From contig NZ_CP101153.1 of NCBI RefSeq assembly GCF_024298825.1, positions 2,108,001-2,172,000 of the forward strand: a stretch of DNA of 64,000 nt. The letters are read 5' to 3'. The notes beneath the pieces were generated by a model. It worked only from the letters and a program-made list of their open reading frames with translations, did not search any database and had not been told where the DNA came from. The DNA is from Haloglomus salinum (GTDB taxonomy: Archaea > Halobacteriota > Halobacteria > Halobacteriales > Haloarculaceae). The translations under genes and the position numbers were made by a program. This document shows, piece by piece, positions 1 through 64,000 of the stretch (position 1 is the first letter of the stretch; every line of letters begins with the position of its first letter).

Positions 1-158
1 ATGGTCAGCGGCGGCTCCCGGACCCGGTAGCGCTCGCCGAGTGGCGGGAAGTGGCCTCGGTACACGCTCGGCTCCTCTCGGGGGAGTCTCGTAAACGTGC
101 GGGACAGTGCCCCCGGCGCCCCCGCGGTTCGTCAGCGCCCCACGTCGCCGGCCCGCGC
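1..158. other. Left-edge segment without a supportable gene
   Basis: This is the short stretch before the stop codon of the amine oxidase gene. A plus-strand frame ends at a TAG at 28-30 and could be the last codons of a gene outside the window, but nothing in it is recognisable. No RNA gene or repeat was seen. Confidence 0.3.
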
Positions 159-1532
159 TCAGGTCCCCTCCAGCCGTGCCCGGACCTCACTCGCGGCGCG
201 TTCGCCCGAGGCGACCGCGCCCTCCATGTAGCCGTACCCCTCGGTGGCGGTCTCCGTGCCGGCCCAGTGGAGCCGCCCGACCGGGTCGGCGCGGGCGTCG
301 GCGTACCGCGAGAGGACGCCCGGCGGGAGCATCGCGGCGTAGCAGCCGTGGCTCCAGCGCCCGGCGTTCCAGACCTCGTCGGTGTAGCTGTTCGGCTCGC
401 CCGCCCGGGGGCCGAAGAACGCCGCGAGCCGGTCCAGTACGACCTGTCGGCGCTCGGCTTCCGGTCGGTCGGCCCACTCGCGCGCCGCGTCGCCCAGTAC
501 GAACGCCACGAGCGCGCCCGTCTCCCCGTCGGGTGGCGAGTCGTCGAAGACGAGTCCGACGGTGTCGTCGTCAGCGACGACCTCGCCCGAGCGCTCGGGT
601 CGCCAGAACGGGTCGTCGTACGTGGCGACGGCCTTGACGACGTGACCCATCGGCGCGCGCTGGCAGAAGCCGTCCCGCGTGACCGGGAGCGCGGGGTCGT
701 AGTCGAGCCGTCCGGCTGCCGTCGGCGGCACCGCGACGACCGCGTAGTCGGCCTCGATGCGGGTGTCGGCCGTCCCGTCGTCGCCGGCGTCGGCGTGGAC
801 GGTCACGCCCGCGTCGTCGTGCTCGACGCGGCGGACGGGCGTCGCGGTGCGGACGTCGAGCGGTTCGGCCATCGCCACCGAGAGCTGCTGGGTCCCGCCG
901 ACGAGTCGGGTCTGCTGAGCCCCGTCCTCGACGGAGGCGAGCCGCTCGAACCCGCCGCCCGCGTGACAGTAGAACAGCAGGAACAGGAGGGAGAGCTCGT
1001 CGGGTTCGGCGGTGAAGATGGCCCGGACGGCAGCGTCGAACAGGCTCCGGGCGGCCTCGGTCCGGAACCGCTCGTCGCGCCAGGTCGCGACCGTCGTCGC
1101 GTCCCACTCGCGGGCGCGGTCGGCCGAGGCGGGGTCCTCGAGCGGCACCTGCCGGCACAGCTTCTCCAGCTTCCGGACGCCCAGCTCGAAGTCGACCGCC
1201 GCGAGCGGCGGCAACGACCGGAGCTCGTGGTCGAACTCCCGGACCTCGCCGGCGACCCGGAACTGGGTCGCCCCCGCGTCGTGCTGGGGGAACGTCTCGA
1301 CGCCGAGCTCCGCGACGAGTGCGTGCATCCGGTGCTGGCCGGGCCCGATCCACTGCGCGCCCATGTCGAGCGCGTGGCCGTCGACCTCGCGGGTGAGCGT
1401 GCGACCGCCCACGCGGTCGCGGGCCTCCAGGACGGTCACGTCGGCACCCGCCTCGTCCAGTCGGCGAGCGGCCGTCACCCCCGCGAGGCCGGCCCCGACC
1501 ACGACGGCGTCCGCGCTGTCGATGGTGGTCAT
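159..1532 (-). CDS. Flavin-containing amine oxidase family oxidoreductase
   Basis: This 457-residue protein is an FAD-dependent oxidoreductase of the monoamine oxidase / phytoene desaturase superfamily. The N-terminus has the Rossmann dinucleotide motif VVGAGLAGVTAARRL at about residues 10-25, followed by the Glu-Ala-Arg and GGR(T) elements that close around the FAD. Near the C-terminus, HWAGTETATEGYGYMEGA is the typical FAD-contacting GTE block of amine oxidases. Members oxidise primary or secondary amines with oxygen and release aldehyde, ammonia and peroxide; the substrate here cannot be read from sequence. There is no signal peptide, so it is probably cytoplasmic. A weak TATA-like TACTAA lies about 28 bases upstream of the ATG, suggesting leaderless transcription. 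It has no operon partner. Confidence 0.9.
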   Translation of the reverse strand: MTTIDSADAVVVGAGLAGVTAARRLDEAGADVTVLEARDRVGGRTLTREVDGHALDMGAQWIGPGQHRMHALVAELGVETFPQHDAGATQFRVAGEVREFDHELRSLPPLAAVDFELGVRKLEKLCRQVPLEDPASADRAREWDATTVATWRDERFRTEAARSLFDAAVRAIFTAEPDELSLLFLLFYCHAGGGFERLASVEDGAQQTRLVGGTQQLSVAMAEPLDVRTATPVRRVEHDDAGVTVHADAGDDGTADTRIEADYAVVAVPPTAAGRLDYDPALPVTRDGFCQRAPMGHVVKAVATYDDPFWRPERSGEVVADDDTVGLVFDDSPPDGETGALVAFVLGDAAREWADRPEAERRQVVLDRLAAFFGPRAGEPNSYTDEVWNAGRWSHGCYAAMLPPGVLSRYADARADPVGRLHWAGTETATEGYGYMEGAVASGERAASEVRARLEGT

Positions 1533-1808
1533 GGCTCACCGGGTCGGGGGCCGATGGTTAGTACGTTCCGCCGTGTCCGACTCCAGTCGCTGCCGGACTG
1601 TAGAACGCGCCAAGCTGTGGAAGAATACACGCCATTGGCTGATATTAGTCGAATATATTTCGAAAAGGTGTAATAAAGTCAGAGAACTTTAATTTATTGA
1701 AATCTTTGGGGTCCTCCCCGTGGGCGTCGTCCGCACCAGCATCCTCGTCGATGGTCGGCATCGGGCCCCTCGTCGACAGCAGCCACGTCGAGTCGACAGC
1801 GACGGGAC

Positions 1809-1831
1809 CGGTTCTCGACTCTCGAGAACCG
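1809..1831. promoter_or_regulatory. Perfect inverted repeat, likely operator
   Basis: The 10-base arms CGGTTCTCGA and TCGAGAACCG flank a CTC spacer. The repeat ends 10 bases upstream of the TATA element of the membrane-protein gene, where an archaeal activator or a repressor of TFB binding would sit. The bound protein is unknown. Confidence 0.6.
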
Positions 1832-1840
1832 TGCTAACGC

Positions 1841-1846
1841 TATATT
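1841..1846 (+). promoter_or_regulatory. TATA element of the 1871 gene
   Basis: TATATT is centred 27 bases before the ATG at 1871. This is the spacing expected of a leaderless haloarchaeal promoter. Confidence 0.6.
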
Positions 1847-1870
1847 CGGGCTCGTGACGTTCTCTCGAGC

Positions 1871-2296
1871 ATGAACGTGACCGTCGACACGAACCGAGCG
1901 GTCGGACTGGGTATCGTCTTCGGGGCCGGTGTCGGCGCGACTGCCGGCACGCTCGGCGGGTCCGGGCCTGCAATGGGTGCCGCCTACGGCATCGCGGCGG
2001 GTATCCTCGTCGCGGCGCTCCTCGACCTGCTCGCGCGTCGGCTCGACAGTGATTCTCGGGCCGTCTTCGTCGCCGCGGGGCTCCTGGCCGGTGCAGTGGT
2101 CGGTGCCCCCCTCGGACTCGTCGTGACCTGGGCTGCGGATACCGGGCTCGCCGTCGGTCTGGCCGTGTGGACCGTCGGCGGCGCGGCACTCGGTCTCCTC
2201 GTCACGACCTCGCTCCTGACGGCTTCGGGACGCGAGGACGGGCCCGACGCCCACGGCCCCGACGACGATACATCCGGCCGACTCAGCGACGACTGA
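1871..2296 (+). CDS. Small glycine/alanine-rich membrane protein
   Basis: This 141-residue protein has four hydrophobic, Gly/Ala-rich segments, at about residues 10-30, 37-53, 62-86 and 90-112. A short acidic C-terminal tail (GREDGPDAHGPDDDTSGRLS) follows and probably lies in the cytoplasm. No catalytic motif is visible and I do not recognise the family. The start is supported by a TATA element 27 bases upstream. The gene ends about 70 bases from the convergent LLM oxidoreductase. It may respond to a regulator binding the adjacent perfect inverted repeat. Confidence 0.8.
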   Translation: MNVTVDTNRAVGLGIVFGAGVGATAGTLGGSGPAMGAAYGIAAGILVAALLDLLARRLDSDSRAVFVAAGLLAGAVVGAPLGLVVTWAADTGLAVGLAVWTVGGAALGLLVTTSLLTASGREDGPDAHGPDDDTSGRLSDD

Positions 2297-2368
2297 GGCT
2301 GCGTCGGTGTACACGACCGTGCGGTGCGGGCCGTGACGAACCGTGCGACAGCCGCGGTCTGCGAGCCG

Positions 2369-3361
2369 CTACACCCGTTCGAGGACCTCCTCTGCGAACC
2401 GCGTCAGCGCCCGCTCCGGGTCCGACTCGCCCGCCTCGCTCACGCCGACGAGGACGTGGTCGACGCCCATCGTTTCCAGTCGAGCGACGTAGTCCACGAA
2501 CCACTCGCTGCCCGCGCGGAAGCCCTGGTGGACGGGTTCGGGGTCGGCAGTGGGGTCGTCGGCCAGTTCCGCCTGCATCGCCATCGCGAACGGCTTCTCG
2601 CCCGCGGCCGCGTGCCAGTCGTCGAGGTACGATTCCAGCGTATCCTCCGGCAGGTGGTAGAACAGCCAGCCGTCGCCGTTCGCGCCGAGCCACTCGACGG
2701 TCTGGCGGCAGTGGCCGGTCGGGAGCAGCGGCAGGGTATCGGTCGTCGGCTTCGGGACGAGGTCGAGCGTGCCGTCCAGTTCACCCCACCAGCCCTCGCG
2801 TTCGGGGAACTCGCCGCGCCAGAGCGCCCGCATCGTCGCCACGGACTCGCGGAAGCGCGCGCCGCGGTCCTCGGGGTCGACGTCGAACGCGTCGTACTCG
2901 GGGTCGCGGTCGCCGGTGGCGACGCCCAGCACCAGGCGGCCGTCCGAGAGCCGGTCGACGGACGCCGCGGCCTTCGCGACGTGGGCCGGGTGGCGGATGG
3001 GCAGGACGACGCTCGCGGTCCCGAGCGCCACGTCGTCGGTGTGGGCGGCGACGTGGCTCAGCCACGGGAAGGTGTCGTAGGTCTGGCCGGTGTCGCGGAA
3101 GCGCGGCCAGCGGAAGGGCACGTCGCGGGCCCACAGCGCGTCGAAGCCGACGGCCTCGGCGTGTGTCGCCAGCTCCAGCTCGCGCTCGACCGGCGGGCGT
3201 GACTGCCGGCTGTCGGTGAGTGGGAAGCCCGTCCCGACGGTGAGGCCGTCGCCGCCGAACAGTCGCTCGAAGCCGGCGTTGTCGTGGTCGTCCTCGGGAC
3301 CTGTCACGCGCGGCGGTCGGGGCGCTTCGGGTATGGGCCCTCCGGTCGTCTCGGTCGACAC
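2369..3361 (-). CDS. LLM-class flavin-dependent oxidoreductase
   Basis: This 330-residue protein is a TIM-barrel luciferase-like monooxygenase, the class that uses FMN or F420. The family features visible are ELATHAEAVGFDALWARDVPF in the first third, VALGTASVVLPIRHPAHVAKAAASVDRLSDGRLVLGVATGDR in the middle, and TGHCRQTVEWLGANGDGWLFY further on. The spacing and the AKAAASVDRLS.GR..LG.G-type block are typical of TIGR03571-like LLM proteins. Substrate and cofactor cannot be decided from the sequence. The start lies only 56 bases from the divergent carbonic-anhydrase-like gene, so the two promoters must be tightly packed. Confidence 0.9.
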   Translation of the reverse strand: MSTETTGGPIPEAPRPPRVTGPEDDHDNAGFERLFGGDGLTVGTGFPLTDSRQSRPPVERELELATHAEAVGFDALWARDVPFRWPRFRDTGQTYDTFPWLSHVAAHTDDVALGTASVVLPIRHPAHVAKAAASVDRLSDGRLVLGVATGDRDPEYDAFDVDPEDRGARFRESVATMRALWRGEFPEREGWWGELDGTLDLVPKPTTDTLPLLPTGHCRQTVEWLGANGDGWLFYHLPEDTLESYLDDWHAAAGEKPFAMAMQAELADDPTADPEPVHQGFRAGSEWFVDYVARLETMGVDHVLVGVSEAGESDPERALTRFAEEVLERV

Positions 3362-3417
3362 CGTGTGGGTTGCTGGCGGGGGACACGGCTTTGGTCCGGC
3401 GGCCCATCAGCTGATGC

Positions 3418-3939
3418 ATGGTCGACAGCCGCACCTACGCGTTCGAGGGAACCGAGCCCGACATCCACGAGGACGCCCACGTGAGCCGTGAGGCGACGCT
3501 GGTCGGTGACGTGACCGTCGATGCCGACGCGAGCGTGTGGCCGGGCGTCGTCCTCCGTGGCGACGTGGCCCCCGTCCGCGTCGGCCGGGCCGCCCACATC
3601 GGGGACAACGCCATCCTCCACGGCTCGGAGGTCAGCCGCGGCGTGATGGTCGGGCACGGCGCCGTCCTCAACGACACGTTCGTCGCGGCGGGCGCGATGG
3701 TCGGGTTCAACTCCACCGTCACCGACTCCACCATCGGCACGCGGAGCATCGTCGCCTCCGGCACCGTCGTCCCGGCGGACTACGAGGTGCCGCCGGAGTC
3801 GTTCGTCCGGGGGATGCCCGCCTCGGTCACGCCGCTCGAGGAGACGAGTATCGACCCCGACGAGGTATTCGAGGAGTACCACTCGGGGGCGTACACCGAC
3901 CTCGCGGAGCGCCACGAGGAACTGTTCGAGCGTGGGTAG
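3418..3939 (+). CDS. Gamma-carbonic-anhydrase-like hexapeptide-repeat protein
   Basis: This 173-residue protein has the left-handed beta-helix repeats of the gamma carbonic anhydrase / CaiE-YrdA family (imperfect [LIV]GxxxxI hexads from about residue 28 to 125). Archaeal members form trimers with a metal at each subunit interface. Two of the usual three metal ligands are visible, His68 (AILHG) and His80 (VGHGA). The third position, five residues after His80, is Asn85 instead of His (GHGAVLND). The Arg-Gly-Asp segment RGDVAPVRVG at 47-56 is conserved in the family. It may therefore be a degenerate or differently metallated member; activity is uncertain. Confidence 0.88.
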   Translation: MVDSRTYAFEGTEPDIHEDAHVSREATLVGDVTVDADASVWPGVVLRGDVAPVRVGRAAHIGDNAILHGSEVSRGVMVGHGAVLNDTFVAAGAMVGFNSTVTDSTIGTRSIVASGTVVPADYEVPPESFVRGMPASVTPLEETSIDPDEVFEEYHSGAYTDLAERHEELFERG

Positions 3940-3984
3940 TCGCCCGCCGTGGCACGGGCCGCCGCAGGAATCTCGGGTCGCCGT

Positions 3985-4137
3985 TCAGCGGTGGTCGGGG
4001 ACCAGCGGTGCGCCGAACGTCCGCTCCGGGAGCGACCGCTTGGCACCGCCGTCGGTCGCACGGCCGGTGTACTGACACGATTCGGTCGTGACTGTCGGCA
4101 TCTCCGGGACGAGTGGGGCAGGGGCCATCTGTTCCAT
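3985..4137 (-). CDS. Small leaderless protein, 50 residues, unknown
   Basis: A 50-codon frame begins MEQMAPAPLVPEMPTVT and ends with ...APLVPDHR before a TGA. It fills most of an otherwise empty gap. Two things support it: a TATA element (TTTATTCGG on this strand, 4164-4171) centred 30 bases before the ATG, and third codon positions dominated by G and C as in neighbouring genes. It has one Cys (ESCQYTGRATDGG) and many Pro. I do not recognise the family and the call rests on promoter spacing and codon use only. Confidence 0.45.
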   Translation of the reverse strand: MEQMAPAPLVPEMPTVTTESCQYTGRATDGGAKRSLPERTFGAPLVPDHR

Positions 4138-4163
4138 CGTGTCCCGTCCCACGACCTCCTGCC

Positions 4164-4171
4164 GAATAAAG
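4164..4171 (-). promoter_or_regulatory. TATA element of the 50-residue gene
   Basis: TTTATTCGG read on the minus strand lies about 30 bases upstream of the ATG at 4137, inside the AT-rich stretch 4161-4200. Confidence 0.5.
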
Positions 4172-4255
4172 GTAATGATTGATAATGCTGTTTAGTGGAT
4201 GCGTAACCGCGTCCTCCCGGTCGGGGTGCCAGCGGCGACCACTACGGTGGCCGCT

Positions 4256-4792
4256 TCAGGCGGGTCGGTCGCCGTCGATGGCCTGCCGAGTGTCGAGTCG
4301 TGCTCGAATCCCCGGGGCCACCCGGTCCCGTCGGCACACGAGCAGTCCCCCGACCGCGAGCCCCCCGCCACAGAGGAGGGCGAGGTTCACGTCGGGGTTC
4401 CGCGCGGCCACCAGGTTCAGCGAGTAGGTGGTCGAGACGACCGGATGGAACGGGCTGATTCCCATCGGGGTCACCACGTCCCCGAGGAGGTGCGTCAGGC
4501 CGGCCACCACGCCGGCCACGAACGCGAGCGTCACAGTGGCTGTCCGCTCCGTCCCCCGTCGCCGGGTCCACAGCCCGGCGACGACCGCGAGTGCTGCACC
4601 GAGACCCAGCGCTGCCCACGCGGTGTGGGTGACCCCACGGTGCGGGATGCCTGCGAGGTAGATGTCGATATCGGGCGCCGTGGCGAGAACCACGGGAGCG
4701 CTCGCCGCGACGGTCCCTCGTCCCCCGCGGTAGCGGACAGCGAGGACTGCGCCAGCGAGGAGTCCGAGGCCGAGGTGTCCTGGCAGGTACAT
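4256..4792 (-). CDS. YdjM/DUF457-type membrane metal-dependent hydrolase
   Basis: This protein of about 178 residues belongs to the YdjM (DUF457, LexA-binding inner-membrane hydrolase-like) family. The diagnostic metal-binding pattern is complete: APDIDIYL, then HRGVTHT, then THLLGDVVTPMGISPF, followed by three or four membrane-spanning segments. The predicted start is MYLPGHLGLGLLAG, because the family usually begins just before a first helix with the PGHLGLG motif. An ATG 12 codons upstream (4828) is also possible, and the longer frame to 4966 has an unconvincing Pro/Arg-rich extension. The biochemical role of the family is not established; the location is the cytoplasmic membrane. Confidence 0.85.
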   Translation of the reverse strand: MYLPGHLGLGLLAGAVLAVRYRGGRGTVAASAPVVLATAPDIDIYLAGIPHRGVTHTAWAALGLGAALAVVAGLWTRRRGTERTATVTLAFVAGVVAGLTHLLGDVVTPMGISPFHPVVSTTYSLNLVAARNPDVNLALLCGGGLAVGGLLVCRRDRVAPGIRARLDTRQAIDGDRPA

Positions 4793-4920
4793 CCCAGTTC
4801 CAGCGTGCCCGGCTCCCTGCATAAGCATACGCTGAGCGGACAGGAAGCGTCCCCGGTTACCGGGCGGTGAGCGACACGGGGCACTGGCTGGTGTTCCGGT
4901 TCTCCGGTGTTCAAAAGGTT

Positions 4921-4956
4921 GGCGTGTGGCGGGGGGTGGGGGGAAAACCACACGCC
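4921..4956. promoter_or_regulatory. Inverted repeat, 9-base arms
   Basis: GGCGTGTGG at 4921-4929 and CCACACGCC at 4948-4956 are perfect complements around an 18-base purine-rich spacer. The role is unknown; an operator shared by the divergent genes is plausible. Confidence 0.45.
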
Positions 4957-4961
4957 GGGGA

Positions 4962-4995
4962 TACACCCTGATGGGTGTACCTCTCTCTTGTACAT
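4962..4995 (+). promoter_or_regulatory. TACA/TGTA dyad motif, copy 1
   Basis: TACACCC and GGGTGTA flank a TGAT spacer (4962-4979), followed by a CT-rich stretch and TACAT. The same arrangement, 24 of 34 bases identical, occurs on the minus strand at 9371-9404. It looks like a binding site for a shared DNA-binding protein. Confidence 0.45.
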
Positions 4996-5162
4996 ACCCG
5001 CTTATATATCATGTGGATATAACCGGTCCTCGTCTCGGGTGGCACTGTCCCTAGGCGGGTCCCGTTCGTGCCGCACCACTGCTCGCCCCCGTCCGAGTGG
5101 CCCGGTCCCCGGTGTCCAGGTGGGTTTTTGTCCCCGGATGGTGCAACCAGGGGTAGACGGCG

Positions 5163-5957
5163 ATGTTGGACCTCGCACTGGCACGGCAGGCGTACCTGGA
5201 ACGGCTGGCCGAGCGCCCGGCCTGGAAGCGAGATCTCATCGACGACCTTGGGGACTCCCGGTCCACGGTCGACCGCGCCATCGAGGCGCTCACCGATGCG
5301 GGGCTCGTCGTGGAACGGGACGACGGGTTCGCCACGACGTACGCGGGTCGGGTCCTGCTCGACACGGTAACCGAGGCCACGGCCATCGCGGAGACCGCTG
5401 GGGCGGCGGCTGAACTGGCGGCGAACCTGCCGGCCGACGCGCCCCGGGACCACCGCTTCTTCGCCGGCGGCGAGGTCGTGAGCATGGACCGGTTCCCACC
5501 GGCGCAGGTCGTCGAACGCATCACCGAGTCGCTCGCCGCGGCCGACCGCGTCCGCGGGGCCGCCGTCGCCCCCAACAGCGAGCAGTTCATCGAGGTCCTC
5601 TACCAGCGGACCGTGGTCGAGGAGGAGCTACGGATGGAGCTGCTCCTCCCCGCGTCGCTGTTCCCCGCGCTCTTCGAGAGGTACGCAGACCGGCTCGCCG
5701 CCTCGCTGGAGAGCGAGTGGCTCACCTTCCGGGTCATCGACGACCCTCCCTACGCGCTCTATCTGATGACCGCCGACGGCGCGACGACGGCACAGCTCGT
5801 CGTCCACGGCCCTCACGACAACTTCCTCGGGTACGTCGAGAACGACAGCGAGGCTGCCGTGGAGTGGCTGGAGGGCCGCTATGCCGACTACCGCCGTCGG
5901 TCCCGGCCCCTCGGTGAGTTCGCTGCCGATCGACTGGAGTGGCCCAGTGGCGGTTGA
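5163..5957 (+). CDS. FilR1-like winged-helix transcriptional regulator
   Basis: This 264-residue DNA-binding protein has a winged helix at residues 1-75 (KRDLIDDLGDSRSTVDRAIEALTDAGLVVERDDGFATTYAG). A ligand-sensing region of the FilR1-middle-domain type (formerly DUF1724) follows, containing RVRGAAVAPNSEQFIEVLYQR and a terminal YALYLMTADGATTAQLVVHGPHDNFLGYVENDS. Such proteins are common haloarchaeal and methanogen repressors or activators of unknown ligand. The likely target is its own divergent upstream region, which carries two dyads, but this is inference. No operon partner follows. Confidence 0.85.
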   Translation: MLDLALARQAYLERLAERPAWKRDLIDDLGDSRSTVDRAIEALTDAGLVVERDDGFATTYAGRVLLDTVTEATAIAETAGAAAELAANLPADAPRDHRFFAGGEVVSMDRFPPAQVVERITESLAAADRVRGAAVAPNSEQFIEVLYQRTVVEEELRMELLLPASLFPALFERYADRLAASLESEWLTFRVIDDPPYALYLMTADGATTAQLVVHGPHDNFLGYVENDSEAAVEWLEGRYADYRRRSRPLGEFAADRLEWPSGG

Positions 5958-6315
5958 CGGTCTCCGCCATCGACTGGCGAACTCCGTCGGCCGATGAATC
6001 GAAGCCCGGGCCCGACGTAGACACTCGCGTAACGTCCGGTATCCGACTGGGGGGTCGGATTGCGATTCCGGGCGTTGCCCAAGGGACCGGGTAGGGGATG
6101 CGCCCGCTGTGGTCTGGGTTCCCCGGCCCCTGACCGCTGTCTCCGTCGAGTGGCGATACTCTGTGACCCCATCCCCGAATACCAGTTCGCAGATGCCGGA
6201 ACAAGTCATATGTGAGAATTATATCTCAATTATACAGGGAATATTATTTCTAGTACGTGTTTCGAAGAATAAAGCTCCGTTTCGTTTTAAAAAGGCTCCA
6301 AAAGGTGGTAAATGG

Positions 6316-6348
6316 CCCAAATTAATTATATTTGGGTGCATTAAATGC
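6316..6348. repeat. Two adjacent palindromes in the AT-rich island
   Basis: CCCAAAT (6316-6322) pairs with ATTTGGG (6330-6336) around TAATTAT. It is followed at once by GCATT-A-AATGC at 6338-6348. Confidence 0.5.
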
Positions 6349-6361
6349 TAAGAGGTCCTTA

Positions 6362-6386
6362 TTTGGAGTGTTATCAACACGCCAAA
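6362..6386. repeat. Stem-loop in the AT-rich island
   Basis: TTTGGAGTGTT pairs with AACACGCCAAA around an ATC loop, with 10 of 11 pairs matched. It lies 14 bases after the preceding palindrome, so the three elements form a cluster. Confidence 0.5.
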
Positions 6387-6618
6387 ATCTAGCTGTTGGA
6401 CATATATCTTAGTAATATTGGGCATTTTATCAGAAAATTGCGCTACAATATTGGGGAAGCGAACAAAAATTTAAGATATCAATTTCTGGCGATATATTGT
6501 TTATTGGAAATATAGGGCATAAATGATATGTGGGCGCCACTTGGTACTTGTTATCTCCCTCGAATCCACCGGTCGGAAGAGGTTTCAGGAAGGGTCGCGG
6601 TAGGGTCAACAATCACCG

Positions 6619-7257
6619 ATGTCTGATGCGAGGGAGGTCTGCGCCTGCAAGGTCGGCCGGGGTATCGAGCGCTACGGGCTCGACGGCCTCGACGCGGAGC
6701 TGGTACGCCGGCGTCGCGAGTCGGACGCGAGCCTGCGCGAGCTGGCCGACTACACCAACCGGCGGATTCTCGCGGCGGCGCTCGACGCGGCGTCGGTCGA
6801 TCTGGACGACACCCTCTACGGGGCGGTCGACGACGAGGACGCCGTTGGGGTGCTGTACGAGACGCTCGCGGACGACGAGACGCCGACCGAGCGGGTGGCT
6901 CGGGTCCGGACCCGACTGGTCCAGAACGGCGTCGATATCGAGGCCATCCAGTCCGACTGGGTGACGCATACCACGGTCCGGTCGCATCTCCGGGAGTGTC
7001 TGGAGGTCGACACCTCCCGGGAGGCGTCGATTACTCCCGACGACGGCCGTGACACCATCGAGTGGGCCCGGAACCGCTGTGCGAACATCGTCGGGGAGAC
7101 ACTCGAACGACTGCGGCGAGCCGACCTGCTCTCGACGGGGCCGCTGGAGACGTCGGTCACCGTCCAGGTTACCTGCTCGGACTGCGGGGCGACCTATCGG
7201 CCGGGGCAACTCCTCTCGGCGCGTGCGTGCGATTGTGGCGGCGAATCGGCCGATTGA
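6619..7257 (+). CDS. rdfA: Rod-determining factor RdfA
   Basis: This 212-residue protein matches the haloarchaeal RdfA family, known from Haloferax volcanii as a factor needed for rod-shaped cells. Recognisable elements are the N-terminal CKVGRGIERYGLDGLDAELV, then SLRELADYTNRRIL, then TRLVQNGVDIEAIQSDWVTHTTVRSHLRECLEV. A C-terminal zinc-ribbon-like CSDCG...CDCGG follows. A TATA-containing AT-rich island lies immediately upstream. The SMC-related gene follows after about 100 bases, an arrangement typical of this family, so both may work on one cell-shape or chromosome-structure process. Several rdfA paralogues usually occur per genome, so this need not be the principal copy. Confidence 0.88.
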   Translation: MSDAREVCACKVGRGIERYGLDGLDAELVRRRRESDASLRELADYTNRRILAAALDAASVDLDDTLYGAVDDEDAVGVLYETLADDETPTERVARVRTRLVQNGVDIEAIQSDWVTHTTVRSHLRECLEVDTSREASITPDDGRDTIEWARNRCANIVGETLERLRRADLLSTGPLETSVTVQVTCSDCGATYRPGQLLSARACDCGGESAD

Positions 7258-7358
7258 CAGCCGTTCAGCGCCGTTCTCTCCACATCTCACGACTGCCGGC
7301 GGTCGATTCGCCGGCGGAAGGATTGATTACCGGGGCCGTGGATGTGGGGGTAGAACCA

Positions 7359-9311
7359 ATGACTGACGGGTCACAGACAGATACCGGAACGGTCACCGGC
7401 GATGCCGCACTGACCGCCTCGAACATCGGTGGTATCGACAGGGCTCAGGTGGAGTTCTCCCCGGGCGTGACCGTCCTCACCGGCTACAACGCGACCAACC
7501 GGACATCGCTTCTTCGCGCGGTGAACGGCGTGCTCGGGGGGACCGAAGCGACCCTGAAGAGTAGCGCCGACGAGGGGGAGGTCTCGCTGACCATCGGCGA
7601 CGAGACCTACACCCGGTCGTACCGCCGGACGGGGTCGGGCGTCGCCACCAGCGGGGAGCCGTTCACCGATTCCGAGACACTGGTCGACCTCTTCGTCTCC
7701 CTGTTCGAGGACAACGAGGTTCGGCGGACGGTCGCCCGGGGTGAGGACCTTCACGACGTGGTGATGCGGCCGGTCGACACGGCGGCCATCGAGCGACGTA
7801 TCCGCGAGCTACAGACCGAGCGTGAAGAGCTGAAACGCGAGCAGGAGCGCGTGGCCGAGCGGCGCAACGAGCTTCCGGAGCTGGAGCAGCGCCGAGGCGA
7901 GATCGACGAGCGTATCGAGGCCATCGACGAGCGCATCGCCGACCTCCGTGCGACCGTCGCCGAGTTCGAGGAGGATGCCGAGGCCGCGGAGGACGCCAAC
8001 GAGATTGTCGACGAGCTCGACAGCCGGCGGCAGGAGCTGAGCGAGACCGAGGACGAGATCGAGCTGGTCGAGTCGGAGCTGTCAGCCCTCGAGACCGAAC
8101 TCGAGGAGCTCAGGGAGGAGCGGGCGGCGCTGCCCGAGGAGTCGGAGACAGACCGGAGCGACCTGGAGCAGACGCTGACCGGCCTCCGGCAGGAGAAACG
8201 GGAACTCGACGCCGAGATATCCAGTCTGACCACCATCCTTGAGTTCAACCGGGAGATCCTCGCCGACGAGGACCACCAGCTCCCCTCCATCGAGGCCGAG
8301 GACGAGGACGTAACGGCGGCGCTCGCGCCCGAACCCGAGCAGGACGTGGTCTGCTGGACCTGCGGGAGCCGCGTCGAGCGAGGCGCCATCGACGACCGGC
8401 TCGCGGAGCTGGAATCCATCGTCGAGAGCCGGCGGAGCGACCGCGAGGGGGTCGACCAGCGGATCGGCGAGGTCGAGGACCGGATCCAGCAGCTGGAGCA
8501 GCATCGCCAGCGAAGCTCCAGTATCGAGCACGACATCGAGCGGACCGAGGAGAAGATCGACCAGCGCGAGCAGCGCCTCGAACAGCTCGAGTCGACGGCG
8601 GCGACGCTCCGCGAGGCTATCCAGGAGCTGGAGGTGGAAGCGGCCGAGACGGAGGCACTCAGGGAGAACGACCTGCTGGAGACGTACGAGGAGCTGAGCG
8701 AACTGCAGTACGAGCGCGGCCAGCTCGAGCAGGAGCGCGGCGGCATCGACGAGGAGATCGCCGATATCAGTGACCTCCCCGACCCGGCCGACCTGTCGGA
8801 CCAGGTCGACGAGCTGAGTCGGCAACTGGAGCAGCAGCGTTCACACATCACGGACCTCGAGACCGCCGTCGTCGAGGAGTTCAACGAACGGATGGACGAT
8901 ATCCTGGGTATCCTCCAGTTCAGCAACATCGCCCGCGTATGGATCGAGCGCAAGGGCGGGGCCAGCGACAGCCGTGGGTCGGAGACGACGTTCGATCTCC
9001 ACGTCATCCGCGAGGACGAGGAGGGAACCGTGTACGAGGACGTCATCGACCATCTGAGCGAGAGCGAGAGCGAGGTCATCGGACTGGTCGTCGCCCTGTC
9101 CGGCTACCTCGCACACGACGTCCACGAGACGGTCCCGTTCATCACGCTCGACTCGCTCGAGGCTATCGACGCCGAACGCATCGCCGATCTCGTATCGTAC
9201 TTCGCCGACTTCTCGTCGTATCTGCTCGTCGCCCTCCTCCCGGAGGACGCCGACGCGCTGCCCGACGTCCACGACCGCATCCCCCCCACCGAGTTCCGCG
9301 CAACCGAATGA
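7359..9311 (+). CDS. Archaea-specific SMC-related protein
   Basis: This 650-residue protein has an SMC/Rad50-like layout. The N-terminal ATPase half carries a divergent Walker A (GYNATNRTSLL, residues 42-52). Long coiled coils occupy about 138-325 and 340-515. A CWTC zinc hook is at 332-335. The C-terminal ATPase half has HLSESESEVIGLVVALSGYL (signature region) and VPFITLDSLEAID (Walker B). The Walker A lacks the canonical GKS/T lysine (Arg-Thr instead), as is usual in this family, so classical ATP hydrolysis is doubtful. The ATG at 7359 was chosen because the family starts shortly before the first beta strand; longer frames add an unrelated GC-rich extension. It is adjacent to rdfA. Confidence 0.9.
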   Translation: MTDGSQTDTGTVTGDAALTASNIGGIDRAQVEFSPGVTVLTGYNATNRTSLLRAVNGVLGGTEATLKSSADEGEVSLTIGDETYTRSYRRTGSGVATSGEPFTDSETLVDLFVSLFEDNEVRRTVARGEDLHDVVMRPVDTAAIERRIRELQTEREELKREQERVAERRNELPELEQRRGEIDERIEAIDERIADLRATVAEFEEDAEAAEDANEIVDELDSRRQELSETEDEIELVESELSALETELEELREERAALPEESETDRSDLEQTLTGLRQEKRELDAEISSLTTILEFNREILADEDHQLPSIEAEDEDVTAALAPEPEQDVVCWTCGSRVERGAIDDRLAELESIVESRRSDREGVDQRIGEVEDRIQQLEQHRQRSSSIEHDIERTEEKIDQREQRLEQLESTAATLREAIQELEVEAAETEALRENDLLETYEELSELQYERGQLEQERGGIDEEIADISDLPDPADLSDQVDELSRQLEQQRSHITDLETAVVEEFNERMDDILGILQFSNIARVWIERKGGASDSRGSETTFDLHVIREDEEGTVYEDVIDHLSESESEVIGLVVALSGYLAHDVHETVPFITLDSLEAIDAERIADLVSYFADFSSYLLVALLPEDADALPDVHDRIPPTEFRATE

Positions 9312-9370
9312 GCCGTCTGTCCGGCCCCGGGTCCGCGCGACGGCGCCCCAAGAGCTTTCCAATAGTATGG

Positions 9371-9404
9371 ATGTAAAGGAGTGATTTACAGCCACATGGA
9401 TGTA
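9371..9404 (-). promoter_or_regulatory. TACA/TGTA dyad motif, copy 2
   Basis: On the minus strand this reads TACATCC, then TGGCTGTA, then a CT-rich stretch and TACAT. It matches 24 of 34 positions of 4962-4995. It also contains TGTAAA-7-TTTACA as an inverted repeat. It lies 60 bases after the SMC-related gene. Confidence 0.4.
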
Positions 9405-9873
9405 AAACTCGGTCCCTGACTCCGAGGCTGGGCCACACGAACACGGCCCTTGGGCGGTCGGCCACCGCGAAGACCCAGCGTGTATCGAGCCCTCCTCACG
9501 ATCTGACTGCTGGATATCCGTGGAATCCCGAAGTTTTCTGATGCCTGTAAGTGGGGCTCTCTGGGGCTCTCAGTCCGATTCTGGTCTTCTGTTCGGCTTT
9601 GTGAAATCTCCGCGCGGGCGAGTCACGTCTCAGGCGCCCCTGATTCGCGATTGCCGAACAGAGCCCGTTCGATGAACGAGGTCTCTCCGAATGGAATTCG
9701 TTATATGCATATATTCTAGATACAGGGAAAAGTAAATTAATCGCTATATTCGACATACATGAATATTTCTGGGTGGTATTCTCTAGTGGTATCTTATCGG
9801 AACTTCGGTACGTCGAACCGGATCCTCGCGTGTCCCAGCTCAACCGGAATCACGACATAATACCCCGGGTTTA

Positions 9874-9894
9874 CCCACCCCACGGGCGGGTGGG
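9874..9894. repeat. GC-rich hairpin
   Basis: CCCACCC and GGGTGGG pair around a 7-base loop. It could be a terminator-like structure or a remnant of an IS200/IS605-type element end; no transposase or tnpB gene is near. Confidence 0.35.
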
Positions 9895-9920
9895 CCCCGT
9901 TCGGTTGTCACAAATCGTAT

Positions 9921-9963
9921 GCCACCACGAATACATAACTACGATTATGGATTTGGTGGTGGC
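9921..9963. promoter_or_regulatory. Nested symmetric dyad, 43 bp
   Basis: GCCACCAC (9921-9928) and GTGGTGGC (9956-9963) enclose CATAA (9934-9938) and TTATG (9945-9949). The spacing is almost symmetric: 5 and 6 bases between outer and inner arms, 6 in the centre. Two concentric inverted repeats suggest a large operator or activator site about 140 bases upstream of the IclR gene. Confidence 0.5.
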
Positions 9964-10044
9964 TGTCAACGTTTGCCACAGCACGGGTCCATCTATAAGA
10001 CGGGCCATTCACGATGCTCACAAGTGCCAGAACCGGTCATGAGT

Positions 10045-10063
10045 GGTTATTTATTAAATAACC
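10045..10063. promoter_or_regulatory. Perfect palindrome over the IclR promoter
   Basis: GGTTATTTATTAAATAACC has perfect 9-base arms around a central T, 37 bases before the ATG of the IclR gene. Its AT-rich middle can serve as the TATA element, so a protein bound here would block initiation. This is a typical arrangement for autoregulation by an IclR protein. Confidence 0.6.
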
Positions 10064-10099
10064 GAAATTATGATAACGTGTCCCCCGCTCCTCGTTGTC

Positions 10100-10870
10100 A
10101 TGGCACTCAGCGAGCCCGGACGGATGGTGAAGTCAGCTCGAACCGCGTTCGAGATCATCGAGTACATCCACGAGCAGGATGGCGCGGAACTGGGTGAACT
10201 GGCCGACCGGCTGGACCTCGCGAAGAGCACGATCCACGGGTACCTGGCGACGCTGGAGTCACTGGAGTATCTGGTCAACGAGGGCGGACGCTACCACCTG
10301 AGTCTCAAGTTCTTCTACCATGGAACCGCGGCCTGCAACTCCGTCCCGATCGCCGGCCTCGCCGACGAGACGCTCCGCTCGCTGGCCGAGGAGACCTCAC
10401 TGGTCGCCTGGCTCGTCGTCGAAGAGCACGGGCGGGCGGTCTACCTCGACCGCGTTGTCAGCGACGACGCCGTCCGGACGTACGGGCGGGTAAGCAAACG
10501 GACCCATCTCCACCGTCCGGCCTCGGGCAAGGCCATCCTCGCGCATCTCCCCGACAGCAGGGTTCGGAACATCGTGGACAGCTATGGGCTTCCGGGCCGG
10601 ACCGAACACACCATCACGGACGAGGAAGCGCTGTTCGAAGAGCTGGCGGGAATCCGTCAGCGCGGGTACGCCATCAGCGAGCACGAGGTCGCACTCGGCG
10701 TCCAGTCGGTCGCCGCGCCGATTCACCACCGCGGTGAGGTTCTCGGGGCGGTCAGCGTCTCCGGGATGTCGAACCAGGTCGACGACGAGTACTTCCAGTC
10801 GGAGCTCCCGGATGTCGTGGCGCTCGCCGCGGCCGATATCGCCGACCGGTACGCCGAGCGCCACGGCTGA
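10100..10870 (+). CDS. IclR-family transcriptional regulator
   Basis: This protein of about 256 residues has an N-terminal winged helix (SARTAFEIIEYIHEQDGAELGELADRLDLAKSTIHGYLATLESLEYLVNEGG). The C-terminal IclR effector domain follows, with RTHLHRPASGKAILAHLP and the cysteine-free ISEHEVALGVQSVAAPIHHRGEVLGAVSVSG block. IclR proteins usually sense carboxylic acids or aromatic compounds and control nearby catabolic operons. Its place at the head of the transporter and carboxylase genes makes it the likely regulator of the ketone island. The start at 10100 (MALSEPGRM) is preferred; an ATG eight codons later is possible. A perfect palindrome overlaps its promoter. Confidence 0.92.
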   Translation: MALSEPGRMVKSARTAFEIIEYIHEQDGAELGELADRLDLAKSTIHGYLATLESLEYLVNEGGRYHLSLKFFYHGTAACNSVPIAGLADETLRSLAEETSLVAWLVVEEHGRAVYLDRVVSDDAVRTYGRVSKRTHLHRPASGKAILAHLPDSRVRNIVDSYGLPGRTEHTITDEEALFEELAGIRQRGYAISEHEVALGVQSVAAPIHHRGEVLGAVSVSGMSNQVDDEYFQSELPDVVALAAADIADRYAERHG

Positions 10871-10912
10871 CCCCCGGCTTCCGGCGTAGTTGCGGATGGT
10901 TCAGGTGAAGCG

Positions 10913-10924
10913 GGTTGTTAAACC
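10913..10924. promoter_or_regulatory. GGTT-AACC palindrome
   Basis: GGTT, GTTA, AACC: perfect 4-base arms resembling the ends of the 10045-10063 palindrome. It lies 89 bases before the secreted-protein gene and is a possible secondary site of the same regulator. Confidence 0.3.
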
Positions 10925-11012
10925 GCCCGTATGTTACGGCATCACGCTTAGTGTGGGGGTGAGACACATGCTGGCACATCCGCTCGAAGGACAGCGGATT
11001 GATCAGTCAGAC

Positions 11013-12308
11013 ATGCACCGGAAAACGCTCATCCTCTGTGTGGCGCTCGGCATGCTCGCCGTCGTGGCGGTCGCTGGGTCCACCAGCGCGCTGTACGCGG
11101 GCGCCAGTCAGACCTCGATGGAACTGCAGGAACAGAACTACGACGGGTCCAACGAGCCGGACAACCCGGACTGTCCGGACCCGAGCCAGTACTCGGAGTA
11201 CAGCGAGTACGGGCACGACTGTGCCGTACCGAACGATCCGAACCCCAACGATCACCCCCTGATGTTCGGGGACGACTTCACCGAGGTCAAGTGGAACTCT
11301 CACTGGTTCTTCTACGGCCCGGGGCAGCACGAACCCGGCTACCAGGGTGCGAGCTACGCCTTCCGCTCCTGGCCGGTGAAGGAGGACGTCGACATGGAGT
11401 ACTTCGAGTATGTGGCCATCTACGCGCCGTGGGGCCGGTTCGGGGGGAACTCCGCCGGCGAGTGTACGGTCGCCGACACCCAGGCGGCCGGCATCGACCG
11501 CGGTAACGACGGAGCCAGCGAGTACCACTCCACCACCGGTGGTGGTGACGACAGCCTGGTGAGTGCGATCCAGAACTCGAAGGTCAACGCAACGTACGGC
11601 TACTTCCAGTTCGCTGGGCCCGACAGCTTCGGTGACCGCAACATCCCACTGAACAGCAGCGATGCCTTCGTCGCCGCGCTCGGTGACTGCTGGGCGAACC
11701 CGAAGGAGGAGGGCTGGTACCGGATGACCATCTGGTTCAACGGGACCGCCTACGACGGGAGCGATGTCGAATGGAAGGGGTACAACCACTGGCAGTACTT
11801 CTGCAGCGACTGTCAGAACCGACAGGACGCCATCGAGAAGTTCGGTCCGCCGGGCACGAACCCGGACAACCCCTGGAAGGACACCACGGTATCGACCGCG
11901 TCGACAGCAACCGCGACCGCGACACCGACACCGACCGTGACGCCCACACCGACGGCCTCCGGGTCCGATAGTACGTCCACCCCATCCCCCACGCCAGGGT
12001 CCGGGAACGAGCAGACCGCGACGGCCACTCCACCACCGACGGCGACACCGACTCCAACGGCGACGGACACGCCGACTCCAACGGCGACGGACACCGCGAC
12101 GGAGACGGCGTCGCCGACGCCAGCCGACCAGAGTGGCGCGAACACGCCGACGGAGACGGCGACAGCGACCAGTGGTGGTGGCTCGAACGACGCCCAGCAG
12201 ACTCCGGATGAAGGGTCACCGACCGCCCAGAGCGGCCCCGGGTTCGGGTTCGTCGTCGCGCTGCTGGGGACGCTCGTGGCCGCTCTGCTGGTTGTGAGAC
12301 GGTCGTAA
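11013..12308 (+). CDS. Secreted surface protein with PGF-CTERM anchor
   Basis: This 431-residue exported protein begins with a Sec-type signal peptide (MHRKTLILCVALGMLAVVAVAG). The extracellular domain (about 30-290) is rich in aromatic residues and Asn/Asp and has several N-glycosylation sequons and paired Cys (CSDCQ). A Thr/Pro-rich stalk (TATATPTPTVTPTPT and similar) follows, then the tripartite PGF-CTERM signal PGFGFVVALLGTLVAALLVVRRS. In haloarchaea that signal is processed by archaeosortase ArtA and the protein is lipid-anchored. The globular domain is not recognised. Its position between the IclR regulator and the importer suggests a role at the surface in substrate capture, but that is inference. 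Confidence 0.82.
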   Translation: MHRKTLILCVALGMLAVVAVAGSTSALYAGASQTSMELQEQNYDGSNEPDNPDCPDPSQYSEYSEYGHDCAVPNDPNPNDHPLMFGDDFTEVKWNSHWFFYGPGQHEPGYQGASYAFRSWPVKEDVDMEYFEYVAIYAPWGRFGGNSAGECTVADTQAAGIDRGNDGASEYHSTTGGGDDSLVSAIQNSKVNATYGYFQFAGPDSFGDRNIPLNSSDAFVAALGDCWANPKEEGWYRMTIWFNGTAYDGSDVEWKGYNHWQYFCSDCQNRQDAIEKFGPPGTNPDNPWKDTTVSTASTATATATPTPTVTPTPTASGSDSTSTPSPTPGSGNEQTATATPPPTATPTPTATDTPTPTATDTATETASPTPADQSGANTPTETATATSGGGSNDAQQTPDEGSPTAQSGPGFGFVVALLGTLVAALLVVRRS

Positions 12309-12365
12309 CACCTGCTGCACCGCTCCCCCCGAACATTCTTATCCGAACACGTCCCGTGCCAACGT
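12309..12365 (+). promoter_or_regulatory. Promoter of the small zinc protein
   Basis: TTCTTATCC (12337-12345) is centred about 25 bases before the ATG at 12366, consistent with a leaderless transcript. Confidence 0.45.
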
Positions 12366-12593
12366 ATGCCACGACGAGCTGACGACGACTCGTGTGCGGT
12401 CTGTGGCGACGAACTCCCGGAGGACCCGCCGGATGTCACGCTCCCGACCAGGTTCGCCCCTCGGATGACGCCGCTTGCCGGTCCGGGGATCCGTCGGGTC
12501 GAGTTCTGCAGCGAGCGTCACCGACGGGACTGGCTCGACGCCCGCCGGGGCGAATGGCCCGATACCGACGATGAGTCCGATATAGATAATTAA
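12366..12593 (+). CDS. Small zinc-binding protein (DUF7576-like)
   Basis: This 75-residue acidic protein has one treble-clef-like zinc site: CAVCG near the N-terminus and FCSERHRRDW in the C-terminal half. It resembles the small haloarchaeal C-x2-C ... FCS..C/H..W proteins I know as DUF7576. Function is unknown; such proteins are usually thought to be regulatory or protein-binding. It sits directly ahead of the importer genes but probably has its own leaderless promoter. Confidence 0.7.
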   Translation: MPRRADDDSCAVCGDELPEDPPDVTLPTRFAPRMTPLAGPGIRRVEFCSERHRRDWLDARRGEWPDTDDESDIDN

Positions 12594-12619
12594 ATACCCG
12601 GTGATTGCCCGCAGAATCG

Positions 12620-12626
12620 TTTTATG
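12620..12626 (+). promoter_or_regulatory. TATA element of the importer operon
   Basis: TTTTATG is centred 27 bases before the ATG at 12650, so the operon is likely transcribed without a leader. Confidence 0.55.
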
Positions 12627-12649
12627 CACTGTTCTGGTTACCGCTACCC

Positions 12650-14038
12650 ATGCCGCGAGACAGCGGTGACACCAGAGACGGAACCGTCGACCGTCGCGAT
12701 CTACTGCGATCTGCCATCGCCGGGGCGACGACAGTTGGCATCGCCGGTTGTCGGAGCCTCGATGCGGCGGGTCCGGCGGGCACCGGAAACGAGACGGGTC
12801 CGGGAACCGAGGTACCGAACGACCTGTTCAAGGGTGAAACGCTCAAGATCGGCGGGATGTGGCCCCTCCCCGACGACTACACCATCGGGCGCGACGCACA
12901 GCGTGGTGCGGCACTGGCCGTGAAGGAGCACAACCAGTCATCGAACGGCGTGCTGGGTGCCGACCTCAAACTCCTCAATCGGAGCACCGACATCTCGCCC
13001 GCTGCCTCACGGCAGAACACACGGGAGCTCTGTCTGGACGAGGAGGTCGACGTGCTCAATGGCGGCTTCCTCGGACAGTCGTACAAGCTGATGATGGAGC
13101 CCATCGCGAGCACGCAGACGCTCTCGTACTTCTCGTGTGGGGCGTCGGTGCCCGTGGTCGAGAAGATCGCCAGCAACTACGAGCGCCACAAGTACAACTT
13201 CCGGTCCATCGGGAACATGGCCCAGGCCCGCGACGCGGAGCTCAACTTCCTCGAGACCGCGGCCGACCGGATGGGCTGGGACCGCATCGCCGTCTTCACG
13301 GAGAACCTGGAGGTGTACGATGCGGTCGCGGACCCCCTGGTCCAGGGCATCCGTGACCGGGGAATCGCGGAGGTCCCCATCGCGAAGCGGACCTCGCAGT
13401 CCATCATCGACTGGAAGCCGCTGTTCGACCAGGCCGAGGAGGCCAACTGTGACCTCGTCTGTGCGAACCTGGTCCTCACCGGGATGACCGCAGCCCGGCA
13501 GTGGGGGACCTCCGAGCGCCCGTTCGACTTCGGTGGCATCCACCTGCTCGCGATGGCGCCGGACTTCTGGGAGGCCGTCGGTCGGGTCTCGCCCGGCCTC
13601 TGGACGCTGAACATGGGGGCCTTCGACAGCCAGCAGACCCCCCAGATGTCGACGATGCAGGACCGGTTCAAACAGGAGTACGGCTACAGGACCAGCGCCT
13701 ACTCCTGTTTCTGTGCGTACGATGCGGTCAACAACTGGGTGGAGGCGGTGAAGGCGACCGGTTCCACCGACCCGGAGGACCTCATCCCGTACCTGAAACA
13801 GCGGACCTGGAACGGGAGCATCCTGAAACCGACCCTCGAGTACTACGATGAAGACGCCCAGTACCCGCACGACATCAAGTGGAGCGCACCGGATATCGAG
13901 ACGTGGAACGAGCTGGGGTTCCCGCCCGTGATACAGTGGCAGGGCGAGAAGAATGGGGAGGCTCGCATGGAGACCATCGCCCCCAAGCGGGCGGCGGGCG
14001 GCGAGTACAAGATCAAGAAGACGCCGTGGCTCCGCTAG
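12650..14038 (+). CDS. ABC importer substrate-binding lipoprotein, branched-chain amino-acid type
   Basis: This 462-residue periplasmic-binding-type protein belongs to the LivJ/urea/aromatic-acid family. The N-terminus has a twin-arginine signal (DRRDLLRSAIAGATTVGIAGC) ending in a lipobox whose Cys would be lipidated outside the membrane. The body has the type-I fold pattern: LKIGGMWPLPDDYTIGRDAQRGAALAVKEHN, then a VDVLNGGFLGQ segment and ...TSAYSCFCAYDAVNNWVEAVKATGS. Related proteins bind branched-chain amino acids, amides, urea or aromatic acids; the ligand here is unknown. It heads an operon with two permeases and an ATPase, and its place before the carboxylase genes suggests uptake of a ketone-pathway substrate or acid. 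Confidence 0.92.
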   Translation: MPRDSGDTRDGTVDRRDLLRSAIAGATTVGIAGCRSLDAAGPAGTGNETGPGTEVPNDLFKGETLKIGGMWPLPDDYTIGRDAQRGAALAVKEHNQSSNGVLGADLKLLNRSTDISPAASRQNTRELCLDEEVDVLNGGFLGQSYKLMMEPIASTQTLSYFSCGASVPVVEKIASNYERHKYNFRSIGNMAQARDAELNFLETAADRMGWDRIAVFTENLEVYDAVADPLVQGIRDRGIAEVPIAKRTSQSIIDWKPLFDQAEEANCDLVCANLVLTGMTAARQWGTSERPFDFGGIHLLAMAPDFWEAVGRVSPGLWTLNMGAFDSQQTPQMSTMQDRFKQEYGYRTSAYSCFCAYDAVNNWVEAVKATGSTDPEDLIPYLKQRTWNGSILKPTLEYYDEDAQYPHDIKWSAPDIETWNELGFPPVIQWQGEKNGEARMETIAPKRAAGGEYKIKKTPWLR

Positions 14039-14051
14039 GAGGTGGACAGGA

Positions 14052-14921
14052 ATGGTCAACATCACCAACATACTGATAAGCGGAATCGCGATCAGCTCGC
14101 TGTACGCGCTCGTAGCTATCGGCTTCACCCTCATCTTCGGCGTCGGCGGGGTATTCAACCTCGCCCACGGGGCTTTGCTCGCGCTCGGGGGGTTCACCTC
14201 CTACTTCATCTCCTTCCGGTACGGGCTCTCCCCGATACTGGGCCTCGTCGGCGCGGTCGTCGTGACGGGGCTCGTCGGCGGCGTTCTCTACCTGCAGGTG
14301 ATCGAGCCCGTCGAGGACAACACCGTGGCGGTGCTGATACTGACACTGCTCGCGGGCTTCCTCATCCAGTTCGGCTTCGGCATCTTCGTCACCAAGCAGA
14401 CGATCTCCATCCCGCAGATCGCTCCCGGGTCGGTCAGCATCGCCGGGACGAGTATCCAGAACAACACGATCTTCGTCTTCGTCTCGGCCGTCGTCCTCAT
14501 GGCTGGGCTGTTCGTGCTCGTGGAGCGGACCGACATCGGGAAGGCGATCATCGCAATGAGCATGAGCGAGAAGGGTGCCTCGCTCGTCGGCATCGACCAG
14601 CGCCGGATGAAGCTCTACACCTGGGTGCTGGCGGCCATGTTCGCCGGGTTCGCTGGCGTCCTGCTGACCTCGTACCAGACGGGACAGTGGAACATGGGCC
14701 TGCAGCCCCTCCTGCTGTCGTTCACCATCGTCATTCTCGGCGGGCTGGGGTCGATCAAGGGGAGCATCATCGCCGCCTACCTCATCGGCTTCGTCGAGAC
14801 CATCACGACATCGGTGGTCAGCTCCCAGCTGACCGGGGTCGTTCCGCTCTCCCTGCTGATCGTGATTCTGCTCGTGCGGCCACAGGGACTGTTCGGGCGG
14901 GGGGTGGATACAGATGTCTGA
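14052..14921 (+). CDS. livH: Branched-chain-type ABC permease LivH
   Basis: This 289-residue integral membrane protein of the LivH family starts MVNITNILISGIAISSLYALVAIGF. It carries the family motif FNLAHGALLALGGF near the N-terminus and the cytoplasmic-loop region RRMKLYTWVLAAMFAGFAGVLLT that contacts the ATPase. About eight hydrophobic helices are visible. The gene follows the binding protein after 13 bases and overlaps the second permease by 8 bases, indicating one translationally coupled operon. Confidence 0.93.
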   Translation: MVNITNILISGIAISSLYALVAIGFTLIFGVGGVFNLAHGALLALGGFTSYFISFRYGLSPILGLVGAVVVTGLVGGVLYLQVIEPVEDNTVAVLILTLLAGFLIQFGFGIFVTKQTISIPQIAPGSVSIAGTSIQNNTIFVFVSAVVLMAGLFVLVERTDIGKAIIAMSMSEKGASLVGIDQRRMKLYTWVLAAMFAGFAGVLLTSYQTGQWNMGLQPLLLSFTIVILGGLGSIKGSIIAAYLIGFVETITTSVVSSQLTGVVPLSLLIVILLVRPQGLFGRGVDTDV

Positions 14922-16062
14922 CAGCTTCCTGCGGGGGCTCCCGCGCCGGTACTACCTCGGCCTGGTGTTCCTCGTCGCCCTCGGGCTCTCGCCCGTCGTC
15001 ACGACGCAGACCCAGCTGATCACCATCATCGGTATCCTCTACCTGATGATGTTCGCGATGACCTGGGACGTCGCCTCGGGCTACACCGGCCAGCTCAACC
15101 TCGGACACGCCGCGTTCATCGCGGTTGGGGGCTACACGACCGCGATCCTCAACATCACGCACGGGGTCTCACCGCTGGTCAGTATCCCCGTCGCGATGGT
15201 GCTGTCCGGGCTTGCCGGACTCGCCATCGGCATTCCCGCGCTCCGTATCCGCGGTGCGTACCTCGCCCTCGTCACGCTCGTCATCCCGACGATATTCTTC
15301 CAGATCGTCATCCTGTTCGACGGTGTGTTCAAGGGTTCGTTCGGCTTCAAGAGTCCGCCGACGAGTCTCGCCGGCACCGGCGGGAGCACTGGTGCCCTCG
15401 TCACCGTGAACCGCTCGGCGATGGCCACCATCATCGACTTCTACATCTCGTATGCGGTGCTGCTGGTGCTGTTCCTTGTGCTGTTCGCCTACACCCGGAG
15501 CGACTCCGGGCGGATCCTCTCGGCCATCCGAGAGGACGAGGACGCGGTCGTCGCCGCCGGAATCGCCCCGGCCAAGCACAAGGTGTTCGCCTTCGTCCTC
15601 AGCGCGATGACCGCCGGCCTCGCCGGCGCGCTGTTCGTCCACTCCACCGCCGGCTTCCCGCACCCCGACCAGCTGCTCGCCGACACGCTGAGCCTGAACA
15701 TCGTCATCGTCAGCGTGCTCGGCGGCCTCGGAACCATCGTCGGGCCGATGGTGGGTGCGCTCCTGTTCGGTGGGCTCCAGTTCGTCGCCGGGGAGTTCGA
15801 TGTCGCGCTCCCGATGCTGGAGCAGACGTTGAGCGATGTCATCCCGGTCGTGCTGTTCGTCCTCGGCATGGTCGTGGTGTACTACCGGCCCGAGGGGCTG
15901 GTGCCGGCGCTGCTCCAGCGGAGCGAGCCGGAGCTAGAGGACCCCGCGAGACGCCCGTCGGAGACAGCCGCAGACGGCGGAACGACCCCGGTCGAACAGG
16001 TTGCGGAGAAACAGGCGGAATCGCTCCCGAAGAGCGGCCAGACACAGGACAATGAGTACTGA
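14914..16062 (+). CDS. livM: Branched-chain-type ABC permease LivM
   Basis: This 382-residue permease of the LivM family carries the signature YTGQLNLGHAAFIAVGGYT near residue 50 and the LRIRGAYLALVTL segment. The coupling-loop region is EDEDAVVAAGIAPAKHKVFAFVLSAMTAGLAGALF. The last 60 residues form a charged cytoplasmic tail (ELEDPARRPSETAADGG...), longer than usual. It overlaps livH and the ATPase gene, so the three are translationally coupled. Confidence 0.93.
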   Translation: MSDSFLRGLPRRYYLGLVFLVALGLSPVVTTQTQLITIIGILYLMMFAMTWDVASGYTGQLNLGHAAFIAVGGYTTAILNITHGVSPLVSIPVAMVLSGLAGLAIGIPALRIRGAYLALVTLVIPTIFFQIVILFDGVFKGSFGFKSPPTSLAGTGGSTGALVTVNRSAMATIIDFYISYAVLLVLFLVLFAYTRSDSGRILSAIREDEDAVVAAGIAPAKHKVFAFVLSAMTAGLAGALFVHSTAGFPHPDQLLADTLSLNIVIVSVLGGLGTIVGPMVGALLFGGLQFVAGEFDVALPMLEQTLSDVIPVVLFVLGMVVVYYRPEGLVPALLQRSEPELEDPARRPSETAADGGTTPVEQVAEKQAESLPKSGQTQDNEY

Positions 16063-16849
16063 CACACCCGAGCGGTCGACCGGCGGGCCTGGGTCACGAA
16101 CAGCACGCGATTCGGACGACGGGATGCTCGTCGTCGACAACCTGCGCAAGGAGTTCGGTGGGCTGGTCGCGGTCGATGACCTCTCCTTCACCGTGCAGGA
16201 GCAGGAGATACTGGGGTTCATCGGCCCGAACGGTGCCGGGAAGTCGACCACGTTCGACTGCATCATGGGCGCCCACAAACCGACCAGTGGCACCGTCCGG
16301 TACCGGGGAGAGGACGTGACGGGGTACCCGGGTGATGCGATGATCAAGCGAGGGATGGCCCGGACGTTCCAGGATTTCGCCCCGCTCGATGACCGGACGG
16401 TCGTCGAGAACGTCGCGCTCTCGTTGATGCCCGACCGGCTCGTCTCCACCTCCGGGTTCCAGCAGGAGACGGAAGAGATCGCTGCCGAGATCTGTCGCCG
16501 GGTCGGGCTCGGGAACCGGCTCCGGTCGACTCCCGGTGAGCTCCCCCACGCCGGGCTGCTCCGGCTGGAACTGGCGCGTGCAATCGCGACCGACCCCGAC
16601 CTGGTGCTGGTCGACGAGCCGTTCGCCGGCCTCTCGAGTCAGGAGGTCGCGGAGATCTCCGAGCTGCTCGAGTCGCTGCGCTGGCGGGGCATGACGTTCA
16701 TCGTCGTCGACCACAACATGCGCGGGCTGCTGGATCTCATCGACCGGGCTATCGTCATCCAGTTCGGGTCGAAGATCGCCGAGGGCCCCCCAGAGACGAT
16801 TACCGACGACGAGGTCGTCCAGAAGGCCTACCTCGGGGAGGGGATGTGA
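16052..16849 (+). CDS. livG: Branched-chain-type ABC ATPase LivG, atypical signature
   Basis: This 265-residue ATP-binding subunit has Walker A GPNGAGKSTTFDCI, Walker B LVLVDEPFAG and a switch His in FIVVDHNM. The usual LivG block FQ (ARTFQ) is also present. The ABC signature, normally LPYGQ or LSGGQ, reads LPHAG before LLRLELARA. The partner ATPase LivF, present in nearly all such operons, is absent here. The importer therefore may use this protein as a homodimer or borrow a LivF from elsewhere. The ATG at 16052 overlaps livM by 11 bases; an N-terminal 26-residue polar extension precedes the ATPase domain. Confidence 0.92.
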   Translation: MSTDTPERSTGGPGSRTARDSDDGMLVVDNLRKEFGGLVAVDDLSFTVQEQEILGFIGPNGAGKSTTFDCIMGAHKPTSGTVRYRGEDVTGYPGDAMIKRGMARTFQDFAPLDDRTVVENVALSLMPDRLVSTSGFQQETEEIAAEICRRVGLGNRLRSTPGELPHAGLLRLELARAIATDPDLVLVDEPFAGLSSQEVAEISELLESLRWRGMTFIVVDHNMRGLLDLIDRAIVIQFGSKIAEGPPETITDDEVVQKAYLGEGM

Positions 16850-16951
16850 GTCCCGTGTCGTTGCTCGCAATCGCCAGCTCTGTCGTTGCCAGGGCTCCGG
16901 GCAGGGGTAGATTGATTACGATCCGTGATACACAGGATGGTGTGTTACCAC

Positions 16952-17449
16952 ATGTCACCTGATACGGAGGAACTGAGAGCTGCGGTCGTGGGTGCACTGT
17001 TCGGTGGAATCACGCTGGGCGTCGTCATCCAGTTCACCACGCCCATGATGCCTGCGATGGGGCGGGTGTACATGGTCGACCAGCCCTCGCTCGTCGGCGG
17101 ATGGGTGGCGCTGCTGTTCCTCTGCGTCATCCTCGGCATCCTCTTTGCGGCCATCGTCACGCGGTACATCGACGACTACATCTCGACCGTGCTGTCGCTG
17201 ACGACCCGCTCGGAGGCCGCGAAGAACATGGTGATGCCGCTGACGAACCGCTTCGGGATGGCGCTGGTCGTCACGACGGCGATGGGGCTCGTCTACGGGC
17301 TCGTCGTCGGCTTCGGACTCGGCGCCGTCATCGTACCGATGCTGGCCCCGGTTGTCGTCGTCCCGTACCTCGACGGCTCGGCCCTCGCCGGGTTCGCCCT
17401 GTTCGGGGTCATCCTCGGCGGGACGTACGGCGAGCTGGTCATGGGATAG
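16952..17449 (+). CDS. Four-helix membrane protein, unknown
   Basis: This 165-residue protein starts MSPDTEELRAAVVGALFGG. It has hydrophobic helices at about residues 10-32, 48-70, 100-125 and 128-155, joined by a cytoplasmic loop containing RYIDDYISTVLSLTTRSEAAKN. No family is recognised. It follows the importer operon by about 100 bases and precedes the acx promoter, so it may be a membrane accessory of the ketone pathway or a bystander. Confidence 0.75.
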   Translation: MSPDTEELRAAVVGALFGGITLGVVIQFTTPMMPAMGRVYMVDQPSLVGGWVALLFLCVILGILFAAIVTRYIDDYISTVLSLTTRSEAAKNMVMPLTNRFGMALVVTTAMGLVYGLVVGFGLGAVIVPMLAPVVVVPYLDGSALAGFALFGVILGGTYGELVMG

Positions 17450-17521
17450 TCGCGGTCGGCCTCCCATGCCGTCGCTGTCGGACTGGTTCTCCGCACGCTG
17501 CATCGACCGCGGACACGGGCT

Positions 17522-17538
17522 GGTATATGTAGTATACC
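17522..17538. promoter_or_regulatory. Palindrome at the acx promoter
   Basis: GGTATA and TATACC pair around TGTAG, 98 bases before the ATG of acxA. The arms resemble those of the palindrome at the IclR promoter (GGT...ACC with an AT-rich core), and the element includes a usable TATA box. A 13-codon frame starts at an ATG at 17547. This is the likely control point of the acetone carboxylase operon. Confidence 0.5.
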
Positions 17539-17635
17539 GTCTACTGATGGGCAAATCTTTAGTGAGGGGGTTCCGTGGGTCCCTGTGACGCGGGAGGAGT
17601 GCGAACACTTCCCGTGAACGGAGGTCAGCCAATCG

Positions 17636-19801
17636 ATGAGCACTGAAGACCAGTCAGAACACGAACCGCGTCTCCTCGCCCTCGACACGGGCGGGACCAT
17701 GACGGACTCGTTCATCGTGGACGAGGAGGCCAACTACACGGTCGGAAAGGCACAGACAACGCCGGACGACGAATCGGTCGGCGTGAAGAACTCGTTCGAC
17801 AACGGACTCGGGTACTGGGGTACCTCGTTCAGCGAGAGTGCCGCCTCGCTCGACGGTGTCGTCTACGCCGGAACGGCGATGCTCAACCGGTTGCTCGAGC
17901 GTGAGGGCGAGGGAGATATCGGGGTCATCACGACCGCCGGCTTCGAGGACCACCACCGGATGGGTCGCGGCATCGCCAGCTGGGCGGACCTGTCGTATGC
18001 GGGTCGTCTCCACGCGCGGGAACACGAACACCCCGAACCGCTCGTTCCCCGTGAGAACATCAAGGGCGTTCGCGAGCGCGTCAACATGCTCGGCGTCCCG
18101 ATCATCAGCATCTACGAGGACGAGATCCGGGAGGCCGTCCACGACCTGCTCGACCGCGACGTGCGGGTCATCGCCGTCTGTACAATCTTCTCCTACGCGA
18201 ATCAGGAACACGAGCAGAAGATCAAGGAGATTGCCGAGGAGATCAAGGACGAGCGCAACGACGACACACCGGTGTGGCTCTCGAGCGAGCAGAACCCGGT
18301 TCGGGGCGAGACCCCGCGGCTGAACACGCTCATCCTCGAGGCCTACGCCGTGGAGCCGTCGCGCGAACAGCTCTACAACATCGAGGACACGCTGCAGGAG
18401 GAGGGACTGGACTCGCCGTTCCGGGTTCTGACCTCGTCCGGTGGAACCATCGCGCCGGACCACGACTGGCTGGCGGAGACGATGCTGTCGGGTCCCATCG
18501 GTGGGGTGTTCGGCGGCGAGTTCCTCACCGACAAGCTGGGTATCGACAACCTCGTTTGCTCGGACGTCGGGGGAACCAGCTTCGACGTGGCGCTCATCAC
18601 CGAGGGTCACTACCCGACGCGCTGGGACCAGACCCTGGCGCAGATTCCGACCAACATCCCGATGACCGCGCTCGACTCCATCGGTTCGGGGACGGGGTCG
18701 TACCTGCGTGTCGACCGTGCCTCCGACCGCATCGAGGTCGGCCCGGACTCGGCCGGGTACGAGGTCGGCGTCGCGAACCAGAACGCCGACCTGGATACGC
18801 CCACCGTCACGGACTGCACGGCGCTGCTGGGCTACATCAATCCCGACTTCTTCCTCGGTGGCGACATCCCCATCGATGTCGACGCGGCGCGGGAGGCCAT
18901 CGACGAGCAACTCGCCAGCAACCTCGGCGAGGACCCCGTCGAGACGGCCCGTGGCGTGCTCAACATCGTCGAGCGCGACATGGCCAACGAGCTCCGCTCG
19001 ATGGTCCACGGACTGGGCTACGCACCCGAGAACTACAACCTCATCAGCTACGGCGGCGGCGGGCCGCTCCACGCGGCCGGCTACTGCAAGCCGCTGAACT
19101 TCAAGGACATCCTCGTCCCGGACTGGGCGGCGGCGTTCTCCGCGTTCGGCACCGCGTGTGCCGACTCGGCGTACCGGCACGACCAGTCCGTCGACGTCAT
19201 CCTGCAGCCCGACTTCAGCAACGCGGACGACGTGGCCGACACCCTGACCCAGGTGTTCCACAAGGTGCGCGACAAGGCGGCCGGCGCCTTCGAGCGCGAC
19301 GGTATCGACCCCGATGTCATGGAGTTCCGTCCGGCCATCCGCGCACAGTACACCGGCATGCTCGACGACCTGGAGGTCCAGATCGAGGACTTCTGGGACG
19401 GGGGGCTGGACGGCGAGGACATCGAACAGATCATCGAGCGATTCGAGGACGAGTTCGGCCGCGTGTTCCAGCGTGCGGCCCGCTCGCCCGAGAATGGCTA
19501 CCAGTTCACCGTCGCCATCGGGACGGGCGTTGCGCCCTCGACGAAGCCCGAACTCCCCGAGGAGGCCCCCGTCTCGGCGGATACGCCGCCCGAGCAGGCC
19601 CACAAGAACGAGCGGGCCATCTACTGGGAGGGTGACTGGCACGACGCCGACATCTGGGACATGGATCACATCCAGGCCGGCAACGTCATCGAGGGGCCGG
19701 CGGTCACGGAGGCCCCGGCGACGACGATGCTGGTGCCGCCGGGCTGGGAGGCATCGCTCGACAACAACCGCATCTACCACCTCACTCCACCAGACCAATG
19801 A
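17636..19801 (+). CDS. acxA: Acetone carboxylase beta subunit
   Basis: This 721-residue HyuA-type protein closely follows the acetone carboxylase beta subunit, which binds ATP and in the known enzyme makes phosphorylated intermediates of acetone and bicarbonate. Visible family motifs are LALDTGGTMTDSFIVD at the N-terminus, then YAGTAMLNRLLERE, EDHHRMGRG, LSGPIGGVFGG and SDVGGTSFDVALIT. These are followed by VGPDSAGYEVGV, LGYINPDFFLGG, YGGGGPLHAAGY and WAAAFSAFGTA. Length is close to the roughly 717-residue bacterial protein. It heads the operon and overlaps acxB by 4 bases (ATGA). 5-oxoprolinases and hydantoinases share the fold but do not have a zinc gamma subunit beside them. Confidence 0.93.
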   Translation: MSTEDQSEHEPRLLALDTGGTMTDSFIVDEEANYTVGKAQTTPDDESVGVKNSFDNGLGYWGTSFSESAASLDGVVYAGTAMLNRLLEREGEGDIGVITTAGFEDHHRMGRGIASWADLSYAGRLHAREHEHPEPLVPRENIKGVRERVNMLGVPIISIYEDEIREAVHDLLDRDVRVIAVCTIFSYANQEHEQKIKEIAEEIKDERNDDTPVWLSSEQNPVRGETPRLNTLILEAYAVEPSREQLYNIEDTLQEEGLDSPFRVLTSSGGTIAPDHDWLAETMLSGPIGGVFGGEFLTDKLGIDNLVCSDVGGTSFDVALITEGHYPTRWDQTLAQIPTNIPMTALDSIGSGTGSYLRVDRASDRIEVGPDSAGYEVGVANQNADLDTPTVTDCTALLGYINPDFFLGGDIPIDVDAAREAIDEQLASNLGEDPVETARGVLNIVERDMANELRSMVHGLGYAPENYNLISYGGGGPLHAAGYCKPLNFKDILVPDWAAAFSAFGTACADSAYRHDQSVDVILQPDFSNADDVADTLTQVFHKVRDKAAGAFERDGIDPDVMEFRPAIRAQYTGMLDDLEVQIEDFWDGGLDGEDIEQIIERFEDEFGRVFQRAARSPENGYQFTVAIGTGVAPSTKPELPEEAPVSADTPPEQAHKNERAIYWEGDWHDADIWDMDHIQAGNVIEGPAVTEAPATTMLVPPGWEASLDNNRIYHLTPPDQ

Positions 19802-22086
19802 GCAAACCCGAATCAGAACTGCACGACCCCGGAACGACCACCCGCGAACGCGAGCACGAGCACGTAGAGCCACCCATCGGCTGGGACGGCCGGACGCTCC
19901 AGGAGATGCTCGACGAGAGCGAGCAGCGCCTCGAGGAGACGGGCCGCTACCAGGGCCTCGACGAACTCGAACTCAAGGAGAACGACCCGTTCAAGTACGA
20001 GCAGATGTACTCGCGGCTCCGCGGGGCGCTCGTCTCGGCGCGCGAGACGGCCCTGCACGTCTCGGCGTCACCTATCGTGCGCGAGATCGGGGAGCTGTGC
20101 TTCCAAATCTACACGCCCGAGGGTGACTCCGTGGCGGTGTCGACCGGAATCATCGTCCACGTTCACACGGGGAGCCTCGCGATCAAGTACATGATCGAGG
20201 AGGGGTACGAGACGAACCGTGGCATCCAGCCCGGGGACGTGTTCTGCAACAACGACAACGACCTCGGCAACGTCCACACCACGGACGTTCACACCTTCGT
20301 CCCCATCTTCTACGACGACGAACTCGTCGCCTGGGCCGACGGTGTCACCCACGAGATCGACATCGGCGGGATGACCCGCGGCCACGACCAGGTCGCCTCG
20401 ACGAACCGGCACGAGGACGGGCTGTACGCCACGTGTGAGAAGATCGGTGAGGACGACAAGCTGTATCAGGACTGGCGGGACCGCGGGCAGCGGGGCGTCC
20501 GTACCCCGATGTACTGGGACCTCGACGAGAAGTGTCGGCTCGCGGGCTGTCACATGATCCGCGAGGCGATCCACGAGATGATCGACGAGGTCGGCGTGGA
20601 GACGTTCAAGGACTTCCTCTACGAGGCCGTCGAGGAGGGCCGACAGATCATGGAATCCCGGGTCAAAGAGCGGATGTTCCCCGGGACGTACCGCGAGGCC
20701 GGGTTCCACCCGATCCAGTGGGAGGACAAGGCCTGGCAGCCCGGCGCCCAGCAGAACATGATGAACCACCTCCCCGTCGAGATGACCATCGACGGTGAGG
20801 GCGGGATGGAGCTGGACATGGAAGGGGCCACGCCGCCCGGCCCGCACCCGTTCAACTGCGCGAAGGGCTCGATGGAGGGGGCGCTCTGGGTGTACCTCAC
20901 CCAGTCCATCCTCCACGACGGGAAGGTGAACGACGGGGCTCACTACGCGGTGGACACCAACTACCCGGAGGGGACGGTGGTGAACCCGCAGGACCCCGAG
21001 CTGTCCTACCACACCCCGTGGATGACGATATTCCCGACGTACCTGGCGGTGTCGAAGTGCCTCTCCAACGGGTTCTTCTCGCGGGGGTTCCGCGAGGAGG
21101 TGATCACCGGGTACGGGGAGCCCTCCGACGCGCTCCAGGGCGGCGGGAAGCTGATGGACTCGCTGTCCGAGGCCATCCCGGACGCGCTGGGAGATTACTT
21201 CCCGGTCGGTCCGTTCGACTTCTCGTGTCAGGGCCTGGGTGCCTCGGCGTGTCGCGACGGATTGAACTACGGGTATGCGATGTTCAACCCCGAGGCGGAC
21301 CTCGGCGACGTCGAGGAGTGGGAGCAGACCCAGTGGGGCCTCATCCAGCTGTCCCGGCGGGTCAAGCCCAACACCGCGGGCCACGGCAAGTACCGCGGTG
21401 GCTCCGGCTGGGAGGGACTCCACACCGTCATGGGCAGCGAGGACGTCTCGCTGTACACGCTCAGCATCCCGACAGTGACGTGGTCGTCCGCCGGTATGTC
21501 CGGCGGCTACCCCGGTGGGACCAGCTACTCCGTTCGCGCACACGACACGGACCTGGCCAAGCGGACCGTCACGGACGAGCCGTACCCGCTCGACGACATG
21601 CCCCACAACGGCCGCATCGAGGAGCAGATCGAGGCCGAGGAGGTCATCCGCGACCACGACGGGATGTTCTTCCCGGAGGAGTTCGAGAACTACGACCTGC
21701 TCCGCTATCAGACCAGTGGTGGCCCCGGCTGGGGCGACCCGCTGGAGCGGCCGCCGGAGAAGCTGAAGGAGGACATCGAGAAGGACATCTTCACGCCGGA
21801 TGTCGTCGAGGAGGTGTACGGCGTGGTCGGCGACTACGACGCGGAGAACCGTGACTTCACGATCGACGAGGCGGCGACCGCGGAGCGGCGCGAGGAGATC
21901 CGCGAGGAGCGGGCCGAGCGGACCCAGTCGTTCGAGGAGTTCTTCGAGGAGGAGCAGGCCCGCGTGAAGCAGAGCGACTGGAACGACGGCGTCCAGTACA
22001 TGTACGAGGGCGTCTTCGAGACGAGCGAGGAATGGGCTCAGGACTTCCGCGAGTTCTGGGACCTCGGCGACGGATACTCCCCCTAG
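19798..22086 (+). CDS. acxB: Acetone carboxylase alpha subunit, copy 1
   Basis: This 762-residue HyuB-type protein is the subunit that binds the metal and carries out carboxylation of phosphorylated acetone to acetoacetate. The metal triad has the spacing reported for the bacterial enzyme (His-x2-Asp-x21-His): His160 and Asp163 in GNVHTTDVH, and His185 in GVTHEIDIGG. The C-terminal part contains KYRGGSGWEGLHTVMG and SGGPGWGDPLERPPEKLKED, characteristic of HyuB proteins. Translation is coupled to acxA. A second, very similar gene follows after acxC. Bacterial AcxABC is an alpha2-beta2-gamma2 Mn enzyme that uses ATP to AMP; that detail is family knowledge. Confidence 0.93.
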   Translation: MSKPESELHDPGTTTREREHEHVEPPIGWDGRTLQEMLDESEQRLEETGRYQGLDELELKENDPFKYEQMYSRLRGALVSARETALHVSASPIVREIGELCFQIYTPEGDSVAVSTGIIVHVHTGSLAIKYMIEEGYETNRGIQPGDVFCNNDNDLGNVHTTDVHTFVPIFYDDELVAWADGVTHEIDIGGMTRGHDQVASTNRHEDGLYATCEKIGEDDKLYQDWRDRGQRGVRTPMYWDLDEKCRLAGCHMIREAIHEMIDEVGVETFKDFLYEAVEEGRQIMESRVKERMFPGTYREAGFHPIQWEDKAWQPGAQQNMMNHLPVEMTIDGEGGMELDMEGATPPGPHPFNCAKGSMEGALWVYLTQSILHDGKVNDGAHYAVDTNYPEGTVVNPQDPELSYHTPWMTIFPTYLAVSKCLSNGFFSRGFREEVITGYGEPSDALQGGGKLMDSLSEAIPDALGDYFPVGPFDFSCQGLGASACRDGLNYGYAMFNPEADLGDVEEWEQTQWGLIQLSRRVKPNTAGHGKYRGGSGWEGLHTVMGSEDVSLYTLSIPTVTWSSAGMSGGYPGGTSYSVRAHDTDLAKRTVTDEPYPLDDMPHNGRIEEQIEAEEVIRDHDGMFFPEEFENYDLLRYQTSGGPGWGDPLERPPEKLKEDIEKDIFTPDVVEEVYGVVGDYDAENRDFTIDEAATAERREEIREERAERTQSFEEFFEEEQARVKQSDWNDGVQYMYEGVFETSEEWAQDFREFWDLGDGYSP

Positions 22087-22095
22087 GTGATACCA

Positions 22096-22617
22096 ATGAC
22101 TGATCTCGACCAAGCACGCGTGGAATCGCTGATCGACGGAGAGCTGTCCTGGGACGAGCTGCGCAACGAGGTGCTCCCGGACCCGAAGGACCCGGACCGC
22201 TTCCAGAAGACTCGCGAGGTGCTGCAGGAGCGCGTCGACTGGGACGACCCCATCCTCGTCCCGCTGAACGACCATCTGTTCGTGGTCGGCACGGACGATG
22301 GTCGGGTCATCCGGGCCGACTGTGGTACGGACCTCTGTGACGCCGGCGAGAACTGGAAGCGCTCCTGTGAGGTCTTCGTCCGCGAGGAGGACGAGGAGTT
22401 CGAGGAGCTCTACGAGGAGTACATGCACGTCGACCCGGACTGGGCGTTCGAGCTCCGGGAGTGGTACTGCCCGGAGTGCTACCAGCTCCTCGACGTGGAC
22501 GCGGTGCCGGTCGGGTATCCGGTGCTCAAGCCGTTCGAGCCGGATATCGACACCTTCTACGAGGAGTGGCAGGGCCGGCCAGCACCGGACCGGGAGGGTG
22601 AGCAAGCCGCGGACTGA
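22096..22617 (+). CDS. acxC: Acetone carboxylase gamma subunit
   Basis: This 173-residue protein matches the acetone carboxylase gamma family. The first half is helical and acidic. The second half has putative zinc ligands: Cys76 and Cys81 (DCGTDLCDAGENW), Cys91, and the knuckle Cys125-Cys128 (WYCPECYQLLDVD). The family-typical end is PVGYPVLKPFEPDIDTFYEEWQGRPAP. An ATG at 22096, nine bases after the acxB stop, is taken as start; the GTG at 22087 is an alternative. The gamma subunit distinguishes ketone carboxylases from hydantoinases and oxoprolinases. Confidence 0.92.
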   Translation: MTDLDQARVESLIDGELSWDELRNEVLPDPKDPDRFQKTREVLQERVDWDDPILVPLNDHLFVVGTDDGRVIRADCGTDLCDAGENWKRSCEVFVREEDEEFEELYEEYMHVDPDWAFELREWYCPECYQLLDVDAVPVGYPVLKPFEPDIDTFYEEWQGRPAPDREGEQAAD

Positions 22618-22710
22618 CGCTGCCAGCCGTCCTGCCGCTCTCCTCGCGTACCGGTTTCCCGGACGCCCGTGTGGCACCGTTCGACCACAACCGTACCTTC
22701 CATATGACAC

Positions 22711-25012
22711 CACCAGACCAATGAGCAAACCAGGATCCGAACTGCACGACCCCGGAACGACCACCCGCGAACGCGAGTTCGAGCACGTAGAGCCACCCAT
22801 CGGCTGGGACGGCCGGACACTCCAGGAGATGCTCGACGAGAGCGAGCAGCGCCTCGAGGAGACGGGCCGCTACCAGGGCCTCGACGAACTCGAGTTCAAA
22901 GCGGAGCAGCCGTTCAAGTACGAGCAGATGTACTCGCGGCTCCGCGGGGCGCTCGTCTCGGCGCGCGAGACGGCCCTGCACGTCTCGGCGTCACCCATCG
23001 TGCGCGAGATCGGGGAGCTGTGCTTCCAGATTTACACGCCCGAGGGTGACTCCGTGGCGGTGTCGACCGGAATCATCGTCCACGTTCACACGGGGAGCCT
23101 CGCGATCAAGTACATGATCGAGGAGGGGTACGAGACGAACCGTGGCATCCAGCCCGGGGACGTGTTCTGCAACAACGACAACGACCTCGGCAACGTCCAC
23201 ACCACCGATGTCCACACCTTCGTCCCCATCTTCTACGATGGGGAGTTGGTGGCGTGGGCGGATGGTGTCACCCACGAGATCGACATCGGCGGGATGACCC
23301 GCGGCCACGACCAGATCGCGTCCACGAACCGGCACGAGGACGGGCTGTACGCCACGTGTGAGAAGATCGGTGAGGACGACAAGCTGTACCAGGACTGGCG
23401 TGACCGCGGGCAGCGCGGCGTGCGGACGCCGATGTACTGGGACCTCGACGAGAAGTGTCGGCTCGCGGGCTGTCACATGATCCGCGAGGCGATCCACGAG
23501 ATGATCGACGAGGTCGGCGTCGAGCTGTTCAAGGACTTCCTCTACGAGGCTGTCGAGGAGGGCCGACAGATCATGGAATCCCGGGTGCAGGAACGGCTCT
23601 TCCCCGGGACGTACCGCGAGGCCAGCTTCCTCCCCATCCAGTGGGCGGACAAGGCCTGGCAGCCCGGCGCCCAGCAGAACATGATGAACCACCTCCCCGT
23701 CGAGATCACGGTCGATGGGGAGGGCGGGGTGGAGCTGGATATGGAAGGGGCCACCCCGCCCGGCCCGCACCCGTTCAACTGCGCCGAGGGCTCGATGGCG
23801 GGAGCGCTCTGGGTGTCGCTGACCCAGTGTCTGCTCCACGACGGGAAGGTGAACGACGGGGCTCACTACGCGGTGGACACCAACTACCCGGAGGGGACGG
23901 TGGTGAACCCGCAGGACCCCGAGCTGTCCTACCACAGCCCCTGGGGGACCATCTTCCCCACCTATCAGGGCGTCTGGAAATGCATCTCGCGTGGCTTCTT
24001 CTCGCGGGGGTTCCGCGAGGAGGTTGTCACGGGCTATGGGGAGCCGTCGGACGCCATCCAGGGCGGCGGGAAGCTGATGGACTCGCTGGCCGAGGCCATC
24101 CCGGACGCGCTGGGTGACTACTTCCCGGTGGGGTCGTTCGACTTCTCGTGCCAGGGCCTGGGTGCTTCGGCCTGCCGCGATGGCCTGGACTACGGGTATG
24201 CGATGTTCAATCCGGAGGCGGACCTCGGCGACGTCGAGGAGTGGGAGCAGACCCAGTGGGGCCTCATCCAGCTGGGACGGAAGGTCAAGCCCAACACCGC
24301 GGGCCACGGCAAGTACCGCGGCGGCTCCGGCTGGGAGGGGCTCTACACTGTCATGGGCAGCGAGGATACCTCGCTGTACTGTGTGAGTCTCCCGAACGTC
24401 GCCTGGTGCACCTCCGGGATGTCCGGCGGCTACCCCCACGGTACCGGGTACTCCGTGCGCGCACACGACACGGACCTGGCCAGGCGGACCGTCACGGACG
24501 AGCCGTACTCCATCGGGGACGACCGCCCGGGCGAACACCAGTTCGAGCAGAACATCGAGGCCGAGGAGCTCATCCGCGACCAGGACCCGATGTTCTTCCC
24601 GGAGGAGTTCGAGAACTACGACATGCTCCACTACAAGACCAGCGGTGGTCCGGGGTGGGGTGATCCGCTGGAGCGACCGTCGGAGAAGCTGAAGGCGGAC
24701 ATCGAGGAGGACGTCTTCACGCCGGACATCGTCGAGGAGGTGTACGGCGTGGTCGGCGACTACGACGCGGAGAACCGTGACTTCACGATCGACGAGGAAG
24801 CGACGGCTGAGCGACGTGCGGAGATCCGTGAGGAGCGAGCCGAGCGGACCCAGTCGTTCGAGGAGTTCTTCGAGGAGGAGCAGGCCCGCGTGAAGCAGAG
24901 CGACTGGAACGACGGCGTCCAGTGGATGTACGAGGGCGTCTTCGACCTGTCGGAGGAGTGGGCCGACGAGTTCCGTGGCTTCTGGGACCTCGGCGACGGG
25001 TACTCCCCCTAG
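22711..25012 (+). repeat. Tandem duplicate of the acxB region
   Basis: The segment duplicates 19788-22086. Similarity begins a few bases before the start codon: CACCAGACCAATGAGCAAAC is common to both, and in the first copy it contains the last codons of acxA (...PPDQ). The second copy thus carries an acxA-tail scar although no acxA precedes it. Stretches of 150-200 bases in the first third are identical; divergence rises towards the 3' end. Confidence 0.85.
22721..25012 (+). CDS. acxB: Acetone carboxylase alpha subunit, copy 2
   Basis: This 763-residue paralogue of the upstream acxB has the same N-terminus (MSKPGSELHDPGTTTRERE) and the intact metal triad His160, Asp163, His185. Differences cluster in the last third: SLYCVSLPNVAWCTSGMSGGYPHG replaces SLYTLSIPTVTWSSAGMSGGYPGG, and DEPYSIGDDRPGEHQFEQN replaces the corresponding DMPHNGRIEEQ region. 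The copy has no dedicated acxA or acxC, so it would have to combine with those of the first set. It may give an enzyme variant for another ketone or raise alpha-subunit dosage. It ends 84 bases before the first CoA ligase. Confidence 0.9.
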   Translation: MSKPGSELHDPGTTTREREFEHVEPPIGWDGRTLQEMLDESEQRLEETGRYQGLDELEFKAEQPFKYEQMYSRLRGALVSARETALHVSASPIVREIGELCFQIYTPEGDSVAVSTGIIVHVHTGSLAIKYMIEEGYETNRGIQPGDVFCNNDNDLGNVHTTDVHTFVPIFYDGELVAWADGVTHEIDIGGMTRGHDQIASTNRHEDGLYATCEKIGEDDKLYQDWRDRGQRGVRTPMYWDLDEKCRLAGCHMIREAIHEMIDEVGVELFKDFLYEAVEEGRQIMESRVQERLFPGTYREASFLPIQWADKAWQPGAQQNMMNHLPVEITVDGEGGVELDMEGATPPGPHPFNCAEGSMAGALWVSLTQCLLHDGKVNDGAHYAVDTNYPEGTVVNPQDPELSYHSPWGTIFPTYQGVWKCISRGFFSRGFREEVVTGYGEPSDAIQGGGKLMDSLAEAIPDALGDYFPVGSFDFSCQGLGASACRDGLDYGYAMFNPEADLGDVEEWEQTQWGLIQLGRKVKPNTAGHGKYRGGSGWEGLYTVMGSEDTSLYCVSLPNVAWCTSGMSGGYPHGTGYSVRAHDTDLARRTVTDEPYSIGDDRPGEHQFEQNIEAEELIRDQDPMFFPEEFENYDMLHYKTSGGPGWGDPLERPSEKLKADIEEDVFTPDIVEEVYGVVGDYDAENRDFTIDEEATAERRAEIREERAERTQSFEEFFEEEQARVKQSDWNDGVQWMYEGVFDLSEEWADEFRGFWDLGDGYSP

Positions 25013-25065
25013 TGACCGAGGACCGACAGCCGCCCACTGCTCCTGGATGCCCTGAGGTACGGTAA

Positions 25066-25072
25066 CTTTTTA
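25066..25072 (+). promoter_or_regulatory. TATA element of the first CoA ligase
   Basis: CTTTTTA is centred 28 bases before the ATG at 25097, so this gene can be transcribed separately from acx and without a leader. Confidence 0.5.
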
Positions 25073-25096
25073 CAAGATGGTGTACAAGTACGTCCC

Positions 25097-26716
25097 ATGC
25101 CGGCCGAAAGCGGCAGTACCACCAGTCGTCACGATGGCATCGAGCAGACGGGTACGGCGACGACACTCACCGACGCGCTCATCGACAGCCTCGACCGGTT
25201 CGCCGACCGGGTCGCGATCAGCGTCGACGGCGAGGAGTTCACCTATCGGGAACTCGACGAACGGTCGAACGCGGTGGCGAACGCGCTGGTCGCACGGGGG
25301 GTCGAACCCGGTGACCGCGTCGCGCTGATGATGTCGAACTGCCTCGGCTACGTCGTCGCGGACCTGGCCCTGCTGAAGACGGGCGCGGTGAAACTCCCGC
25401 TCAACGACATGCTGACCGAGGACGAGTTCGAGTACATGCTCCGTGACTCCGGGGCCGGCACCGTTGTCGCCGGGTCGGCGTTCACCGACACGCTGGCGTC
25501 GCTGGTCGACGCCGTCGACACCGTCGAGCGTGGGTTCGTCATCGACGCCGAACACGACCGGTTCGACTCGCTCGCCGACCTGGAGGCCGAGGGCGACAGC
25601 GCGACAGCGCCGGATGTGACGGTCCGCCCCCAGGACCCGTCCGGCCACTTCTACACCGGTGGCACCACCGGCGACCCGAAGGGCGTCGTCCACTCGCACG
25701 ACAACTTCCTCCAGAACATGTACGCCCACATCACGGAACTGGGCCTGACGGGGAACGACACGCTGCTCCTGATGACGCCGCTTCCACACTCGGCCGGGGC
25801 GTTCCTGTGGGCCGCCCTGCTGGTCGGCGCGAAGTCGGTCATCCGGCCCGGATTCGACCCCGGGCAGGCGCTCGCGGATATCGAGGAACACGACGTGACG
25901 TGGACGTTCCTCGTCCCGACGATGATCTACACGGTGCTGGACCACCCGGACCTCGAGACGACGGATACGTCGTCGCTGGAGACACTGGTCTACGGCGCCG
26001 CGCCGATGACGCCGGCCCGTCTCCGTGAGGGGCTCGACGAGTTCGGGACCGTGTTCACCCAGTTCTACGGGCAGACCGAGGTGCCGAACATCATCACCGT
26101 CCTCGGGAAGGAGGAGCACCGTATCGCCATCGAGGAGGGTGAGGAGCAACGCCTCGGCTCCGCCGGCCAGCCCGCCCTGATGGCGGATGTCAAGATCGTC
26201 GATACGGAGACCGGCGAGCGCCAGCCGCCCGGCTCGGAGGGCGAGATCATGGCGACCGCGCCGTACGTGATGGAGGAGTACTGGCAGCTGCCCGAGAAGA
26301 CCGCGGAGACGGTCGAGAACGGCTGGGTCCACACCGGCGACGTCGGCAAACGCGACGAGGACGGCTACGTCTACCTCCTCGACCGGAAGAGCAACATGAT
26401 CATCTCCGGCGGGATGAACGTCTACAGCACCGATGTCGAGGACGTGCTGGTCACGCACGAGGGTGTCTCGCAGGTCGCCGTCATCGGGGTCCCCGACGAG
26501 AAGTGGGGCGAGGCGGTGACAGCCATCGTCGTTCCGGAGGACGGGTCGGTCACGGCCGAGGAGATCCACGCGTTCGCCGACGAGGAGCTCGCGGACTACA
26601 AGCGCCCGAAACACGTCGAGTTCCGCGACGAGCTGCCCCAGACCCCGTACGGCAAGATCGACAAGAAGGCGCTCCGGGAGCCGTTCTGGGAGGACTCCGA
26701 CCGGGAGATCAACTGA
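25097..26716 (+). CDS. AMP-forming acyl-CoA ligase 1
   Basis: This 539-residue adenylate-forming enzyme activates a carboxylic acid to its CoA thioester through an acyl-AMP. The P-loop-like motif is YTGGTTGDPKGVVHSH (about 190-205). Motif A5 is FYGQTEVP, the hinge/Asp motif is GWVHTGDVGKRDEDGYVYLLDRKSNMIISGG, and the catalytic C-terminal Lys lies in TPYGKIDKKALRE. The acid cannot be read from sequence. Beside acetone carboxylase, acetoacetate is a logical substrate; for the second carboxylase, a benzoylacetate-type beta-keto acid is possible. It has its own leaderless promoter. Confidence 0.92.
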   Translation: MPAESGSTTSRHDGIEQTGTATTLTDALIDSLDRFADRVAISVDGEEFTYRELDERSNAVANALVARGVEPGDRVALMMSNCLGYVVADLALLKTGAVKLPLNDMLTEDEFEYMLRDSGAGTVVAGSAFTDTLASLVDAVDTVERGFVIDAEHDRFDSLADLEAEGDSATAPDVTVRPQDPSGHFYTGGTTGDPKGVVHSHDNFLQNMYAHITELGLTGNDTLLLMTPLPHSAGAFLWAALLVGAKSVIRPGFDPGQALADIEEHDVTWTFLVPTMIYTVLDHPDLETTDTSSLETLVYGAAPMTPARLREGLDEFGTVFTQFYGQTEVPNIITVLGKEEHRIAIEEGEEQRLGSAGQPALMADVKIVDTETGERQPPGSEGEIMATAPYVMEEYWQLPEKTAETVENGWVHTGDVGKRDEDGYVYLLDRKSNMIISGGMNVYSTDVEDVLVTHEGVSQVAVIGVPDEKWGEAVTAIVVPEDGSVTAEEIHAFADEELADYKRPKHVEFRDELPQTPYGKIDKKALREPFWEDSDREIN

Positions 26717-26859
26717 CCGCGACGACCGCCGGTCCCGACGCGTCGGGGGGCGATTCGCGGGGAAACCGTTAACTACTCGCACGGAATGAGTTGGCACGAT
26801 GGTTGCACCGACGCGCGTCGATCGCCGGACTCGCGCCCGACCACCTGCGCTATGGACCG

Positions 26860-28446
26860 ATGAGCCAAGTCGTATCTGACCAGCACGAGACACTCGTCAC
26901 GCTTCTTGCCGACCGAGCGGCCAGTATCGGTGACGGTCCGCTCGTCCACACTGCCGACCGGACGTACAGCTATCGAGAACTCGACCGACAGTCCAACGCC
27001 ATCGCCAACGCCCTCGTCGACCGAGGGGTCGAGCCGGGCGACCGTATCTGTACCTTCCTCGAGAACAGTCCCGAGTACCTCGCCGTCTGGTTCGGCATCG
27101 CCAAGGCCGGGGCGGTCATGGTCCCACTGAACACCGACCTCTATGGCGAGGGCCTGGCGTACGTCCTGCGCGACTCCACGGCGACGACGATCTTCATCGA
27201 CGACGCGACCCGGGAGCACTACGAGACGGTTCGCGGTGACGACAACCACGTCGAGACGGAGTTCCTGCTGGGCGAGGCTCCCCCACGTTCGTCGTACCAG
27301 TCGTTCGCGGCCCTGCTAGACGCCGAGCAGGCGATGGGACCGAGCCGGTCTCCCCGTGGCTCCGACCCGATGTCCATCATCTACACGAGCGGGACCACCG
27401 GCGAGCCGAAGGGCGTCGTCCTCCCGCACTACTCCTACATCACCACTGGAAGCGTGTTCGCCGATATGGTGCTGTCTTCGGGCCGGGACGACCGTGCGTT
27501 CACGACGCTTCCCCTCTCTCACGCCAATGCCCAGCAGACGACCGTACCGGGGGCGATTCTCGCGAAGACGGATTTCGCCCTGTACGAGGAGTTCGATCCG
27601 GACCGCTTCTGGGACCAGATTCGGCGCCACGACGCGACGGTGTTCAACTACATCGGGACGATGATCACCAACCTCCACAACACCGAGGCGAAACCGGACG
27701 ACGCCGACAACCCCGCGGTGTACGGCGTCGGTGCCAACGCTCCACCAGGTGTTTTCGACTCGTTCGAACCCCGCTTCGATGTCCAGCTGGTCGAGGGGTA
27801 CGGGCTCACCGAGACCGCGACCATCGCGGCGATCAACCCCGTCGACGCCCCGCGCCGCGGGAGCATCGGGAAACCCCTCCCGCACACGGAGATGGAGATC
27901 GTCGACGAAGAGGACCGTCCGCTATCCCCCGGTGAGGAGGGTGAGATCGTCGTCCGGCCCCTCGAGCCGAACGTGTTCATGCTGGGCTACCACAACCGTC
28001 CCGAGGAGACCGTCGACGCGTGGCAGAACCTCTGGTTCCACACCGGCGATATCGGCTACAAGGACGAGGACGGCTACTTCCACTTCGTCGACCGGAAGGC
28101 GTACGCCATCCAGCAGCCTGGTGGGAACATCTCCTCCTACGAGGTCGAGAGCGTCCTCAGTGACCACCCCGACCTGAAGGAGGCTGCGGTGTTCGGCGTT
28201 CCGGACGACCGGGGCTCCGAGGCCGTCAAGGCGGTCGTCGTCCCGAAACCGGGGGCGATGCCGACACCCGTCGACATCGTCGATTACTGCGACGGCAAGC
28301 TCGCCTACTTCAAGGTCCCGCGGTACATCGACATCCGCGACGAGCTCCCGAAGACGTCCACCGAGCGGGTGAAGAAGTACGAACTGATGGCCGAGAGCAA
28401 CGACGGGGTCTGGGACCGCGAGAGCGGCTACGAACTCAAGCGGTGA
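26860..28446 (+). CDS. AMP-forming acyl-CoA ligase 2 (CaiC-like)
   Basis: This 528-residue adenylate-forming ligase has YTSGTTGEPKGVVLPH, EGYGLTETA, FHTGDIGYKDEDGYFHFVDRKAYAIQQPGGNISSYEVE and a C-terminal region LPKTSTERVKKYEL. The GGNISSYEVE block resembles crotonobetaine/carnitine-CoA ligases (CaiC), so it differs in subfamily from the preceding ligase. The ATG at 26860 (MSQVVSDQHETL) is chosen because a TATA-like AACCGTTAACTACT lies at about 26765 and the upstream in-frame extension is not ligase-like. Together with ligase 1 it may activate the two kinds of beta-keto acid made by the two carboxylases. Confidence 0.9.
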   Translation: MSQVVSDQHETLVTLLADRAASIGDGPLVHTADRTYSYRELDRQSNAIANALVDRGVEPGDRICTFLENSPEYLAVWFGIAKAGAVMVPLNTDLYGEGLAYVLRDSTATTIFIDDATREHYETVRGDDNHVETEFLLGEAPPRSSYQSFAALLDAEQAMGPSRSPRGSDPMSIIYTSGTTGEPKGVVLPHYSYITTGSVFADMVLSSGRDDRAFTTLPLSHANAQQTTVPGAILAKTDFALYEEFDPDRFWDQIRRHDATVFNYIGTMITNLHNTEAKPDDADNPAVYGVGANAPPGVFDSFEPRFDVQLVEGYGLTETATIAAINPVDAPRRGSIGKPLPHTEMEIVDEEDRPLSPGEEGEIVVRPLEPNVFMLGYHNRPEETVDAWQNLWFHTGDIGYKDEDGYFHFVDRKAYAIQQPGGNISSYEVESVLSDHPDLKEAAVFGVPDDRGSEAVKAVVVPKPGAMPTPVDIVDYCDGKLAYFKVPRYIDIRDELPKTSTERVKKYELMAESNDGVWDRESGYELKR

Positions 28447-28612
28447 GTCGGCTTCTGCGACATCGCCGCTCTCAGAGCGAGGACGGTCCGTCCGGCAAGA
28501 GCGAACTGGTCGAGCGCCGACACACCGAGGTGGGCAGTACCGTTATCTCCTCTACGACACGCCAAGATTTTTACTGGGCCCCGACAATCGTTCACGTGGC
28601 GGTGACTGACAC

Positions 28613-29032
28613 ATGGCGAAGACATTCCCAAGCGACGAATGGTTCGACGAACTGGGGGACCGACTGAACGCGAACGAGACCTACACCGAGCAGGCCGAAG
28701 GCTGGGGCGTCGACTTCGACGGTGACTTCATCTTCACCATCGAGGCTGGCGATGGGCTCCCGGAGACCTACCACTACTTCATCGGCCTCGAGGACGGCGA
28801 CTGCACTGGGACTCGTCCGGTCGACAATCCGGCCGAGGTCGAGAACGGCTTCGAGCTCTCCGGCCCGTACGGGAACTGGCAGTCCCTCGTCCGCGGCGAG
28901 ATGGGCGCCATCGAGGGTATCATGGGTGGCGACTTCGAGCTGGACGGGAGTATGAACACCTTGCTCAAATATCAGGACGCCGCGACGACGTTCGTGGAGT
29001 CCTGTTCGGAGATCGAGACGGAGTTCGCGTGA
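28613..29032 (+). CDS. SCP2 sterol-binding-domain protein
   Basis: This 139-residue single-domain protein resembles the SCP2 lipid-binding fold: FDGDFIFTIEAGDG, YHYFIGLEDGDCTG, GPYGNWQSLVRGE and a C-terminal GDFELDGSMNTLLKYQDAATTFVE. Such domains bind hydrophobic ligands such as fatty acyl-CoA. It lies between the CoA ligases and the second carboxylase operon with its own AT-rich upstream region (AGATTTTTACTG). A role in carrying a hydrophobic ketone or acyl-CoA is inference from position. Confidence 0.75.
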   Translation: MAKTFPSDEWFDELGDRLNANETYTEQAEGWGVDFDGDFIFTIEAGDGLPETYHYFIGLEDGDCTGTRPVDNPAEVENGFELSGPYGNWQSLVRGEMGAIEGIMGGDFELDGSMNTLLKYQDAATTFVESCSEIETEFA

Positions 29033-29139
29033 AACCGCCTGCCGGGGCCCCTGAACGTCCACGTCGGCCTCTCCGCCGGTCACGGTGAGTCGTCACGCGA
29101 GGTGCATGCGGGCCTCGGAGGAACATCCGCTGCCCCACG

Positions 29140-29154
29140 TTATTTATATATAGG
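29140..29154 (+). promoter_or_regulatory. TATA element of the second carboxylase operon
   Basis: TTATTTATATATAGG is the clearest TATA box in the window. Initiation would be expected near 29172-29176, at the ATG of the short leader frame and almost 200 bases before the first large gene. Confidence 0.6.
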
Positions 29155-29173
29155 CCGTTTTTAAGAGGTTCCT

Positions 29174-29257
29174 ATGGAAAAATATAATAAACTCTCTTCC
29201 GAACAGCTGTCTGCATGCGGACCAGTACCAACCCTCTCGCGGTATGGCGGACCGTGA
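29174..29257 (+). CDS. Putative 27-residue leader peptide
   Basis: The frame encodes MEKYNKLSSEQLSACGPVPT and seven more residues before TGA. Its ATG sits where a leaderless transcript from the strong TATA element should begin. Codons are AT-rich at first (AAA TAT AAT AAA), unlike the neighbouring genes. It may be a regulatory leader peptide, a tiny protein or a chance frame. No family is recognised. Confidence 0.35.
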   Translation: MEKYNKLSSEQLSACGPVPTLSRYGGP

Positions 29258-29371
29258 GACGAGCCGGCTCCGGCGCGAGGGGCTGAGTCGGTGACCTGAC
29301 GGTCGGCCCCGCGACGGATGCCTGGAGACCGGAGAGTACCGGGATGATGAACAGCAGACACGAACTCACAG

Positions 29372-31306
29372 ATGGAAACGACAATCGACATCGACACAGG
29401 CGGAACGTTCACGGACGGCACCGTCAGGCGCGGTGACGAGGTATGGACGCTCAAGACGTCCACGACACCCCATGACCTGACGGTCTGTTTCTCCGATATC
29501 ATCGAACAGGCGGCCGCCCTGTTCGAAGAAGAACCACGGGAGTTGCTCACGACGGTCGACTGCATCCGATACTCGACTACTATCGGTACCAACGCGGTCA
29601 TCGAGCGTGAGGGGGCGAACGTGGGGGTTCTGACCCCCCGGACATCTCTCGGCCAGCTGGAGAGCTACGACGCCTCGCTCGTGGACGATATCCTCGAACA
29701 GGGAGCCCAGCGGGAGCTGGCGAGCGCCTCTGACTCCCGACAGACAGCGAAGCGGTACAACGACCTGGCCGAGGAGTTGAGCGACAACATCGTCGTCGGG
29801 ATGGACTCACTGGAGTCCGAACGAGCCATCCAGGACGTTCTGCTGGACGAACAGCCCCAGCACTACCTGGGGAGCGTTCCGTTGCATCTCACGCACGAAC
29901 TGACAAGCGACCCCGACGACCAGCGGCGCCTCAGGACGACGCTGGTCGACTCGTACCTGCACCCCTCGCTCGGGGAGTTCCTCTACCGGGCCGAGGACTT
30001 CCTGCGCGACCACGGGTACGACAACCCGCTGCTCGTCTTCTGCAACGACGGCGCCTCGACCCGGGTCGCCAAGACGACGGCGCTCCAGACCTACAACTCC
30101 GGCCCGTCAGCCGGCATCCAGGGTGCGGCCGAGATGGCGACCCTGTACGACGCATCGGACGCGGTCGCACTCGATATCGGGGGGACGAGTGCCGACGTGG
30201 CACTCATCCGGGACGGTGCGGTCGCACGCGACGAGTTCGGGGAGGTCGAGGGCGTCGAGGTATCCTTCCCGATGCGGAAACTCTTCCCGGTCAGTGGCGG
30301 TGGCGGCACCGTCGCGAAGGTCGTCGGTGACGACCTCGAACTCGGGCCCGAGAGTGCGGGGGCGAATCCGGGCCCGGCGTGTTACGGCCTCGGTGGCCGG
30401 CGGCCGACGGTCACCGACGCGGACGTCGTCTCGGGTATCATGACACCCGGGTTCTTCGCGGGCGACGAGGTCTCGCTCGACGCCGACCGGGCCCGGAGCG
30501 TCATCGAGGAGCATATCGCCGAACCGCTCGGGCTCACGCCCGAGGAGGCTGCACTCGAGATTCGCAACCGGCTCGAGGGACAGATCGGGTCGTTCATCCG
30601 CGAGAAGCTCTCCAGCCGCGATATCGCTCCCGCCGAGGCGACGCTCGTCGTGTACGGGGGGGCCGGTCCGACCCACGCGTGTGGTGTCGCCCGCAATGCA
30701 GGCATCGAGCGTATCGTCGTCCCGTCGTATCCGTCGGTCTTCAGCGCGCACAGCGTCGGTTTCAGCGACGTCGTGCACGACTACCACTTCCGCGCAGCGG
30801 AGCAGAACGACCTGGACGGGCTCTCGGACGAGGTCGGCCGCTTGCGACAGCGGGCTCGCCGCGACATGGAGGGCGAGGGCTTCGGAGCTGACGAGGTCGA
30901 ACTGTCCTGGCACGTCAGCGGCGTCACCGGAACCGAGGCCACCGACCTCGGAGCCGTCGACCCGGCCGAGGCCGAATCCGAACTGGCGGCGCGACTCGAC
31001 GACTACGACCAGGCCGTCCTGACGCTCACCGCGACCGCACAGCTCCCGACGAACACGTTCACCCCGCGACTGTCGACCACGACCGAGCTGGAGCCGGCCA
31101 GCGAGAGCGACATCGCGTGGCAGACCGCCGATGGGCAGGCGACCGCGTCGACTCCCGTCTTCGACTACCGGGAGATCGAGGGCCAGGCCTCGGCCGCGGG
31201 GCCTGCAGTGCTGCGTGACACCTCGACGACATACGCGATTCCCCCCGACTGGCGGTTCGAGATCAACGAGTACGGACACATGGTCATCACTGCGGAGGAC
31301 AGCTAA
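29372..31306 (+). CDS. HyuA-like carboxylase subunit (ApcA-like)
   Basis: This 644-residue (about 69 kDa) HyuA-type protein of the actin-like ATPase fold has DIDTGGTFTDGT at the N-terminus, STTIGTNAVIERE, NSGPSAGIQGA, DIGGTSADVALI, VSGGGGTVAK and GPESAGANPGPACYG. It also has a central YGGAGPTHACG. It is shorter than the neighbouring HyuA protein. With the small zinc protein, second HyuA, HyuB and roughly 31-kDa protein downstream it reproduces the subunit set of acetophenone carboxylase, where the 70-kDa ApcA is a HyuA homologue (family knowledge from memory). Its stop overlaps the next start by one base. A long leader with a short open frame precedes it. Confidence 0.72.
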   Translation: METTIDIDTGGTFTDGTVRRGDEVWTLKTSTTPHDLTVCFSDIIEQAAALFEEEPRELLTTVDCIRYSTTIGTNAVIEREGANVGVLTPRTSLGQLESYDASLVDDILEQGAQRELASASDSRQTAKRYNDLAEELSDNIVVGMDSLESERAIQDVLLDEQPQHYLGSVPLHLTHELTSDPDDQRRLRTTLVDSYLHPSLGEFLYRAEDFLRDHGYDNPLLVFCNDGASTRVAKTTALQTYNSGPSAGIQGAAEMATLYDASDAVALDIGGTSADVALIRDGAVARDEFGEVEGVEVSFPMRKLFPVSGGGGTVAKVVGDDLELGPESAGANPGPACYGLGGRRPTVTDADVVSGIMTPGFFAGDEVSLDADRARSVIEEHIAEPLGLTPEEAALEIRNRLEGQIGSFIREKLSSRDIAPAEATLVVYGGAGPTHACGVARNAGIERIVVPSYPSVFSAHSVGFSDVVHDYHFRAAEQNDLDGLSDEVGRLRQRARRDMEGEGFGADEVELSWHVSGVTGTEATDLGAVDPAEAESELAARLDDYDQAVLTLTATAQLPTNTFTPRLSTTTELEPASESDIAWQTADGQATASTPVFDYREIEGQASAAGPAVLRDTSTTYAIPPDWRFEINEYGHMVITAEDS

Positions 31307-31725
31307 TGGCACACAGCGAACACGGTACGAATCAGGGCGTACAGACCGACGGAATCGAGGCCGAGGTCGGGCTCGACGAGCCCGCCGTCGTCCCGATCAC
31401 GCCGTACCTCGGCATCGACCTCGACGTCGAGCAGTGGCGGTGTCGGCGCTGCGGCGAGGAACTCGACGACGCCACGGAGAACTACAAGCACGGGCTCCTC
31501 GTCAACGAGCGGGACCCGAGCGAGATCCACCGGCCGCTCATCGGCGACGAGTACGAGTACACCTACTCCCCGGACTCGGAGTGGTGCCGTATTCTGGAGT
31601 ACTACTGCCCCGGTTGTGGGGCACAGGTGGAGACGGAGTACCTGCCCCCCGGGCATCCACCGACGAACGAGATTCAGCCGGACCTCGACTGGCTCCGTGA
31701 GCGCTACATGGAGGGAGACACATGA
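31306..31725 (+). CDS. Small zinc subunit of ketone carboxylase (ApcB/AcxC-like)
   Basis: This 139-residue (about 16 kDa) acidic protein has two zinc knuckles, Cys46/Cys49 (CRRCGEEL) and Cys101/Cys104 (YYCPGCGAQVETEYLPPGHPP). The sequence after the second knuckle parallels the gamma subunit of acetone carboxylase (YCPECYQLLDVD...PVGYP). It overlaps both flanking HyuA genes (1 and 4 bases), so the three are translationally coupled. Its size fits ApcB (15 kDa) of acetophenone carboxylase. A gamma-like subunit argues for carboxylase rather than hydantoinase function. Confidence 0.75.
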   Translation: MAHSEHGTNQGVQTDGIEAEVGLDEPAVVPITPYLGIDLDVEQWRCRRCGEELDDATENYKHGLLVNERDPSEIHRPLIGDEYEYTYSPDSEWCRILEYYCPGCGAQVETEYLPPGHPPTNEIQPDLDWLRERYMEGDT

Positions 31726-33851
31726 AACGCGTCAGTGTCGATATCGGCGGAACCTTCACCGACTGTGTGGTCGCGTGGGGCGACCAGCGTGTCGAGTCCA
31801 AGGCGCCGACGACGCATCACGACCTCACCGAGGGGTTCATGGAGGCGCTGACGGCCGGTGCGGAAAAAATCGACCTGTCCGTCGAGACGGTGCTCTCGGA
31901 TGTCGATTCGGTCAGGTACGGGACCACGCTCGGGACGAACGCGCTCATCGAGCGGACCGGTGAGCGCGTCGGCCTCATCACGACGAAGGGCCACGAGGAC
32001 ACCATCCGCATCGGCCGAGGGCGCCAGTACGGCGATGGCCTCTCTATCGAGGACCAGGCTGACATCCCGGGCGCCGACCGACCGGACCCGATCGTCCCCT
32101 CGGACTACCGCTACGGCATCCGCGAACGGGTCGACTACAAGGGCGATGTCCTGCTGGAGGCCGACCGAGAGGAGATCCGCGAGGTCGTCAACTCGCTGGT
32201 CGATGACGGCGTCCGCGCCATCGCGGTCGTGCTTCTGAACAGCACCGTCAATCCGGTCCACGAGCTCCTCGTCGAGGAGATCGTCAACCAGGAGTACCCG
32301 AGCAACGTCCTCGGATCGACGCCGGTCGTCCTCTCTCACCGGGTGACGGGCAAGAACGGGGAGTACATGCGCAGCAACGCGACGGTCATCAACGCCTACC
32401 TCCACCGCATCATGCGGGAGGGGCTGCAGGACATGCAGTCGGTCCTCCGGGACCACGGCTACGAGAAGCCGCTCCAGCTCGTCCACAACACCTCCGGGAT
32501 GGCCCAGCTGGGCAAGACCTACGCCATCCAGACGATGCACGCGGGGCCCGTCGCGGGACTGGGCGCCGCCCAGCAGCTCGCCGACGAACTCGACGACGAG
32601 AACCTCATCACGACCGACATGGGTGGCACGAGCTTCGATATCGGGGCCGTCACGGAGGGTGAGGTCTCGCTGTACGAGTACGAGCCCATCATCGACCGGT
32701 GGCTCATCAACATCCCGATGGTGTACATGAAGACCATCGGCGCTGGCGGGGGGTCGATACTCGGCTACAACTCCGCGGAGGATGTCATCACGGTCGGCCC
32801 GGAGAGCGCGGGGTCGGACCCCGGCCCGGCGTGTTACAACCGTGGCGGCCGTCGGGCGACGGTGACCGATGTCGACGTCGTACTGGGGTATCTCAACCCG
32901 GACTACTTCTGGGGCGGCGAGCTGGAGCTGGAGGAGCGGCTCGCCCGACGCGCCGTCCGCCGCGACATCGCGGAGCCGATGGACGTGAGCGTCGAGGAGG
33001 CCGCCGCCGCTGCGAGACAGGTTGTCGACACGAAGATGGCCCAGACGATGTTCAACGAGATCTCGCTGCAGGGCTACGACCCACGGAACTTCTCCATCCT
33101 CTCGTACGGTGGGGCTGGCCCGACCCACGCGTGCGGGTACGCGGAGGAACTGGACGTCGAGAAGGTCATCGTGCCGCCGTTCAGCCCCGTGCTGTCGGCG
33201 GCCGGTGCTGGCAACCTCGACCAGATGCACATGTACGAGCAGTCGGTCTACCTCGAACTGTTCGACGGTGAGGGGCAGACGTACTTCGACGATTACGAGC
33301 AGTTCAACGACGTCGTCGCGACACTCCAGGACAAGGGCCGGCGTGACCTCCTCGACGAGGGCTACTCGGCCGACCGCATCCAGCACACTGTGGAGTGCGA
33401 CCTGAAGTACGGTGTCCAGCTGCAGACGACGACGGCTCGGAGTCCGGTCGAGACCATCGACGACCGGGAGGACCTGCTGCGGTTACTGAAGGCCTTCCGC
33501 GACTCCTACGGGGACAACTTCGGCGACGAGGCCCACATGCCGAGCTCGGACATCAACCTCATCACCATCCGGGTTCAGTCCTACGTGGAGCAACCCCGGA
33601 TGGAGTACACCTCGACCGGCGATGCGGCGGCGCTGACAGACGGTGCCGGGACGCCGGACACCGGGCGCTCCCGGTCGTGCTACTTCGGCGGCGAGTTCGT
33701 CGAGACGCCGGTCCACCGGTTCACCGAGATGGGGACCGGCGCCGTCGATGGGCCGGCCATCGTCGAGCACCCCGAGACGACCATCGTGGTCAACGACGGC
33801 TGGACCTTCGACCGGACGCCGGCCGGCGTCTCGTATCTCAGGCGACAGTGA
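31722..33851 (+). CDS. HyuA-like carboxylase subunit (ApcD-like)
   Basis: This 709-residue (about 77 kDa) second HyuA-type subunit has VDIGGTFTDCVVAW, GTTLGTNALIERTG, the long-chain family block KGHEDTIRIGRGRQYGDG, MHAGPVAGLGA, DMGGTSFDIGAVT and GAGGGSILGYNS. GPESAGSDPGPACYN and YGGAGPTHACGYAEELDVEK follow. Acetophenone carboxylase has two different HyuA-type subunits, while acetone carboxylase has one; the presence of two unequal ones here supports the Apc-type architecture. ATP would be used in each to activate substrate and bicarbonate, as inferred from the family. Start and stop overlap or abut neighbours in the operon. Confidence 0.75.
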   Translation: MKRVSVDIGGTFTDCVVAWGDQRVESKAPTTHHDLTEGFMEALTAGAEKIDLSVETVLSDVDSVRYGTTLGTNALIERTGERVGLITTKGHEDTIRIGRGRQYGDGLSIEDQADIPGADRPDPIVPSDYRYGIRERVDYKGDVLLEADREEIREVVNSLVDDGVRAIAVVLLNSTVNPVHELLVEEIVNQEYPSNVLGSTPVVLSHRVTGKNGEYMRSNATVINAYLHRIMREGLQDMQSVLRDHGYEKPLQLVHNTSGMAQLGKTYAIQTMHAGPVAGLGAAQQLADELDDENLITTDMGGTSFDIGAVTEGEVSLYEYEPIIDRWLINIPMVYMKTIGAGGGSILGYNSAEDVITVGPESAGSDPGPACYNRGGRRATVTDVDVVLGYLNPDYFWGGELELEERLARRAVRRDIAEPMDVSVEEAAAAARQVVDTKMAQTMFNEISLQGYDPRNFSILSYGGAGPTHACGYAEELDVEKVIVPPFSPVLSAAGAGNLDQMHMYEQSVYLELFDGEGQTYFDDYEQFNDVVATLQDKGRRDLLDEGYSADRIQHTVECDLKYGVQLQTTTARSPVETIDDREDLLRLLKAFRDSYGDNFGDEAHMPSSDINLITIRVQSYVEQPRMEYTSTGDAAALTDGAGTPDTGRSRSCYFGGEFVETPVHRFTEMGTGAVDGPAIVEHPETTIVVNDGWTFDRTPAGVSYLRRQ

Positions 33852-33894
33852 CGGCGAGCACAGGCACGGAACCGACATCACACCGGATACGACA

Positions 33895-36234
33895 ATGACA
33901 GACGACACCCCAGACGACGCGACCGACCGAAAGGCCGACGGCGGCGTCTCACAGGCGGCGCCCGTCGCCGAGGACGAGCGGAGTATCGAAGCCGAGATGA
34001 CCGAATTCCTCGAAGGCGAGGAACTGTTCGAGGGGCCGGATCGGGAGATAATGGAGCAACACTCCATGGAGCCCCGGACGGACCGTCAGGAGGCGGCCCT
34101 CGACGCGATCGCCGACGAGGACGTGACCCGGATGGTCGTCAACAACCAGCTTCAGGCCATCGGCAACGAGGGACTGGACATGGCGATGCAGATCGCCTCC
34201 TCGCCCGGGGCGAAGTGGGGCGACCTCATCACGGGCCTGTTCACCCGCGAGGGCGACCTGGCGGTGGCCTCCTCCAGTGGCGTGCTGTCGTTCATCGTCC
34301 TCCAGGGCCTGCCCATCAAGCACGTGATGAAGAAGTGGCGGGAGAACCCCGACTACGAGATCAACGAGGGGGACGTGTTCCACCACATGGACGCCCGGTA
34401 CGGGAACATCCACAACGCCGACCAGAGCACGTTCATCCCGGTGTTCGATGGCGACGAGCACATCGCGTGGGCGAGCTGTGTCATCCACGAGGGCGAGAAC
34501 GGCTCGACTGAACCGGGTGGCATCCCCGGCGACGCCGAGAGCCCGTACGACGAGGGGCTGAAGACCCAGCCGATGAAGATCGGCACGGACTACGAACTGG
34601 ACGAGGAGCTCATCACGTTCTTCCAGAACTCCACCCGGGACAAGAAGCTCACCCGGAACGACCACCAGGCGCGGCTGGCGTCGGTGATGCGGATGATAGA
34701 CCGCATCGACGAGGTCATCGACCAGTACGGTGCCGACCACGTGGTCGGGGGCTTGCGCCACTCGCTGGAGTCGGCCGAGGAGGAGATGCGAGCCCGCATC
34801 GAGGCGACCCCCGACGGAACCTACCGGCACACCACGTTCGCCGACAGCACCCTCAAGGAGGACTGTCTCATCAAGATCCCCTGTGAGATTACCATCGAGG
34901 GCGACGAGATCACCATCGACTACCGCGGCGCCGGGCCCGAGTTCGACGACCGGGCGACCAACGCCATCTTCGCGTCGCTCAAGAGCGTCCTCATGCCGGC
35001 GTTCCTCAACTTCATCTGGCCGGACCTGCCGCGGAACCAGGCGATTTTCGAGCCGGTCCACATCGAGGCCGACAGGGGCTCCATCGTCCACTGCACCCGC
35101 GAGGTCCCGAACGCCCAGAGCATGATGACGCTGTTCCCGGCGTTCTCCTCGATGGAGCAGTCGATGATGAAGGCGCTCTATCCCGAGTTCACGCAGGAGA
35201 ACCGCTCGGAGGCCACGGACATCCACGCGAACCACTACAACTGTATCAACGGCTGGACCTACGGTGGGACCAACCAGCACGGGGACTTCGTCGGCAACAT
35301 CGTGACCGACATCAACACGATGCCCGGCGCCGCCCGCTGGGACCGCGATGGGCTCCACTCCCAGGCCGCCTTCTTCTGTGCGATGGGTGACATGGGCGAG
35401 ACCGAGCACTACGAGGAGGAGTACCCCTTCGTGGCGCTCTCGCGGGCGCGGCTCCTGAAGGACCTGCAGGGTTTCGGCCGCTACCGTGGCGGCCACGGCC
35501 ACCAGCAGGTGTTCACCCACAAGAACACCCCGGCGTGGGCGTGGCTCGCGACCGGCATCGGGTCGCGGTTCCCCTCGGTCCACGGGCTGTACGGGGGCTA
35601 CGGCGCCCCGGCCATCCCCGCCGGCCGCATCAAGGACGCCAACGTCCTCGAGCTGCTGGAGGAGGACCCCGAGGACTGGGAGTACGACATTCCCGACCTG
35701 ATGCAGGAGAAACCGCTCGACGGGGAGTACACCACCTGGGACCTCGGTCTGCAGCAGGAGCTGGCCGAGGAGGGTGAGGTCTACTGGGTGACTCAGGGGG
35801 CCGGCGGTGGCCTCGGTGACCCCATCGAACGCGACGCCGAGTCGGTCCTCGAGGACCTGGAGAAGGACCTCATCTCCGAGTGGGTCCTCGAGAACATCTA
35901 CGAGGTGGCCTACGACGAGGAGACCATGATGGTCGACGAGGCGGCCACCGAGGAGCGCCGCGAGTCGAAACGTGAGCAGCGACTGGAGGAGGGCGTCCCG
36001 TTCGACGAGTTCGTCGATGACTGGGAGACGGAGACGCCGCCGCTCGACATGCCGTACTTCGGCTCCTGGCACGACAAGGAGGAGATCTACGCGGGCTGGG
36101 TCAACCAGCGGATGGCTCCCGACGAGCTGGAGGGCATGCCGATGAACTTCTTCCGCACGCAGGCGCCCGCACTGTTCGACACCCCGAAGTACCCGCCACG
36201 GCCGGAGTACAAGGGCGACCTCAGCGACGACTAG
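33895..36234 (+). CDS. HyuB-like carboxylase subunit (ApcC-like)
   Basis: This 779-residue (about 88 kDa) HyuB-type protein would be the carboxylating subunit. The metal-type triad seen in AcxB is kept with the same spacing: His173 and Asp176 (GNIHNADQS), and His198 (CVIHEGENG). Family blocks VRTR-like LPRNQAIFEPVHIEADRGSI, the RGGHGHQQVFTHKN region and QGAGGGLGDPIERDAESVLEDLEKDL are visible. It is clearly diverged from the two AcxB proteins, so it is not another recent copy. The ATG at 33895 lies 43 bases after the preceding stop. Size fits the largest Apc subunit. Confidence 0.75.
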   Translation: MTDDTPDDATDRKADGGVSQAAPVAEDERSIEAEMTEFLEGEELFEGPDREIMEQHSMEPRTDRQEAALDAIADEDVTRMVVNNQLQAIGNEGLDMAMQIASSPGAKWGDLITGLFTREGDLAVASSSGVLSFIVLQGLPIKHVMKKWRENPDYEINEGDVFHHMDARYGNIHNADQSTFIPVFDGDEHIAWASCVIHEGENGSTEPGGIPGDAESPYDEGLKTQPMKIGTDYELDEELITFFQNSTRDKKLTRNDHQARLASVMRMIDRIDEVIDQYGADHVVGGLRHSLESAEEEMRARIEATPDGTYRHTTFADSTLKEDCLIKIPCEITIEGDEITIDYRGAGPEFDDRATNAIFASLKSVLMPAFLNFIWPDLPRNQAIFEPVHIEADRGSIVHCTREVPNAQSMMTLFPAFSSMEQSMMKALYPEFTQENRSEATDIHANHYNCINGWTYGGTNQHGDFVGNIVTDINTMPGAARWDRDGLHSQAAFFCAMGDMGETEHYEEEYPFVALSRARLLKDLQGFGRYRGGHGHQQVFTHKNTPAWAWLATGIGSRFPSVHGLYGGYGAPAIPAGRIKDANVLELLEEDPEDWEYDIPDLMQEKPLDGEYTTWDLGLQQELAEEGEVYWVTQGAGGGLGDPIERDAESVLEDLEKDLISEWVLENIYEVAYDEETMMVDEAATEERRESKREQRLEEGVPFDEFVDDWETETPPLDMPYFGSWHDKEEIYAGWVNQRMAPDELEGMPMNFFRTQAPALFDTPKYPPRPEYKGDLSDD

Positions 36235-36251
36235 GGCGGGCCATCCTAGCT

Positions 36252-36278
36252 CTGGCGTGGGTTCCGACACCACGCCAG
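36252..36278. terminator. Stable hairpin between HyuB-like and ApcE-like genes
   Basis: CTGGCGTGG and CCACGCCAG form perfect 9-base arms around a 9-base loop, 18 bases after the HyuB-like stop. GGTTTAACG follows (36279-36287), a possible TATA element for the next gene. It could attenuate, terminate or protect the upstream mRNA end. Confidence 0.4.
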
Positions 36279-36317
36279 GGTTTAACGTGTCGTCGGTCCA
36301 ACCTCGGGTCGAGTCGG

Positions 36318-37205
36318 ATGAGTGTACCAGTGTTCGACGGCCAGTTCGTCTACGTACCGCTGTATCAGGACTACGCCGCACGGGTCGGTGACGAGATGCC
36401 CGACCGACCCTGGACCGACCCCGTCGGTTGGTCGACGGCGTTGCGACAGACCGCCGACCTCGTCGGTCCGGATGTGGCCGCCGTCTCCGGTGTCGACGCT
36501 CTCGCCGCGGACCTCGAAACGGCCGATGGGGCCGACCTCGCGAGTGTCCGGTTCGACGAGGCACTGGGCCCGGGCGTCGAGGGGTTCGCCGAGACCATCG
36601 GTATCGTCGCGGATGTCCGTTCGGAGCCTGTCGGTGCCGTCCTGCCGAGCCCGGCGACGGTCTGTGTCGACCAGCTGGGCGCCGACTGGCTCGATGCCGT
36701 CGCAGCCGACGAGTTCGCTGCTCTCGACGCCCTTCACGAGGCGGGCCAGGCGGTGACTGATGTCATCCGGTCGCTCGAGGGGACCGTCGACGTTCTGCTG
36801 CTCGATGAGCGTGGCCTGGAGACGGCCCGTGACCGGGGACTGTCACTCGATGACGCGCTCCTCGAGGCGGGGGCCGTGTTCAACACCGCCGACCACCACG
36901 GCCTGCGTGTGGTCGGTCGCTTCCCGTCTACGCTTCGGGGCGATGCCGCGGCGCTTCTCGACGAGTACGATGTGGTGGCGTTCGAGGCGCTGCCACCCGA
37001 GGCCGCCGAGTCGCTGGCCGACGTTTCCGGTCGAACCGGTGGCTCGCTGCCCGCGGCGGTGTGGTCTGCGGAGCCGGCGACGTTCGAGTCCCGCGTTGAA
37101 TCCTTCCAGAATGCGCTTCCGGAGGGGTTCGTGTGGCTCGTACCCGTTCCCGCCACCGCCGCGCCCGAGCGTGTCCAGCGCTTCCGCGAGCTGCTCGGTC
37201 GGTGA
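36318..37205 (+). CDS. Candidate ApcE-like protein, about 31 kDa
   Basis: This 295-residue acidic soluble protein begins MSVPVFDGQFVYVPLYQDY. I do not recognise a conserved domain. A weak TIM-barrel-like pattern (DVLLLDERGLETARDRG, GLRVVGRFPSTLRG, EAGAVFNTADHHG) is visible. It lies directly downstream of the four carboxylase subunit genes on the same strand. Its size agrees with the fifth, loosely bound subunit ApcE (about 34 kDa) of acetophenone carboxylase. That identification rests on position and size only. A hairpin and a TATA-like element before it allow separate expression. Confidence 0.5.
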   Translation: MSVPVFDGQFVYVPLYQDYAARVGDEMPDRPWTDPVGWSTALRQTADLVGPDVAAVSGVDALAADLETADGADLASVRFDEALGPGVEGFAETIGIVADVRSEPVGAVLPSPATVCVDQLGADWLDAVAADEFAALDALHEAGQAVTDVIRSLEGTVDVLLLDERGLETARDRGLSLDDALLEAGAVFNTADHHGLRVVGRFPSTLRGDAAALLDEYDVVAFEALPPEAAESLADVSGRTGGSLPAAVWSAEPATFESRVESFQNALPEGFVWLVPVPATAAPERVQRFRELLGR

Positions 37206-37242
37206 CGAGCGTCCGGACGTGGCGGCCGTGGCACCAGGTGAT

Positions 37243-38292
37243 TCACTCCGGTTGGGGCCCGATATCGGTCAATAACCGCCGGCGTACCGCTCGGTCGTCG
37301 AACCCGAGGTGAGAGAGCAGGTTACACATCACCGTCGTCCGGTACAGCGGGACCTGGTCCGGATACGTGCGGTGGAGCGTCGACTCGACCGCCCGCCCGA
37401 CCGCCTCGGCGTGGTCACAGCGCGGGTGGTGGGGGTAGAACTCCTCGCTGAAGAACGCGTACAAGAACGCCGGCAGCTCGTCCCGACTCCGTCGCTCGAA
37501 GAACGCCCGGAGACGGTCGTACGACCAGTCCTCGAAGTAGCTACCGATGTCGAGGTTCTCGAGCTGGCCGACCAGCCGGCTCTCCGGGTTGAGGTCCGCC
37601 AGCGTGAGGTCGTGGGTCGCCAGCTCCTGCTCAAAGGCGGCGAGGACGGCCTCTCTGTCGCCACTGGCGCGCAGCTCCGTAACCCGCTCGTCACCGACGG
37701 AGAGCATGGTGTCGAACCGGCGCCGGCGCTCGGTCAGGAACCGTTCGCCACAACAGTCGGGGTATCCCAGGAGATCGCTCTTCGTCCGGATCTCGGCGAG
37801 CTTGTGGTCTCGCGAGGCTGCCGTCGGGACTCGTCCGTCCCGGAGCGAGCGGAGATACTGCTCCTTCCGATGGCTGATGCGCTCGATATCCTCGCGAACA
37901 CGTTCGTCGGTGAAGAGGTACGCCTCGACCTTCCAGCCGGGCGTACCGTCGCGGTAGACGGCCGACTCGAACATCGTATCGCGGTACGGGACGGCGACGA
38001 TTTCGCTCGACAGTCCCTCGAGGTCGGGAGTGAGTACCGATGTCCAGAGCGCCTCCGCGAAGAACGCCTCGACGGTGTCGGTGGCCGCGAGGAGCTGTTC
38101 ATTCACCGCCGGGGCCGAGTCCGACTCGACCGTCGGGCGGTCCGTCCGGTGGAACTCGGACAGTAGGTCCGGGAACCGGCTCTCGTCGAACGGAACCATC
38201 GTACACGGCCGTTCGGAGAGCGTGAGGAGGGCGTCCGCCACGACATCCGGATACTGGGACGAACGGAGGTGCATATCCACGCCCGGAAGCAT
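37243..38292 (-). CDS. DUF483-like archaeal protein
   Basis: This protein of about 349 residues contains the cysteine pair GYPDCCGERFL and flanking SDLLGYP..., resembling the archaeal DUF483 family. Further Cys/His residues (EFYPHHPRCDHAEAVGRA and YRTTVMCNLLSHLG) could add a metal site. It is soluble and rich in Arg/Glu. Function is unknown. Starts at 38292 (MLPGVDMHLRSS) or 38274 (MHLRSS) are both possible; the longer frame upstream looks non-coding. It is convergent with the ApcE-like gene and is probably the first gene outside the ketone island. Confidence 0.65.
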   Translation of the reverse strand: MLPGVDMHLRSSQYPDVVADALLTLSERPCTMVPFDESRFPDLLSEFHRTDRPTVESDSAPAVNEQLLAATDTVEAFFAEALWTSVLTPDLEGLSSEIVAVPYRDTMFESAVYRDGTPGWKVEAYLFTDERVREDIERISHRKEQYLRSLRDGRVPTAASRDHKLAEIRTKSDLLGYPDCCGERFLTERRRRFDTMLSVGDERVTELRASGDREAVLAAFEQELATHDLTLADLNPESRLVGQLENLDIGSYFEDWSYDRLRAFFERRSRDELPAFLYAFFSEEFYPHHPRCDHAEAVGRAVESTLHRTYPDQVPLYRTTVMCNLLSHLGFDDRAVRRRLLTDIGPQPE

Positions 38293-38379
38293 CACCCGTG
38301 ATTCCGGAGGGCCGTGCAAGTAACTTTCCCCGCCCCGGGACCACTCCACCGGGCCGCTGCCAGGCTCAGTGCCGACAGC

Positions 38380-38385
38380 TTTATG
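38380..38385 (+). promoter_or_regulatory. TATA element of the repeat membrane protein
   Basis: TTTATG lies 44-49 bases before the ATG at 38429. Initiation near 38408 excludes the upstream ATG at 38399 and supports the chosen start. Confidence 0.45.
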
Positions 38386-38428
38386 CACTGGTCTGACAAT
38401 GACAAAGCCACACACGGAACGAGTTAGC

Positions 38429-39649
<1,221 letters not shown>

Positions 39650-39860
39650 GCTGAGTCGGTTCGGCACGCCCCCTCGTTCTCGCTGGCGGCCTGTTCAGGT
39701 CCCGCTCCCTGGGGGAATCTGCTGTCCCCTGGAGTGACTCGCCGTCCCAGTGACCGTTCGTTCCTCCTGTGCGAGCCACCGGCTCCGTTCGTCGCTATCG
39801 GGGACCCGACGAAGCGAGTGGAGCGGGGTCCCCGGTCGGGTCGCTGGTGGTGAGCGCCGT

Positions 39861-40244
39861 TCAGGCCTGGTCGACGGGCTCGAGTCGCTCGACCTCGCCG
39901 ACGACACCGCGATGCTCCCAGTCCTCCGGCTGTCCCGGCTCCTGGCGGGTGTGGAGGTGGACGTCGCCGTTCGACCGCACCAGGAGGGCGTGCTGGAATC
40001 CGTCCTCGTCGACGACGAGCCGGCAGACATCCCAGTCGTCGTCCTCGTCGACGCCGAGGCTCCGGTTCATCCCGATGATGCGTCCGGACTCGTGGGTGAA
40101 CACGAACTGCTGGATGCCGGGTGCGACCTCCGCCGTCTCCTGTGGGGCGTAGATGATAACCGATACCTCGCCGATGTCCGGGTCGGACACCCGGAGCCTG
40201 TCCCCGCGGTTCAGCTCCTTGACGACCGTGGCTGTCTCTGGCAT
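39861..40244 (-). CDS. Small soluble haloarchaeal protein, unknown
   Basis: This 127-residue protein begins MPETATVVKELNRGDRLRVS. It is beta-rich and acidic, containing DIGEVSVIIYAPQETAEV, FTHESGRIIGMNRS and HALLVRSNGDVHLHTRQEPG. No known domain is recognised. It follows the fused permease gene by 55 bases on the same strand, but nothing else links the two. Confidence 0.7.
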   Translation of the reverse strand: MPETATVVKELNRGDRLRVSDPDIGEVSVIIYAPQETAEVAPGIQQFVFTHESGRIIGMNRSLGVDEDDDWDVCRLVVDEDGFQHALLVRSNGDVHLHTRQEPGQPEDWEHRGVVGEVERLEPVDQA

Positions 40245-40299
40245 GGCATCGTGGGCCACGGGGTGGAACAAGTTATAGCTGGGGGCGCCTGGACCGGTG

Positions 40300-42834
40300 T
40301 CAGCTGGTGAGTCCGCCGACCTCGCCGGCACTGCTCGTCTCGTCGGGCCGGTCGGCCGTCGCGGCATCGCGGATGCCGGCCGCGAGCGCCTGGACCGCGG
40401 CGAACAGGCAGGCCAGCCCGACCGCCGGGAAGACGAACGTGTGGCCCGCGCTCGTGAGCATGAAGTTCTGTCCGCGCCACAGCAGGCCGCCCCACTCGAA
40501 GGCCCCGTACGGGGCCCCCACCGAGAGGTGCCCGAGGTACGACAGCCCTGCCGTCCCGGCGATGGCTCCCCCGGCAGCGACGAGCCCGTACGCCACCAGC
40601 ACGCCGCCAACGGGTCGGAGCTCCCGGACGACAGTCCGGCTCCGGGGCTGCCCGAACGCGGTCCCGGCGTCGACCCAGGCCCGCCCGTCGATCTCCGCCA
40701 GGAGTGGTCGTATCGTCCGCCAGAGCCGCGGCCAGGCCAGTAGTCCGAACAGCACGCCGACGACCTGGAACTGGGTCGACAGCGTGCTCACTGCCGGATG
40801 GAACCAGGCAACCGTCAGGAACAGGAACGGGATGGCGGGGAACAACCCGAGCAGGCCGGCGACTCCGTCGATACCCGCCGCGGTTGGACGCCCGAACTGC
40901 AGCGTCAGCGCCCCCGCGAGCAGGACGAGGAACCCCGCGGTCAACAGCACCACCGTGGCGACGAAGAGGTAGCTGCGCAGGCCGAACAGCATCTCGGTGA
41001 ACAGGTCGGTCCCGAAGTAGGTGGTCCCGAACGGGTGGAACTGGCCGAACTCGTCGTACTGGCCGGGGCCGACGCTCCCGAGCGAGGTTGAGCGCGTCCG
41101 GGTGATGGTCTGGCTGACCGCGGCCGACTCGATGGTGCCGGTCTCGGTGTCGAGATAGTCGACCGCCCCCGACCCGTCGACCTCCCCCTCGGTCGCGTCG
41201 AGGCTGGAGTGCATGAAGGTCCGGTCGGCGGGCACCGTGCCCAGCGCCGGGGCGAATACAGCGGCGACCAGGAGGACCGCCACGACGGCGCCGCCGACCC
41301 GCGCGGCCCGGTGTGCCCGGAGTCGGGCGAGGAACGCGCCGCCCCCGTGCCACGTCGCCGGCCGATACACCTCCCGCAGCAGGCGGTAGCCGTGGCGGAG
41401 CCACAGGGCCACCGCGGCCGCGTAGGCGTAGACCAGTCCGACCCGGAGCAGCCAGGCGGCTGCCGGCGAGAGGCCGAACGCGGTCCCCGCCCACCCACCG
41501 CCGGGGAGCCGGTAGCCGGCGTTGGGGACGAGCCGCCGGTCGAGGAGCCGCGGGACGACCCCCGCCAGGTCGATGCCGGGGACGAACGCGGAAAGCGTGT
41601 CGACGAGGGCCCCGAACTGGAGGAGCACCAGCACCGCGCCGGCGCCGGCCCAGACGAGCGCCGGGCGCGGCGTCGCCCGCACCGCGAGCCGGATTCCGTC
41701 GACGTGCCGGCGGGGGCTGAGGTCCCCGCCGGTGTCGACCCCGCCGTCACTCACTGGCCCGCCGTCACTCACCGACCTGTCGTGTTCCGTGGTCGCAGTG
41801 CCGCCCCAGACCCCGCGCCGGCGCCGGGTGGGGTCTCCGCCGAGCAGCGAGTGCCCAGCGGCGCCGAGCCAGTCGACCGCCGCCACGAACACCACGAAGA
41901 CGAAGACCGATGCCTGCAGGGTCGTGTAATCGTTCCTGACGACGGAGATGTACAGTAACGAGCCCAGCCCCTCCAGCGAGAACACCACCTCGACGAGCAT
42001 CGTCATGCCGACCAGGACCGCGGCGAGTTCGCCCGCGACCAGCAACACCGGGACCGCTCCGACCGGCAGGACGTGCTTGAGTCGGACCAGGCCGCCGTGC
42101 AGCCCCTTCGCGCGTGCGGCGTCGACGAACGACCTGTCGGCGGCGGATGCGAGCCCGCGGCTCCAGAGGAACGCCAGGGTCCCCGCCAGGGGGACGGCGA
42201 GCGCGAGCGCGGGCGGAATCGCCAGTTTCGTCGCCAGCAGGACCCCGTCGGTCGTCCCCAGGTCGCCTACCGGGAGAGGTCGGGTGATGCTCGACGGTGT
42301 CGGTGCGAGGAACGGTCGCCAGTCCAGTCCCAGTAGCAGCTGTCCGAGGTTGAAGAACACGGTCTCGAAGACGGCCGCGAGCAGGAACGCCGGCAGTGCC
42401 TTGCCGAGGATGCCGGCATCACGACCGTCACCCGTGTAGCGTGCCGCCACGACGCCGACGATGGTCAGCGGGAGAGCGAGCAGTCCGGTCCACAGCCACA
42501 GCCACGCCGTCCGGCCGAGCCGTTGCTCGACGAGGCCATCGACCGACGTTCGTTGCTCGGCCACCGCCTCGTCGCGGTCGGCCCAGGTCTCGCCGAAATC
42601 GAACCGGAACATCGAGCCCATGTAGTCGACGTACTGGGCGGTAATCGGGCGGTCGAGCCCGAACGCTGCTTTCTTCTCGGCGAGCGATGATTGCTCCTCC
42701 GGCGTCGCGGCCGTCGCGTCCGCCGGGTCCGCGACCCCGAAGTGGACGATTCCGAACACGACCGTCGCGGCGACTGCCACGAACAGGAGCGACAGGGCTG
42801 CCCGTCGCAGGAGGTACTCGACCGTCTCGCGCAT
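40300..42834 (-). CDS. Fused DppB-DppC-type ABC permease
   Basis: This 844-residue protein joins two dipeptide/oligopeptide-type permease domains that are normally separate. The N-terminal half (about 1-350) follows DppB, with FGLDRPITAQYVDYMGSMFRFDFGETW and the coupling motif VDAARAKGLHGGLVRLKHVLP. A disordered linker (about 360-400) follows, then the DppC-like half with HPFGTTYFGTDLFTEMLFGLRSYL and WVDAGTAFGQPRSRTVVRELRP before a final GGAIAGTAGLSYLG segment. The Gly residue usual in the second coupling motif is replaced. No ATPase or binding protein is adjacent. The start MRETVEYLLRR is preferred to the ATG seven codons upstream. Confidence 0.88.
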   Translation of the reverse strand: MRETVEYLLRRAALSLLFVAVAATVVFGIVHFGVADPADATAATPEEQSSLAEKKAAFGLDRPITAQYVDYMGSMFRFDFGETWADRDEAVAEQRTSVDGLVEQRLGRTAWLWLWTGLLALPLTIVGVVAARYTGDGRDAGILGKALPAFLLAAVFETVFFNLGQLLLGLDWRPFLAPTPSSITRPLPVGDLGTTDGVLLATKLAIPPALALAVPLAGTLAFLWSRGLASAADRSFVDAARAKGLHGGLVRLKHVLPVGAVPVLLVAGELAAVLVGMTMLVEVVFSLEGLGSLLYISVVRNDYTTLQASVFVFVVFVAAVDWLGAAGHSLLGGDPTRRRRGVWGGTATTEHDRSVSDGGPVSDGGVDTGGDLSPRRHVDGIRLAVRATPRPALVWAGAGAVLVLLQFGALVDTLSAFVPGIDLAGVVPRLLDRRLVPNAGYRLPGGGWAGTAFGLSPAAAWLLRVGLVYAYAAAVALWLRHGYRLLREVYRPATWHGGGAFLARLRAHRAARVGGAVVAVLLVAAVFAPALGTVPADRTFMHSSLDATEGEVDGSGAVDYLDTETGTIESAAVSQTITRTRSTSLGSVGPGQYDEFGQFHPFGTTYFGTDLFTEMLFGLRSYLFVATVVLLTAGFLVLLAGALTLQFGRPTAAGIDGVAGLLGLFPAIPFLFLTVAWFHPAVSTLSTQFQVVGVLFGLLAWPRLWRTIRPLLAEIDGRAWVDAGTAFGQPRSRTVVRELRPVGGVLVAYGLVAAGGAIAGTAGLSYLGHLSVGAPYGAFEWGGLLWRGQNFMLTSAGHTFVFPAVGLACLFAAVQALAAGIRDAATADRPDETSSAGEVGGLTS

Positions 42835-42918
42835 TGGCTTGGCAGAGTCTCCCACGCGGCGCCCTTAGCTCTGATGGACGGGCGACATAGCTAAGTCCCT
42901 GGTGTGTCACCATGCGCC

Positions 42919-43887
42919 ATGGACGTGACGGAGGCGAGTGACAGCTGTGAGGCCATCCTCTCCGAGGTAGCCGATGGAGTCGTCGCCGACGAACGGTTCC
43001 TCGAGGATGTCATGCTGGGCATCCTCGCGCGTGGCAACGTCCTCATCGAGGACGTTCCGGGGACCGGCAAGACACTGACGGCGAACCTGTTCGCGACGGC
43101 CCTGGGGCTCTCGTTCTCGAGGGTACAGTTCACCCCCGACCTGCTCCCGGCCGACGTGACGGGCACCCACGTGTACAACGAGGTCGAGCAGTCTTTCGAG
43201 TTCCGTGAGGGGCCGGTGTTCGCGCAGGTCGTACTCGGTGACGAGATCAACCGGGCGCCGCCGAAGACCCAGGCCGCGCTGCTGGAGGCGATGGCCGAAC
43301 ACCAGGTCACGGTCGAGGGCACGACCCACGACCTCCCGGAACCGTTCTTCGTGCTGGCGACGCAGAACCCCGTCGAGCAGGAGGGGACCTTCCCGCTGCC
43401 GGAGGCACAGGTCGACCGGTTCCTGATAAAGACGAGCCTCGGCTATCCCGGGCGCGACGCGGAGCGACGGCTCCTGAGTCGCCGACTCGCACGGGACGAA
43501 CAGTCTCCGACTGCCGGTCAGGTGGTGAGTCCCGAGGAGGTCCGGGCGCTCCAGTCGGTGCCCGAGACGGTCCACGTCGACGAGGATCTCCAGGGGTACA
43601 TGACCGACATCGCCCGGGCGACACGAGAGGACTCTCGCGTCGAGGTCGGTGTCTCGCCGCGTGGCACCCAGCGGTTTCTCGAGACGGTTCGGGCCCACGC
43701 CGTCCTGTCCGGCCGCGACTTCGCGACCCCGGACGATGTCAAACGGGTGGCCCGGCCGGTGCTCGCCCACCGGCTGGTACTCACGGCGAAGGCCAGCGTC
43801 GAGGACGTGGATGCGGCGACCATCGTCGACGACGTGCTGGACGATATCGCCGTTCCGACCGTGGCCGAGGCCGGAGCCGGGCGCTAG
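42919..43887 (+). CDS. MoxR-family AAA+ ATPase
   Basis: This 322-residue AAA+ protein has Walker A EDVPGTGKTLTANLFA, Walker B VVLGDEINRAPPKTQAALLEAM, sensor 1 FVLATQNPVEQEGTFPLPEAQVDRF and the sensor-2 region SPRGTQRFLETVRAHA. MoxR proteins act as chaperones that activate or insert metal or cofactors into partners, often with DUF58/VWA proteins, and such genes lie next door on the opposite strand. The start MDVTEASDSCEAIL is chosen; a GTG five codons upstream is an alternative. The 3' end overlaps the convergent gene by 4 bases. Confidence 0.92.
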   Translation: MDVTEASDSCEAILSEVADGVVADERFLEDVMLGILARGNVLIEDVPGTGKTLTANLFATALGLSFSRVQFTPDLLPADVTGTHVYNEVEQSFEFREGPVFAQVVLGDEINRAPPKTQAALLEAMAEHQVTVEGTTHDLPEPFFVLATQNPVEQEGTFPLPEAQVDRFLIKTSLGYPGRDAERRLLSRRLARDEQSPTAGQVVSPEEVRALQSVPETVHVDEDLQGYMTDIARATREDSRVEVGVSPRGTQRFLETVRAHAVLSGRDFATPDDVKRVARPVLAHRLVLTAKASVEDVDAATIVDDVLDDIAVPTVAEAGAGR

Positions 43888-44390
43888 TCGGTCCGCACGA
43901 GGACGTGGTGCAGCAGGAGCCCCCCGGTCAGTAGAACGACGACGACGACGGTCGGGGCCGGCGCCGCTCCGAGTCGGTAGAGAAGATAGCTCCCCACCGT
44001 CACGAGGACTGCGACGCCCGCCGTGATGGCCGTGTGGACGAGCACCGGCCGCGCGGCGTCCGCGGAGCCGGGATGGCGTCCGAGGTCGACCGCCTGCTCG
44101 GCGCCGTCCCAGGCCACGACCACACCGACCGTTCCGAGCGCGAGCAGTGTCGTCGGGGCCCCGAGCATGCCCGCCAGTAGCACGCCGGCGTAGAGCCCGA
44201 CCGCCCCGGCGCGGACCTGCCGCCGGTTCCCACGCGAGACGCCGGCGACGAGGCCCGCGAGTCCCGGGAGCCCCGCCACCGCGGCGGTCGGCCCTGCCGC
44301 CACCGGGACCAGTGCGAGTCCCCCAGCCACGGCCGTCAGCAGGAGGCTCCGGGTACCGCCGGCAGCCCGGGTGGCGACTCGGGCGCTCAT
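43884..44390 (-). CDS. Membrane protein of the MoxR/DUF58 module (DUF7519-like)
   Basis: This 168-residue protein consists almost entirely of hydrophobic helices (about five) rich in Ala, Gly, Leu and Val, with a short cytoplasmic AWDGAEQAVDLGRHPGSADAAR loop. Similar proteins accompany MoxR and DUF58 genes in haloarchaea. Its start codon overlaps the stop of the DUF58 gene (TCATGA), so it is the last gene of that three-gene operon. Confidence 0.7.
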   Translation of the reverse strand: MSARVATRAAGGTRSLLLTAVAGGLALVPVAAGPTAAVAGLPGLAGLVAGVSRGNRRQVRAGAVGLYAGVLLAGMLGAPTTLLALGTVGVVVAWDGAEQAVDLGRHPGSADAARPVLVHTAITAGVAVLVTVGSYLLYRLGAAPAPTVVVVVLLTGGLLLHHVLVRTD

Positions 44391-46330
44391 GACACCACCA
44401 CCGGGAGGTCCCGGGTCCGTGCCAGCGCGAGTGGGAGCGGCGTGTCCGGCGTCCAGTCGATGACCGGCACGCCCTGGTGTCGGAGCGTGGCCATCCGGAG
44501 CTGGCGCTCGACGCCAGCGAGCCGTGCACCGGCTGTCGTCGACCCGGTCGGGTCGGGGCTGAGGACGGTGACCGGAACGCCGCACGCCTCGAGTTCGCGC
44601 GCGAGTTCGACCGGCGTCCCGTCGGCCAGCGGCGAGCACAGAACCACCTGGGTCCCGCTCGGCAGGCGCCGGCGCAGCCTGGCCAGGTACGTCGACCGGA
44701 CGAACGGCGATCCGTCCGAGGTGGTGAACGCCGGATCGGTCGCCAGCAGCTCGCGGAGCTGGGTCTGATGGTCGGTCCCGCTGCCCGGTTCGAGCCAGGC
44801 GGGCGTCGGCGAGACGGCGCTGACACCGACCCGGCTCCCGGCGTCGAGCAGGGCCGTCGCCAGCACGTCCGCGGCCTCGATCGCCCGGTGGCGCGCGCTC
44901 CGGGTGCTCGCGCCGGGTGCCACCGCGGCGGCCTCGCGTCCGTCGACCGCCAGCACCACGTCCGTCCGGCGCTCCTGCTGGAACTCGATGGTTGCGAGGT
45001 TCCCGGTCCGGGCGAAGCGCTTCCAGTCGATCAGCGAGAGCGGGTCGCCGGGACGATGGTCCCGGACCGCGTGGAAGGCCAGCCCGCTCCCGCCGTCGTC
45101 GGCCGCGACCGGCCCCACGTGCCCGGTCGTCTCCGCGCGGAGCGGCACGCCCGGCGGGTCCGCCAGTCGCGGCCGACAGGTCAGGGTCTCGTCACGGACC
45201 GTCGGTTCGATGTGCCGCTCGCGTTCGCCCGTCGCGTCCCGGATGGTGACGACCGGCGTATCGAACTCGTGAGCCCCGTACTCCGCGGTCACGGTGTACG
45301 TGAACCGGGTCGACTCGTCCGGGCGGAGCGTCGTCACCGTCCCCGGCGCCCCGGCGGTCACAGCGAGTGCCTCCGGGACGCCGTCGACGAGGCGGATGTC
45401 GGGAAGTATCCGGTCCCCCTCGTTGCGCACGGTGACGGTGACCCGGACGGGGTCGCCCCGGTCGGGGTCGTCGGTGCTCAGCGACCGCTCCACCAGCAGC
45501 GATGCCTCTCTCGGCGTGCCCGCACGGCCGTACGCGGCGTATGCGACCATCCCGACGCCGATGGCCGCGGGCACCAGCAGCGCCGGCCGCCGCGTGAAGA
45601 CGGAGACACCGACGGTGACGAGCGTCAGTGCGCCGACGCCGGTCCAGCGCCCCGTCGACGTGGCCCCGTCCGGTAGCGCCGCCACGACGGTCGGGTCCGG
45701 CTCCTCGTGGCGCGTCTCCGGGGTCGGTCCTGTCCCGGTTCCGCTCGATGGGTCCGCCAGTTCCTGGTCGTGATGGTCGTTCCGGGTCTCCTCGTGGGTG
45801 ATCCGCGAGAGTTCGTCGACGACCGCCCGGGCCTGCCCGACGACCGCGGGCTCGCCACCGAGCCAGGTCGGCCGCCGGAGCGTCCGGTCGACGACACCCG
45901 GCGCGAAGAAGGCGGCTGCGGCGCGGCTGTCGGTCCAGTCACCGGAGCGGAGCTGCTCTCTGGCGGTTTCGGGGTCGAGGTCCCGGAGCCTGGTCAGGAC
46001 ATCGACCGCCGTCGCCTCCAGCCGGTCGCGGGTCGCCGCCGAGCGCGAGCGGAGCTGTCGGTCGAACGCGGCGCCTGCGCCGGCGGCGTGGTCCGTGGCC
46101 GCCACGGGCTGTCGGTTCGACGCGTCGCTCGGACTCGCCCGTCGCGTCCCGCTGGAAGCCCGGCGGGCGAGCGCGCCGACGCCGACGACGGAGACGACCA
46201 CGCCCAGCGCCGACACGACGGCCTCGCTGGTGTCCAGCCCCACCGTCAGCGGTGGGGTCGTCAGGAGGAGGAGCCCGACCAGTACCGCCGTGACGCCAGC
46301 CCCCGCCGTAACCCCCCGGGCGAGGTTCAT
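44387..46330 (-). CDS. DUF58 protein with N-terminal membrane extension
   Basis: In this 647-residue protein the C-terminal two thirds are a DUF58 domain: a helix pair, an immunoglobulin-like segment (VRVTVTVRNEGDRILPDIRLVD), then GSGLAFHAVRDHRPGDPLSLIDWKRFARTGNLATIEFQQE and a VWA-like DVVLAVDGREAAAVAPG. The first 210 residues hold two helices and a soluble helical region (AATRDRLEATAVDVLTRLRDLDPETAREQL) that resembles the separate small protein usually encoded beside DUF58 (I recall DUF7269). This looks like a natural fusion. It overlaps its upstream and downstream genes by 4 bases. Its MoxR partner is encoded on the opposite strand. Confidence 0.85.
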   Translation of the reverse strand: MNLARGVTAGAGVTAVLVGLLLLTTPPLTVGLDTSEAVVSALGVVVSVVGVGALARRASSGTRRASPSDASNRQPVAATDHAAGAGAAFDRQLRSRSAATRDRLEATAVDVLTRLRDLDPETAREQLRSGDWTDSRAAAAFFAPGVVDRTLRRPTWLGGEPAVVGQARAVVDELSRITHEETRNDHHDQELADPSSGTGTGPTPETRHEEPDPTVVAALPDGATSTGRWTGVGALTLVTVGVSVFTRRPALLVPAAIGVGMVAYAAYGRAGTPREASLLVERSLSTDDPDRGDPVRVTVTVRNEGDRILPDIRLVDGVPEALAVTAGAPGTVTTLRPDESTRFTYTVTAEYGAHEFDTPVVTIRDATGERERHIEPTVRDETLTCRPRLADPPGVPLRAETTGHVGPVAADDGGSGLAFHAVRDHRPGDPLSLIDWKRFARTGNLATIEFQQERRTDVVLAVDGREAAAVAPGASTRSARHRAIEAADVLATALLDAGSRVGVSAVSPTPAWLEPGSGTDHQTQLRELLATDPAFTTSDGSPFVRSTYLARLRRRLPSGTQVVLCSPLADGTPVELARELEACGVPVTVLSPDPTGSTTAGARLAGVERQLRMATLRHQGVPVIDWTPDTPLPLALARTRDLPVVVS

Positions 46331-47034
46331 GCGTCCCCCTCCCGGGCGAGCTCTTCGAGAGCGACCCGGGCTCGGAACGTCCTGTCGGCCGACGGGTCGG
46401 CCTCGCCGTAGCGGACCTGCTCGAACGCCTGGGTCAGTGACTCCACGGGCTCCCGCTCGAAGCCCTGCTCGACGGCCGTTCGGGCGAGTTCTCGGGGGGT
46501 CATCACGTGCGGTCGGCTCACCTCGAGACGCCGGACCATCTCGCACCAGGCCTGGTACACCTCGTTCGATGGGTCGAGGTCACCGGGTGGCACCGGCGGC
46601 TCCGCTGTCGGGGACGCCTCCCTGCCGCCGGTATCCGGCCGCTCCTCGAATCCATCGGGGGCGCGCCAGAGCCACCGCACCCAGACCATCGCCCCGACGC
46701 CCGTCAGGGCGGTGACGGCCGTCCCCACGGCGGCCAGTATCGGGAGTAGGTCCGTCCCGCCGCCGGGCTCGCGCCCGCTGGCGACCGATTCGTTCTCCGT
46801 CCCGTTCGGCGGCTCGAAGAACTGGTAGTACGCCTGGAGCCACGGAGTGCTGGACAGGTTCAACCCAGTCGGCCCGGGCGGGTCCTCGAGGGTCGTGTTC
46901 CCCTCGACGAACGTCCCCGAGCTCACCGACTGGGTCTGCGCACCGATGGCCGACGGGAAGATGGCACCGCTGAGACTGAGGGACCCGACGGCTACGGCTG
47001 CAACGACCATGATACGCAGCTGTCTCCCGTTCAT
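46327..47034 (-). CDS. DUF4129 membrane protein
   Basis: This 235-residue protein has an N-terminal signal/anchor (MNGRQLRIMVVAAVAVGSLSL). A short extracellular part and a second helix (LLPILAAVGTAVTALTGVGAMVWV) follow, then the cytoplasmic DUF4129 domain with EVYQAWCEMVRRLEVSRPHVMTPRELA and FEQVRYGEADPS. DUF4129 proteins accompany DUF58 and MoxR proteins and often transglutaminase-like domains; the function is not settled. The start at 47034 is supported by a TATA element at 47070-47076; the ATG at 47061 would lie upstream of the expected transcription start. Confidence 0.85.
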   Translation of the reverse strand: MNGRQLRIMVVAAVAVGSLSLSGAIFPSAIGAQTQSVSSGTFVEGNTTLEDPPGPTGLNLSSTPWLQAYYQFFEPPNGTENESVASGREPGGGTDLLPILAAVGTAVTALTGVGAMVWVRWLWRAPDGFEERPDTGGREASPTAEPPVPPGDLDPSNEVYQAWCEMVRRLEVSRPHVMTPRELARTAVEQGFEREPVESLTQAFEQVRYGEADPSADRTFRARVALEELAREGDA

Positions 47035-47069
47035 CGCGGCGACCTTGTCAACGCCCCGCATCCTCCGGG

Positions 47070-47076
47070 TAAATAT
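47070..47076 (-). promoter_or_regulatory. TATA element of the DUF4129-DUF58 operon
   Basis: ATATTTA on the minus strand lies about 39 bases before the ATG at 47034, giving a leader of roughly 13 bases. Confidence 0.45.
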
Positions 47077-47291
47077 CCTTCCCCGGCTCCTGCCGGCGGT
47101 TGAAATTGTGCGCGCTCCCTCCTCATGCTCCGGGGTGGGCGGCTTCCGGTTGCCGAAACTCGCCCAACCGTCGCCGGGGATAAGGGTCGGGATATAGCCG
47201 GGAGAATACTTATTCAGGGACGAGGAGTCGAGACGGATGTCAGCACGGTCCCGGTCGGAGCGCCGGCTAGGTCCGGACCGGTTGGTGAACC

Positions 47292-47343
47292 AGCCCCGAC
47301 GATGAGAGCCGCATCAGAGCCCCGACGATGAGAGCCGCATCAG
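47292..47343 (+). repeat. Perfect 26-bp tandem duplication over a start codon
   Basis: The 26-base unit beginning AGCCCCGACGATGAGAGCCG occurs twice in direct succession (47292-47317 and 47318-47343). Each copy contains an ATG. Because 26 is not a multiple of three, the copies place their ATGs in different frames. Only the second (47328) opens the HTH_10 gene. Confidence 0.85.
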
Positions 47344-47978
47344 TCACGTTGTCGCCCCCGGACCACGGATTCAATGGGGTGGACAGAACGCTTCGGGAGG
47401 TCGAGTCCGTGTCGCGCCAGAAGCTCCTGTACGTCGATGTCTTCAGCGACGACACCTGCCTGCTCGTCTACCTGCTGTCCGGGGACCGGCCTGGGCGGCT
47501 CCGGCAGGCGCTCGACGGCCAGGGGTCCGTCATCAGGAGTCGCCTACAGGCCCAGCGGAACTTCCACACGCTCTACGCGCACGTCGACGCCGGGCAGCTC
47601 CTGACCGATGTCGTCCGCACCATCGAACGGCACGCGCTCGTGTACAAGCGGCCGCTTCTGTTCAAGGACGAACAGGTCGCTGTTACCCTCGGCGGCGCAC
47701 CGGAGTCGCTCCGGAAGGCACTCGACGACATGCCGGCGAGTGTCGCTGTCACCGTCGACAGGGTCGGCGACTACGAGCCTGGCGTGCACAGTGTCCTCTC
47801 GATGCTGACCGACCGACAGCGCGAAGCCCTCCGGGCCGCGGTCGCGGCGGGCTACTACGATACCCCTCGGCAGTTGACCTGTGCGGAACTCGGTGCAGAA
47901 CTGGACTGTGCCCCCAGCACCGCAAACGACCTGATCCGGCAGGCCGAGCGGACTGTGATGGCTGCGCTCTGGGTGTGA
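47328..47978 (+). CDS. HTH_10-type transcriptional regulator
   Basis: This 216-residue protein has a C-terminal HTH_10 (bacterio-opsin-activator-type) DNA-binding domain: LSMLTDRQREALRAAVAAGYYDTPRQLTCAELGAELDCAPSTANDLIRQAERTVM. The N-terminal half (VSRQKLLYVDVFSDDTCLLVYLLSGDRPGRL) is a sensor-like domain without a recognised ligand. The start is uncertain: an ATG at 47328 lies inside a tandem duplication, and a GTG at 47379 would give a more usual N-terminus. TATA-like ATACTTATT is at about 47205. Confidence 0.85.
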   Translation: MRAASVTLSPPDHGFNGVDRTLREVESVSRQKLLYVDVFSDDTCLLVYLLSGDRPGRLRQALDGQGSVIRSRLQAQRNFHTLYAHVDAGQLLTDVVRTIERHALVYKRPLLFKDEQVAVTLGGAPESLRKALDDMPASVAVTVDRVGDYEPGVHSVLSMLTDRQREALRAAVAAGYYDTPRQLTCAELGAELDCAPSTANDLIRQAERTVMAALWV

Positions 47979-48102
47979 ACGGCCGGACACGGGCGGACAG
48001 GCCGGGCCGACGGTCCAGGCTCGCGCCTGGCCCGTTGATAAACTATCGTAAATAATCGCGATAAACTCTATCTGCTGTACAGGTAATCGAGTTGGTGGAA
48101 CG

Positions 48103-49413
48103 ATGCGTCCCGCACGTACGCTCTCGATAGCCGTGGTTGTACTGGCCCTCGCGTTGTCGTTGTCAGCGACGCCGATCGCAGCGATGCCGGACGACGGATT
48201 GCTCGGTGGTGATTCAGGCATCGATGTCGGTTCCGACGGTGTCTCCATCGCGGGTGATGACGGCGTCTCGGCGGGAACCGACGGCGTCTCGGTCGGTGGC
48301 GACGAGGGCGTCAACCTCAGTACCGATGGTGTGACCGTCGCCGGCCAGGAGGCCGGCACCGATGCGGTGGGCGGGCTCGGCGAGACCGATTCCCTGGCAC
48401 CGTCCGACACGACCGATGGTCTCCTGGATGTACCGAACGTCAGCGATGGCCTTCCGGGGGGCCCTGGTATCGGTGACGGCGCTCCGGGTGTCGGGACGCT
48501 CATCGGTCCCGACGGCGTGGTCGACACGGAGGACTCGGACGTGAACCTGAGCCGTGTCGACGTGCTCGGTCCGCTTCCCAACACGGACGGCGAGCAGGTC
48601 GAGGATACCCTCAGCGGTAGCACCGAGGACGTCCCGGTTGGCGGTGCCCTGGAGCCGGTAGAAACGCTTCCGACCGAACAGGCCCCGGGTCCGCAGGCAC
48701 TCCCGGTCGGCTCCGACAGCCAGATCGGCTGTTCGAAGCCGGTAACGGCCGGCGACCTCCCCCTCGAGGCCGTGCCGTACATCGAGGACCTGCCGGTCCA
48801 GCCCCCGACCGTGCCGCTCCTCCCGACGCGGGTGGCCTCGCCGGAGAACCTGGCCGGACTCGGATTCAGCTTCGCCCCAGACACGTGTGAGATATACGAC
48901 CCGGATAACCCGTCGATCGACCCGACGGACCCACCGACGAACCCGACCGGCGAGTACCGGACGACGAGCTTCTCCGTCACCGATGAGCGGGCGTCGTACT
49001 ACGGCCTCAGCGAAGGTGAGCTCGAAGAGGGCGGTCCCGGCTGGGATGGACTGTTCATCTTCCTGCTCACCGAGGAGCGTGCCGCTAGCGTGAACGAGCT
49101 CACTGTGACGGATGGGCAGACGGATAACTACGCTGGCGTCGAGACCGACATGCGAGCCCAGCGGGACCTGGAGCAGTCACAGGCGGACTTCACCGTCTAC
49201 CTCCCCGGCGCTGGTGGCCTGAACACCGGCCTCGAGTGCGGGAACGTTCCCGAACACGAGGTCGATCCGCTCGAGGACCCGACCGCGACCTGTGAGATCG
49301 ATCAGCCGATTCCGGAGGTCGTCACGCCCGAGAAGGTAGTCAACGTCATCAAGAGCCCGCCGGAGTACGACCTCCCCAACATCGAGGGGGACCAGCTCCC
49401 GATAGACGTGTAA
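48103..49413 (+). CDS. Secreted repeat-containing protein
   Basis: This 436-residue protein has a Sec signal peptide (MRPARTLSIAVVVLALALSLSATPIAA). The first mature region carries imperfect 12-14-residue repeats of the form SDGVSIAGDDGVSAGTDGVS, a Gly/Asp-rich beta-helix-like pattern. The C-terminal half has YRTTSFSVTDERASYYGLSEGE, an Asp-rich linker and a few Cys (GLECGNVPEHE, TATCEIDQP). No anchor is seen, so it is probably released or loosely bound. No family is recognised. An AT-rich promoter region lies at about 48035-48069. Confidence 0.75.
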   Translation: MRPARTLSIAVVVLALALSLSATPIAAMPDDGLLGGDSGIDVGSDGVSIAGDDGVSAGTDGVSVGGDEGVNLSTDGVTVAGQEAGTDAVGGLGETDSLAPSDTTDGLLDVPNVSDGLPGGPGIGDGAPGVGTLIGPDGVVDTEDSDVNLSRVDVLGPLPNTDGEQVEDTLSGSTEDVPVGGALEPVETLPTEQAPGPQALPVGSDSQIGCSKPVTAGDLPLEAVPYIEDLPVQPPTVPLLPTRVASPENLAGLGFSFAPDTCEIYDPDNPSIDPTDPPTNPTGEYRTTSFSVTDERASYYGLSEGELEEGGPGWDGLFIFLLTEERAASVNELTVTDGQTDNYAGVETDMRAQRDLEQSQADFTVYLPGAGGLNTGLECGNVPEHEVDPLEDPTATCEIDQPIPEVVTPEKVVNVIKSPPEYDLPNIEGDQLPIDV

Positions 49414-49449
49414 CCCGCGTTCCGGCCGTCGTAGCCGGCACGCCCCGGT

Positions 49450-49788
49450 TCAGCTCATGTCGACTGTGCCGGACTCCGCGTCCAGCACCCCCTGCTCGAA
49501 CTCATCCCCGTACTGCTCGGTTACCCACTGCTCGACCCGCTCCTCCTGGCGCTCGACCGACCACTCGTCCTCGGGGAACGACTCGAACGACTCCCAGCCG
49601 CCCGCGTCGTCCGAGTAACCGAGTAGGTGGACCTCGCCGGCCTCGCTACGGTAGAACGCCATCGTGTAGATGACGTACGGGTCGTCGCCGCCTTTCAGCA
49701 CCGACAGCGGCACGATTCGGGGGTCCTGCTGCTTGAGCTGTTCGGCCTCGTCGTTCGTCAGTGCCCGGGCTGGCAGTGCGTCGATCAC
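49450..49788 (-). CDS. Small acidic soluble protein, unknown
   Basis: This protein of about 112 residues contains LTNDEAEQLKQQDPRIVPLSVLKGGDDPYVIYTMAFYRSEAGEVHLLGYSDDAGGWESFESFPEDEW. The GTG at 49788 is chosen because TATTTTATC on this strand (about 49810-49818) lies 25-28 bases upstream, the leaderless spacing. An ATG at 49854 would lie upstream of that promoter. Function is unknown. Confidence 0.7.
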   Translation of the reverse strand: MIDALPARALTNDEAEQLKQQDPRIVPLSVLKGGDDPYVIYTMAFYRSEAGEVHLLGYSDDAGGWESFESFPEDEWSVERQEERVEQWVTEQYGDEFEQGVLDAESGTVDMS

Positions 49789-50055
49789 ACCCACGCGTTC
49801 GCTCAATTCCGATAAAATACTTCGGGCGTCCCGGCATCCTCTGACGGCGCCCAACCGATTACGACTGCGGCTGAAGCGTAACCGACGGTCCGTATGGGTT
49901 CCCGATACTCGACAGCGAGGAACATAATTAGTTGAAAAATACTTCGAGTGTGATACCGGAGCAGATTCGCAGAAGACGCCATCAGATATCTCGTTGAACG
50001 ATATGAGAACGTCTCTTGGAGTTCTGCCTGTGCGCCTGTATCATCCTTTCGAAGA
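49789..50055. other. AT-rich spacer
   Basis: This holds the promoter of the preceding minus-strand gene and then an AT-rich stretch (49922-50060) without a convincing frame or repeat. Confidence 0.4.
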
Positions 50056-50478
50056 TTATATCTCGTACTCCTCGCGGAGAAGTCGCCGGACGTGGCCGAG
50101 GGAGTAGTCGACCCCGAACTCCGTCGCGATGAGTCGCCGTACCAGCTCCGGGGTCCACACCTTCGCGTCCAGGTCCTGCTCTCTGGGTGATTGCTGGAGC
50201 CAGCGTTCCAACGTGGCTCGCTGCGCTGCCGACAGCTTCGGCGGCCGTCCCGGCGACGAGCCGTCGGACAGGGCCTCCTCGAGTGGCCGTTCCTCGAACC
50301 GGTCGAGCCAGTAGTAGATGGTCGACTCCGGGATGTCGTACCGGTCGCTCAGGGTCGTTACGTCGACCCCATCCCTGTACGCGATAGCGAGCATCAGACG
50401 GAGCACCCCCTTCGGGTCGTCCGCTCGCTGTAGTTCCGCCTGGAGGTCACCCGTCGAGATATCGTCGAGCTTGCCCAT
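50056..50478 (-). CDS. Stand-alone IS630-type helix-turn-helix protein
   Basis: This 140-residue protein contains two helix-turn-helix units like the DNA-binding N-terminus of IS630/Tc1 transposases: GVDVTTLSDRYDIPESTIYYWLDRFEERPLEEALSDGSSPGRPPKLS, then WTPELVRRLIATEFGVDYSLGHVRRLLREEYEI. The catalytic DDE domain is missing and no inverted repeats flank it. It is either a domesticated regulator, common in haloarchaea, or a transposase remnant. An AT-rich promoter (ACAATTATGT region, about 50498-50516) supports expression from the ATG at 50478. Confidence 0.75.
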   Translation of the reverse strand: MGKLDDISTGDLQAELQRADDPKGVLRLMLAIAYRDGVDVTTLSDRYDIPESTIYYWLDRFEERPLEEALSDGSSPGRPPKLSAAQRATLERWLQQSPREQDLDAKVWTPELVRRLIATEFGVDYSLGHVRRLLREEYEI

Positions 50479-50677
50479 CGGGTGTCTCTGGACACTCGAT
50501 GCTCTAAACAATTATGTCTACCGTTATTACAACTATTTCTGTTCAGCTTCGCCCGATGGCGCGACGACGTACCGGGTCTCGCGAATGGCGTGAGATGAGA
50601 GTACATCTCTATTATGCGCTTCTACGGGCGTGGGACCTACTGGCCACCACCACAGGCGACGCCGTCGTCCTCCCCTG

Positions 50678-50890
50678 TCACTCCATCTCCTCGACGGAGA
50701 CGAACGACCCTTCCTCGGCGGCGATCCAGGCCGTCGTCCGCTCGAGGTCGTCCGCGGCGAAGGGGTAGATGGTACACTCGGTCGGCCGGTGCCGTGTCAG
50801 CACGAGTTCGGCCACTAACAGCGGCCGGTCCGTGGCGTCCGCTGCGTTCGCCGTGCGGTCTCCTTCCCCGTCGGTAGTGTGTTCTGACAT
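50678..50890 (-). CDS. Small haloarchaeal protein (DUF7511-like)
   Basis: This 70-residue acidic protein ends RPTECTIYPFAADDLERTTAWIAAEEGSFVSVEEME, a pattern I recall from the haloarchaeal DUF7511 family (ECT.YP ... W..A..GSFV). Its function is unknown. It is monocistronic. Confidence 0.65.
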   Translation of the reverse strand: MSEHTTDGEGDRTANAADATDRPLLVAELVLTRHRPTECTIYPFAADDLERTTAWIAAEEGSFVSVEEME

Positions 50891-51072
50891 GGTCTCTGCG
50901 GTCGGCTTCGTGGCCGCTACTCTTCGATACGGCCGGAGCCGACAAAGCCCTGTGTGGCGGTTCCCGGCCCGTGAGAAATCCTGGTCCGATGGCGGGGGCC
51001 CGCTTCCGTCGCGGGACCGGCCCGCCCCGGTTCGCTCGCTACCGCGCTGCTACGAGCCTGCTGCGCTCGGGG

Positions 51073-52287
51073 TCAGCCTTCGAGCATCCAGCCGAAGCGT
51101 TTCTCCCAGTACGCCTCGCTGGGCGGTTTCTTGCTCTTCCCGCGGGTCTTCCGGTCCCGGATCTGTCGTTCGAGCACCTCGCGAGCCTCGTTGAGCGCCT
51201 GGCTCGCGCCGTAGCCTTCGCCGGAGCCGAGATAGAGTCCCCGGTCGGTGTGGAGGCGGACGCGGGCGAGCAGGAGCGGTGTTCCCCGGTGTGTCTCGTC
51301 GTGCTCGTGGAGGTGGACCTTCGCGTCGAGGACGGACATCCCGCCGTCGCGGTCGTCGAACCCGTCGATGAGGGCGACGACATCCTCGTAGGAGGCGTCG
51401 TCGAGCAGGCTGCTGCCGTACACCTGGACCGGTCGGTTGCCCTCGACCTCCCAGGTGAGCGCGTCGAGGACGTCGGTCTTGGTGATGATGCCGTCGGGTT
51501 CCCCGTCGGCCTCGACGACCAGCGAGGAGCCGCTGAACTCGAACATCTCCTCGACGGCGTCGGCCACCGTCGCCGACGGCTCGGTGGTCCGCACCGGCGA
51601 GACCATCACGTCCCGGACCGGCAGGTCGAGGACCCGCTGGGACTCGCCCTCGCGGGCCCCGAAGCCGCCCGTGGCGCGGCCGCTCCCGGCCGACAGCTCC
51701 CCGCCGAACGGGTCCGTGCCGCCGCCCTCGCCGCCCTGACTCTGCTGGGTCGCCCGGACGGTCAGCCCCGTCACGTCGTACAGGCTGAGGATGCCGACCG
51801 GCGTGTCGTCCTCGACGACCGGGAGGTGCGAGACGCGGTGCTCCCGGAGCGTGTTGAGCGCGTCGCCGAACGTCGCGTCCGGCGCCACCGAGACGAGGCT
51901 GTCGGTGCAGACCTCCCCAACCGTCACAGCGTCGAGGTGTGGCAGGACGGCCTCCAGCACGCCGTCGACGGTGACGACGCCGACGAGGTCCTCGCCCTCG
52001 AAGACGGGCAGCACCTGCGCGTCCGCATCCAGCATCAGCTGTGCGACCTTCCGGATGTCCTCGTCGGGTGCCAGTCGTGGCACGTGCCAGACCAGCGAGC
52101 CGACCTTCTCGTCCGGCTGGTGCTGCGAGGTGGCGAGCTGTCGTCGGGTGACGACTCCCTCGAATCGGTCCCCGCGGACTACGACCCCCTTGACCGCGGG
52201 GTCGTCGAACGCGCCGGCCAGTTTCGAGACCCGCGCCTCGGGGTCGAACTCGACGAACTCCTGTGAAACGATGTCTGCGATGTCCAT
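51073..52287 (-). CDS. CBS-domain protein with C-terminal HPF-like domain
   Basis: This 404-residue protein has four CBS motifs at about residues 1-60, 60-120, 121-175 and 225-285, for example MVSPVRTTEPSATVADAVEEMFEFSGSSLVV. The C-terminal ribosome-hibernation-factor-like domain reads DAKVHLHEHDETHRGTPLLLARVRLHTDRGLYLGSGEGYGASQALNEAREVLERQI. CBS pairs bind adenosyl ligands such as ATP or AMP. In archaea the CBS-HPF fusion is thought to link energy state to ribosome binding; this is family knowledge. A Gly/Ser-rich linker (about 178-215) separates CBS3 and CBS4. The ATG at 52287 (MDIADIVSQEF) fits the family. Confidence 0.9.
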   Translation of the reverse strand: MDIADIVSQEFVEFDPEARVSKLAGAFDDPAVKGVVVRGDRFEGVVTRRQLATSQHQPDEKVGSLVWHVPRLAPDEDIRKVAQLMLDADAQVLPVFEGEDLVGVVTVDGVLEAVLPHLDAVTVGEVCTDSLVSVAPDATFGDALNTLREHRVSHLPVVEDDTPVGILSLYDVTGLTVRATQQSQGGEGGGTDPFGGELSAGSGRATGGFGAREGESQRVLDLPVRDVMVSPVRTTEPSATVADAVEEMFEFSGSSLVVEADGEPDGIITKTDVLDALTWEVEGNRPVQVYGSSLLDDASYEDVVALIDGFDDRDGGMSVLDAKVHLHEHDETHRGTPLLLARVRLHTDRGLYLGSGEGYGASQALNEAREVLERQIRDRKTRGKSKKPPSEAYWEKRFGWMLEG

Positions 52288-52786
52288 AGCTGTAGATTGC
52301 CGCTGCTCGGTGGTCCCGCGCCGATACCACTGGCTGCTGTGTGTGGTGGTGACAGGTTGTAGTTCGCCGGGGGGTGTGAAGAATCCGCCGCTGGTTCTCG
52401 GCTGCTGGTAACTGTCCGGTGCTCGGTGCGCTGGCGCTCGTCGCTCTCGTCGGGCTGGTCGCCGTCAGGCGCCGTATCCGCTGGCTCGCCCGCTGTGCCG
52501 CGGAGTGCCGGCAGCTCACGATTCCGCTCGGGCGACACGGCCACATCACCGTCGGGCGGGCGCGGTGCTGTCCGGCGGGTTGACGCGCGGCGACCGACCC
52601 CCGGGGTGGGCCGCTGGAGTGGCGTCCGGCCCCCTCGGTGAGCAGCGAGGGCGGTTCGGCTCCGTTCGGGGCGGTTCAGCGACACCCTTCATTCCGTTCA
52701 ACACCGTTTAGAGACGTTCAAACGCCTGAATTCGGCAGAACGGAATACCCCCTCTAAGTGTACCCAGCCATGTAGGTTGGATTGCG
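52288..52786. other. Gene-free region with CGTTCA repeats
   Basis: No coding frame is convincing in this 500-base gap. From about 52660 the word CGGTTCA/CGTTCA recurs several times. ATTCCGTTC (52691-52699) and GAACGGAAT (52738-52746) form a perfect 9-base inverted repeat 41 bases before the secreted-protein gene, a possible operator pair. Confidence 0.45.
52691..52746. promoter_or_regulatory. Inverted repeat before the acidic secreted protein
   Basis: ATTCCGTTC and GAACGGAAT are perfect complements separated by 38 bases containing two further GTTCAA-type half-sites. This is likely regulatory DNA for the gene at 52787. Confidence 0.4.
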
Positions 52787-53470
52787 ATGAACCTGAAACA
52801 ACTCACCGCGACGCTGCTCGCGCTGACGATCATCACAGCGGGTGCGGCCGGTGCCGTGGCCGCGACACCCGGCAACGCCCCGGACGACGCGGGCTCGCAG
52901 GGCGACGAGCACGCACAGGCGGACGACCATGATGCGGCCAACGAGACGGACGGCAACGAGACCGAGGCCGACGACTCGGACGCCGAGATGAACGAGACGG
53001 ACGCGGCCGATAACGACTCGGCTGCCGAGCGCCGGGGCCCGCCGGCGAACGTCTCGGACCGCGCTGACGACAACGCCTCGGCCGCCGCCGAGGATGCCGG
53101 CGAGCGCGGCCCGCCGTCCGAGATGCCCGACCAGGTGCCCGACCACGTCGGCGCCATCCACGACACCATCAACCAGTACCTCGACGGCAGCATCGACAAC
53201 CTCGGCCAGGCGCTCGCGGACGTGACGCCGGGCGACGAGGACGCCGATGCTGACGCTGAGGAGGAGGACGCCGAGAGCGAGGACGCTGATGCTGACGCCG
53301 AGGAGGACGCCGAGAGCGAGGACGCGGACAGTGAGGACGCTGATGCTGACGCCGAGGAGGACGCCGAGAGCGAGGACGCGGACAGTGAGGACGCTGAGGA
53401 GGAGGAGAGCACGGAGACCGAGGACACTGACGACGAGGAGACGACCGAGACGGCGACCGCGACGGCCTGA
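52787..53470 (+). CDS. Secreted highly acidic repeat protein
   Basis: This 227-residue protein has a Sec signal peptide (MNLKQLTATLLALTIITAGAAGAVAA). The mature part is extremely rich in Asp and Glu with several N-glycosylation sequons. A short conserved-looking core (PDQVPDHVGAIHDTINQYLDGSIDNLGQAL) is followed by tandem 18-residue EDADADAEEDAESEDADS repeats and a Thr-rich end. There is no C-terminal anchor. Function is unknown; the charge would bind cations. Confidence 0.8.
   Translation: MNLKQLTATLLALTIITAGAAGAVAATPGNAPDDAGSQGDEHAQADDHDAANETDGNETEADDSDAEMNETDAADNDSAAERRGPPANVSDRADDNASAAAEDAGERGPPSEMPDQVPDHVGAIHDTINQYLDGSIDNLGQALADVTPGDEDADADAEEEDAESEDADADAEEDAESEDADSEDADADAEEDAESEDADSEDAEEEESTETEDTDDEETTETATATA
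53279..53386 (+). repeat. Two perfect 54-bp tandem repeats
   Basis: 53279-53332 and 53333-53386 are identical and each codes for 18 residues. A degenerate third copy precedes them from about 53237. The unit keeps the reading frame. Confidence 0.85.
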
Positions 53471-53566
53471 TGCGGCCTGAAATCGACGACTGACACTCTT
53501 CTGCTGCTGTTCTGCTGCTGACACACGGCACAGCCCTGGCCGTCCCGAGCGCGACCTGCGAGGACA

Positions 53567-53572
53567 TTTATA
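53567..53572 (+). promoter_or_regulatory. TATA element of queDE
   Basis: TTTATA is centred 24-25 bases before the ATG of queD, consistent with leaderless transcription of the two-gene operon. Confidence 0.5.
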
Positions 53573-53593
53573 CGACGAGGGTAATCTCCGGGT

Positions 53594-54052
53594 ATGACTC
53601 GAAGCGCACTCGAAGATGAACTCGGGGGGTCGGGGGTCGCCGGGACGGAGCGGGTCCTGCGGGTCGGTCGCGACCGCCCCATCCGCATCAGCACCGGCCA
53701 CCGCATCCTGCACCACGACGGGAAGTGCAGCCGTCCGCACGGGCACAACTACGAGATAGCAGTCGAGGTCCGGGGCGAACTCACCGAGGAGGGCTGGGTC
53801 GTCGACAAGAGCGACGTGACGAGCGTCATCGACGAGTGGGACCACCGCTTCCTCGTCGAGGCCGGCGACCCGCTCGTCGAGGCGTTCGAGGCCAGCGGCG
53901 ACGCCGACGCGCTCGTCGTCATCGACCACCCGCCGACGGCGGAGGTGATGGCCGTCCTCCTCGAAGAACGGATGCTCGAACGGTTCCCCGATACCGTCAA
54001 CGACGTCGCCGTCGAGGTGGCCGAGACGGGCGAACTCTGCGCCACCTACTGA
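53594..54052 (+). CDS. queD: 6-carboxytetrahydropterin synthase QueD
   Basis: This 152-residue member of the 6-pyruvoyl-tetrahydropterin synthase family has zinc-binding His residues in STGHRILHHDGKCSRPHGHNYEIAVEV. The catalytic Cys lies in GKCSRPHGH, with DEWDHRFL and ETGELCATY further on. QueD converts dihydroneopterin triphosphate to carboxytetrahydropterin, an early step to 7-deazaguanine, the precursor of archaeosine in tRNA of archaea. It is followed after 5 bases by queE. Confidence 0.92.
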   Translation: MTRSALEDELGGSGVAGTERVLRVGRDRPIRISTGHRILHHDGKCSRPHGHNYEIAVEVRGELTEEGWVVDKSDVTSVIDEWDHRFLVEAGDPLVEAFEASGDADALVVIDHPPTAEVMAVLLEERMLERFPDTVNDVAVEVAETGELCATY

Positions 54053-54057
54053 TACCG

Positions 54058-54864
54058 ATGCCCGTCAACGCCAACGAGGAGACGGTTCCCGCGGACGCCG
54101 CTGCCGACGCCGATACCGACGCGGCGGCAGTCCCGGAGGACGGGACGGGACTCCCCATCAACGAGCTGTTCTACTCGTTGCAGGGCGAGGGGAAACTCGC
54201 GGGGATGCCGACCGTCTTCGTCCGCACCTCGGGCTGTAACCTCCGGTGCTGGTTCTGTGACTCGTACCACACCTCCTGGGAGCCGACCCACGCCTGGATG
54301 GACCTCGACAGCATCGTCGAGGAAGTCGAGGGCCACGACGCCGACCACGTCGTCCTCACGGGCGGCGAGCCGATGATGCACGAGGCGTCGGCCGACCTGC
54401 TCGACCGTCTCGGTGCTGCCGGCTACCACACGACCGTCGAGACGAACGGCACCATCTACCGCGATACCCACATCGACCTCGCGAGCATCAGCCCGAAACT
54501 CGCGAGCAGCACCCCGACGCCAGAGCGCGACCCGACGGGCGAGGGCGAGTGGGCCGAACGACACGAGGGCCGCCGCATCGATATGGATGCGCTCGCGCGG
54601 CTGGTGGACGCGTACGACAGTCAGCTGAAGTTCGTCGTCACCGGCCCCGAGGACATGGCCGAGATCACCGACCTCGTCGAGCGCGTCCGCGCCGCCACGA
54701 GCACCCGCGTCGCCGACTCCGATGTCCTCCTGATGCCCGAGGGCGTCACCCGCGAGCACCTCGAGGAGACCCGGTCCACGGTCGCCGAACTCGCGATGAA
54801 GTACGGCTACCGGTACACGCCGCGCCTGCACGTCGACCTCTGGAACGACGCCCCCGGCACCTGA
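54058..54864 (+). CDS. queE: 7-carboxy-7-deazaguanine synthase QueE
   Basis: This 268-residue radical-SAM enzyme has its iron-sulfur cluster motif in TSGCNLRCWFCDSYHTS (Cys-x3-Cys-x2-Cys) and the SAM-binding LTGGEPMMH. The N-terminal INELFYSLQGEGKLAGMPTVFVRT block is diagnostic of QueE. It converts carboxytetrahydropterin to 7-carboxy-7-deazaguanine. The first 30 residues are an acidic extension (AAADADTDAAAVPEDGTG). The next enzyme, QueC, is not adjacent although haloarchaeal queC often lies beside these genes. Confidence 0.94.
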   Translation: MPVNANEETVPADAAADADTDAAAVPEDGTGLPINELFYSLQGEGKLAGMPTVFVRTSGCNLRCWFCDSYHTSWEPTHAWMDLDSIVEEVEGHDADHVVLTGGEPMMHEASADLLDRLGAAGYHTTVETNGTIYRDTHIDLASISPKLASSTPTPERDPTGEGEWAERHEGRRIDMDALARLVDAYDSQLKFVVTGPEDMAEITDLVERVRAATSTRVADSDVLLMPEGVTREHLEETRSTVAELAMKYGYRYTPRLHVDLWNDAPGT

Positions 54865-55185
54865 CCGGGGCGCGTCTCGCGGTTGTTCCGCTGCCACTCG
54901 GGTGGTACCTGCTATACATATAGCACCCTCCGGCGCGAGCGCTACGTGCGTAGGCGCCAGCGTGGAAGGCCCGAGCGATGTAGCGACGCCCACGATGAGT
55001 TATGGCTCCCGACAGGCGTCGAGTCGCGACCGGTCCGGTGGCGGAGCGGCCGGCCGCCCGGTTCCCCGCGTCCGTGTCCCGGCTCCGCGTCTCGCTACTC
55101 CGTCCGCCGCTCGGGTGGGTCGAACGACCGGTCGGCGCCCGCCACGAGCGCCCTCGCGACCAACCGACGCGGGTGTGGCCCGGCG
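54865..55185. other. Intergenic region with TATA-like palindrome
   Basis: These 321 bases contain the palindrome GCTATA-CA-TATAGC (54911-54924), which may be a promoter. The remaining sequence is GC-rich; an in-frame extension of the next gene runs through it but has an Arg/Pro/Ser-rich composition unlike protein. Confidence 0.4.
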
Positions 55186-56340
55186 GTGAGCGCCGTGTCG
55201 ACCGACGGCGACGTTCAGGTGCTGGTCGTCGGTGCCGGGGTCGGCGGGCTCTCGCTCGCCGGCTTCCTCGACCGTGCCGGACTCGACCCGGTGGTGGTCG
55301 AGCCTTCGGAGACGCTGGACGCTCCGCGTGGCCCCGTCGCCTGCTGGCCCGATACCGTGGCGTTGCTGACGCGACTCGGCATCGCCGACGGCCCTGGCGA
55401 CCTCGGACAGCCCGTGTGGACGTGGACCCGACGCCGGCCGGACGGGACGGTCGCGACTCGACTCGACGCCGCCGGCGAGTTCGGCTTCGTCGCCGTCGAG
55501 TACGGGCGGTTGCGGGCCCGGTTGCTCGACGGACTGCCCGATGGGACCGTTCACACGGGCTCGACGCTCCGGGCCCTCGATTCGGGGCCCGGCGGCGTCG
55601 CGGTGGAGTTCGGGAACGGCGTCCGCGAGCAGTTCGACGTGGTCGTCGGCGCCGACGGGGTCCGGTCGCGCACCCGGGCGCTGCTCGGCGGCGAGGGCCC
55701 GGCCTTCTGTGGGACGACGAGCGTGGCGCTCCCGCTCGCGCCGGACGCCGGCCTCGAGGGCGCCAGCGAGGTCTGGACAGACGACGGCGCCGTGTTCCGG
55801 GCCGTTCCCGTCGACGACGGGGCGATGGGGTGGCTCACTCTCCCGACGACGGCCCCGGGTCTGGGCTGGAGCGACACCGCCGCCATCGAGGCCGCGGCGC
55901 CCGCTATCGACTGGCACCTCCCCGCGGCGCTCGCTGCCGCCGACCTCGGGGCGCTGTGGTGTGGGGACGACTTCCATCACACGACGGCCTGCTGGGCCGA
56001 GGACCGGGTCGCCCTCCTCGGGGATGCCGCCCACGCTCACCACCGCCTCGCGGCCGTGGGGACGGCGCTCGCCGTCGAGGACGCCGCGGTGCTGGCCGCG
56101 GAACTGGTCGGGCGGACGGACCCGCCGGCCGCGCGCCTCGCCGCCTACGCGACCCGTCGGCGGGCCCGGTTCGACGGGCTCGGTGCGGGTGACGACACGG
56201 CGTCGCCGCTCGCCGACATCGAGTCCCCGCTGACCGACCGCTGTCCGAGCATCCTCGCCGTGCGCGGCGAGCGGTTCGCCGCCTGCTTCGGCACCGACCC
56301 CCCCTCGCCACCGGTCGATACGGTTCCCGACGACGGATGA
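55186..56340 (+). CDS. FAD-dependent monooxygenase (UbiH/PHBH-like)
   Basis: This 384-residue flavoprotein of the aromatic-hydroxylase superfamily has GxGxxG in VLVVGAGVGGLSLAGFLDRAGLDPVVVE, the DG motif VVGADGVRSRTRALLGG, and the GD motif VALLGDAAHAHHRLAAVGTALAVEDAAVLA. The GD motif diverges from the usual P..GQG pattern. It could act as a hydroxylase or reductase on an unknown substrate; it lies far from the ketone island. A GTG at 55186 or 55195 is the likely start because no ATG precedes the conserved N-terminus closely. Confidence 0.85.
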   Translation: MSAVSTDGDVQVLVVGAGVGGLSLAGFLDRAGLDPVVVEPSETLDAPRGPVACWPDTVALLTRLGIADGPGDLGQPVWTWTRRRPDGTVATRLDAAGEFGFVAVEYGRLRARLLDGLPDGTVHTGSTLRALDSGPGGVAVEFGNGVREQFDVVVGADGVRSRTRALLGGEGPAFCGTTSVALPLAPDAGLEGASEVWTDDGAVFRAVPVDDGAMGWLTLPTTAPGLGWSDTAAIEAAAPAIDWHLPAALAAADLGALWCGDDFHHTTACWAEDRVALLGDAAHAHHRLAAVGTALAVEDAAVLAAELVGRTDPPAARLAAYATRRRARFDGLGAGDDTASPLADIESPLTDRCPSILAVRGERFAACFGTDPPSPPVDTVPDDG

Positions 56341-56392
56341 GGAGTGGGGCTGCCGATGGGGGCGAGGACGAACCGTAAGCGGTCCCGGCGTG

Positions 56393-59300
56393 CTACTCGT
56401 CGGCCGCCGGGTACTCCCGGTCGAGAAGCATCCGGAACGCCGACTGTTCGGCGATGCGGAGGTGTTTGTTGAACGTGGGCTGCGAGACGCCGAGCAGTTC
56501 GGCCACCTCCTGCCCGCTGGTCTCTCGCGGCCAGCTGAAGTAGCCGGCCGAGTATGCCGTCTCGAGCGCCTCCCACTGGCGGTCCGTCAGTTCGGTCTCG
56601 AGGGCGTCCTGCAGTTCGAACAGCGACCGGATGGTCCGGTCGCGCTGGCGCTGGGCGACGAGTTCCGCGTCGGGATAGCGCTCCTGGAACCCCTCGACGA
56701 GCGCCCGCACGTCCGTTCCGCGGGGCGCCTCGACCAGCAGTGTCCCCCCGTCGGGCGTGGCGGTGGCCTCGCGGACGACGGCGCCGTGTTCGGTGAACAC
56801 GGAGCCGAACCAGGTGGGGGCGGTCACCTCGACGAGGCCGCCTGCCCCCGCCTCGTTGCTGCTGACGACCTGTGCCGTCGCGACGCTCGGGGCCGCGTCG
56901 GCCAGGTCGACCACGGCCGCCGGCTCGGCCCCCTCGACCGTGTAGAACATCGAGAACGACCCGCCGGTCCGCCGGATGGTGCGCTCGAGGGCGACCCGGC
57001 AGTCGGCGGTCGTCGCGCCTCGAATCATGAACAGGCCCTCGTCGGCTACGTCGAACTCCAGTTCGGTGGTGCCGTCGGATTCCAGCGCCTGCTCGCGCTC
57101 GGTGACGGTGATGGCGTAGCCGATGGAGCGGCCGAGTTCCGCGAGCACGTCGCGCGTCGCCTCGTCGAAGGCGTCCGGGTCGGCCGAGGCGACCGTCAGC
57201 ACGCCGTGGGTCGTCGTCTCGTAGCGGATGGGGACGGCCACGACCGACTGGACGCCGTGTCCGAGGGCGTGTTTCCGCCACTCGCCGCCCGAGATGTCGG
57301 TCGCGACGTTCTCGACCGCGTGCAGCTCGCCGGTCCGATGGGCCGCGACCGCCGGGTGGCCACCGGGGTCGGCTGCCGAGCCGACGACGCTCGTCAGCCC
57401 GTCGACGTACCCCTCGGCCCCGCCGGCACTGGTCCGGGGCACGAGGCCGTCGTCGCCGACGGCCGGCTCGGCGACCCACACCACGTCGTGGCGGTCGACA
57501 TCGACGAGGCGCTCGCAGACGGCCTCCTCGATACCCGCCCGCGAGGACTGCTCGACCGTCGCCTGCTCGATGTCCCTGATGATGGTGTTGAGCTGTTCGA
57601 GCTGGTCGGCGCGTGCCTGCTGGCGCTGGAGTTCCGCCTCGCGCTCGGCGAGTGCGCGCTCGCCGGCGACGTGGTTCAGTGCGGCCTCGAGGGTTGCGGC
57701 CAGAATCTGTGCGAGTTCGACCTCCTCGGCACCGAACTGCTCGTCGGGGGCGCCGACCAGCATCACCCCGTGCGAGCCCATCGGGAGTACGATGTCCGGG
57801 CCGGGGACGCCAGGGCCGTACACCGGGGGTGTCGGCTCCGAGCGGGTGACCGCCTCCCCCTCGACGAACACCTGCCAGGGTAGCGAGTCGCCGGGGCCGA
57901 ACGACGGCGGGTCGCCCTCGAGGTCGGCCAGCTGCGCGGCCACCGCCGCCGGTTCGAGGGCGCCCGACTCCTCCGAATACAGGTACGCCGTCACCAGTGG
58001 GAAGCCGAGCACGCGCTCGGCGGCCTGCACGGCCTGCCGGCAGGCCGCCTCCTGGGAGTCGGTGGCGGTGAGCTCACGGGTGGCCTCGTGGAATGTCTCC
58101 AGTGTCTGCTCGCGCTGGTGGCGCTCGGTGACGTCCTTGACGACGCCGACGAACTGGTCCGGCTGGTCGGTCTCGTCGAGGATGGGGTAGCCGGTCGCGT
58201 CCAGCCACCGTACCTCGCCGTCGGGGCGCTGGATGCGGAAGTCGAACTCGTAGCGGTCGTCGGGGTCGCCGGCCTCGATGTCGGCCAACATCGCCTCGAG
58301 CTCCGACTCGTACGGTTCGCGGTCCTCTGGATGCATCGCCTCGATGAACGCCCGCGGGTCCTCGTGTAACTCCTCGGTCGGGCGCCCGTAGATGTCGGCG
58401 TACGCCGAGTTGACGTACGTGACCTCGGTCAGGTCGGTGTTGGCGAGGTAGATAATCTCGTCGACCCGCTCGGCGATGGTCCGGAGCCGCTGTTCGCTGC
58501 GCTCGCGCTCGGTGATGTCCTGTACCCGCCCCACGATGCGGTCGACGACGCCAGCCTCGTTCTCGATGGGGAACCGGCCGATGTCCACCCAGCGGGTCTC
58601 CCCGTCGCGCTGGAGCCGATACTGCCCCTCGTAGATGTCCTCGGGGTCGCCGGCCTCGATGTCCGCGACGAGCTCCTCGACGTCGGCACGGTACCGGTCC
58701 CGGTCCGCCGGATGGGCGGCCTCGACGAACGCCTGCGGGTTCTCCGCCAGCGCCGCGACCGGCTGGCCGTATATCTCCTCGTACGCCGGGTTGATGTAGA
58801 GTATCTCGGAGAAGTCGGCGGTGGCGAGGTAGATGATCTCGTCGAGGTGGTCGGCGATGAGGCGGAGCCGGCGCTCGCGGCGCTTGCGCTCGGTCACGTC
58901 GCGCTGTATCGACAGGACCCGCTCCTCGCCCCCGATGACTGCCGCATCGACGGTCGCCTCTATCCACCGGCGGTCGCCCGCCTTCGTCTCCTGTTGCCAC
59001 TCGACTGTCTCGGACTCGCCCGTCTCGATGACGCGCTGGCACAGCTCCCGGGCCTGCTCTCTGGTGTAGCCGGCATCGGTCGCGCTGAGTTCGTCGAATC
59101 CGCCCTCGCGGATCTCCGCGACCGACTCGTAGCCGAGCCGGTCCAGGAACGACTGGTTGGCGTCGAGCGGCTGTGCGGTCTCGGGGTCCTGGATGACGAT
59201 GGAGTCGTTGACCCCGTCGAATATCTGCTCGTACTCCCGTTCGCGGCGCTTGCGCTCGGTGATGTCGCGGACGCTCGCGAGCACCTGCTCCTCGCCGCGG

Positions 59301-60433
59301 AGTTCGACGGTGGTGAGGCTGACCTCCGCGACGAACCTGTCGCCGTCCTTGCGCTGGCCCTCGAACTCGAACAGCTGTGGTCCCGTCTCGCGGGCGCGTT
59401 CGATGTACTCCACGGCCCGCTCGAACCCGTACTCGGGGTCGTCGGGGAGGACGAGCCGGATGTTCGACCCCACCAGCTCCGACGGGTCGTACCCCGTCAG
59501 CTCGCAGTACTGCTGGTTCACGTCGCGTATCTCCCCGCTCTCGGGGTCGTGGACGACGAGGCCGTCGCTGACGCTCTCGAAGACATCCTGGTAGGTCCGC
59601 TCCAGCGCTCGCCGCTCGGTGATGTCACGGACGGATGCCAGCACCCGCTCGCTCCCGTCCAGCTGCACCACCGCGAGGTGGACCTCGACGGGATAGGTCT
59701 CACCGTCGCGACGCTGGTTGCGCCACTCGAACAGCTGCGTTCCCTCGCGGCGGGCCTGCGCTATCTTCTCCTGGGCCGCCGCCTCGTCGTACGCCTCGCC
59801 GGGCTCCGTCACGAGGCTGATATCGTCGCCGACCAGCTCCGAACGGTCGTAGCCGTTCATCTCGCAGAACCGCTCGTTCACGTCGAGAATCTCGCCCGTG
59901 TCGGGCTCGTGGACGACCAGTCCGTCCGAGACGTTCTCGAACACCTCGCGATACGGCCGCTCGTCCGTGACCGTGTCGCCCGCCGACCGGTCGGCAGCCG
60001 TCCCGTCCGCCGCCGGGCCGCCGCTCGCATCGTCGGTCGTGTCCGGACCGTCCTCGGCGAGCGCCGCGATGCGGTCGACGATGCGCGCACACTGGCGCTC
60101 GGCCGCTGTCTCCGGGAAGACATCGGCAGCGCCGGCCGCGAGGGCGTCGTCGACGGTCGACTCGTCCCCGGCGTTCGCCAGCAGGACGACCGGCTGCCCC
60201 GGTTCGTCCGTGCTCCGCCGCACGACCGCGACCGGCGTCTCGACGCCGCTGCCGACCACGAGTCCGTCGGCCTCGCTCGCCGTGGCCCGGTCGACGGGGT
60301 CGGCGCCGGGGCCGAGGAGCGTCGCCGTGACGCCCGTCCGGGCGGCCTCGAGCCCGTCGACCACCGCCCGCCCGAACGACCGCTCTCCGGCCACGACCAG
60401 AAGCTCTAGTTCCCCCGCACCCTCCGTACCCAT
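56393..60433 (-). CDS. Multi-PAS/GAF sensor-regulator with HTH_10 domain
   Basis: This 1346-residue soluble one-component regulator has a receiver-like N-terminal domain (about 1-125) without an obvious phosphoacceptor Asp. Five PAS domains begin at about 161, 281, 401, 522 and 649, each ending in an SVRDITER- or VQDITER-type motif. A GAF domain (790-940), a short coiled coil and a second GAF domain (985-1130) follow. The bacterio-opsin-activator-type domain and HTH_10 (ELTDRQWEALETAYSAGYFSWPRETSGQEVAELLGVSQPTFNKHLRIAE) end the protein. There is no histidine kinase domain, so signals must act directly on the DNA-binding part. The start MGTEGAGELELLVVAG is preferred over an upstream ATG at 60559. 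Confidence 0.92.
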   Translation of the reverse strand: MGTEGAGELELLVVAGERSFGRAVVDGLEAARTGVTATLLGPGADPVDRATASEADGLVVGSGVETPVAVVRRSTDEPGQPVVLLANAGDESTVDDALAAGAADVFPETAAERQCARIVDRIAALAEDGPDTTDDASGGPAADGTAADRSAGDTVTDERPYREVFENVSDGLVVHEPDTGEILDVNERFCEMNGYDRSELVGDDISLVTEPGEAYDEAAAQEKIAQARREGTQLFEWRNQRRDGETYPVEVHLAVVQLDGSERVLASVRDITERRALERTYQDVFESVSDGLVVHDPESGEIRDVNQQYCELTGYDPSELVGSNIRLVLPDDPEYGFERAVEYIERARETGPQLFEFEGQRKDGDRFVAEVSLTTVELRGEEQVLASVRDITERKRREREYEQIFDGVNDSIVIQDPETAQPLDANQSFLDRLGYESVAEIREGGFDELSATDAGYTREQARELCQRVIETGESETVEWQQETKAGDRRWIEATVDAAVIGGEERVLSIQRDVTERKRRERRLRLIADHLDEIIYLATADFSEILYINPAYEEIYGQPVAALAENPQAFVEAAHPADRDRYRADVEELVADIEAGDPEDIYEGQYRLQRDGETRWVDIGRFPIENEAGVVDRIVGRVQDITERERSEQRLRTIAERVDEIIYLANTDLTEVTYVNSAYADIYGRPTEELHEDPRAFIEAMHPEDREPYESELEAMLADIEAGDPDDRYEFDFRIQRPDGEVRWLDATGYPILDETDQPDQFVGVVKDVTERHQREQTLETFHEATRELTATDSQEAACRQAVQAAERVLGFPLVTAYLYSEESGALEPAAVAAQLADLEGDPPSFGPGDSLPWQVFVEGEAVTRSEPTPPVYGPGVPGPDIVLPMGSHGVMLVGAPDEQFGAEEVELAQILAATLEAALNHVAGERALAEREAELQRQQARADQLEQLNTIIRDIEQATVEQSSRAGIEEAVCERLVDVDRHDVVWVAEPAVGDDGLVPRTSAGGAEGYVDGLTSVVGSAADPGGHPAVAAHRTGELHAVENVATDISGGEWRKHALGHGVQSVVAVPIRYETTTHGVLTVASADPDAFDEATRDVLAELGRSIGYAITVTEREQALESDGTTELEFDVADEGLFMIRGATTADCRVALERTIRRTGGSFSMFYTVEGAEPAAVVDLADAAPSVATAQVVSSNEAGAGGLVEVTAPTWFGSVFTEHGAVVREATATPDGGTLLVEAPRGTDVRALVEGFQERYPDAELVAQRQRDRTIRSLFELQDALETELTDRQWEALETAYSAGYFSWPRETSGQEVAELLGVSQPTFNKHLRIAEQSAFRMLLDREYPAADE

Positions 60434-60787
60434 GGGCCAATCGTGCGGGCACTCCGTGTTGAAGATTGCCCCCTCGGGGCCGCGGAATGTGGTGATATCG
60501 GCCGCAGGTGGCGCCAGTTCGTGTAATCCATCGTCACCTTGCGAGCCATCCGGCCCCACGGGTCAATACCTATAGCCCCCGTCGCTCGTGGAGTGAACGC
60601 GTGTAGCGAGCAGGTTCCTGGTGGGTCCCTGTCATCGAACGGGTGTAACGATGATACACCATCCGCCACCGCCGTCTCGAACGACCGACCAGCCCGCCGC
60701 CGAGGTGGTCTCTAGGTCGCTCCTCCGGTCGTTCGGGTCCGAGCGCTACGGTGCCGCCGGCTCCCGGTGGACGGGGGGAACGTGACG
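60434..60787. other. Divergent intergenic region with dyad
   Basis: This separates the multi-PAS regulator from a small winged-helix gene. It contains TATA-like CTATAGGTATT on the minus strand at about 60565-60575. An inverted repeat GGTGTA-7-TACACC lies at 60642-60660, whose half-sites resemble the TACACC/GGTGTA dyad at 4962. No further gene is seen. Confidence 0.45.
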
Positions 60788-61252
60788 ATGGCGCCCCAGT
60801 CCGTCTTCCCGCACCGCGAGGCGGTCGAGCGGGAGGAGGTCCCGTCCGAGGCCGTCTCGCTGGACGACGCCGGCGACGTGGTCAACGCGCTCACGAGCGA
60901 GACCGCCCGGAAACTGGTCGACCGCATCTACGCCGAGCCCGGGACGGCCTCCGACCTCGCCGAGGACGTCGACACCTCCCTGCAGAACGTCCAGTACCAC
61001 CTCGGCCGCCTCGAGACCGCCGGCGTCGTCGAGGTCGTCGGCACGTGGTACTCCCAGCGCGGGAACGACATGGACGTGTACGGCCCGAGCAACGAACCGC
61101 TGGTCATCGTCGCCGGCCCGCTGGACTCCGAGGCAGTCGTCGAGGAGGCGACGGTCGAGTCACCCGCCGACGAGGACCAGTCACCCGTCGCCATCGGCCC
61201 TACCCCTGCCCCCGAGACGGTCCCGGATGCGACGGCTCCCGACCGCCCCTAA
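60788..61252 (+). CDS. ArsR-type winged-helix transcriptional regulator
   Basis: This 154-residue protein has a helix-turn-helix at about residues 30-85: VVNALTSETARKLVDRIYAEPGTASDLAEDVDTSLQNVQYHLGRLETAGVVEVVGTWYSQRGNDMDVYGPSNEPLVIVAG. This is the standard haloarchaeal ArsR/HTH_20 pattern, in which the C-terminal wing is followed by a short acidic tail. The ligand is unknown. The ATG at 60788 (MAPQSVFPHRE) is preferred over one seven codons upstream. It is followed five bases later by a small zinc protein, probably in one operon. Confidence 0.85.
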   Translation: MAPQSVFPHREAVEREEVPSEAVSLDDAGDVVNALTSETARKLVDRIYAEPGTASDLAEDVDTSLQNVQYHLGRLETAGVVEVVGTWYSQRGNDMDVYGPSNEPLVIVAGPLDSEAVVEEATVESPADEDQSPVAIGPTPAPETVPDATAPDRP

Positions 61253-61257
61253 CTGTC

Positions 61258-61560
61258 ATGTCCCGCTGGCAACGCTTCCCCTCCACCGCGGATTCGACGG
61301 TCGACTGCATCGCCTGCGGCGAGACCGTGGCCCGCTCCGACGCGCGCGAGTACGACCGCCACGGCGACCGCTGGGACCGCGACGACAAGCGGTTCGAGTA
61401 CCTCTGCAAGCCCTGCGACGACGCGCGATGTCACCTGCCCCGCGACGGCCTCGAGGAGACGCTGGTCGAGGCCGGCGCCGGCGAGGTCGGCCGCGACGCG
61501 TTCCTCCGCTCGTTCCTGCAGCTCGACGGGCAGACGGCCGACGCGGAGTCGGATTGGTAA
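61258..61560 (+). CDS. Small haloarchaeal zinc-finger protein (DUF7562-like)
   Basis: This 100-residue protein has DCIACGETVARSDAREYDRHGDRWDRDDKRFEYLCKPCDDARCHLPRDGLEETLVE, two Cys-x2-Cys knuckles forming a zinc ribbon. I recall this pattern from the conserved haloarchaeal DUF7562 family. The function is unknown. It is adjacent to the ArsR-type regulator. Confidence 0.75.
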   Translation: MSRWQRFPSTADSTVDCIACGETVARSDAREYDRHGDRWDRDDKRFEYLCKPCDDARCHLPRDGLEETLVEAGAGEVGRDAFLRSFLQLDGQTADAESDW

Positions 61561-61689
61561 GTGGCGACCCGCTGACCGCCCCGGTTCCGGGGCCCCGCTG
61601 CGCTCGGCCCTCCCCTTCTCGGACTCGTGTCTTCCGAACGCGGCGCCCCGACCCACACACTCATCCGCCCGCTGCGCGAACCGGCGCCC

Positions 61690-62424
61690 ATGAGCCGACT
61701 CGACGGCGAACGGATCGTGGTCACGGGTGCGAGCGCGGGACTCGGCGAGGAGATGGCACTGCGCTACAGCGAGGAGGGAGCCCGCGTCGCCCTGCTTTCG
61801 CGGAGCGAGGCGGACCTCCGGGCCGTCGCCGACGACGCGGCTGGCGAGACGCTCGTGCGTCCGACGGACGTGACCGACGCCGAGCAGGTCGGCGACGCTG
61901 TCGACGCCGTCGTCGATGCCTGGGGCGGCGTGGACACGCTGGTCAACAACGCGGGCATCGGCCTCCTCAGTCTCTACGGCGAGGGGCGGCCGTTCCACGA
62001 GATCGACGACGCGGACTGGCAACGTATCATCGACGTGAACCTCCACGGCGTCTTCAACTGTACGAAGGCCGTCGTCCCCCACATGCTCGACCAGGGTCGG
62101 GGGAACCTCGTGAACATCTCCTCGGGGCTGGGTCGATACGCGGCCCCCGGCTACGCGCCGTACAACACCTCCAAGCACGGGCTGGAGGGGCTGAACAAGA
62201 CACTCGCGCTCGACTACGAGGACGCGGGTATCAACGCCAACTGTCTCGACCCCGGCGGCCGCGTCGCGACCGGGTTCTGGGACCACCTCCCCGCGGACGA
62301 ACAGGGTGAGATCCTCGACGCGGACGTGATGAACGAGGCCGCGGTGCTGCTGGCCGAACAGGGTCCCGACGGCGTCACCGGCGAGTCGATGCCGGCCGAC
62401 GAGTGGGAGGCGCGCCTCGGCTGA
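61690..62424 (+). CDS. Short-chain dehydrogenase/reductase
   Basis: This 244-residue classical SDR has the nucleotide-binding TGASAGLGEEMAL, NNAGIGL, the catalytic Ser in NISSGLG and YxxxK in YNTSKHGLEGLNK. The residues after the second beta strand (LSRSEADL) suggest NADP(H) preference. The substrate is unknown. The ATG at 61690 (MSRLDGERIVVTG) is chosen over an upstream ATG whose extension is not SDR-like. Confidence 0.93.
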   Translation: MSRLDGERIVVTGASAGLGEEMALRYSEEGARVALLSRSEADLRAVADDAAGETLVRPTDVTDAEQVGDAVDAVVDAWGGVDTLVNNAGIGLLSLYGEGRPFHEIDDADWQRIIDVNLHGVFNCTKAVVPHMLDQGRGNLVNISSGLGRYAAPGYAPYNTSKHGLEGLNKTLALDYEDAGINANCLDPGGRVATGFWDHLPADEQGEILDADVMNEAAVLLAEQGPDGVTGESMPADEWEARLG

Positions 62425-62451
62425 GGCTGGTCTGCGGCTGGTCCATGGGTG

Positions 62452-63099
62452 CTACCGGAAATTCTGCGTCGCGTAGACGGCGCCGTCCGTGTCGACGAAG
62501 ACGCCGAGTCCCTCGGCCTCGAAGCGCTCCCGGAGGAGGTTCTCGCGGTGGCCGGGCGAGTTCATCCACCCGTCGACGACCGCGGCCGCGATGTCGGTCG
62601 CCGACGCCGTGGGGAGCGGGTGGCGCCGGGCGATGTTCTCGCCGACGCTGCGGTCGTCGTGGCCGAACCGGCGGTACCGCCCGGCCGCGTCCTCGCCGTC
62701 GGGCGAGGTGTGGTCGAAGAAGTCGCGCTCGGCCATGTCCCGGCTGTGCTGGAGCGCGACGGCGGCGAGGTGGTCGCTGTACGAGAGCGTCCCGCAGTCG
62801 TGTTGCTCGCGCCGCCGGTTCGTCGCCTCGTGGATGGCCCGTTCCATGTTCGCGGTGGTGTCCGCCGGGTGACGGTCGAGCGGGAGCTGGTACTTGCGCG
62901 GCCTGATGTCGTGCCCGCAGTCGGGACACCGGCTTGTCGGCGCGATACGCGCCCCACAGCCGCCACAGCGCCACTCGTCGTCTATCGAGAGAATCGCTCC
63001 GCTGCAGGTGCCGTCGTCGTGGTAGCTCACCCCGGGCGTCGCGCCGCAGTGCTCGCACTCGTAGATGGCGGCAGCGACCCCCTTCCGTTCGCGCACCAT
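62452..63099 (-). CDS. Zinc-ribbon CAP-domain (SCP/PR1-like) protein
   Basis: This 215-residue protein has two zinc ribbons in the first 80 residues (ECEHCGATPG; WRCGGCGARIAPTSRCPDCGHDIRP). They are followed by a CAP domain: RREQHDCGTLSYSDHLAAVALQHSRDMAERDFFDHTSPDGEDAAGRYRRFG, then GENIAR and VVDGWMNSPGHRENLL. There is no signal peptide, so unlike most CAP proteins it is probably cytoplasmic. The family's biochemical role in archaea is unknown. Confidence 0.88.
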   Translation of the reverse strand: MVRERKGVAAAIYECEHCGATPGVSYHDDGTCSGAILSIDDEWRCGGCGARIAPTSRCPDCGHDIRPRKYQLPLDRHPADTTANMERAIHEATNRRREQHDCGTLSYSDHLAAVALQHSRDMAERDFFDHTSPDGEDAAGRYRRFGHDDRSVGENIARRHPLPTASATDIAAAVVDGWMNSPGHRENLLRERFEAEGLGVFVDTDGAVYATQNFR

Positions 63100-63151
63100 A
63101 CTGGGACGAGGGCGACGACGGTATTGAATCACCGGGCGTGTCGGCCCGCTC

Positions 63152-64000
63152 TCACCGCTCCAGCCACTCGATGACGGTCCCGAACCCCTGCGTCTCGAAG
63201 CCGCCCTCCCCGTCCGGCGTGAGGTGCCCCGTCTGCTCCTGCGGGCTCCCCTCGTCGGGGACCGCGACGCCGAAGAACTCGACCGCCTGGTCGCTGTCGA
63301 CGTAGTTGAGGACGTCCATCGTTTCCCTCGCCGTGCCGACGGTGAGGACATCCCCGAGCCGTTCGAGCAGCGCTTCGTCTCGGATGCCGGACGGGCCCAA
63401 CCGCTCCTTGGCCCGTTCGAGCAGTCTGCGGTCGCTCCCCGCCTCGCCGGGGTCGTAGTCGACCAGGTCGACCGCGGTGGGAACCACCGCGGCCGACACG
63501 AACTCCTCGGTGGCGTGTTTCACATCTTGAGCGTCGTACGCCAGATCCTGGTCGACACGCTCGAAGACCGTGTGCAGGTTCAGCAGGAAGATGACCCGGT
63601 CGGCCGTGTAGTAGTGGTGGAGCAGGACCGTCTCCCAGTCGTCGGGTCTCGTCGGCGCGTGTCCGCGCTCGAAGTCCGGCCTGACATCGTTCTCGTATCG
63701 CTCCCGAACCGTCTCCGGGTCGGGCGCCGCGCCGGACCGAATCCGGGCGAGTAGCGGCGCGTCGGGTGACGGGTGGCGCATCCCCCAGCCCCGCGCCGGC
63801 GGGCGAACGGCCGAGATGGTCGCTCCAGGACGGGCGAAGGAGTCGCCGCGCAGGTCGAACGACACGGCGTAGCCGTCGCTCCCGGCTGGCGGATACTCCC
63901 GGCGGGTGAACAGCTCCTCGACCGCCCGCTTGTAGGACTCGGTATCCCCGGTGACGGTGCTGGCGAGGCTGAGCCCGTCCTGTTTGTCGACGTGGCGGAG
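63152..64000 (-). CDS. Partial gene, unknown, open to the right edge
   Basis: The frame continues without a stop from 63152 to base 64000, so the gene begins outside the window. At least 282 codons are present. Visible protein includes QDGLSLASTVTGDTESYKRA near the edge and then SDGYAVSFDLRGDSFARPG. Further on it reads DDWETVLLHHYYTADRVIFLLNLHTVFERVDQDLAYDAQDVKHATEEFV. The GTG at 63865 inside it is not the true start. No family is recognised; the sequence is soluble and acidic. Confidence 0.75.
   Translation of the reverse strand, partial: LRHVDKQDGLSLASTVTGDTESYKRAVEELFTRREYPPAGSDGYAVSFDLRGDSFARPGATISAVRPPARGWGMRHPSPDAPLLARIRSGAAPDPETVRERYENDVRPDFERGHAPTRPDDWETVLLHHYYTADRVIFLLNLHTVFERVDQDLAYDAQDVKHATEEFVSAAVVPTAVDLVDYDPGEAGSDRRLLERAKERLGPSGIRDEALLERLGDVLTVGTARETMDVLNYVDSDQAVEFFGVAVPDEGSPQEQTGHLTPDGEGGFETQGFGTVIEWLER

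Follow-up and report, generated by a model that had tools for sequence, protein, structure and literature searches.

Ketone carboxylases of two families side by side in a haloarchaeal gene island

An ORF scan and Pfam profile search of a 64,000-nt stretch of DNA (the window) revealed an island in which two ketone carboxylase families lie side by side, as judged from best matches and trees, from which subunits are present and in what gene order, and from the ligands for metal and zinc. By sequence, operon 1 is an acetone carboxylase set (Acx) and operon 2 is an Apc-type ketone carboxylase of five subunits. The explanation preferred as a whole, given a probability of roughly 0.7, is that the island would encode a pair of ketone carboxylases from different families, both ATP-dependent and working without biotin, with an alternative AcxB subunit for the first and a second ketone, more likely small or aliphatic, for the second, which would be a separate module. 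The sequences themselves show the family identities, the conserved ligands and the gene order, as well as conservation among relatives and purifying selection. Ketone carboxylases fix bicarbonate without biotin, and the available passages of the literature name bacterial ones only, with Apc characterised from one species by 2017. In this locus, both types are available in a salt-adapted archaeal version.

Island layout and the acetone carboxylase set

The genes were found where a sequence-only reading had placed them, and all from the regulator to apcE lie on the forward strand. An IclR-family regulator (10070..10870; IclR_C 4e-34 and HTH_IclR), with a start possibly slightly downstream, is retained near acx in the related genomes G400, G401, G253 and G215. 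The gene block of a Liv-type ABC importer (12665-16849) comprises a substrate-binding protein (12665..14038; Peripla_BP_6) that is 100% identical in G400, two permeases (14046-14921 and 14914-16062; both BPD_transp_2) and one ATPase (16055-16849; ABC_tran); no second importer ATPase was found among the ORFs scanned in the window. The regulator and importer thus precede the carboxylase genes as had been read. Beside acx in G401, the importer was seen only as ATPase fragments.

Operon 1 consists of acxA (17636..19801), encoding a 721-aa ATP-binding HyuA-type subunit (phmmer 1.8e-189 to 5svb_B, with tree placement), acxB1 (19798..22086), encoding the metal-binding HyuB-type subunit (1.7e-171 to 5m45_A), acxC (22087/22096..22617), encoding a zinc gamma subunit of 173-176 aa with four Cys in its translation (Acetone_carb_G 2.5e-34; 7.5e-41 to 5svb_C), and acxB2 (22721..25012), an acxB1 paralogue with all metal ligands (9.5e-170 to 5m45_A). 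The order acxA-acxB-acxC together with a gamma subunit, both present here, is the Acx criterion in PMC5214803. The ligands Glu89, His150, Asp153 and His175 are conserved in AcxB1 and AcxB2, and AcxB falls in a 15-row Acx clade with the Xanthobacter reference 5m45_A (support 100). The sizes of AcxA, AcxB (762/763 aa) and AcxC fit Acx; PMC5214803 also describes Acx subunits as longer than their Apc and Hyd counterparts, but the ApcD of the island (780 aa) exceeds its AcxB, so length is non-discriminating here. For AcxA, AcxB1, AcxC and ApcA-D, E-values against the matching solved carboxylase chains ranged from 7e-36 to 2e-189, far beyond chance.

Genes for two AMP-forming CoA ligases (25097..26716 and 26860..28446; both Pfam AMP-binding) follow, the first scoring 486 bits with a generic long-chain ligase subfamily model whose cut-off is 476. 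Ligase 1 follows acxC, or the remains of acxB2, in relatives without window-type Apc, and ligase 2 is kept with Acx in G253, G215 and G401; because they are present in such relatives, both ligases were assigned to the Acx unit. So was a small SCP2-like protein (28613..29032; Pfam SCP2 3.5e-4, with a score of 21.3 that equals the cut-off exactly), which also adjoins Acx in G401 (90%). The acxA-acxB-acxC set with its zinc gamma subunit, the second acxB, the ligases and the SCP2 protein had all been named by the sequence-only reading, and Pfam and phmmer bear this out, for SCP2 just at the cut-off. Identity to G400, one sister species, is 92-100% across the island, and dN/dS did not exceed 0.132 in the 12 genes tested, acxA to apcE.

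The reactions and substrates, like the subunit exchange and IclR regulation, are what we infer. Acetone, or a small ketone like it, would be phosphorylated along with bicarbonate at AcxA, and the divalent metal of AcxB would join the phosphorylated ketone and bicarbonate to give acetoacetate. The adjacent CoA ligases would activate the acetoacetate, and a thiolase encoded elsewhere would thiolyse the product. The IclR protein would regulate the island.

The paired AcxB subunits

The divergence of AcxB1 and AcxB2 predates the genus split (AU p 1.2e-7, for a test group that was defined when an earlier tree was already known), and the N-terminal parts of the two sequences look homogenised. AcxB1 and AcxB2 may be alternative metal subunits that share AcxA and AcxC and are tuned to differing substrates or metals. 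It is somewhat unlikely that AcxB2 is instead a mere duplicate on its way to loss with no function of its own, as could be suspected from G401, which retains just the two ends of acxB2, and from G253 and G215, each with a single window-type acxB. Against such decay, both copies are intact in G000 and G400, all ligands are present in both G000 copies, the copies have been distinct since before the genus split, and dN/dS between G000 and G400 was 0.094 for acxB1 and 0.122 for acxB2, which indicates purifying selection. It should also be noted that AcxB2 could be a back-up copy rather than a swap subunit.

A tryptophan patch has been proposed as a metal filter in acetone carboxylase; in the window, its positions 401/408/438/479 are Trp/Tyr/Ala/Phe in both AcxB1 and AcxB2. 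A more detailed scheme, which is considered unlikely as a whole, would have AcxB1 and AcxB2 exchangeable on one AcxA-AcxC core, with gene conversion in the N-terminal part and divergence in the central region (the tryptophan-patch region in Xanthobacter, near the metal), and Apc as a small-ketone carboxylase with protein X, described below, as an additional partner. The AcxB pair on one core provides a natural test of what sets metal and substrate choice.

The Apc-type set and its substrate

Operon 2 comprises apcA (29372..31306) for alpha', a second ATP-binding HyuA-type subunit of 644 aa (best match 5l9w_b, 3.3e-95), apcB (31306..31725) for the 139-aa zinc subunit gamma (best match 5l9w_C, 6.9e-36), apcC (31722..33851) for the ATP-binding HyuA-type subunit alpha of 709 aa (5l9w_B, 1.8e-161), apcD (33892/33895..36234) for the metal-binding HyuB-type subunit beta of 779/780 aa (5l9w_A, 1.9e-83) and apcE (36318..37205) for the 295-aa epsilon subunit (fold match 9fou). 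This order matches the published apcABCD(E) criterion. The five proteins had been read correctly from the sequence, whereas the suggestion that the two large middle subunits are swapped was mistaken: in Aromatoleum the 80-kDa HyuA-like subunit is assigned to apcC and the 75-kDa HyuB-like subunit to apcD, which is the same order, and the sole difference is in how large C and D are relative to each other.

Each of the four core subunits matches its own solved counterpart best, over Acx or Hyd, with ApcB at 6.9e-36 to 5l9w_C against 4.7e-8 to the acetone carboxylase gamma subunit. ApcD lies in a 37-row Apc clade with the Aromatoleum reference 5l9w_A (support 100), though the Aromatoleum enzyme belongs to another subclade, and the Asp/His/Asp/His metal site of the window ApcD is conserved. 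ApcC groups with bacterial ApcC (support 94 for the whole ApcC clade, in a tree without an Aromatoleum row) and ApcA with bacterial ApcA (support 91, on a long branch), while ApcC and ApcD form their own branch with G013. Apc has been described by the fingerprint R/KERiDsxG in ApcC, not ApcA, and by ASKHA ATP motifs in both. By eye, ApcC has RERVDYKG, off the fingerprint at the s position only, and the fingerprint was not seen in ApcA; the ASKHA motifs were read as DIGGT, DMGGT and GSDPGP in ApcC and as DTGGT, DIGGT and GANPGP in ApcA.

All large subunits are HyuA or HyuB relatives, as would be expected if the second set were a hydantoinase or oxoprolinase-type amidohydrolase. That reading is very improbable, since solved hydantoinase or oxoprolinase chains matched far less well than Apc chains (ApcC 2e-92 against 1.8e-161, ApcD 4e-29 against 1.9e-83, ApcA 3e-56 against 3e-95), and the zinc, alpha' and epsilon subunits, which hydantoinases are without, are present. 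ApcC and ApcD also stand apart from the hydantoinase-like rows in the trees, where those rows carry our own labels and include no characterised hydantoinase, and the genome's own HyuB elsewhere groups with such rows. Both the profile searches and the HyuA/HyuB phylogeny proposed in the sequence-only reading thus point to Apc for the core subunits, with ApcE recognised only by fold. Placement of the second set among hydantoinases or oxoprolinases, which that reading had named as the outcome that would count against it, did not emerge.

ApcE gave no significant sequence match, including none to the NCBIfam ApcE model. Its AF2 model (pLDDT 90.3) is an eight-stranded beta/alpha barrel that matches solved ApcE, 9fou (Z 21.0; Foldseek probability 1.00, TM 0.65), and URO-D (Z 26.5 over 290 residues at 2.9 Å). 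Going by this model, the 295-aa protein is ApcE, with the uroporphyrinogen-decarboxylase fold of 9fou. ApcA would be the bicarbonate kinase and ApcC the ketone kinase, as tentatively assigned for Aromatoleum; together with ApcD as metal subunit, ApcB as zinc subunit and ApcE with its URO-D fold, these two would make up the enzyme that carboxylates the second ketone.

Convergent with apcE lies the gene for protein X (37246..38430, reverse strand), conserved from about residue 47, without a Pfam match; of 392 genomes of the order, 2 gave a strong match to it. Protein X adjoins apcE in G000, G400, G407 and G013, the four genomes in which window-type Apc was detected, and may have a role beside Apc. 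G407 has both Acx and Apc, on separate contigs, and G401 keeps Acx without window-type Apc. The Apc module appears to be a separately distributed unit, perhaps bacterial in origin, that was set beside Acx in this genus; we infer the direction of Apc transfer. Protein X and a thiolase accompanied by an OB-fold protein flank Apc in both G407 and G013, and a CoA ligase does so as well in G407; this arrangement is consistent with a 3-oxoacyl-CoA product. The best specific equivalog for this thiolase was acetyl-CoA acetyltransferase, under its cut-off. Unlike in G407 and G013, no thiolase was found beside apcE among the ORFs scanned in the window.

Acetophenone is a less likely substrate of Apc than a small or aliphatic ketone. 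In H. suis, whose Apc belongs to the same subclade in the ApcD tree, a thiolase gene, scoA and scoB directly precede apcA; by analogy this context suggests small ketones, though it comes from one organism and one paper and may not extend to the archaeal branch. A division of labour in which Acx would take acetone and Apc would be a genuine acetophenone carboxylase, feeding benzoyl-CoA, is quite unlikely. In its favour, all five Apc subunits are in Aromatoleum order, the nearest solved relatives are acetophenone carboxylase chains, and phenylacetyl-CoA epoxygenase-type genes (PF05138) occur in the genome. However, the core subunits score far below the NCBIfam acetophenone carboxylase equivalog cut-offs (ApcA 376.7/1250, ApcB 138.4/250, ApcC 577.4/1500 and ApcD 308.1/1500 bits), ApcD lies outside the Aromatoleum sub-branch, and the H. 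suis context is of the acetoacetate type. PF05138 had no match in the Apc-bearing G407 and G013 (the latter 78% complete), whereas G401, a genome without window-type Apc, does have it. BoxB had no match in G000, G400, G401, G407 or G013, a weak argument as 14 control genomes also had none over the cut-off. The earlier proposal of two ketone carboxylases is upheld as to the families, while its "perhaps aromatic" ketone is unsupported in view of the core scores, the ApcD subclade and the H. suis context.

Both enzymes might also use the same small ketone, such as acetone or butanone, with differing affinity or energy cost, which would mean redundancy and not range; this is judged to have a modest chance, well short of even. 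The H. suis gene context and the likeness of the neighbouring haloarchaeal thiolase to acetyl-CoA acetyltransferase would fit, and an Apc-like cluster of H. bizzozeronii has been compared in print with scoAB-fadB-acxABC of H. pylori. On the other hand, the authors of that paper noted how little the genes resemble acxABC of H. pylori and concluded that they could serve an alternative pathway, ApcC and ApcD of the window are on their own branch with G013, and neither a thiolase nor a CoA-transferase was found adjoining the window Apc. The locus also makes it doubtful whether a bacterial subclade is rightly called "acetophenone carboxylase".

Comparison with known systems

The enzymes are of known kinds, and no description of Acx paired with Apc in archaea was found. 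The earlier statement that no archaeal island with both types had been described agrees with the open-licence literature, judged from its listings, in which none was found; its novelty is qualified by an "acetophenone carboxylase" gene listed on Dead Sea fosmids in 2011 and by Aromatoleum, reported to hold both Apc and Acx.

The Acx set resembles AcxABC of Xanthobacter autotrophicus (5m45/5svb) and Aromatoleum aromaticum in its A-B-C order (E 1e-40 to 1e-189), its Glu89/His150/Asp153/His175 ligands and its four-cysteine gamma subunit. It differs in having a second acxB after acxC and two AMP-forming CoA ligases in the unit, and its Trp/Tyr/Ala/Phe patch in both AcxB copies is unlike that of Xanthobacter AcxB.

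The Apc set shares with ApcABCDE of Aromatoleum aromaticum (core 5l9w, epsilon 9fou) the five subunits, their order, the Asp/His/Asp/His site and the URO-D-fold epsilon subunit. It differs in being archaeal, in a different subclade and far under the equivalog cut-offs, and in having no ligase gene directly after apcE; ApcD is 780 aa against 684 in the solved chain and ApcC 709 against 732. H. suis Apc has thiolase and scoAB-type CoA-transferase genes directly upstream, whereas in the window CoA ligases are present and no thiolase was seen in the vicinity.

Apc-type sets of six other haloarchaea (G222, G076, G153, G216, G107 and G303) have, like the window, an IclR gene upstream and apcA, B, C and D with a fifth protein. 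They differ in the position of the fifth gene, which is inserted after apcA and before apcB, in a separate tree branch and in an ApcC identity to the window of 43-44% (four aligned). The fifth protein exceeds the Pfam URO-D cut-off in all six, and ApcE of the window resembles URO-D by fold; these matches may help explain the elusive epsilon subunit.

Organization of the island and identity of its two carboxylases

The window covers bases 2108001–2172000 of a 4.19-Mb contig, in a genome judged haloarchaeal by its composition and by its relatives. The ORFs, translations and Pfam matches of the window confirmed the genes listed in the sequence-only reading, whose gene observations were sound apart from one detail: the large middle subunits of the second carboxylase had been taken to lie in swapped order, and the order is that of apcA-B-C-D-E in Aromatoleum. 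By ORF coordinates, the genes form two groups. The first runs acxA-acxB1-acxC-acxB2-CoA ligase 1-CoA ligase 2-SCP2, and the second, separated from SCP2 by 339 bases, comprises apcA to apcE with overlaps or gaps of no more than 83 bases. In 2-kb steps, G+C content is 61.5–67.6% at 6–38 kb and 64.7–75.0% in the rest of the window, with overlapping ranges, and no tRNA was found in the window as a possible insertion point. The Liv-type importer (12665–16849) has a single ATPase gene, where two are usual. Between it and the IclR gene lies an ORF (11010–12308) for an apparently secreted Thr/Pro-rich protein with a hydrophobic C-terminal stretch, which has no Pfam match and is 92% identical in G400, another genome of the window's genus.

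The first group encodes an acetone carboxylase, with best matches to the solved enzymes of 1.8e-189 (AcxA), 1.7e-171 (AcxB1), 9.5e-170 (AcxB2) and 7.5e-41 (AcxC). In a tree of ApcD and AcxB, the 14 AcxB rows of the window and of related archaea form one clade with the Xanthobacter reference (support 100). Both AcxB copies carry all four metal ligands at the positions named in PMC10865871, and the four filter tryptophan positions read alike in both. A Ser/Trp difference between AcxB1 and AcxB2 at residue 419 was considered as a filter site and set aside, as it is not among the four filter tryptophans of that paper.

For the second group, the closest solved chain of each core subunit is its own counterpart in the Aromatoleum acetophenone carboxylase core (5l9w), at 3.3e-95 (ApcA), 6.9e-36 (ApcB), 1.8e-161 (ApcC) and 1.9e-83 (ApcD). 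PMC5214803 describes Apc enzymes by the order of their genes, the lengths of the subunits, their position in trees and sequence motifs; the order and tree place of the window's set agree with this, whereas its ApcD, at 780 residues, is longer than expected. NCBIfam Apc equivalog models gave 376.7 of 1250 bits for ApcA, 138.4 of 250 for ApcB, 577.4 of 1500 for ApcC and 308.1 of 1500 for ApcD, and because these scores lie under the cut-offs the set is called Apc-type and not acetophenone carboxylase.

The ApcD tree (left out of its 95 rows were one L078 row of 2 aa, the overlong L104 row and L102) placed ApcD in a 37-row Apc clade including the Aromatoleum reference (support 100). Within this clade it belongs to a subclade of 19 rows (support 100) that also includes Alpha-, Beta- and Gammaproteobacteria, Actinomycetota and Helicobacter suis, while the Aromatoleum reference lies on another branch. 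The alpha-subunit tree kept 108 of 138 rows after a length filter, with a hand-picked subset of hydantoinase-like rows and no Aromatoleum row; here ApcC grouped with bacterial ApcC in a 22-row set (support 99) inside a wider ApcC clade (94), and ApcA, on a long branch, grouped more weakly with bacterial ApcA (91). The subunit phylogeny proposed earlier set ApcC and ApcD apart from hydantoinase-like rows, which were so labelled from their gene neighbours, neither tree holding a characterised hydantoinase. With these trees and the solved-chain matches, a hydantoinase identity was rejected for ApcC and ApcD. Sequence identity of ApcC is 80% to the relative G013, up to 49% to bacteria and 39–44% to six other haloarchaeal rows; from these values, a bacterial origin of the window's Apc appears likely. 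In three small-genome members of the order (G018, G001 and G032), apcD, B and C occur, and the gene that separates D from B (L073 7683–8474, L074 1497–2345 and L075 1475–2269) is by eye short-chain-dehydrogenase-like and not of the URO-D type.

History of the paired AcxB subunits

The paired AcxB subunits are one of two parts of the finding worth testing. For residues 171 to the end, AcxB1 joins the window-type AcxB proteins of G401 (of the window's genus) and of the relatives G253 and G215 with support 100/100, and a tree in which the genus's B1 and B2 copies form a single group was rejected (AU p 1.2e-7), this group having been named after the earlier ApcD/AcxB tree had been seen. A recent duplication within the window's genus is rejected by this test. 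Because B1 groups with the AcxB of G253 and G215 and the B1+B2 clade is rejected, the acxB duplication is placed before the split from their genus. AcxB2 and the AcxB of G407, from another genus, gave p 0.127 as one clade.

A first polarisation of 79 changes, with G253/G215 alone as outgroup, assigned 52 to AcxB2 and 10 to AcxB1, with 17 unclear. With two outgroups, 26 fell on the B2 line and 19+7 on the B1 line, those 19 being common to G253/G215, with 19 unresolved and 8 with the outgroups split. The single-outgroup reading was withdrawn because of these counts and the tree test.

Remnants of acxB2 were detected in G401, where acxC and ligase 1 are separated by 424 bases that contain matches to the start of acxB2 (82% over 142) and to its end (78% over 201), with nothing substantial between them; for both, acxB2 gives a higher score than acxB1. 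The importer beside acx in G401 is represented by ATPase fragments only. Between the window and G400, dN/dS is 0.094 for B1 and 0.122 for B2, which indicates purifying selection on both. Base differences between B1 and B2 rise from 20/510 (codons 1–170) to 53/690 (171–400) and 85/591 (401–597), with dS of 0.10, 0.26 and 0.45, respectively. Among possible causes, gene conversion of the 5' part of acxB would be the simplest reading of this gradient.

A second haloarchaeal Acx type has, apparently independently, two acxB genes in four of the ten mapped acx loci (L080, L081, L082 and L085, in genomes of three family codes), lying about 3 to 4.4 kb apart. Across these genomes the copies form two groups, with supports of 96 and 93.

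ApcE and the genes beside it

The 295-aa ApcE had no significant match by sequence in Pfam, NCBIfam or PDB. An AlphaFold2 model, built from 24 fifth-ORF sequences, reached a mean pLDDT of 90.3 and a pTM of 0.89, and resembled uroporphyrinogen decarboxylases, with Z reaching 26.5, and 9fou, the solved ApcE (Z 21.0, 267 residues, 3.5 Å, 15% identity). The latter was found by fold search only, having been missed by the sequence search of PDB chains. As 9fou was released in December 2025, the fold is not new.

The alignment took 24 of 36 candidate fifth ORFs, leaving out the near-copies L068 and L069, both later scanned against URO-D, and ten ORFs that BLAST did not clearly relate to the ApcE-like groups (L073, L074, L075, L096, L097, L099, L102, L110, L111 and L139). 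With E of at most 0.1, nine of the 24 match the NCBIfam ApcE model and eight the MtaA models, and with E of at most 1, eight match Pfam URO-D; in the window, G013 and H. suis the fifth ORF matches none of these models. In the other haloarchaeal type, all six fifth ORFs (L067–L072) exceed the URO-D cut-off, and for L067 there is also a match to the ApcE model, of 28.9 bits against 450. Four bacterial Apc loci (L094, L104, L106 and L112) yielded no fifth-ORF candidate.

Convergent with apcE is the gene of protein X (37246–38430, minus strand), which has no Pfam match and is also encoded at L066 2558–3634, L190 7969–9153 and L196 11479–12660. Matches were found in 5 of 392 genomes, strong in the window's genome and G013 and weak (2e-5 to 6.4e-4) in three, and in each of the four genomes where window-type Apc was found (the window's own, G400, G407 and G013) the gene adjoins apcE and is convergent with it. 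Protein X is possibly a new Apc accessory protein. Its CC and HHPRC stretches are conserved, from which a metal or redox role might be guessed; its predicted structure, with a pLDDT of 43.6, is too poor for use. It should also be noted that CobW-family GTPases are encoded 3' of apcE in three bacterial Apc loci (L087 17821–19170, L092 15341–16651 and L093 15535–16545), directly downstream in the latter two, and could possibly act as metal chaperones for the carboxylase.

Distribution, substrates and comparison with known systems

Among 392 genomes drawn evenly from the order, the zinc subunit family occurs in 40, and 11 match ApcD with E no higher than 1e-60 (the window's genome, G013, G222, G076, G153, G216, G107, G303, G018, G001 and G032). 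Two zinc-subunit matches were found in just two of these 11, the window's genome and G303, the second set of G303 being weak with an in-frame stop; the G013 contig ends within apcB. An AcxB relative at 1e-150 occurs in 23 of the family's 146 genomes. The entire island from IclR to X is present in G400 (92–100% identical). G401 has the Acx unit, both ligases and SCP2 without window-type Apc (best ApcC match 37%), G253 and G215 have IclR-acxABC-ligase 1-ligase 2 without acxB2 or window-type Apc, and G407 carries acxABC and apcABCDE on separate contigs, the latter of 420,925 bases. The ligases and SCP2 are thus part of the Acx unit, and Apc forms a module of its own.

The sequence-only reading of an acetone carboxylase beside a second, perhaps aromatic, ketone carboxylase proved half right: enzymes of two different ketone-carboxylase types are encoded, and for the second the gene context may favour small ketones. 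Beyond apcE in G407 and G013 follow X, an OB-fold protein and a thiolase, and in G407 a CoA ligase precedes apcA, a setting that fits a 3-oxoacid product which is activated and then cleaved. The two thiolases pass a generic cut-off only (428 and 432 of 420); the next best model is acetyl-CoA acetyltransferase (385 and 391 of 600), and scores against the benzoylsuccinyl-CoA thiolase model are far lower (195 and 210 of 750). In H. suis (L101), apcA is directly preceded by a thiolase gene that exceeds the acetyl-CoA C-acyltransferase subfamily cut-off and by genes that exceed those for 3-oxoacid CoA-transferase A and B. For H. bizzozeronii, PMC3234257 describes an acetophenone-carboxylase-like cluster near scoAB and fadB, compares it with acxABC of H. 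pylori and, from <30% similarity, considers an alternative pathway possible. This gene context is read as favouring small ketones in at least some members of the ApcD subclade, and this small-ketone reading of Apc is the other part of the finding worth testing.

For a benzoyl-CoA route, no BoxB match was found in five genomes, with nothing over the cut-off in 14 control genomes either. PF05138 genes are present in the window's genome, G400 and G401 and absent from G407 and G013, and so do not track Apc. Outside the window, the HyuAB genes of this genome are found no more than about 11 kb from PF05138 (PaaA/PaaC-type) genes and from a thiolase gene (G000:C1:3309222–3320281; L001, L168). A search of this genome for CoA-transferase family III gave nothing useful.

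A literature search mostly of papers outside subscription showed, judged by its listings, no description of a haloarchaeal acetone carboxylase; PMC10547907 gave a general annotation only, in a table on prophage regions. PMC3236060 (2011) reports an acetophenone carboxylase gene on Dead Sea fosmids, 45% identical to that of Azoarcus, so an Apc-like gene has been seen before in a hypersaline setting. Both enzymes are of kinds already known, and the island is a variant of these.

Follow-up and report, generated by a model that had tools for sequence, protein, structure and literature searches.

An at least genus-old second acxB gene in a putative acetone carboxylase operon of Haloglomus salinum, patchily homogenised with its partner by gene conversion

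An operon of Haloglomus salinum contains two genes for the alpha subunit of what appears to be an acetone carboxylase, beside one gene each for the beta and gamma subunits. This raises the questions of where the second alpha gene came from and why two versions are kept. We analysed a stretch of 64,000 nucleotides (positions 2,108,001 to 2,172,000 of contig NZ_CP101153.1; the window), to which all coordinates refer unless stated otherwise. The genes lie in the order acxA-acxB1-acxC-acxB2-acyl-CoA synthetase, the two acxB copies being about 0.6 kb apart:

17636-19801, plus strand: acxA, beta subunit (hydantoinase A type), with the Pfam domains Hydant_A_N, Hydantoinase_A and Hydant_A_C each above cutoff
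19798-22086, plus strand: acxB1, alpha subunit of apparently derived type (Ser419), Pfam Hydantoinase_B
22096-22617, plus strand: acxC, gamma subunit, Acetone_carb_G at 118.4 bits against a cutoff of 21
22721-25012, plus strand: acxB2, second alpha subunit with residues of apparently ancestral type (Trp419), from Pfam Hydantoinase_B, alignment to the Xanthobacter alpha chain and residue comparison
25097-26716, plus strand: acyl-CoA synthetase (ACS), Pfam AMP-binding

The gene acxA is present as a single copy, common to both acxB genes, and its end overlaps the start of acxB1 by ATGA. Paired-Cys motifs (CGTDLC and CPEC) are visible in the translation of acxC. The ACS gene seems to have a promoter-like element of its own, TAACTTTTTACAA, located upstream of it; the same element occurs in the acxC-ACS spacers of Halorientalis. 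A palindrome, GGTATATGTAGTATACC, at 17522-17538 upstream of the operon, altered to GGTATATGTAGCACACC in Haloglomus halophilum, is possibly an operator. Further hydantoinase A/B-type genes are found downstream at 29372-36036 (two HyuA-like and one HyuB-like, the latter 27% identical to AcxB2); they represent a separate ATP-dependent hydrolase/carboxylase set.

The three-gene set resembles AcxABC of Xanthobacter autotrophicus (PDB 5m45/5svb, (alpha beta gamma)2; here XaAC). AcxB1 and AcxB2 align over about 95% of its alpha chain, the match having been found with AcxB2, a 90% twin of acxB1; the gamma subunit is of the Acetone_carb_G type, and the beta subunit has the hydantoinase A N-terminal, core and C-terminal domains. 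Unlike Haloglomus, X. autotrophicus has one alpha gene. Trp408, Trp438 and Trp479 of the XaAC selectivity patch (PMC10865871) correspond to Tyr, Ala and Phe in both B1 and B2, and Trp412 is also absent from B1. Judged by its sequence, the set probably encodes an acetone-carboxylase-type enzyme, the substrate of which could be another ketone. In acetophenone carboxylase, a member of the same superfamily, one subunit is likewise represented by two paralogues in one complex (PMC5214803), but there the duplicated type is the nucleotide-binding HyuA whereas in Haloglomus it is the metal-site HyuB. The NCBIfam equivalogs for acetophenone carboxylase (ApcC 366.7 against 1500 bits, ApcD 169.2 against 1500) and caprolactamase (CapA 340.9 against 1000, CapB 65.2 against 1000) remained below cutoff.

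The two acxB copies are 90.3% identical at the DNA level and 89.8% at the protein level (dS 0.27, dN 0.062). Their 222 differing sites, out of about 2286, are unevenly spread, with identities of 94.9, 89.5 and 86.5% in the successive thirds. An earlier note on this DNA had described a nearly identical first third and blockwise differences in the last; this is confirmed, although divergence starts already in the middle third. A uniform spread of differences, which the note had named as speaking against its account, is not seen: they are strongly clustered, with an over-dispersion in 60-bp bins that none of 5000 permutations reached, and third codon positions alone give the same result. In one block, codons 601-640, dN is 0.25 and dS 0.17.

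Relatives carrying the operon were Haloglomus halophilum, the sister species of the window genome (proteins 98% identical), a third Haloglomus, three Halorientalis and more distant haloarchaea; four Haloglomus genomes were covered, one of which is without the operon. Gene conversion, one of the two causes that had been suggested for the uneven pattern, is well supported by a runs test, permutations, dS contrasts and trees. Between the window species and H. halophilum, 134 informative sites are of orthologue type, 27 of paralogue type and four cross, and they form 14 runs where 52.7 are expected (p<5e-5). The longest run of paralogue identity delimits a tract in each copy:

20124-20268, plus strand: converted tract in acxB1 (alignment positions 351-495), longest stretch over which the paralogues are identical, not equalled in any of 5000 permutations
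23047-23191, plus strand: partner tract in acxB2, identified by the same run and by the dS contrast

Across alignment positions 225-498, paralogue dS is 0.05 (0.047 in the window) in one genome and 0.17 in the other, with no amino-acid difference between the paralogues of either, and orthologue dS is 0.25-0.37. In the core of the gene (alignment 1081-2040) the relation is reversed, paralogue dS being 0.375-0.40 and orthologue dS 0.10-0.12. Copies within a genome are 97-100% identical in the 5' tract, orthologues between species 88-92%. The tree of the 5' block pairs the two window copies (95/99) and rejects a clade of the B2 genes (p=0.024). For the 3' end of H. halophilum acxB2, conversion would have run from B1 to B2: its last approximately 60 bp are B1-type, and the window acxB2 and Halorientalis marina share the other type. 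The start of H. halophilum acxB2 is also B1-type. For the main 5' tract, outgroup states bearing on direction are mixed. Since gene conversion is documented as efficient in the polyploid haloarchaeon Haloferax volcanii (PMC8223754), the mechanism is expected in this group. As in concerted evolution by gene conversion, paralogues are closer than orthologues within the tracts, independently in each species; the difference is that only part of the gene is affected here, other blocks having resisted or escaped homogenisation.

The origin of acxB2 is marked by the sequence in front of it. CACCAGACCAATG occurs at 19788-19800, where it comprises the end of acxA and the ATG of acxB1, and again at 22711-22723 before acxB2. 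This 13-base match, already pointed out in the note, is exact and proved to be the right end of a longer ungapped homology:

22673-22720, plus strand: 48-bp remnant of the acxA tail (scar), ungapped match at 37 of 48 positions to 19750-19797
22704-22724, plus strand: possible six-codon leader ORF, MTPPDQ*, in the old acxA frame, as read from the sequence

The scar is 77% identical, without gaps, to the last 48 nt before acxB1. The local alignment score is 46, compared with a maximum of 30 in shuffles (0 of 1000 as high), and a repeat search returned the same left edge (19750/22673) with 92% over 300 nt. The old acxA reading frame is retained for the last 16 codons and the stop; changes are found at all codon positions, so the scar is not a conserved peptide. 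The spacer at 22618-22720 differs between the window and H. halophilum at one of 103 bases, the next spacer at about 10 of 84. The leader ORF ends in a TGA that forms an ATGA overlap with the start of acxB2. In Haloferax volcanii, genes overlapping by 4 nt are known to undergo termination-reinitiation, for which the final 15 nt of the upstream gene are enough in E. coli (PMC10666635); as a guess, the scar and leader ORF may permit termination-reinitiation onto acxB2. A search behind acxB2 for remains of a second acxC gave nothing (p 0.45).

The B1-C-B2 order is present in two Haloglomus species, that of the window and H. halophilum, and a single acxB in Halorientalis marina, Halorientalis salina, Halorientalis regularis and the more distant haloarchaea with this operon. 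The third Haloglomus genome contains a decayed remnant between acxC and ACS (about 7930-7679 of its locus L056, minus strand), consisting of approximately 125 bp of the acxB 5' end, with an in-frame TGA and frameshifts, and approximately 110 bp of the 3' end; about 2 kb are missing. On the basis of its position and of the scar-like leader that precedes it, the remnant is regarded as orthologous to acxB2. Its bases carry no clear B2 signal, and an impression of B2-diagnostic bases was dropped after counting (3:1 and 5:9). Elsewhere on its chromosome the same genome has a second, divergent acxABC operon (L057, 4306-9321; 58-69% identical). The intact order in two species and the decayed remnant in a third indicate that acxB2 predates the split of the species and was lost once, so that its insertion is at least genus-old. 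In Halorientalis salina and regularis the acxC-ACS spacer has its match behind acxB2 and not behind acxC, which identifies the acxA tail plus acxB2 as a unit inserted before the ACS promoter.

A still greater age is suggested by the segment in which the copies differ persistently:

23777-24736, plus strand: core of acxB2 with persistent old differences (alignment 1081-2040), from the core tree and AU test

In this segment, which was picked after the identity profile had been seen, the B2 genes form a clade outside a group of B1 and the acxB genes of Halorientalis salina and regularis. Halorientalis marina lies outside B2 and B1 together (93/96). AU tests reject the grouping of all Haloglomus acxB genes in one clade for the core as a whole (p=0.0003) and for codon positions 1+2 (p=6e-5), but not for position 3 alone (p=0.33). 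Two separate old clades, which the earlier note had named as speaking against its own model, are thus found in the core and at positions 1+2, but not at third positions. The trees of acxA and ACS place Haloglomus with Halorientalis salina and regularis. Core dS is 0.375 between B1 and B2 and 0.46 between B1 and Halorientalis salina; we tentatively attribute the low synonymous divergence of B1 and B2 to patchy conversion. Mainly on amino-acid-changing sites, the core of B2 does not appear to be a daughter of Haloglomus B1.

We consider the following history probable: acxB2 is an old gene that arose from a copy of the acxA tail and acxB, was later subject to patchy conversion, and was kept as a second alpha type. 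A segment starting in the last approximately 48 nt of acxA, together with acxB, would have been copied between acxC and the ACS promoter. It would have been in place before the three sampled Haloglomus species diverged, and the B1/B2 split would most likely be older than that between the operons of Haloglomus and of Halorientalis salina/regularis, as judged from amino-acid-changing sites. Since then, conversion has made stretches of the copies alike again more than once, chiefly in the 5' half and in each species separately. Blocks in the middle and last third retain two types, B2 the family-typical one and B1 a derived one shared with Halorientalis salina and regularis. Of the duplication proposed in the note, the carried-over acxA tail and the insertion after acxC, here placed before the ACS promoter, stand; recent descent from B1 does not.

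A foreign source for the inserted segment, or for blocks of it, has to be considered. At 35 nonsynonymous sites B1 agrees with Halorientalis salina and regularis, and B2 with Halorientalis marina; a longer loop, RPG[ED]HQFEQNI, is common to B2 and Halorientalis marina as well, and the acxA tail of that species aligns well with the left part of the scar (25 of 30). An acxA end plus acxB like those of Halorientalis marina could have been acquired laterally, inserted after acxC and partly overwritten by conversion from acxB1, the islands of difference being remains of the donor. However, core dS to Halorientalis marina is no lower for B2 (0.66) than for B1 (0.69), that species branches outside both copies in the core tree, and the right-hand part of the scar, like the beginning of acxB2, fits the junction of Haloglomus rather than that of Halorientalis marina. 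Lateral acquisition is accordingly rather unlikely.

The model of the earlier note, a duplication of B1 within Haloglomus followed by divergence of the last two thirds through functional selection, accounts for the scar and the slot. It is compatible with the core third positions and draws further support from the excess of dN over dS in codons 601-640, but it is contradicted by codon positions 1+2. Under this model B2 would also have had to return at many sites to the residues usual in the family, Trp419 among them, and to the loop insertion that Halorientalis marina has too; the identical first third is better explained by conversion. We therefore regard it as improbable.

The residues of the two copies were also compared with those of the family, for which one codon is an example:

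23975-23977, plus strand: Trp419 codon of acxB2 (corresponding to XaAC alpha Trp412), Trp in 37 of 41 other homologues

The acxB1 counterpart (21052-21054) is TCG, Ser, which in the comparison with the 41 other homologues is restricted to the B1 type. At position 302, B2 has the family-typical Ser whereas B1 has changed, and Tyr, Ser and Leu of B1 at positions 366, 370 and 416 are likewise confined to the B1 type. Since it is B2 whose residues are typical of the family across the 41 homologues, and B1 whose residues have changed, B1 rather than B2 seems to be the derived copy, a split seen at amino-acid-changing but not at synonymous sites.

As the alternative to conversion, the note had suggested selection on the substrate-facing part of the protein. 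The XaAC structure has E89, H150, D153 and H175 of the alpha subunit as metal ligands and a helix at alpha 82-87 as the gate to the metal (PMC5543143). None of these four ligands differs between the two copies or in any of the 41 homologues; H111 is also conserved in AcxB1 and AcxB2. The gating helix, E89 and H150 lie within the homogenised 5' third (numbering as in PMC5543143/PMC10865871), D153 and H175 where the longest homogenised tract ends or shortly beyond. With metal-site residues unchanged and the gate in the homogenised part, the substrate-facing part is not what diverges, and this suggestion is not upheld. What does align with a diverged block (codons 406-424) is the tryptophan patch, of which Trp401 and Trp408 are part and which has been proposed as a metal selectivity filter (PMC10865871); one might guess that metal or solvent access is altered in B1. 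An AlphaFold model of AcxB2 (17 aligned rows) was unusable for mapping the differences (mean pLDDT 44.6, pTM 0.42).

Orthologue dN/dS is 0.09 for B1 and 0.12 for B2, and both copies are under purifying selection, so that the cell probably makes two alpha versions. These two catalytic-metal subunits would share one beta and one gamma subunit, either as alternatives or in a mixed alpha1-alpha2 core. That acxB2 is instead redundant and being lost, with conversion and residual differences functionally meaningless, agrees with its decay in one of three Haloglomus species but is very improbable in view of its intact reading frame with all metal ligands, its low dN/dS, the almost unchanged upstream spacer and the independent recurrence of the one-A, one-C, two-B architecture.

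This recurrence is found in another, only distantly related clade of haloarchaeal acetone carboxylases, in which seven genomes, among them Natronorubrum aibiense and Halococcus dombrowskii, have one acxA, one acxC and two acxB genes. The clusters are located on chromosomes and plasmids; that of Halococcus dombrowskii is preceded by an alcohol dehydrogenase gene. They are ordered acxA-acxB-acxC-(synthetase-VOC)-HTH-hypothetical-acxB', or in a rearranged form. Unlike the Haloglomus operon, they have the second gene about 4 kb downstream, behind the ACS, VOC and HTH genes, and their proteins are only 42-44% identical to those of the window. The paralogues acxB and acxB' are 84-89% identical, orthologues mostly 89-98%. 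Fixed differences between them are mostly N-terminal, and in one genome the C-terminal part is homogenised (95-99%). A specificity patch common to the two types of pair was sought and rejected: the 57 and 18 difference columns have zero overlap. Two alpha genes thus recur with differences at non-shared sites, which speaks against one shared specificity patch, and the recurrence would point to two alpha subunits being of use more generally.

A partial literature search found no publication on acetone carboxylase in haloarchaea, and the combination of one acxA, one acxC and two acxB genes is a recurrent and apparently undescribed architecture of such clusters in this group. We tentatively propose, as a possibility rather than an expectation, that two-alpha acetone carboxylases with one beta and one gamma subunit have arisen independently in haloarchaea at least twice. 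Their alphas may assemble into a mixed core or serve to change metal access or the range of substrates, conversion being blocked where function differs (in Haloglomus, in the block beside the proposed metal-selectivity tryptophans). The acxB pair is a clear example from nature of gene conversion that affects only parts of neighbouring archaeal metabolic genes, some segments being made alike in each species and others keeping two protein types, and it points to specific residues for testing the metal or substrate selectivity of the alpha subunit.
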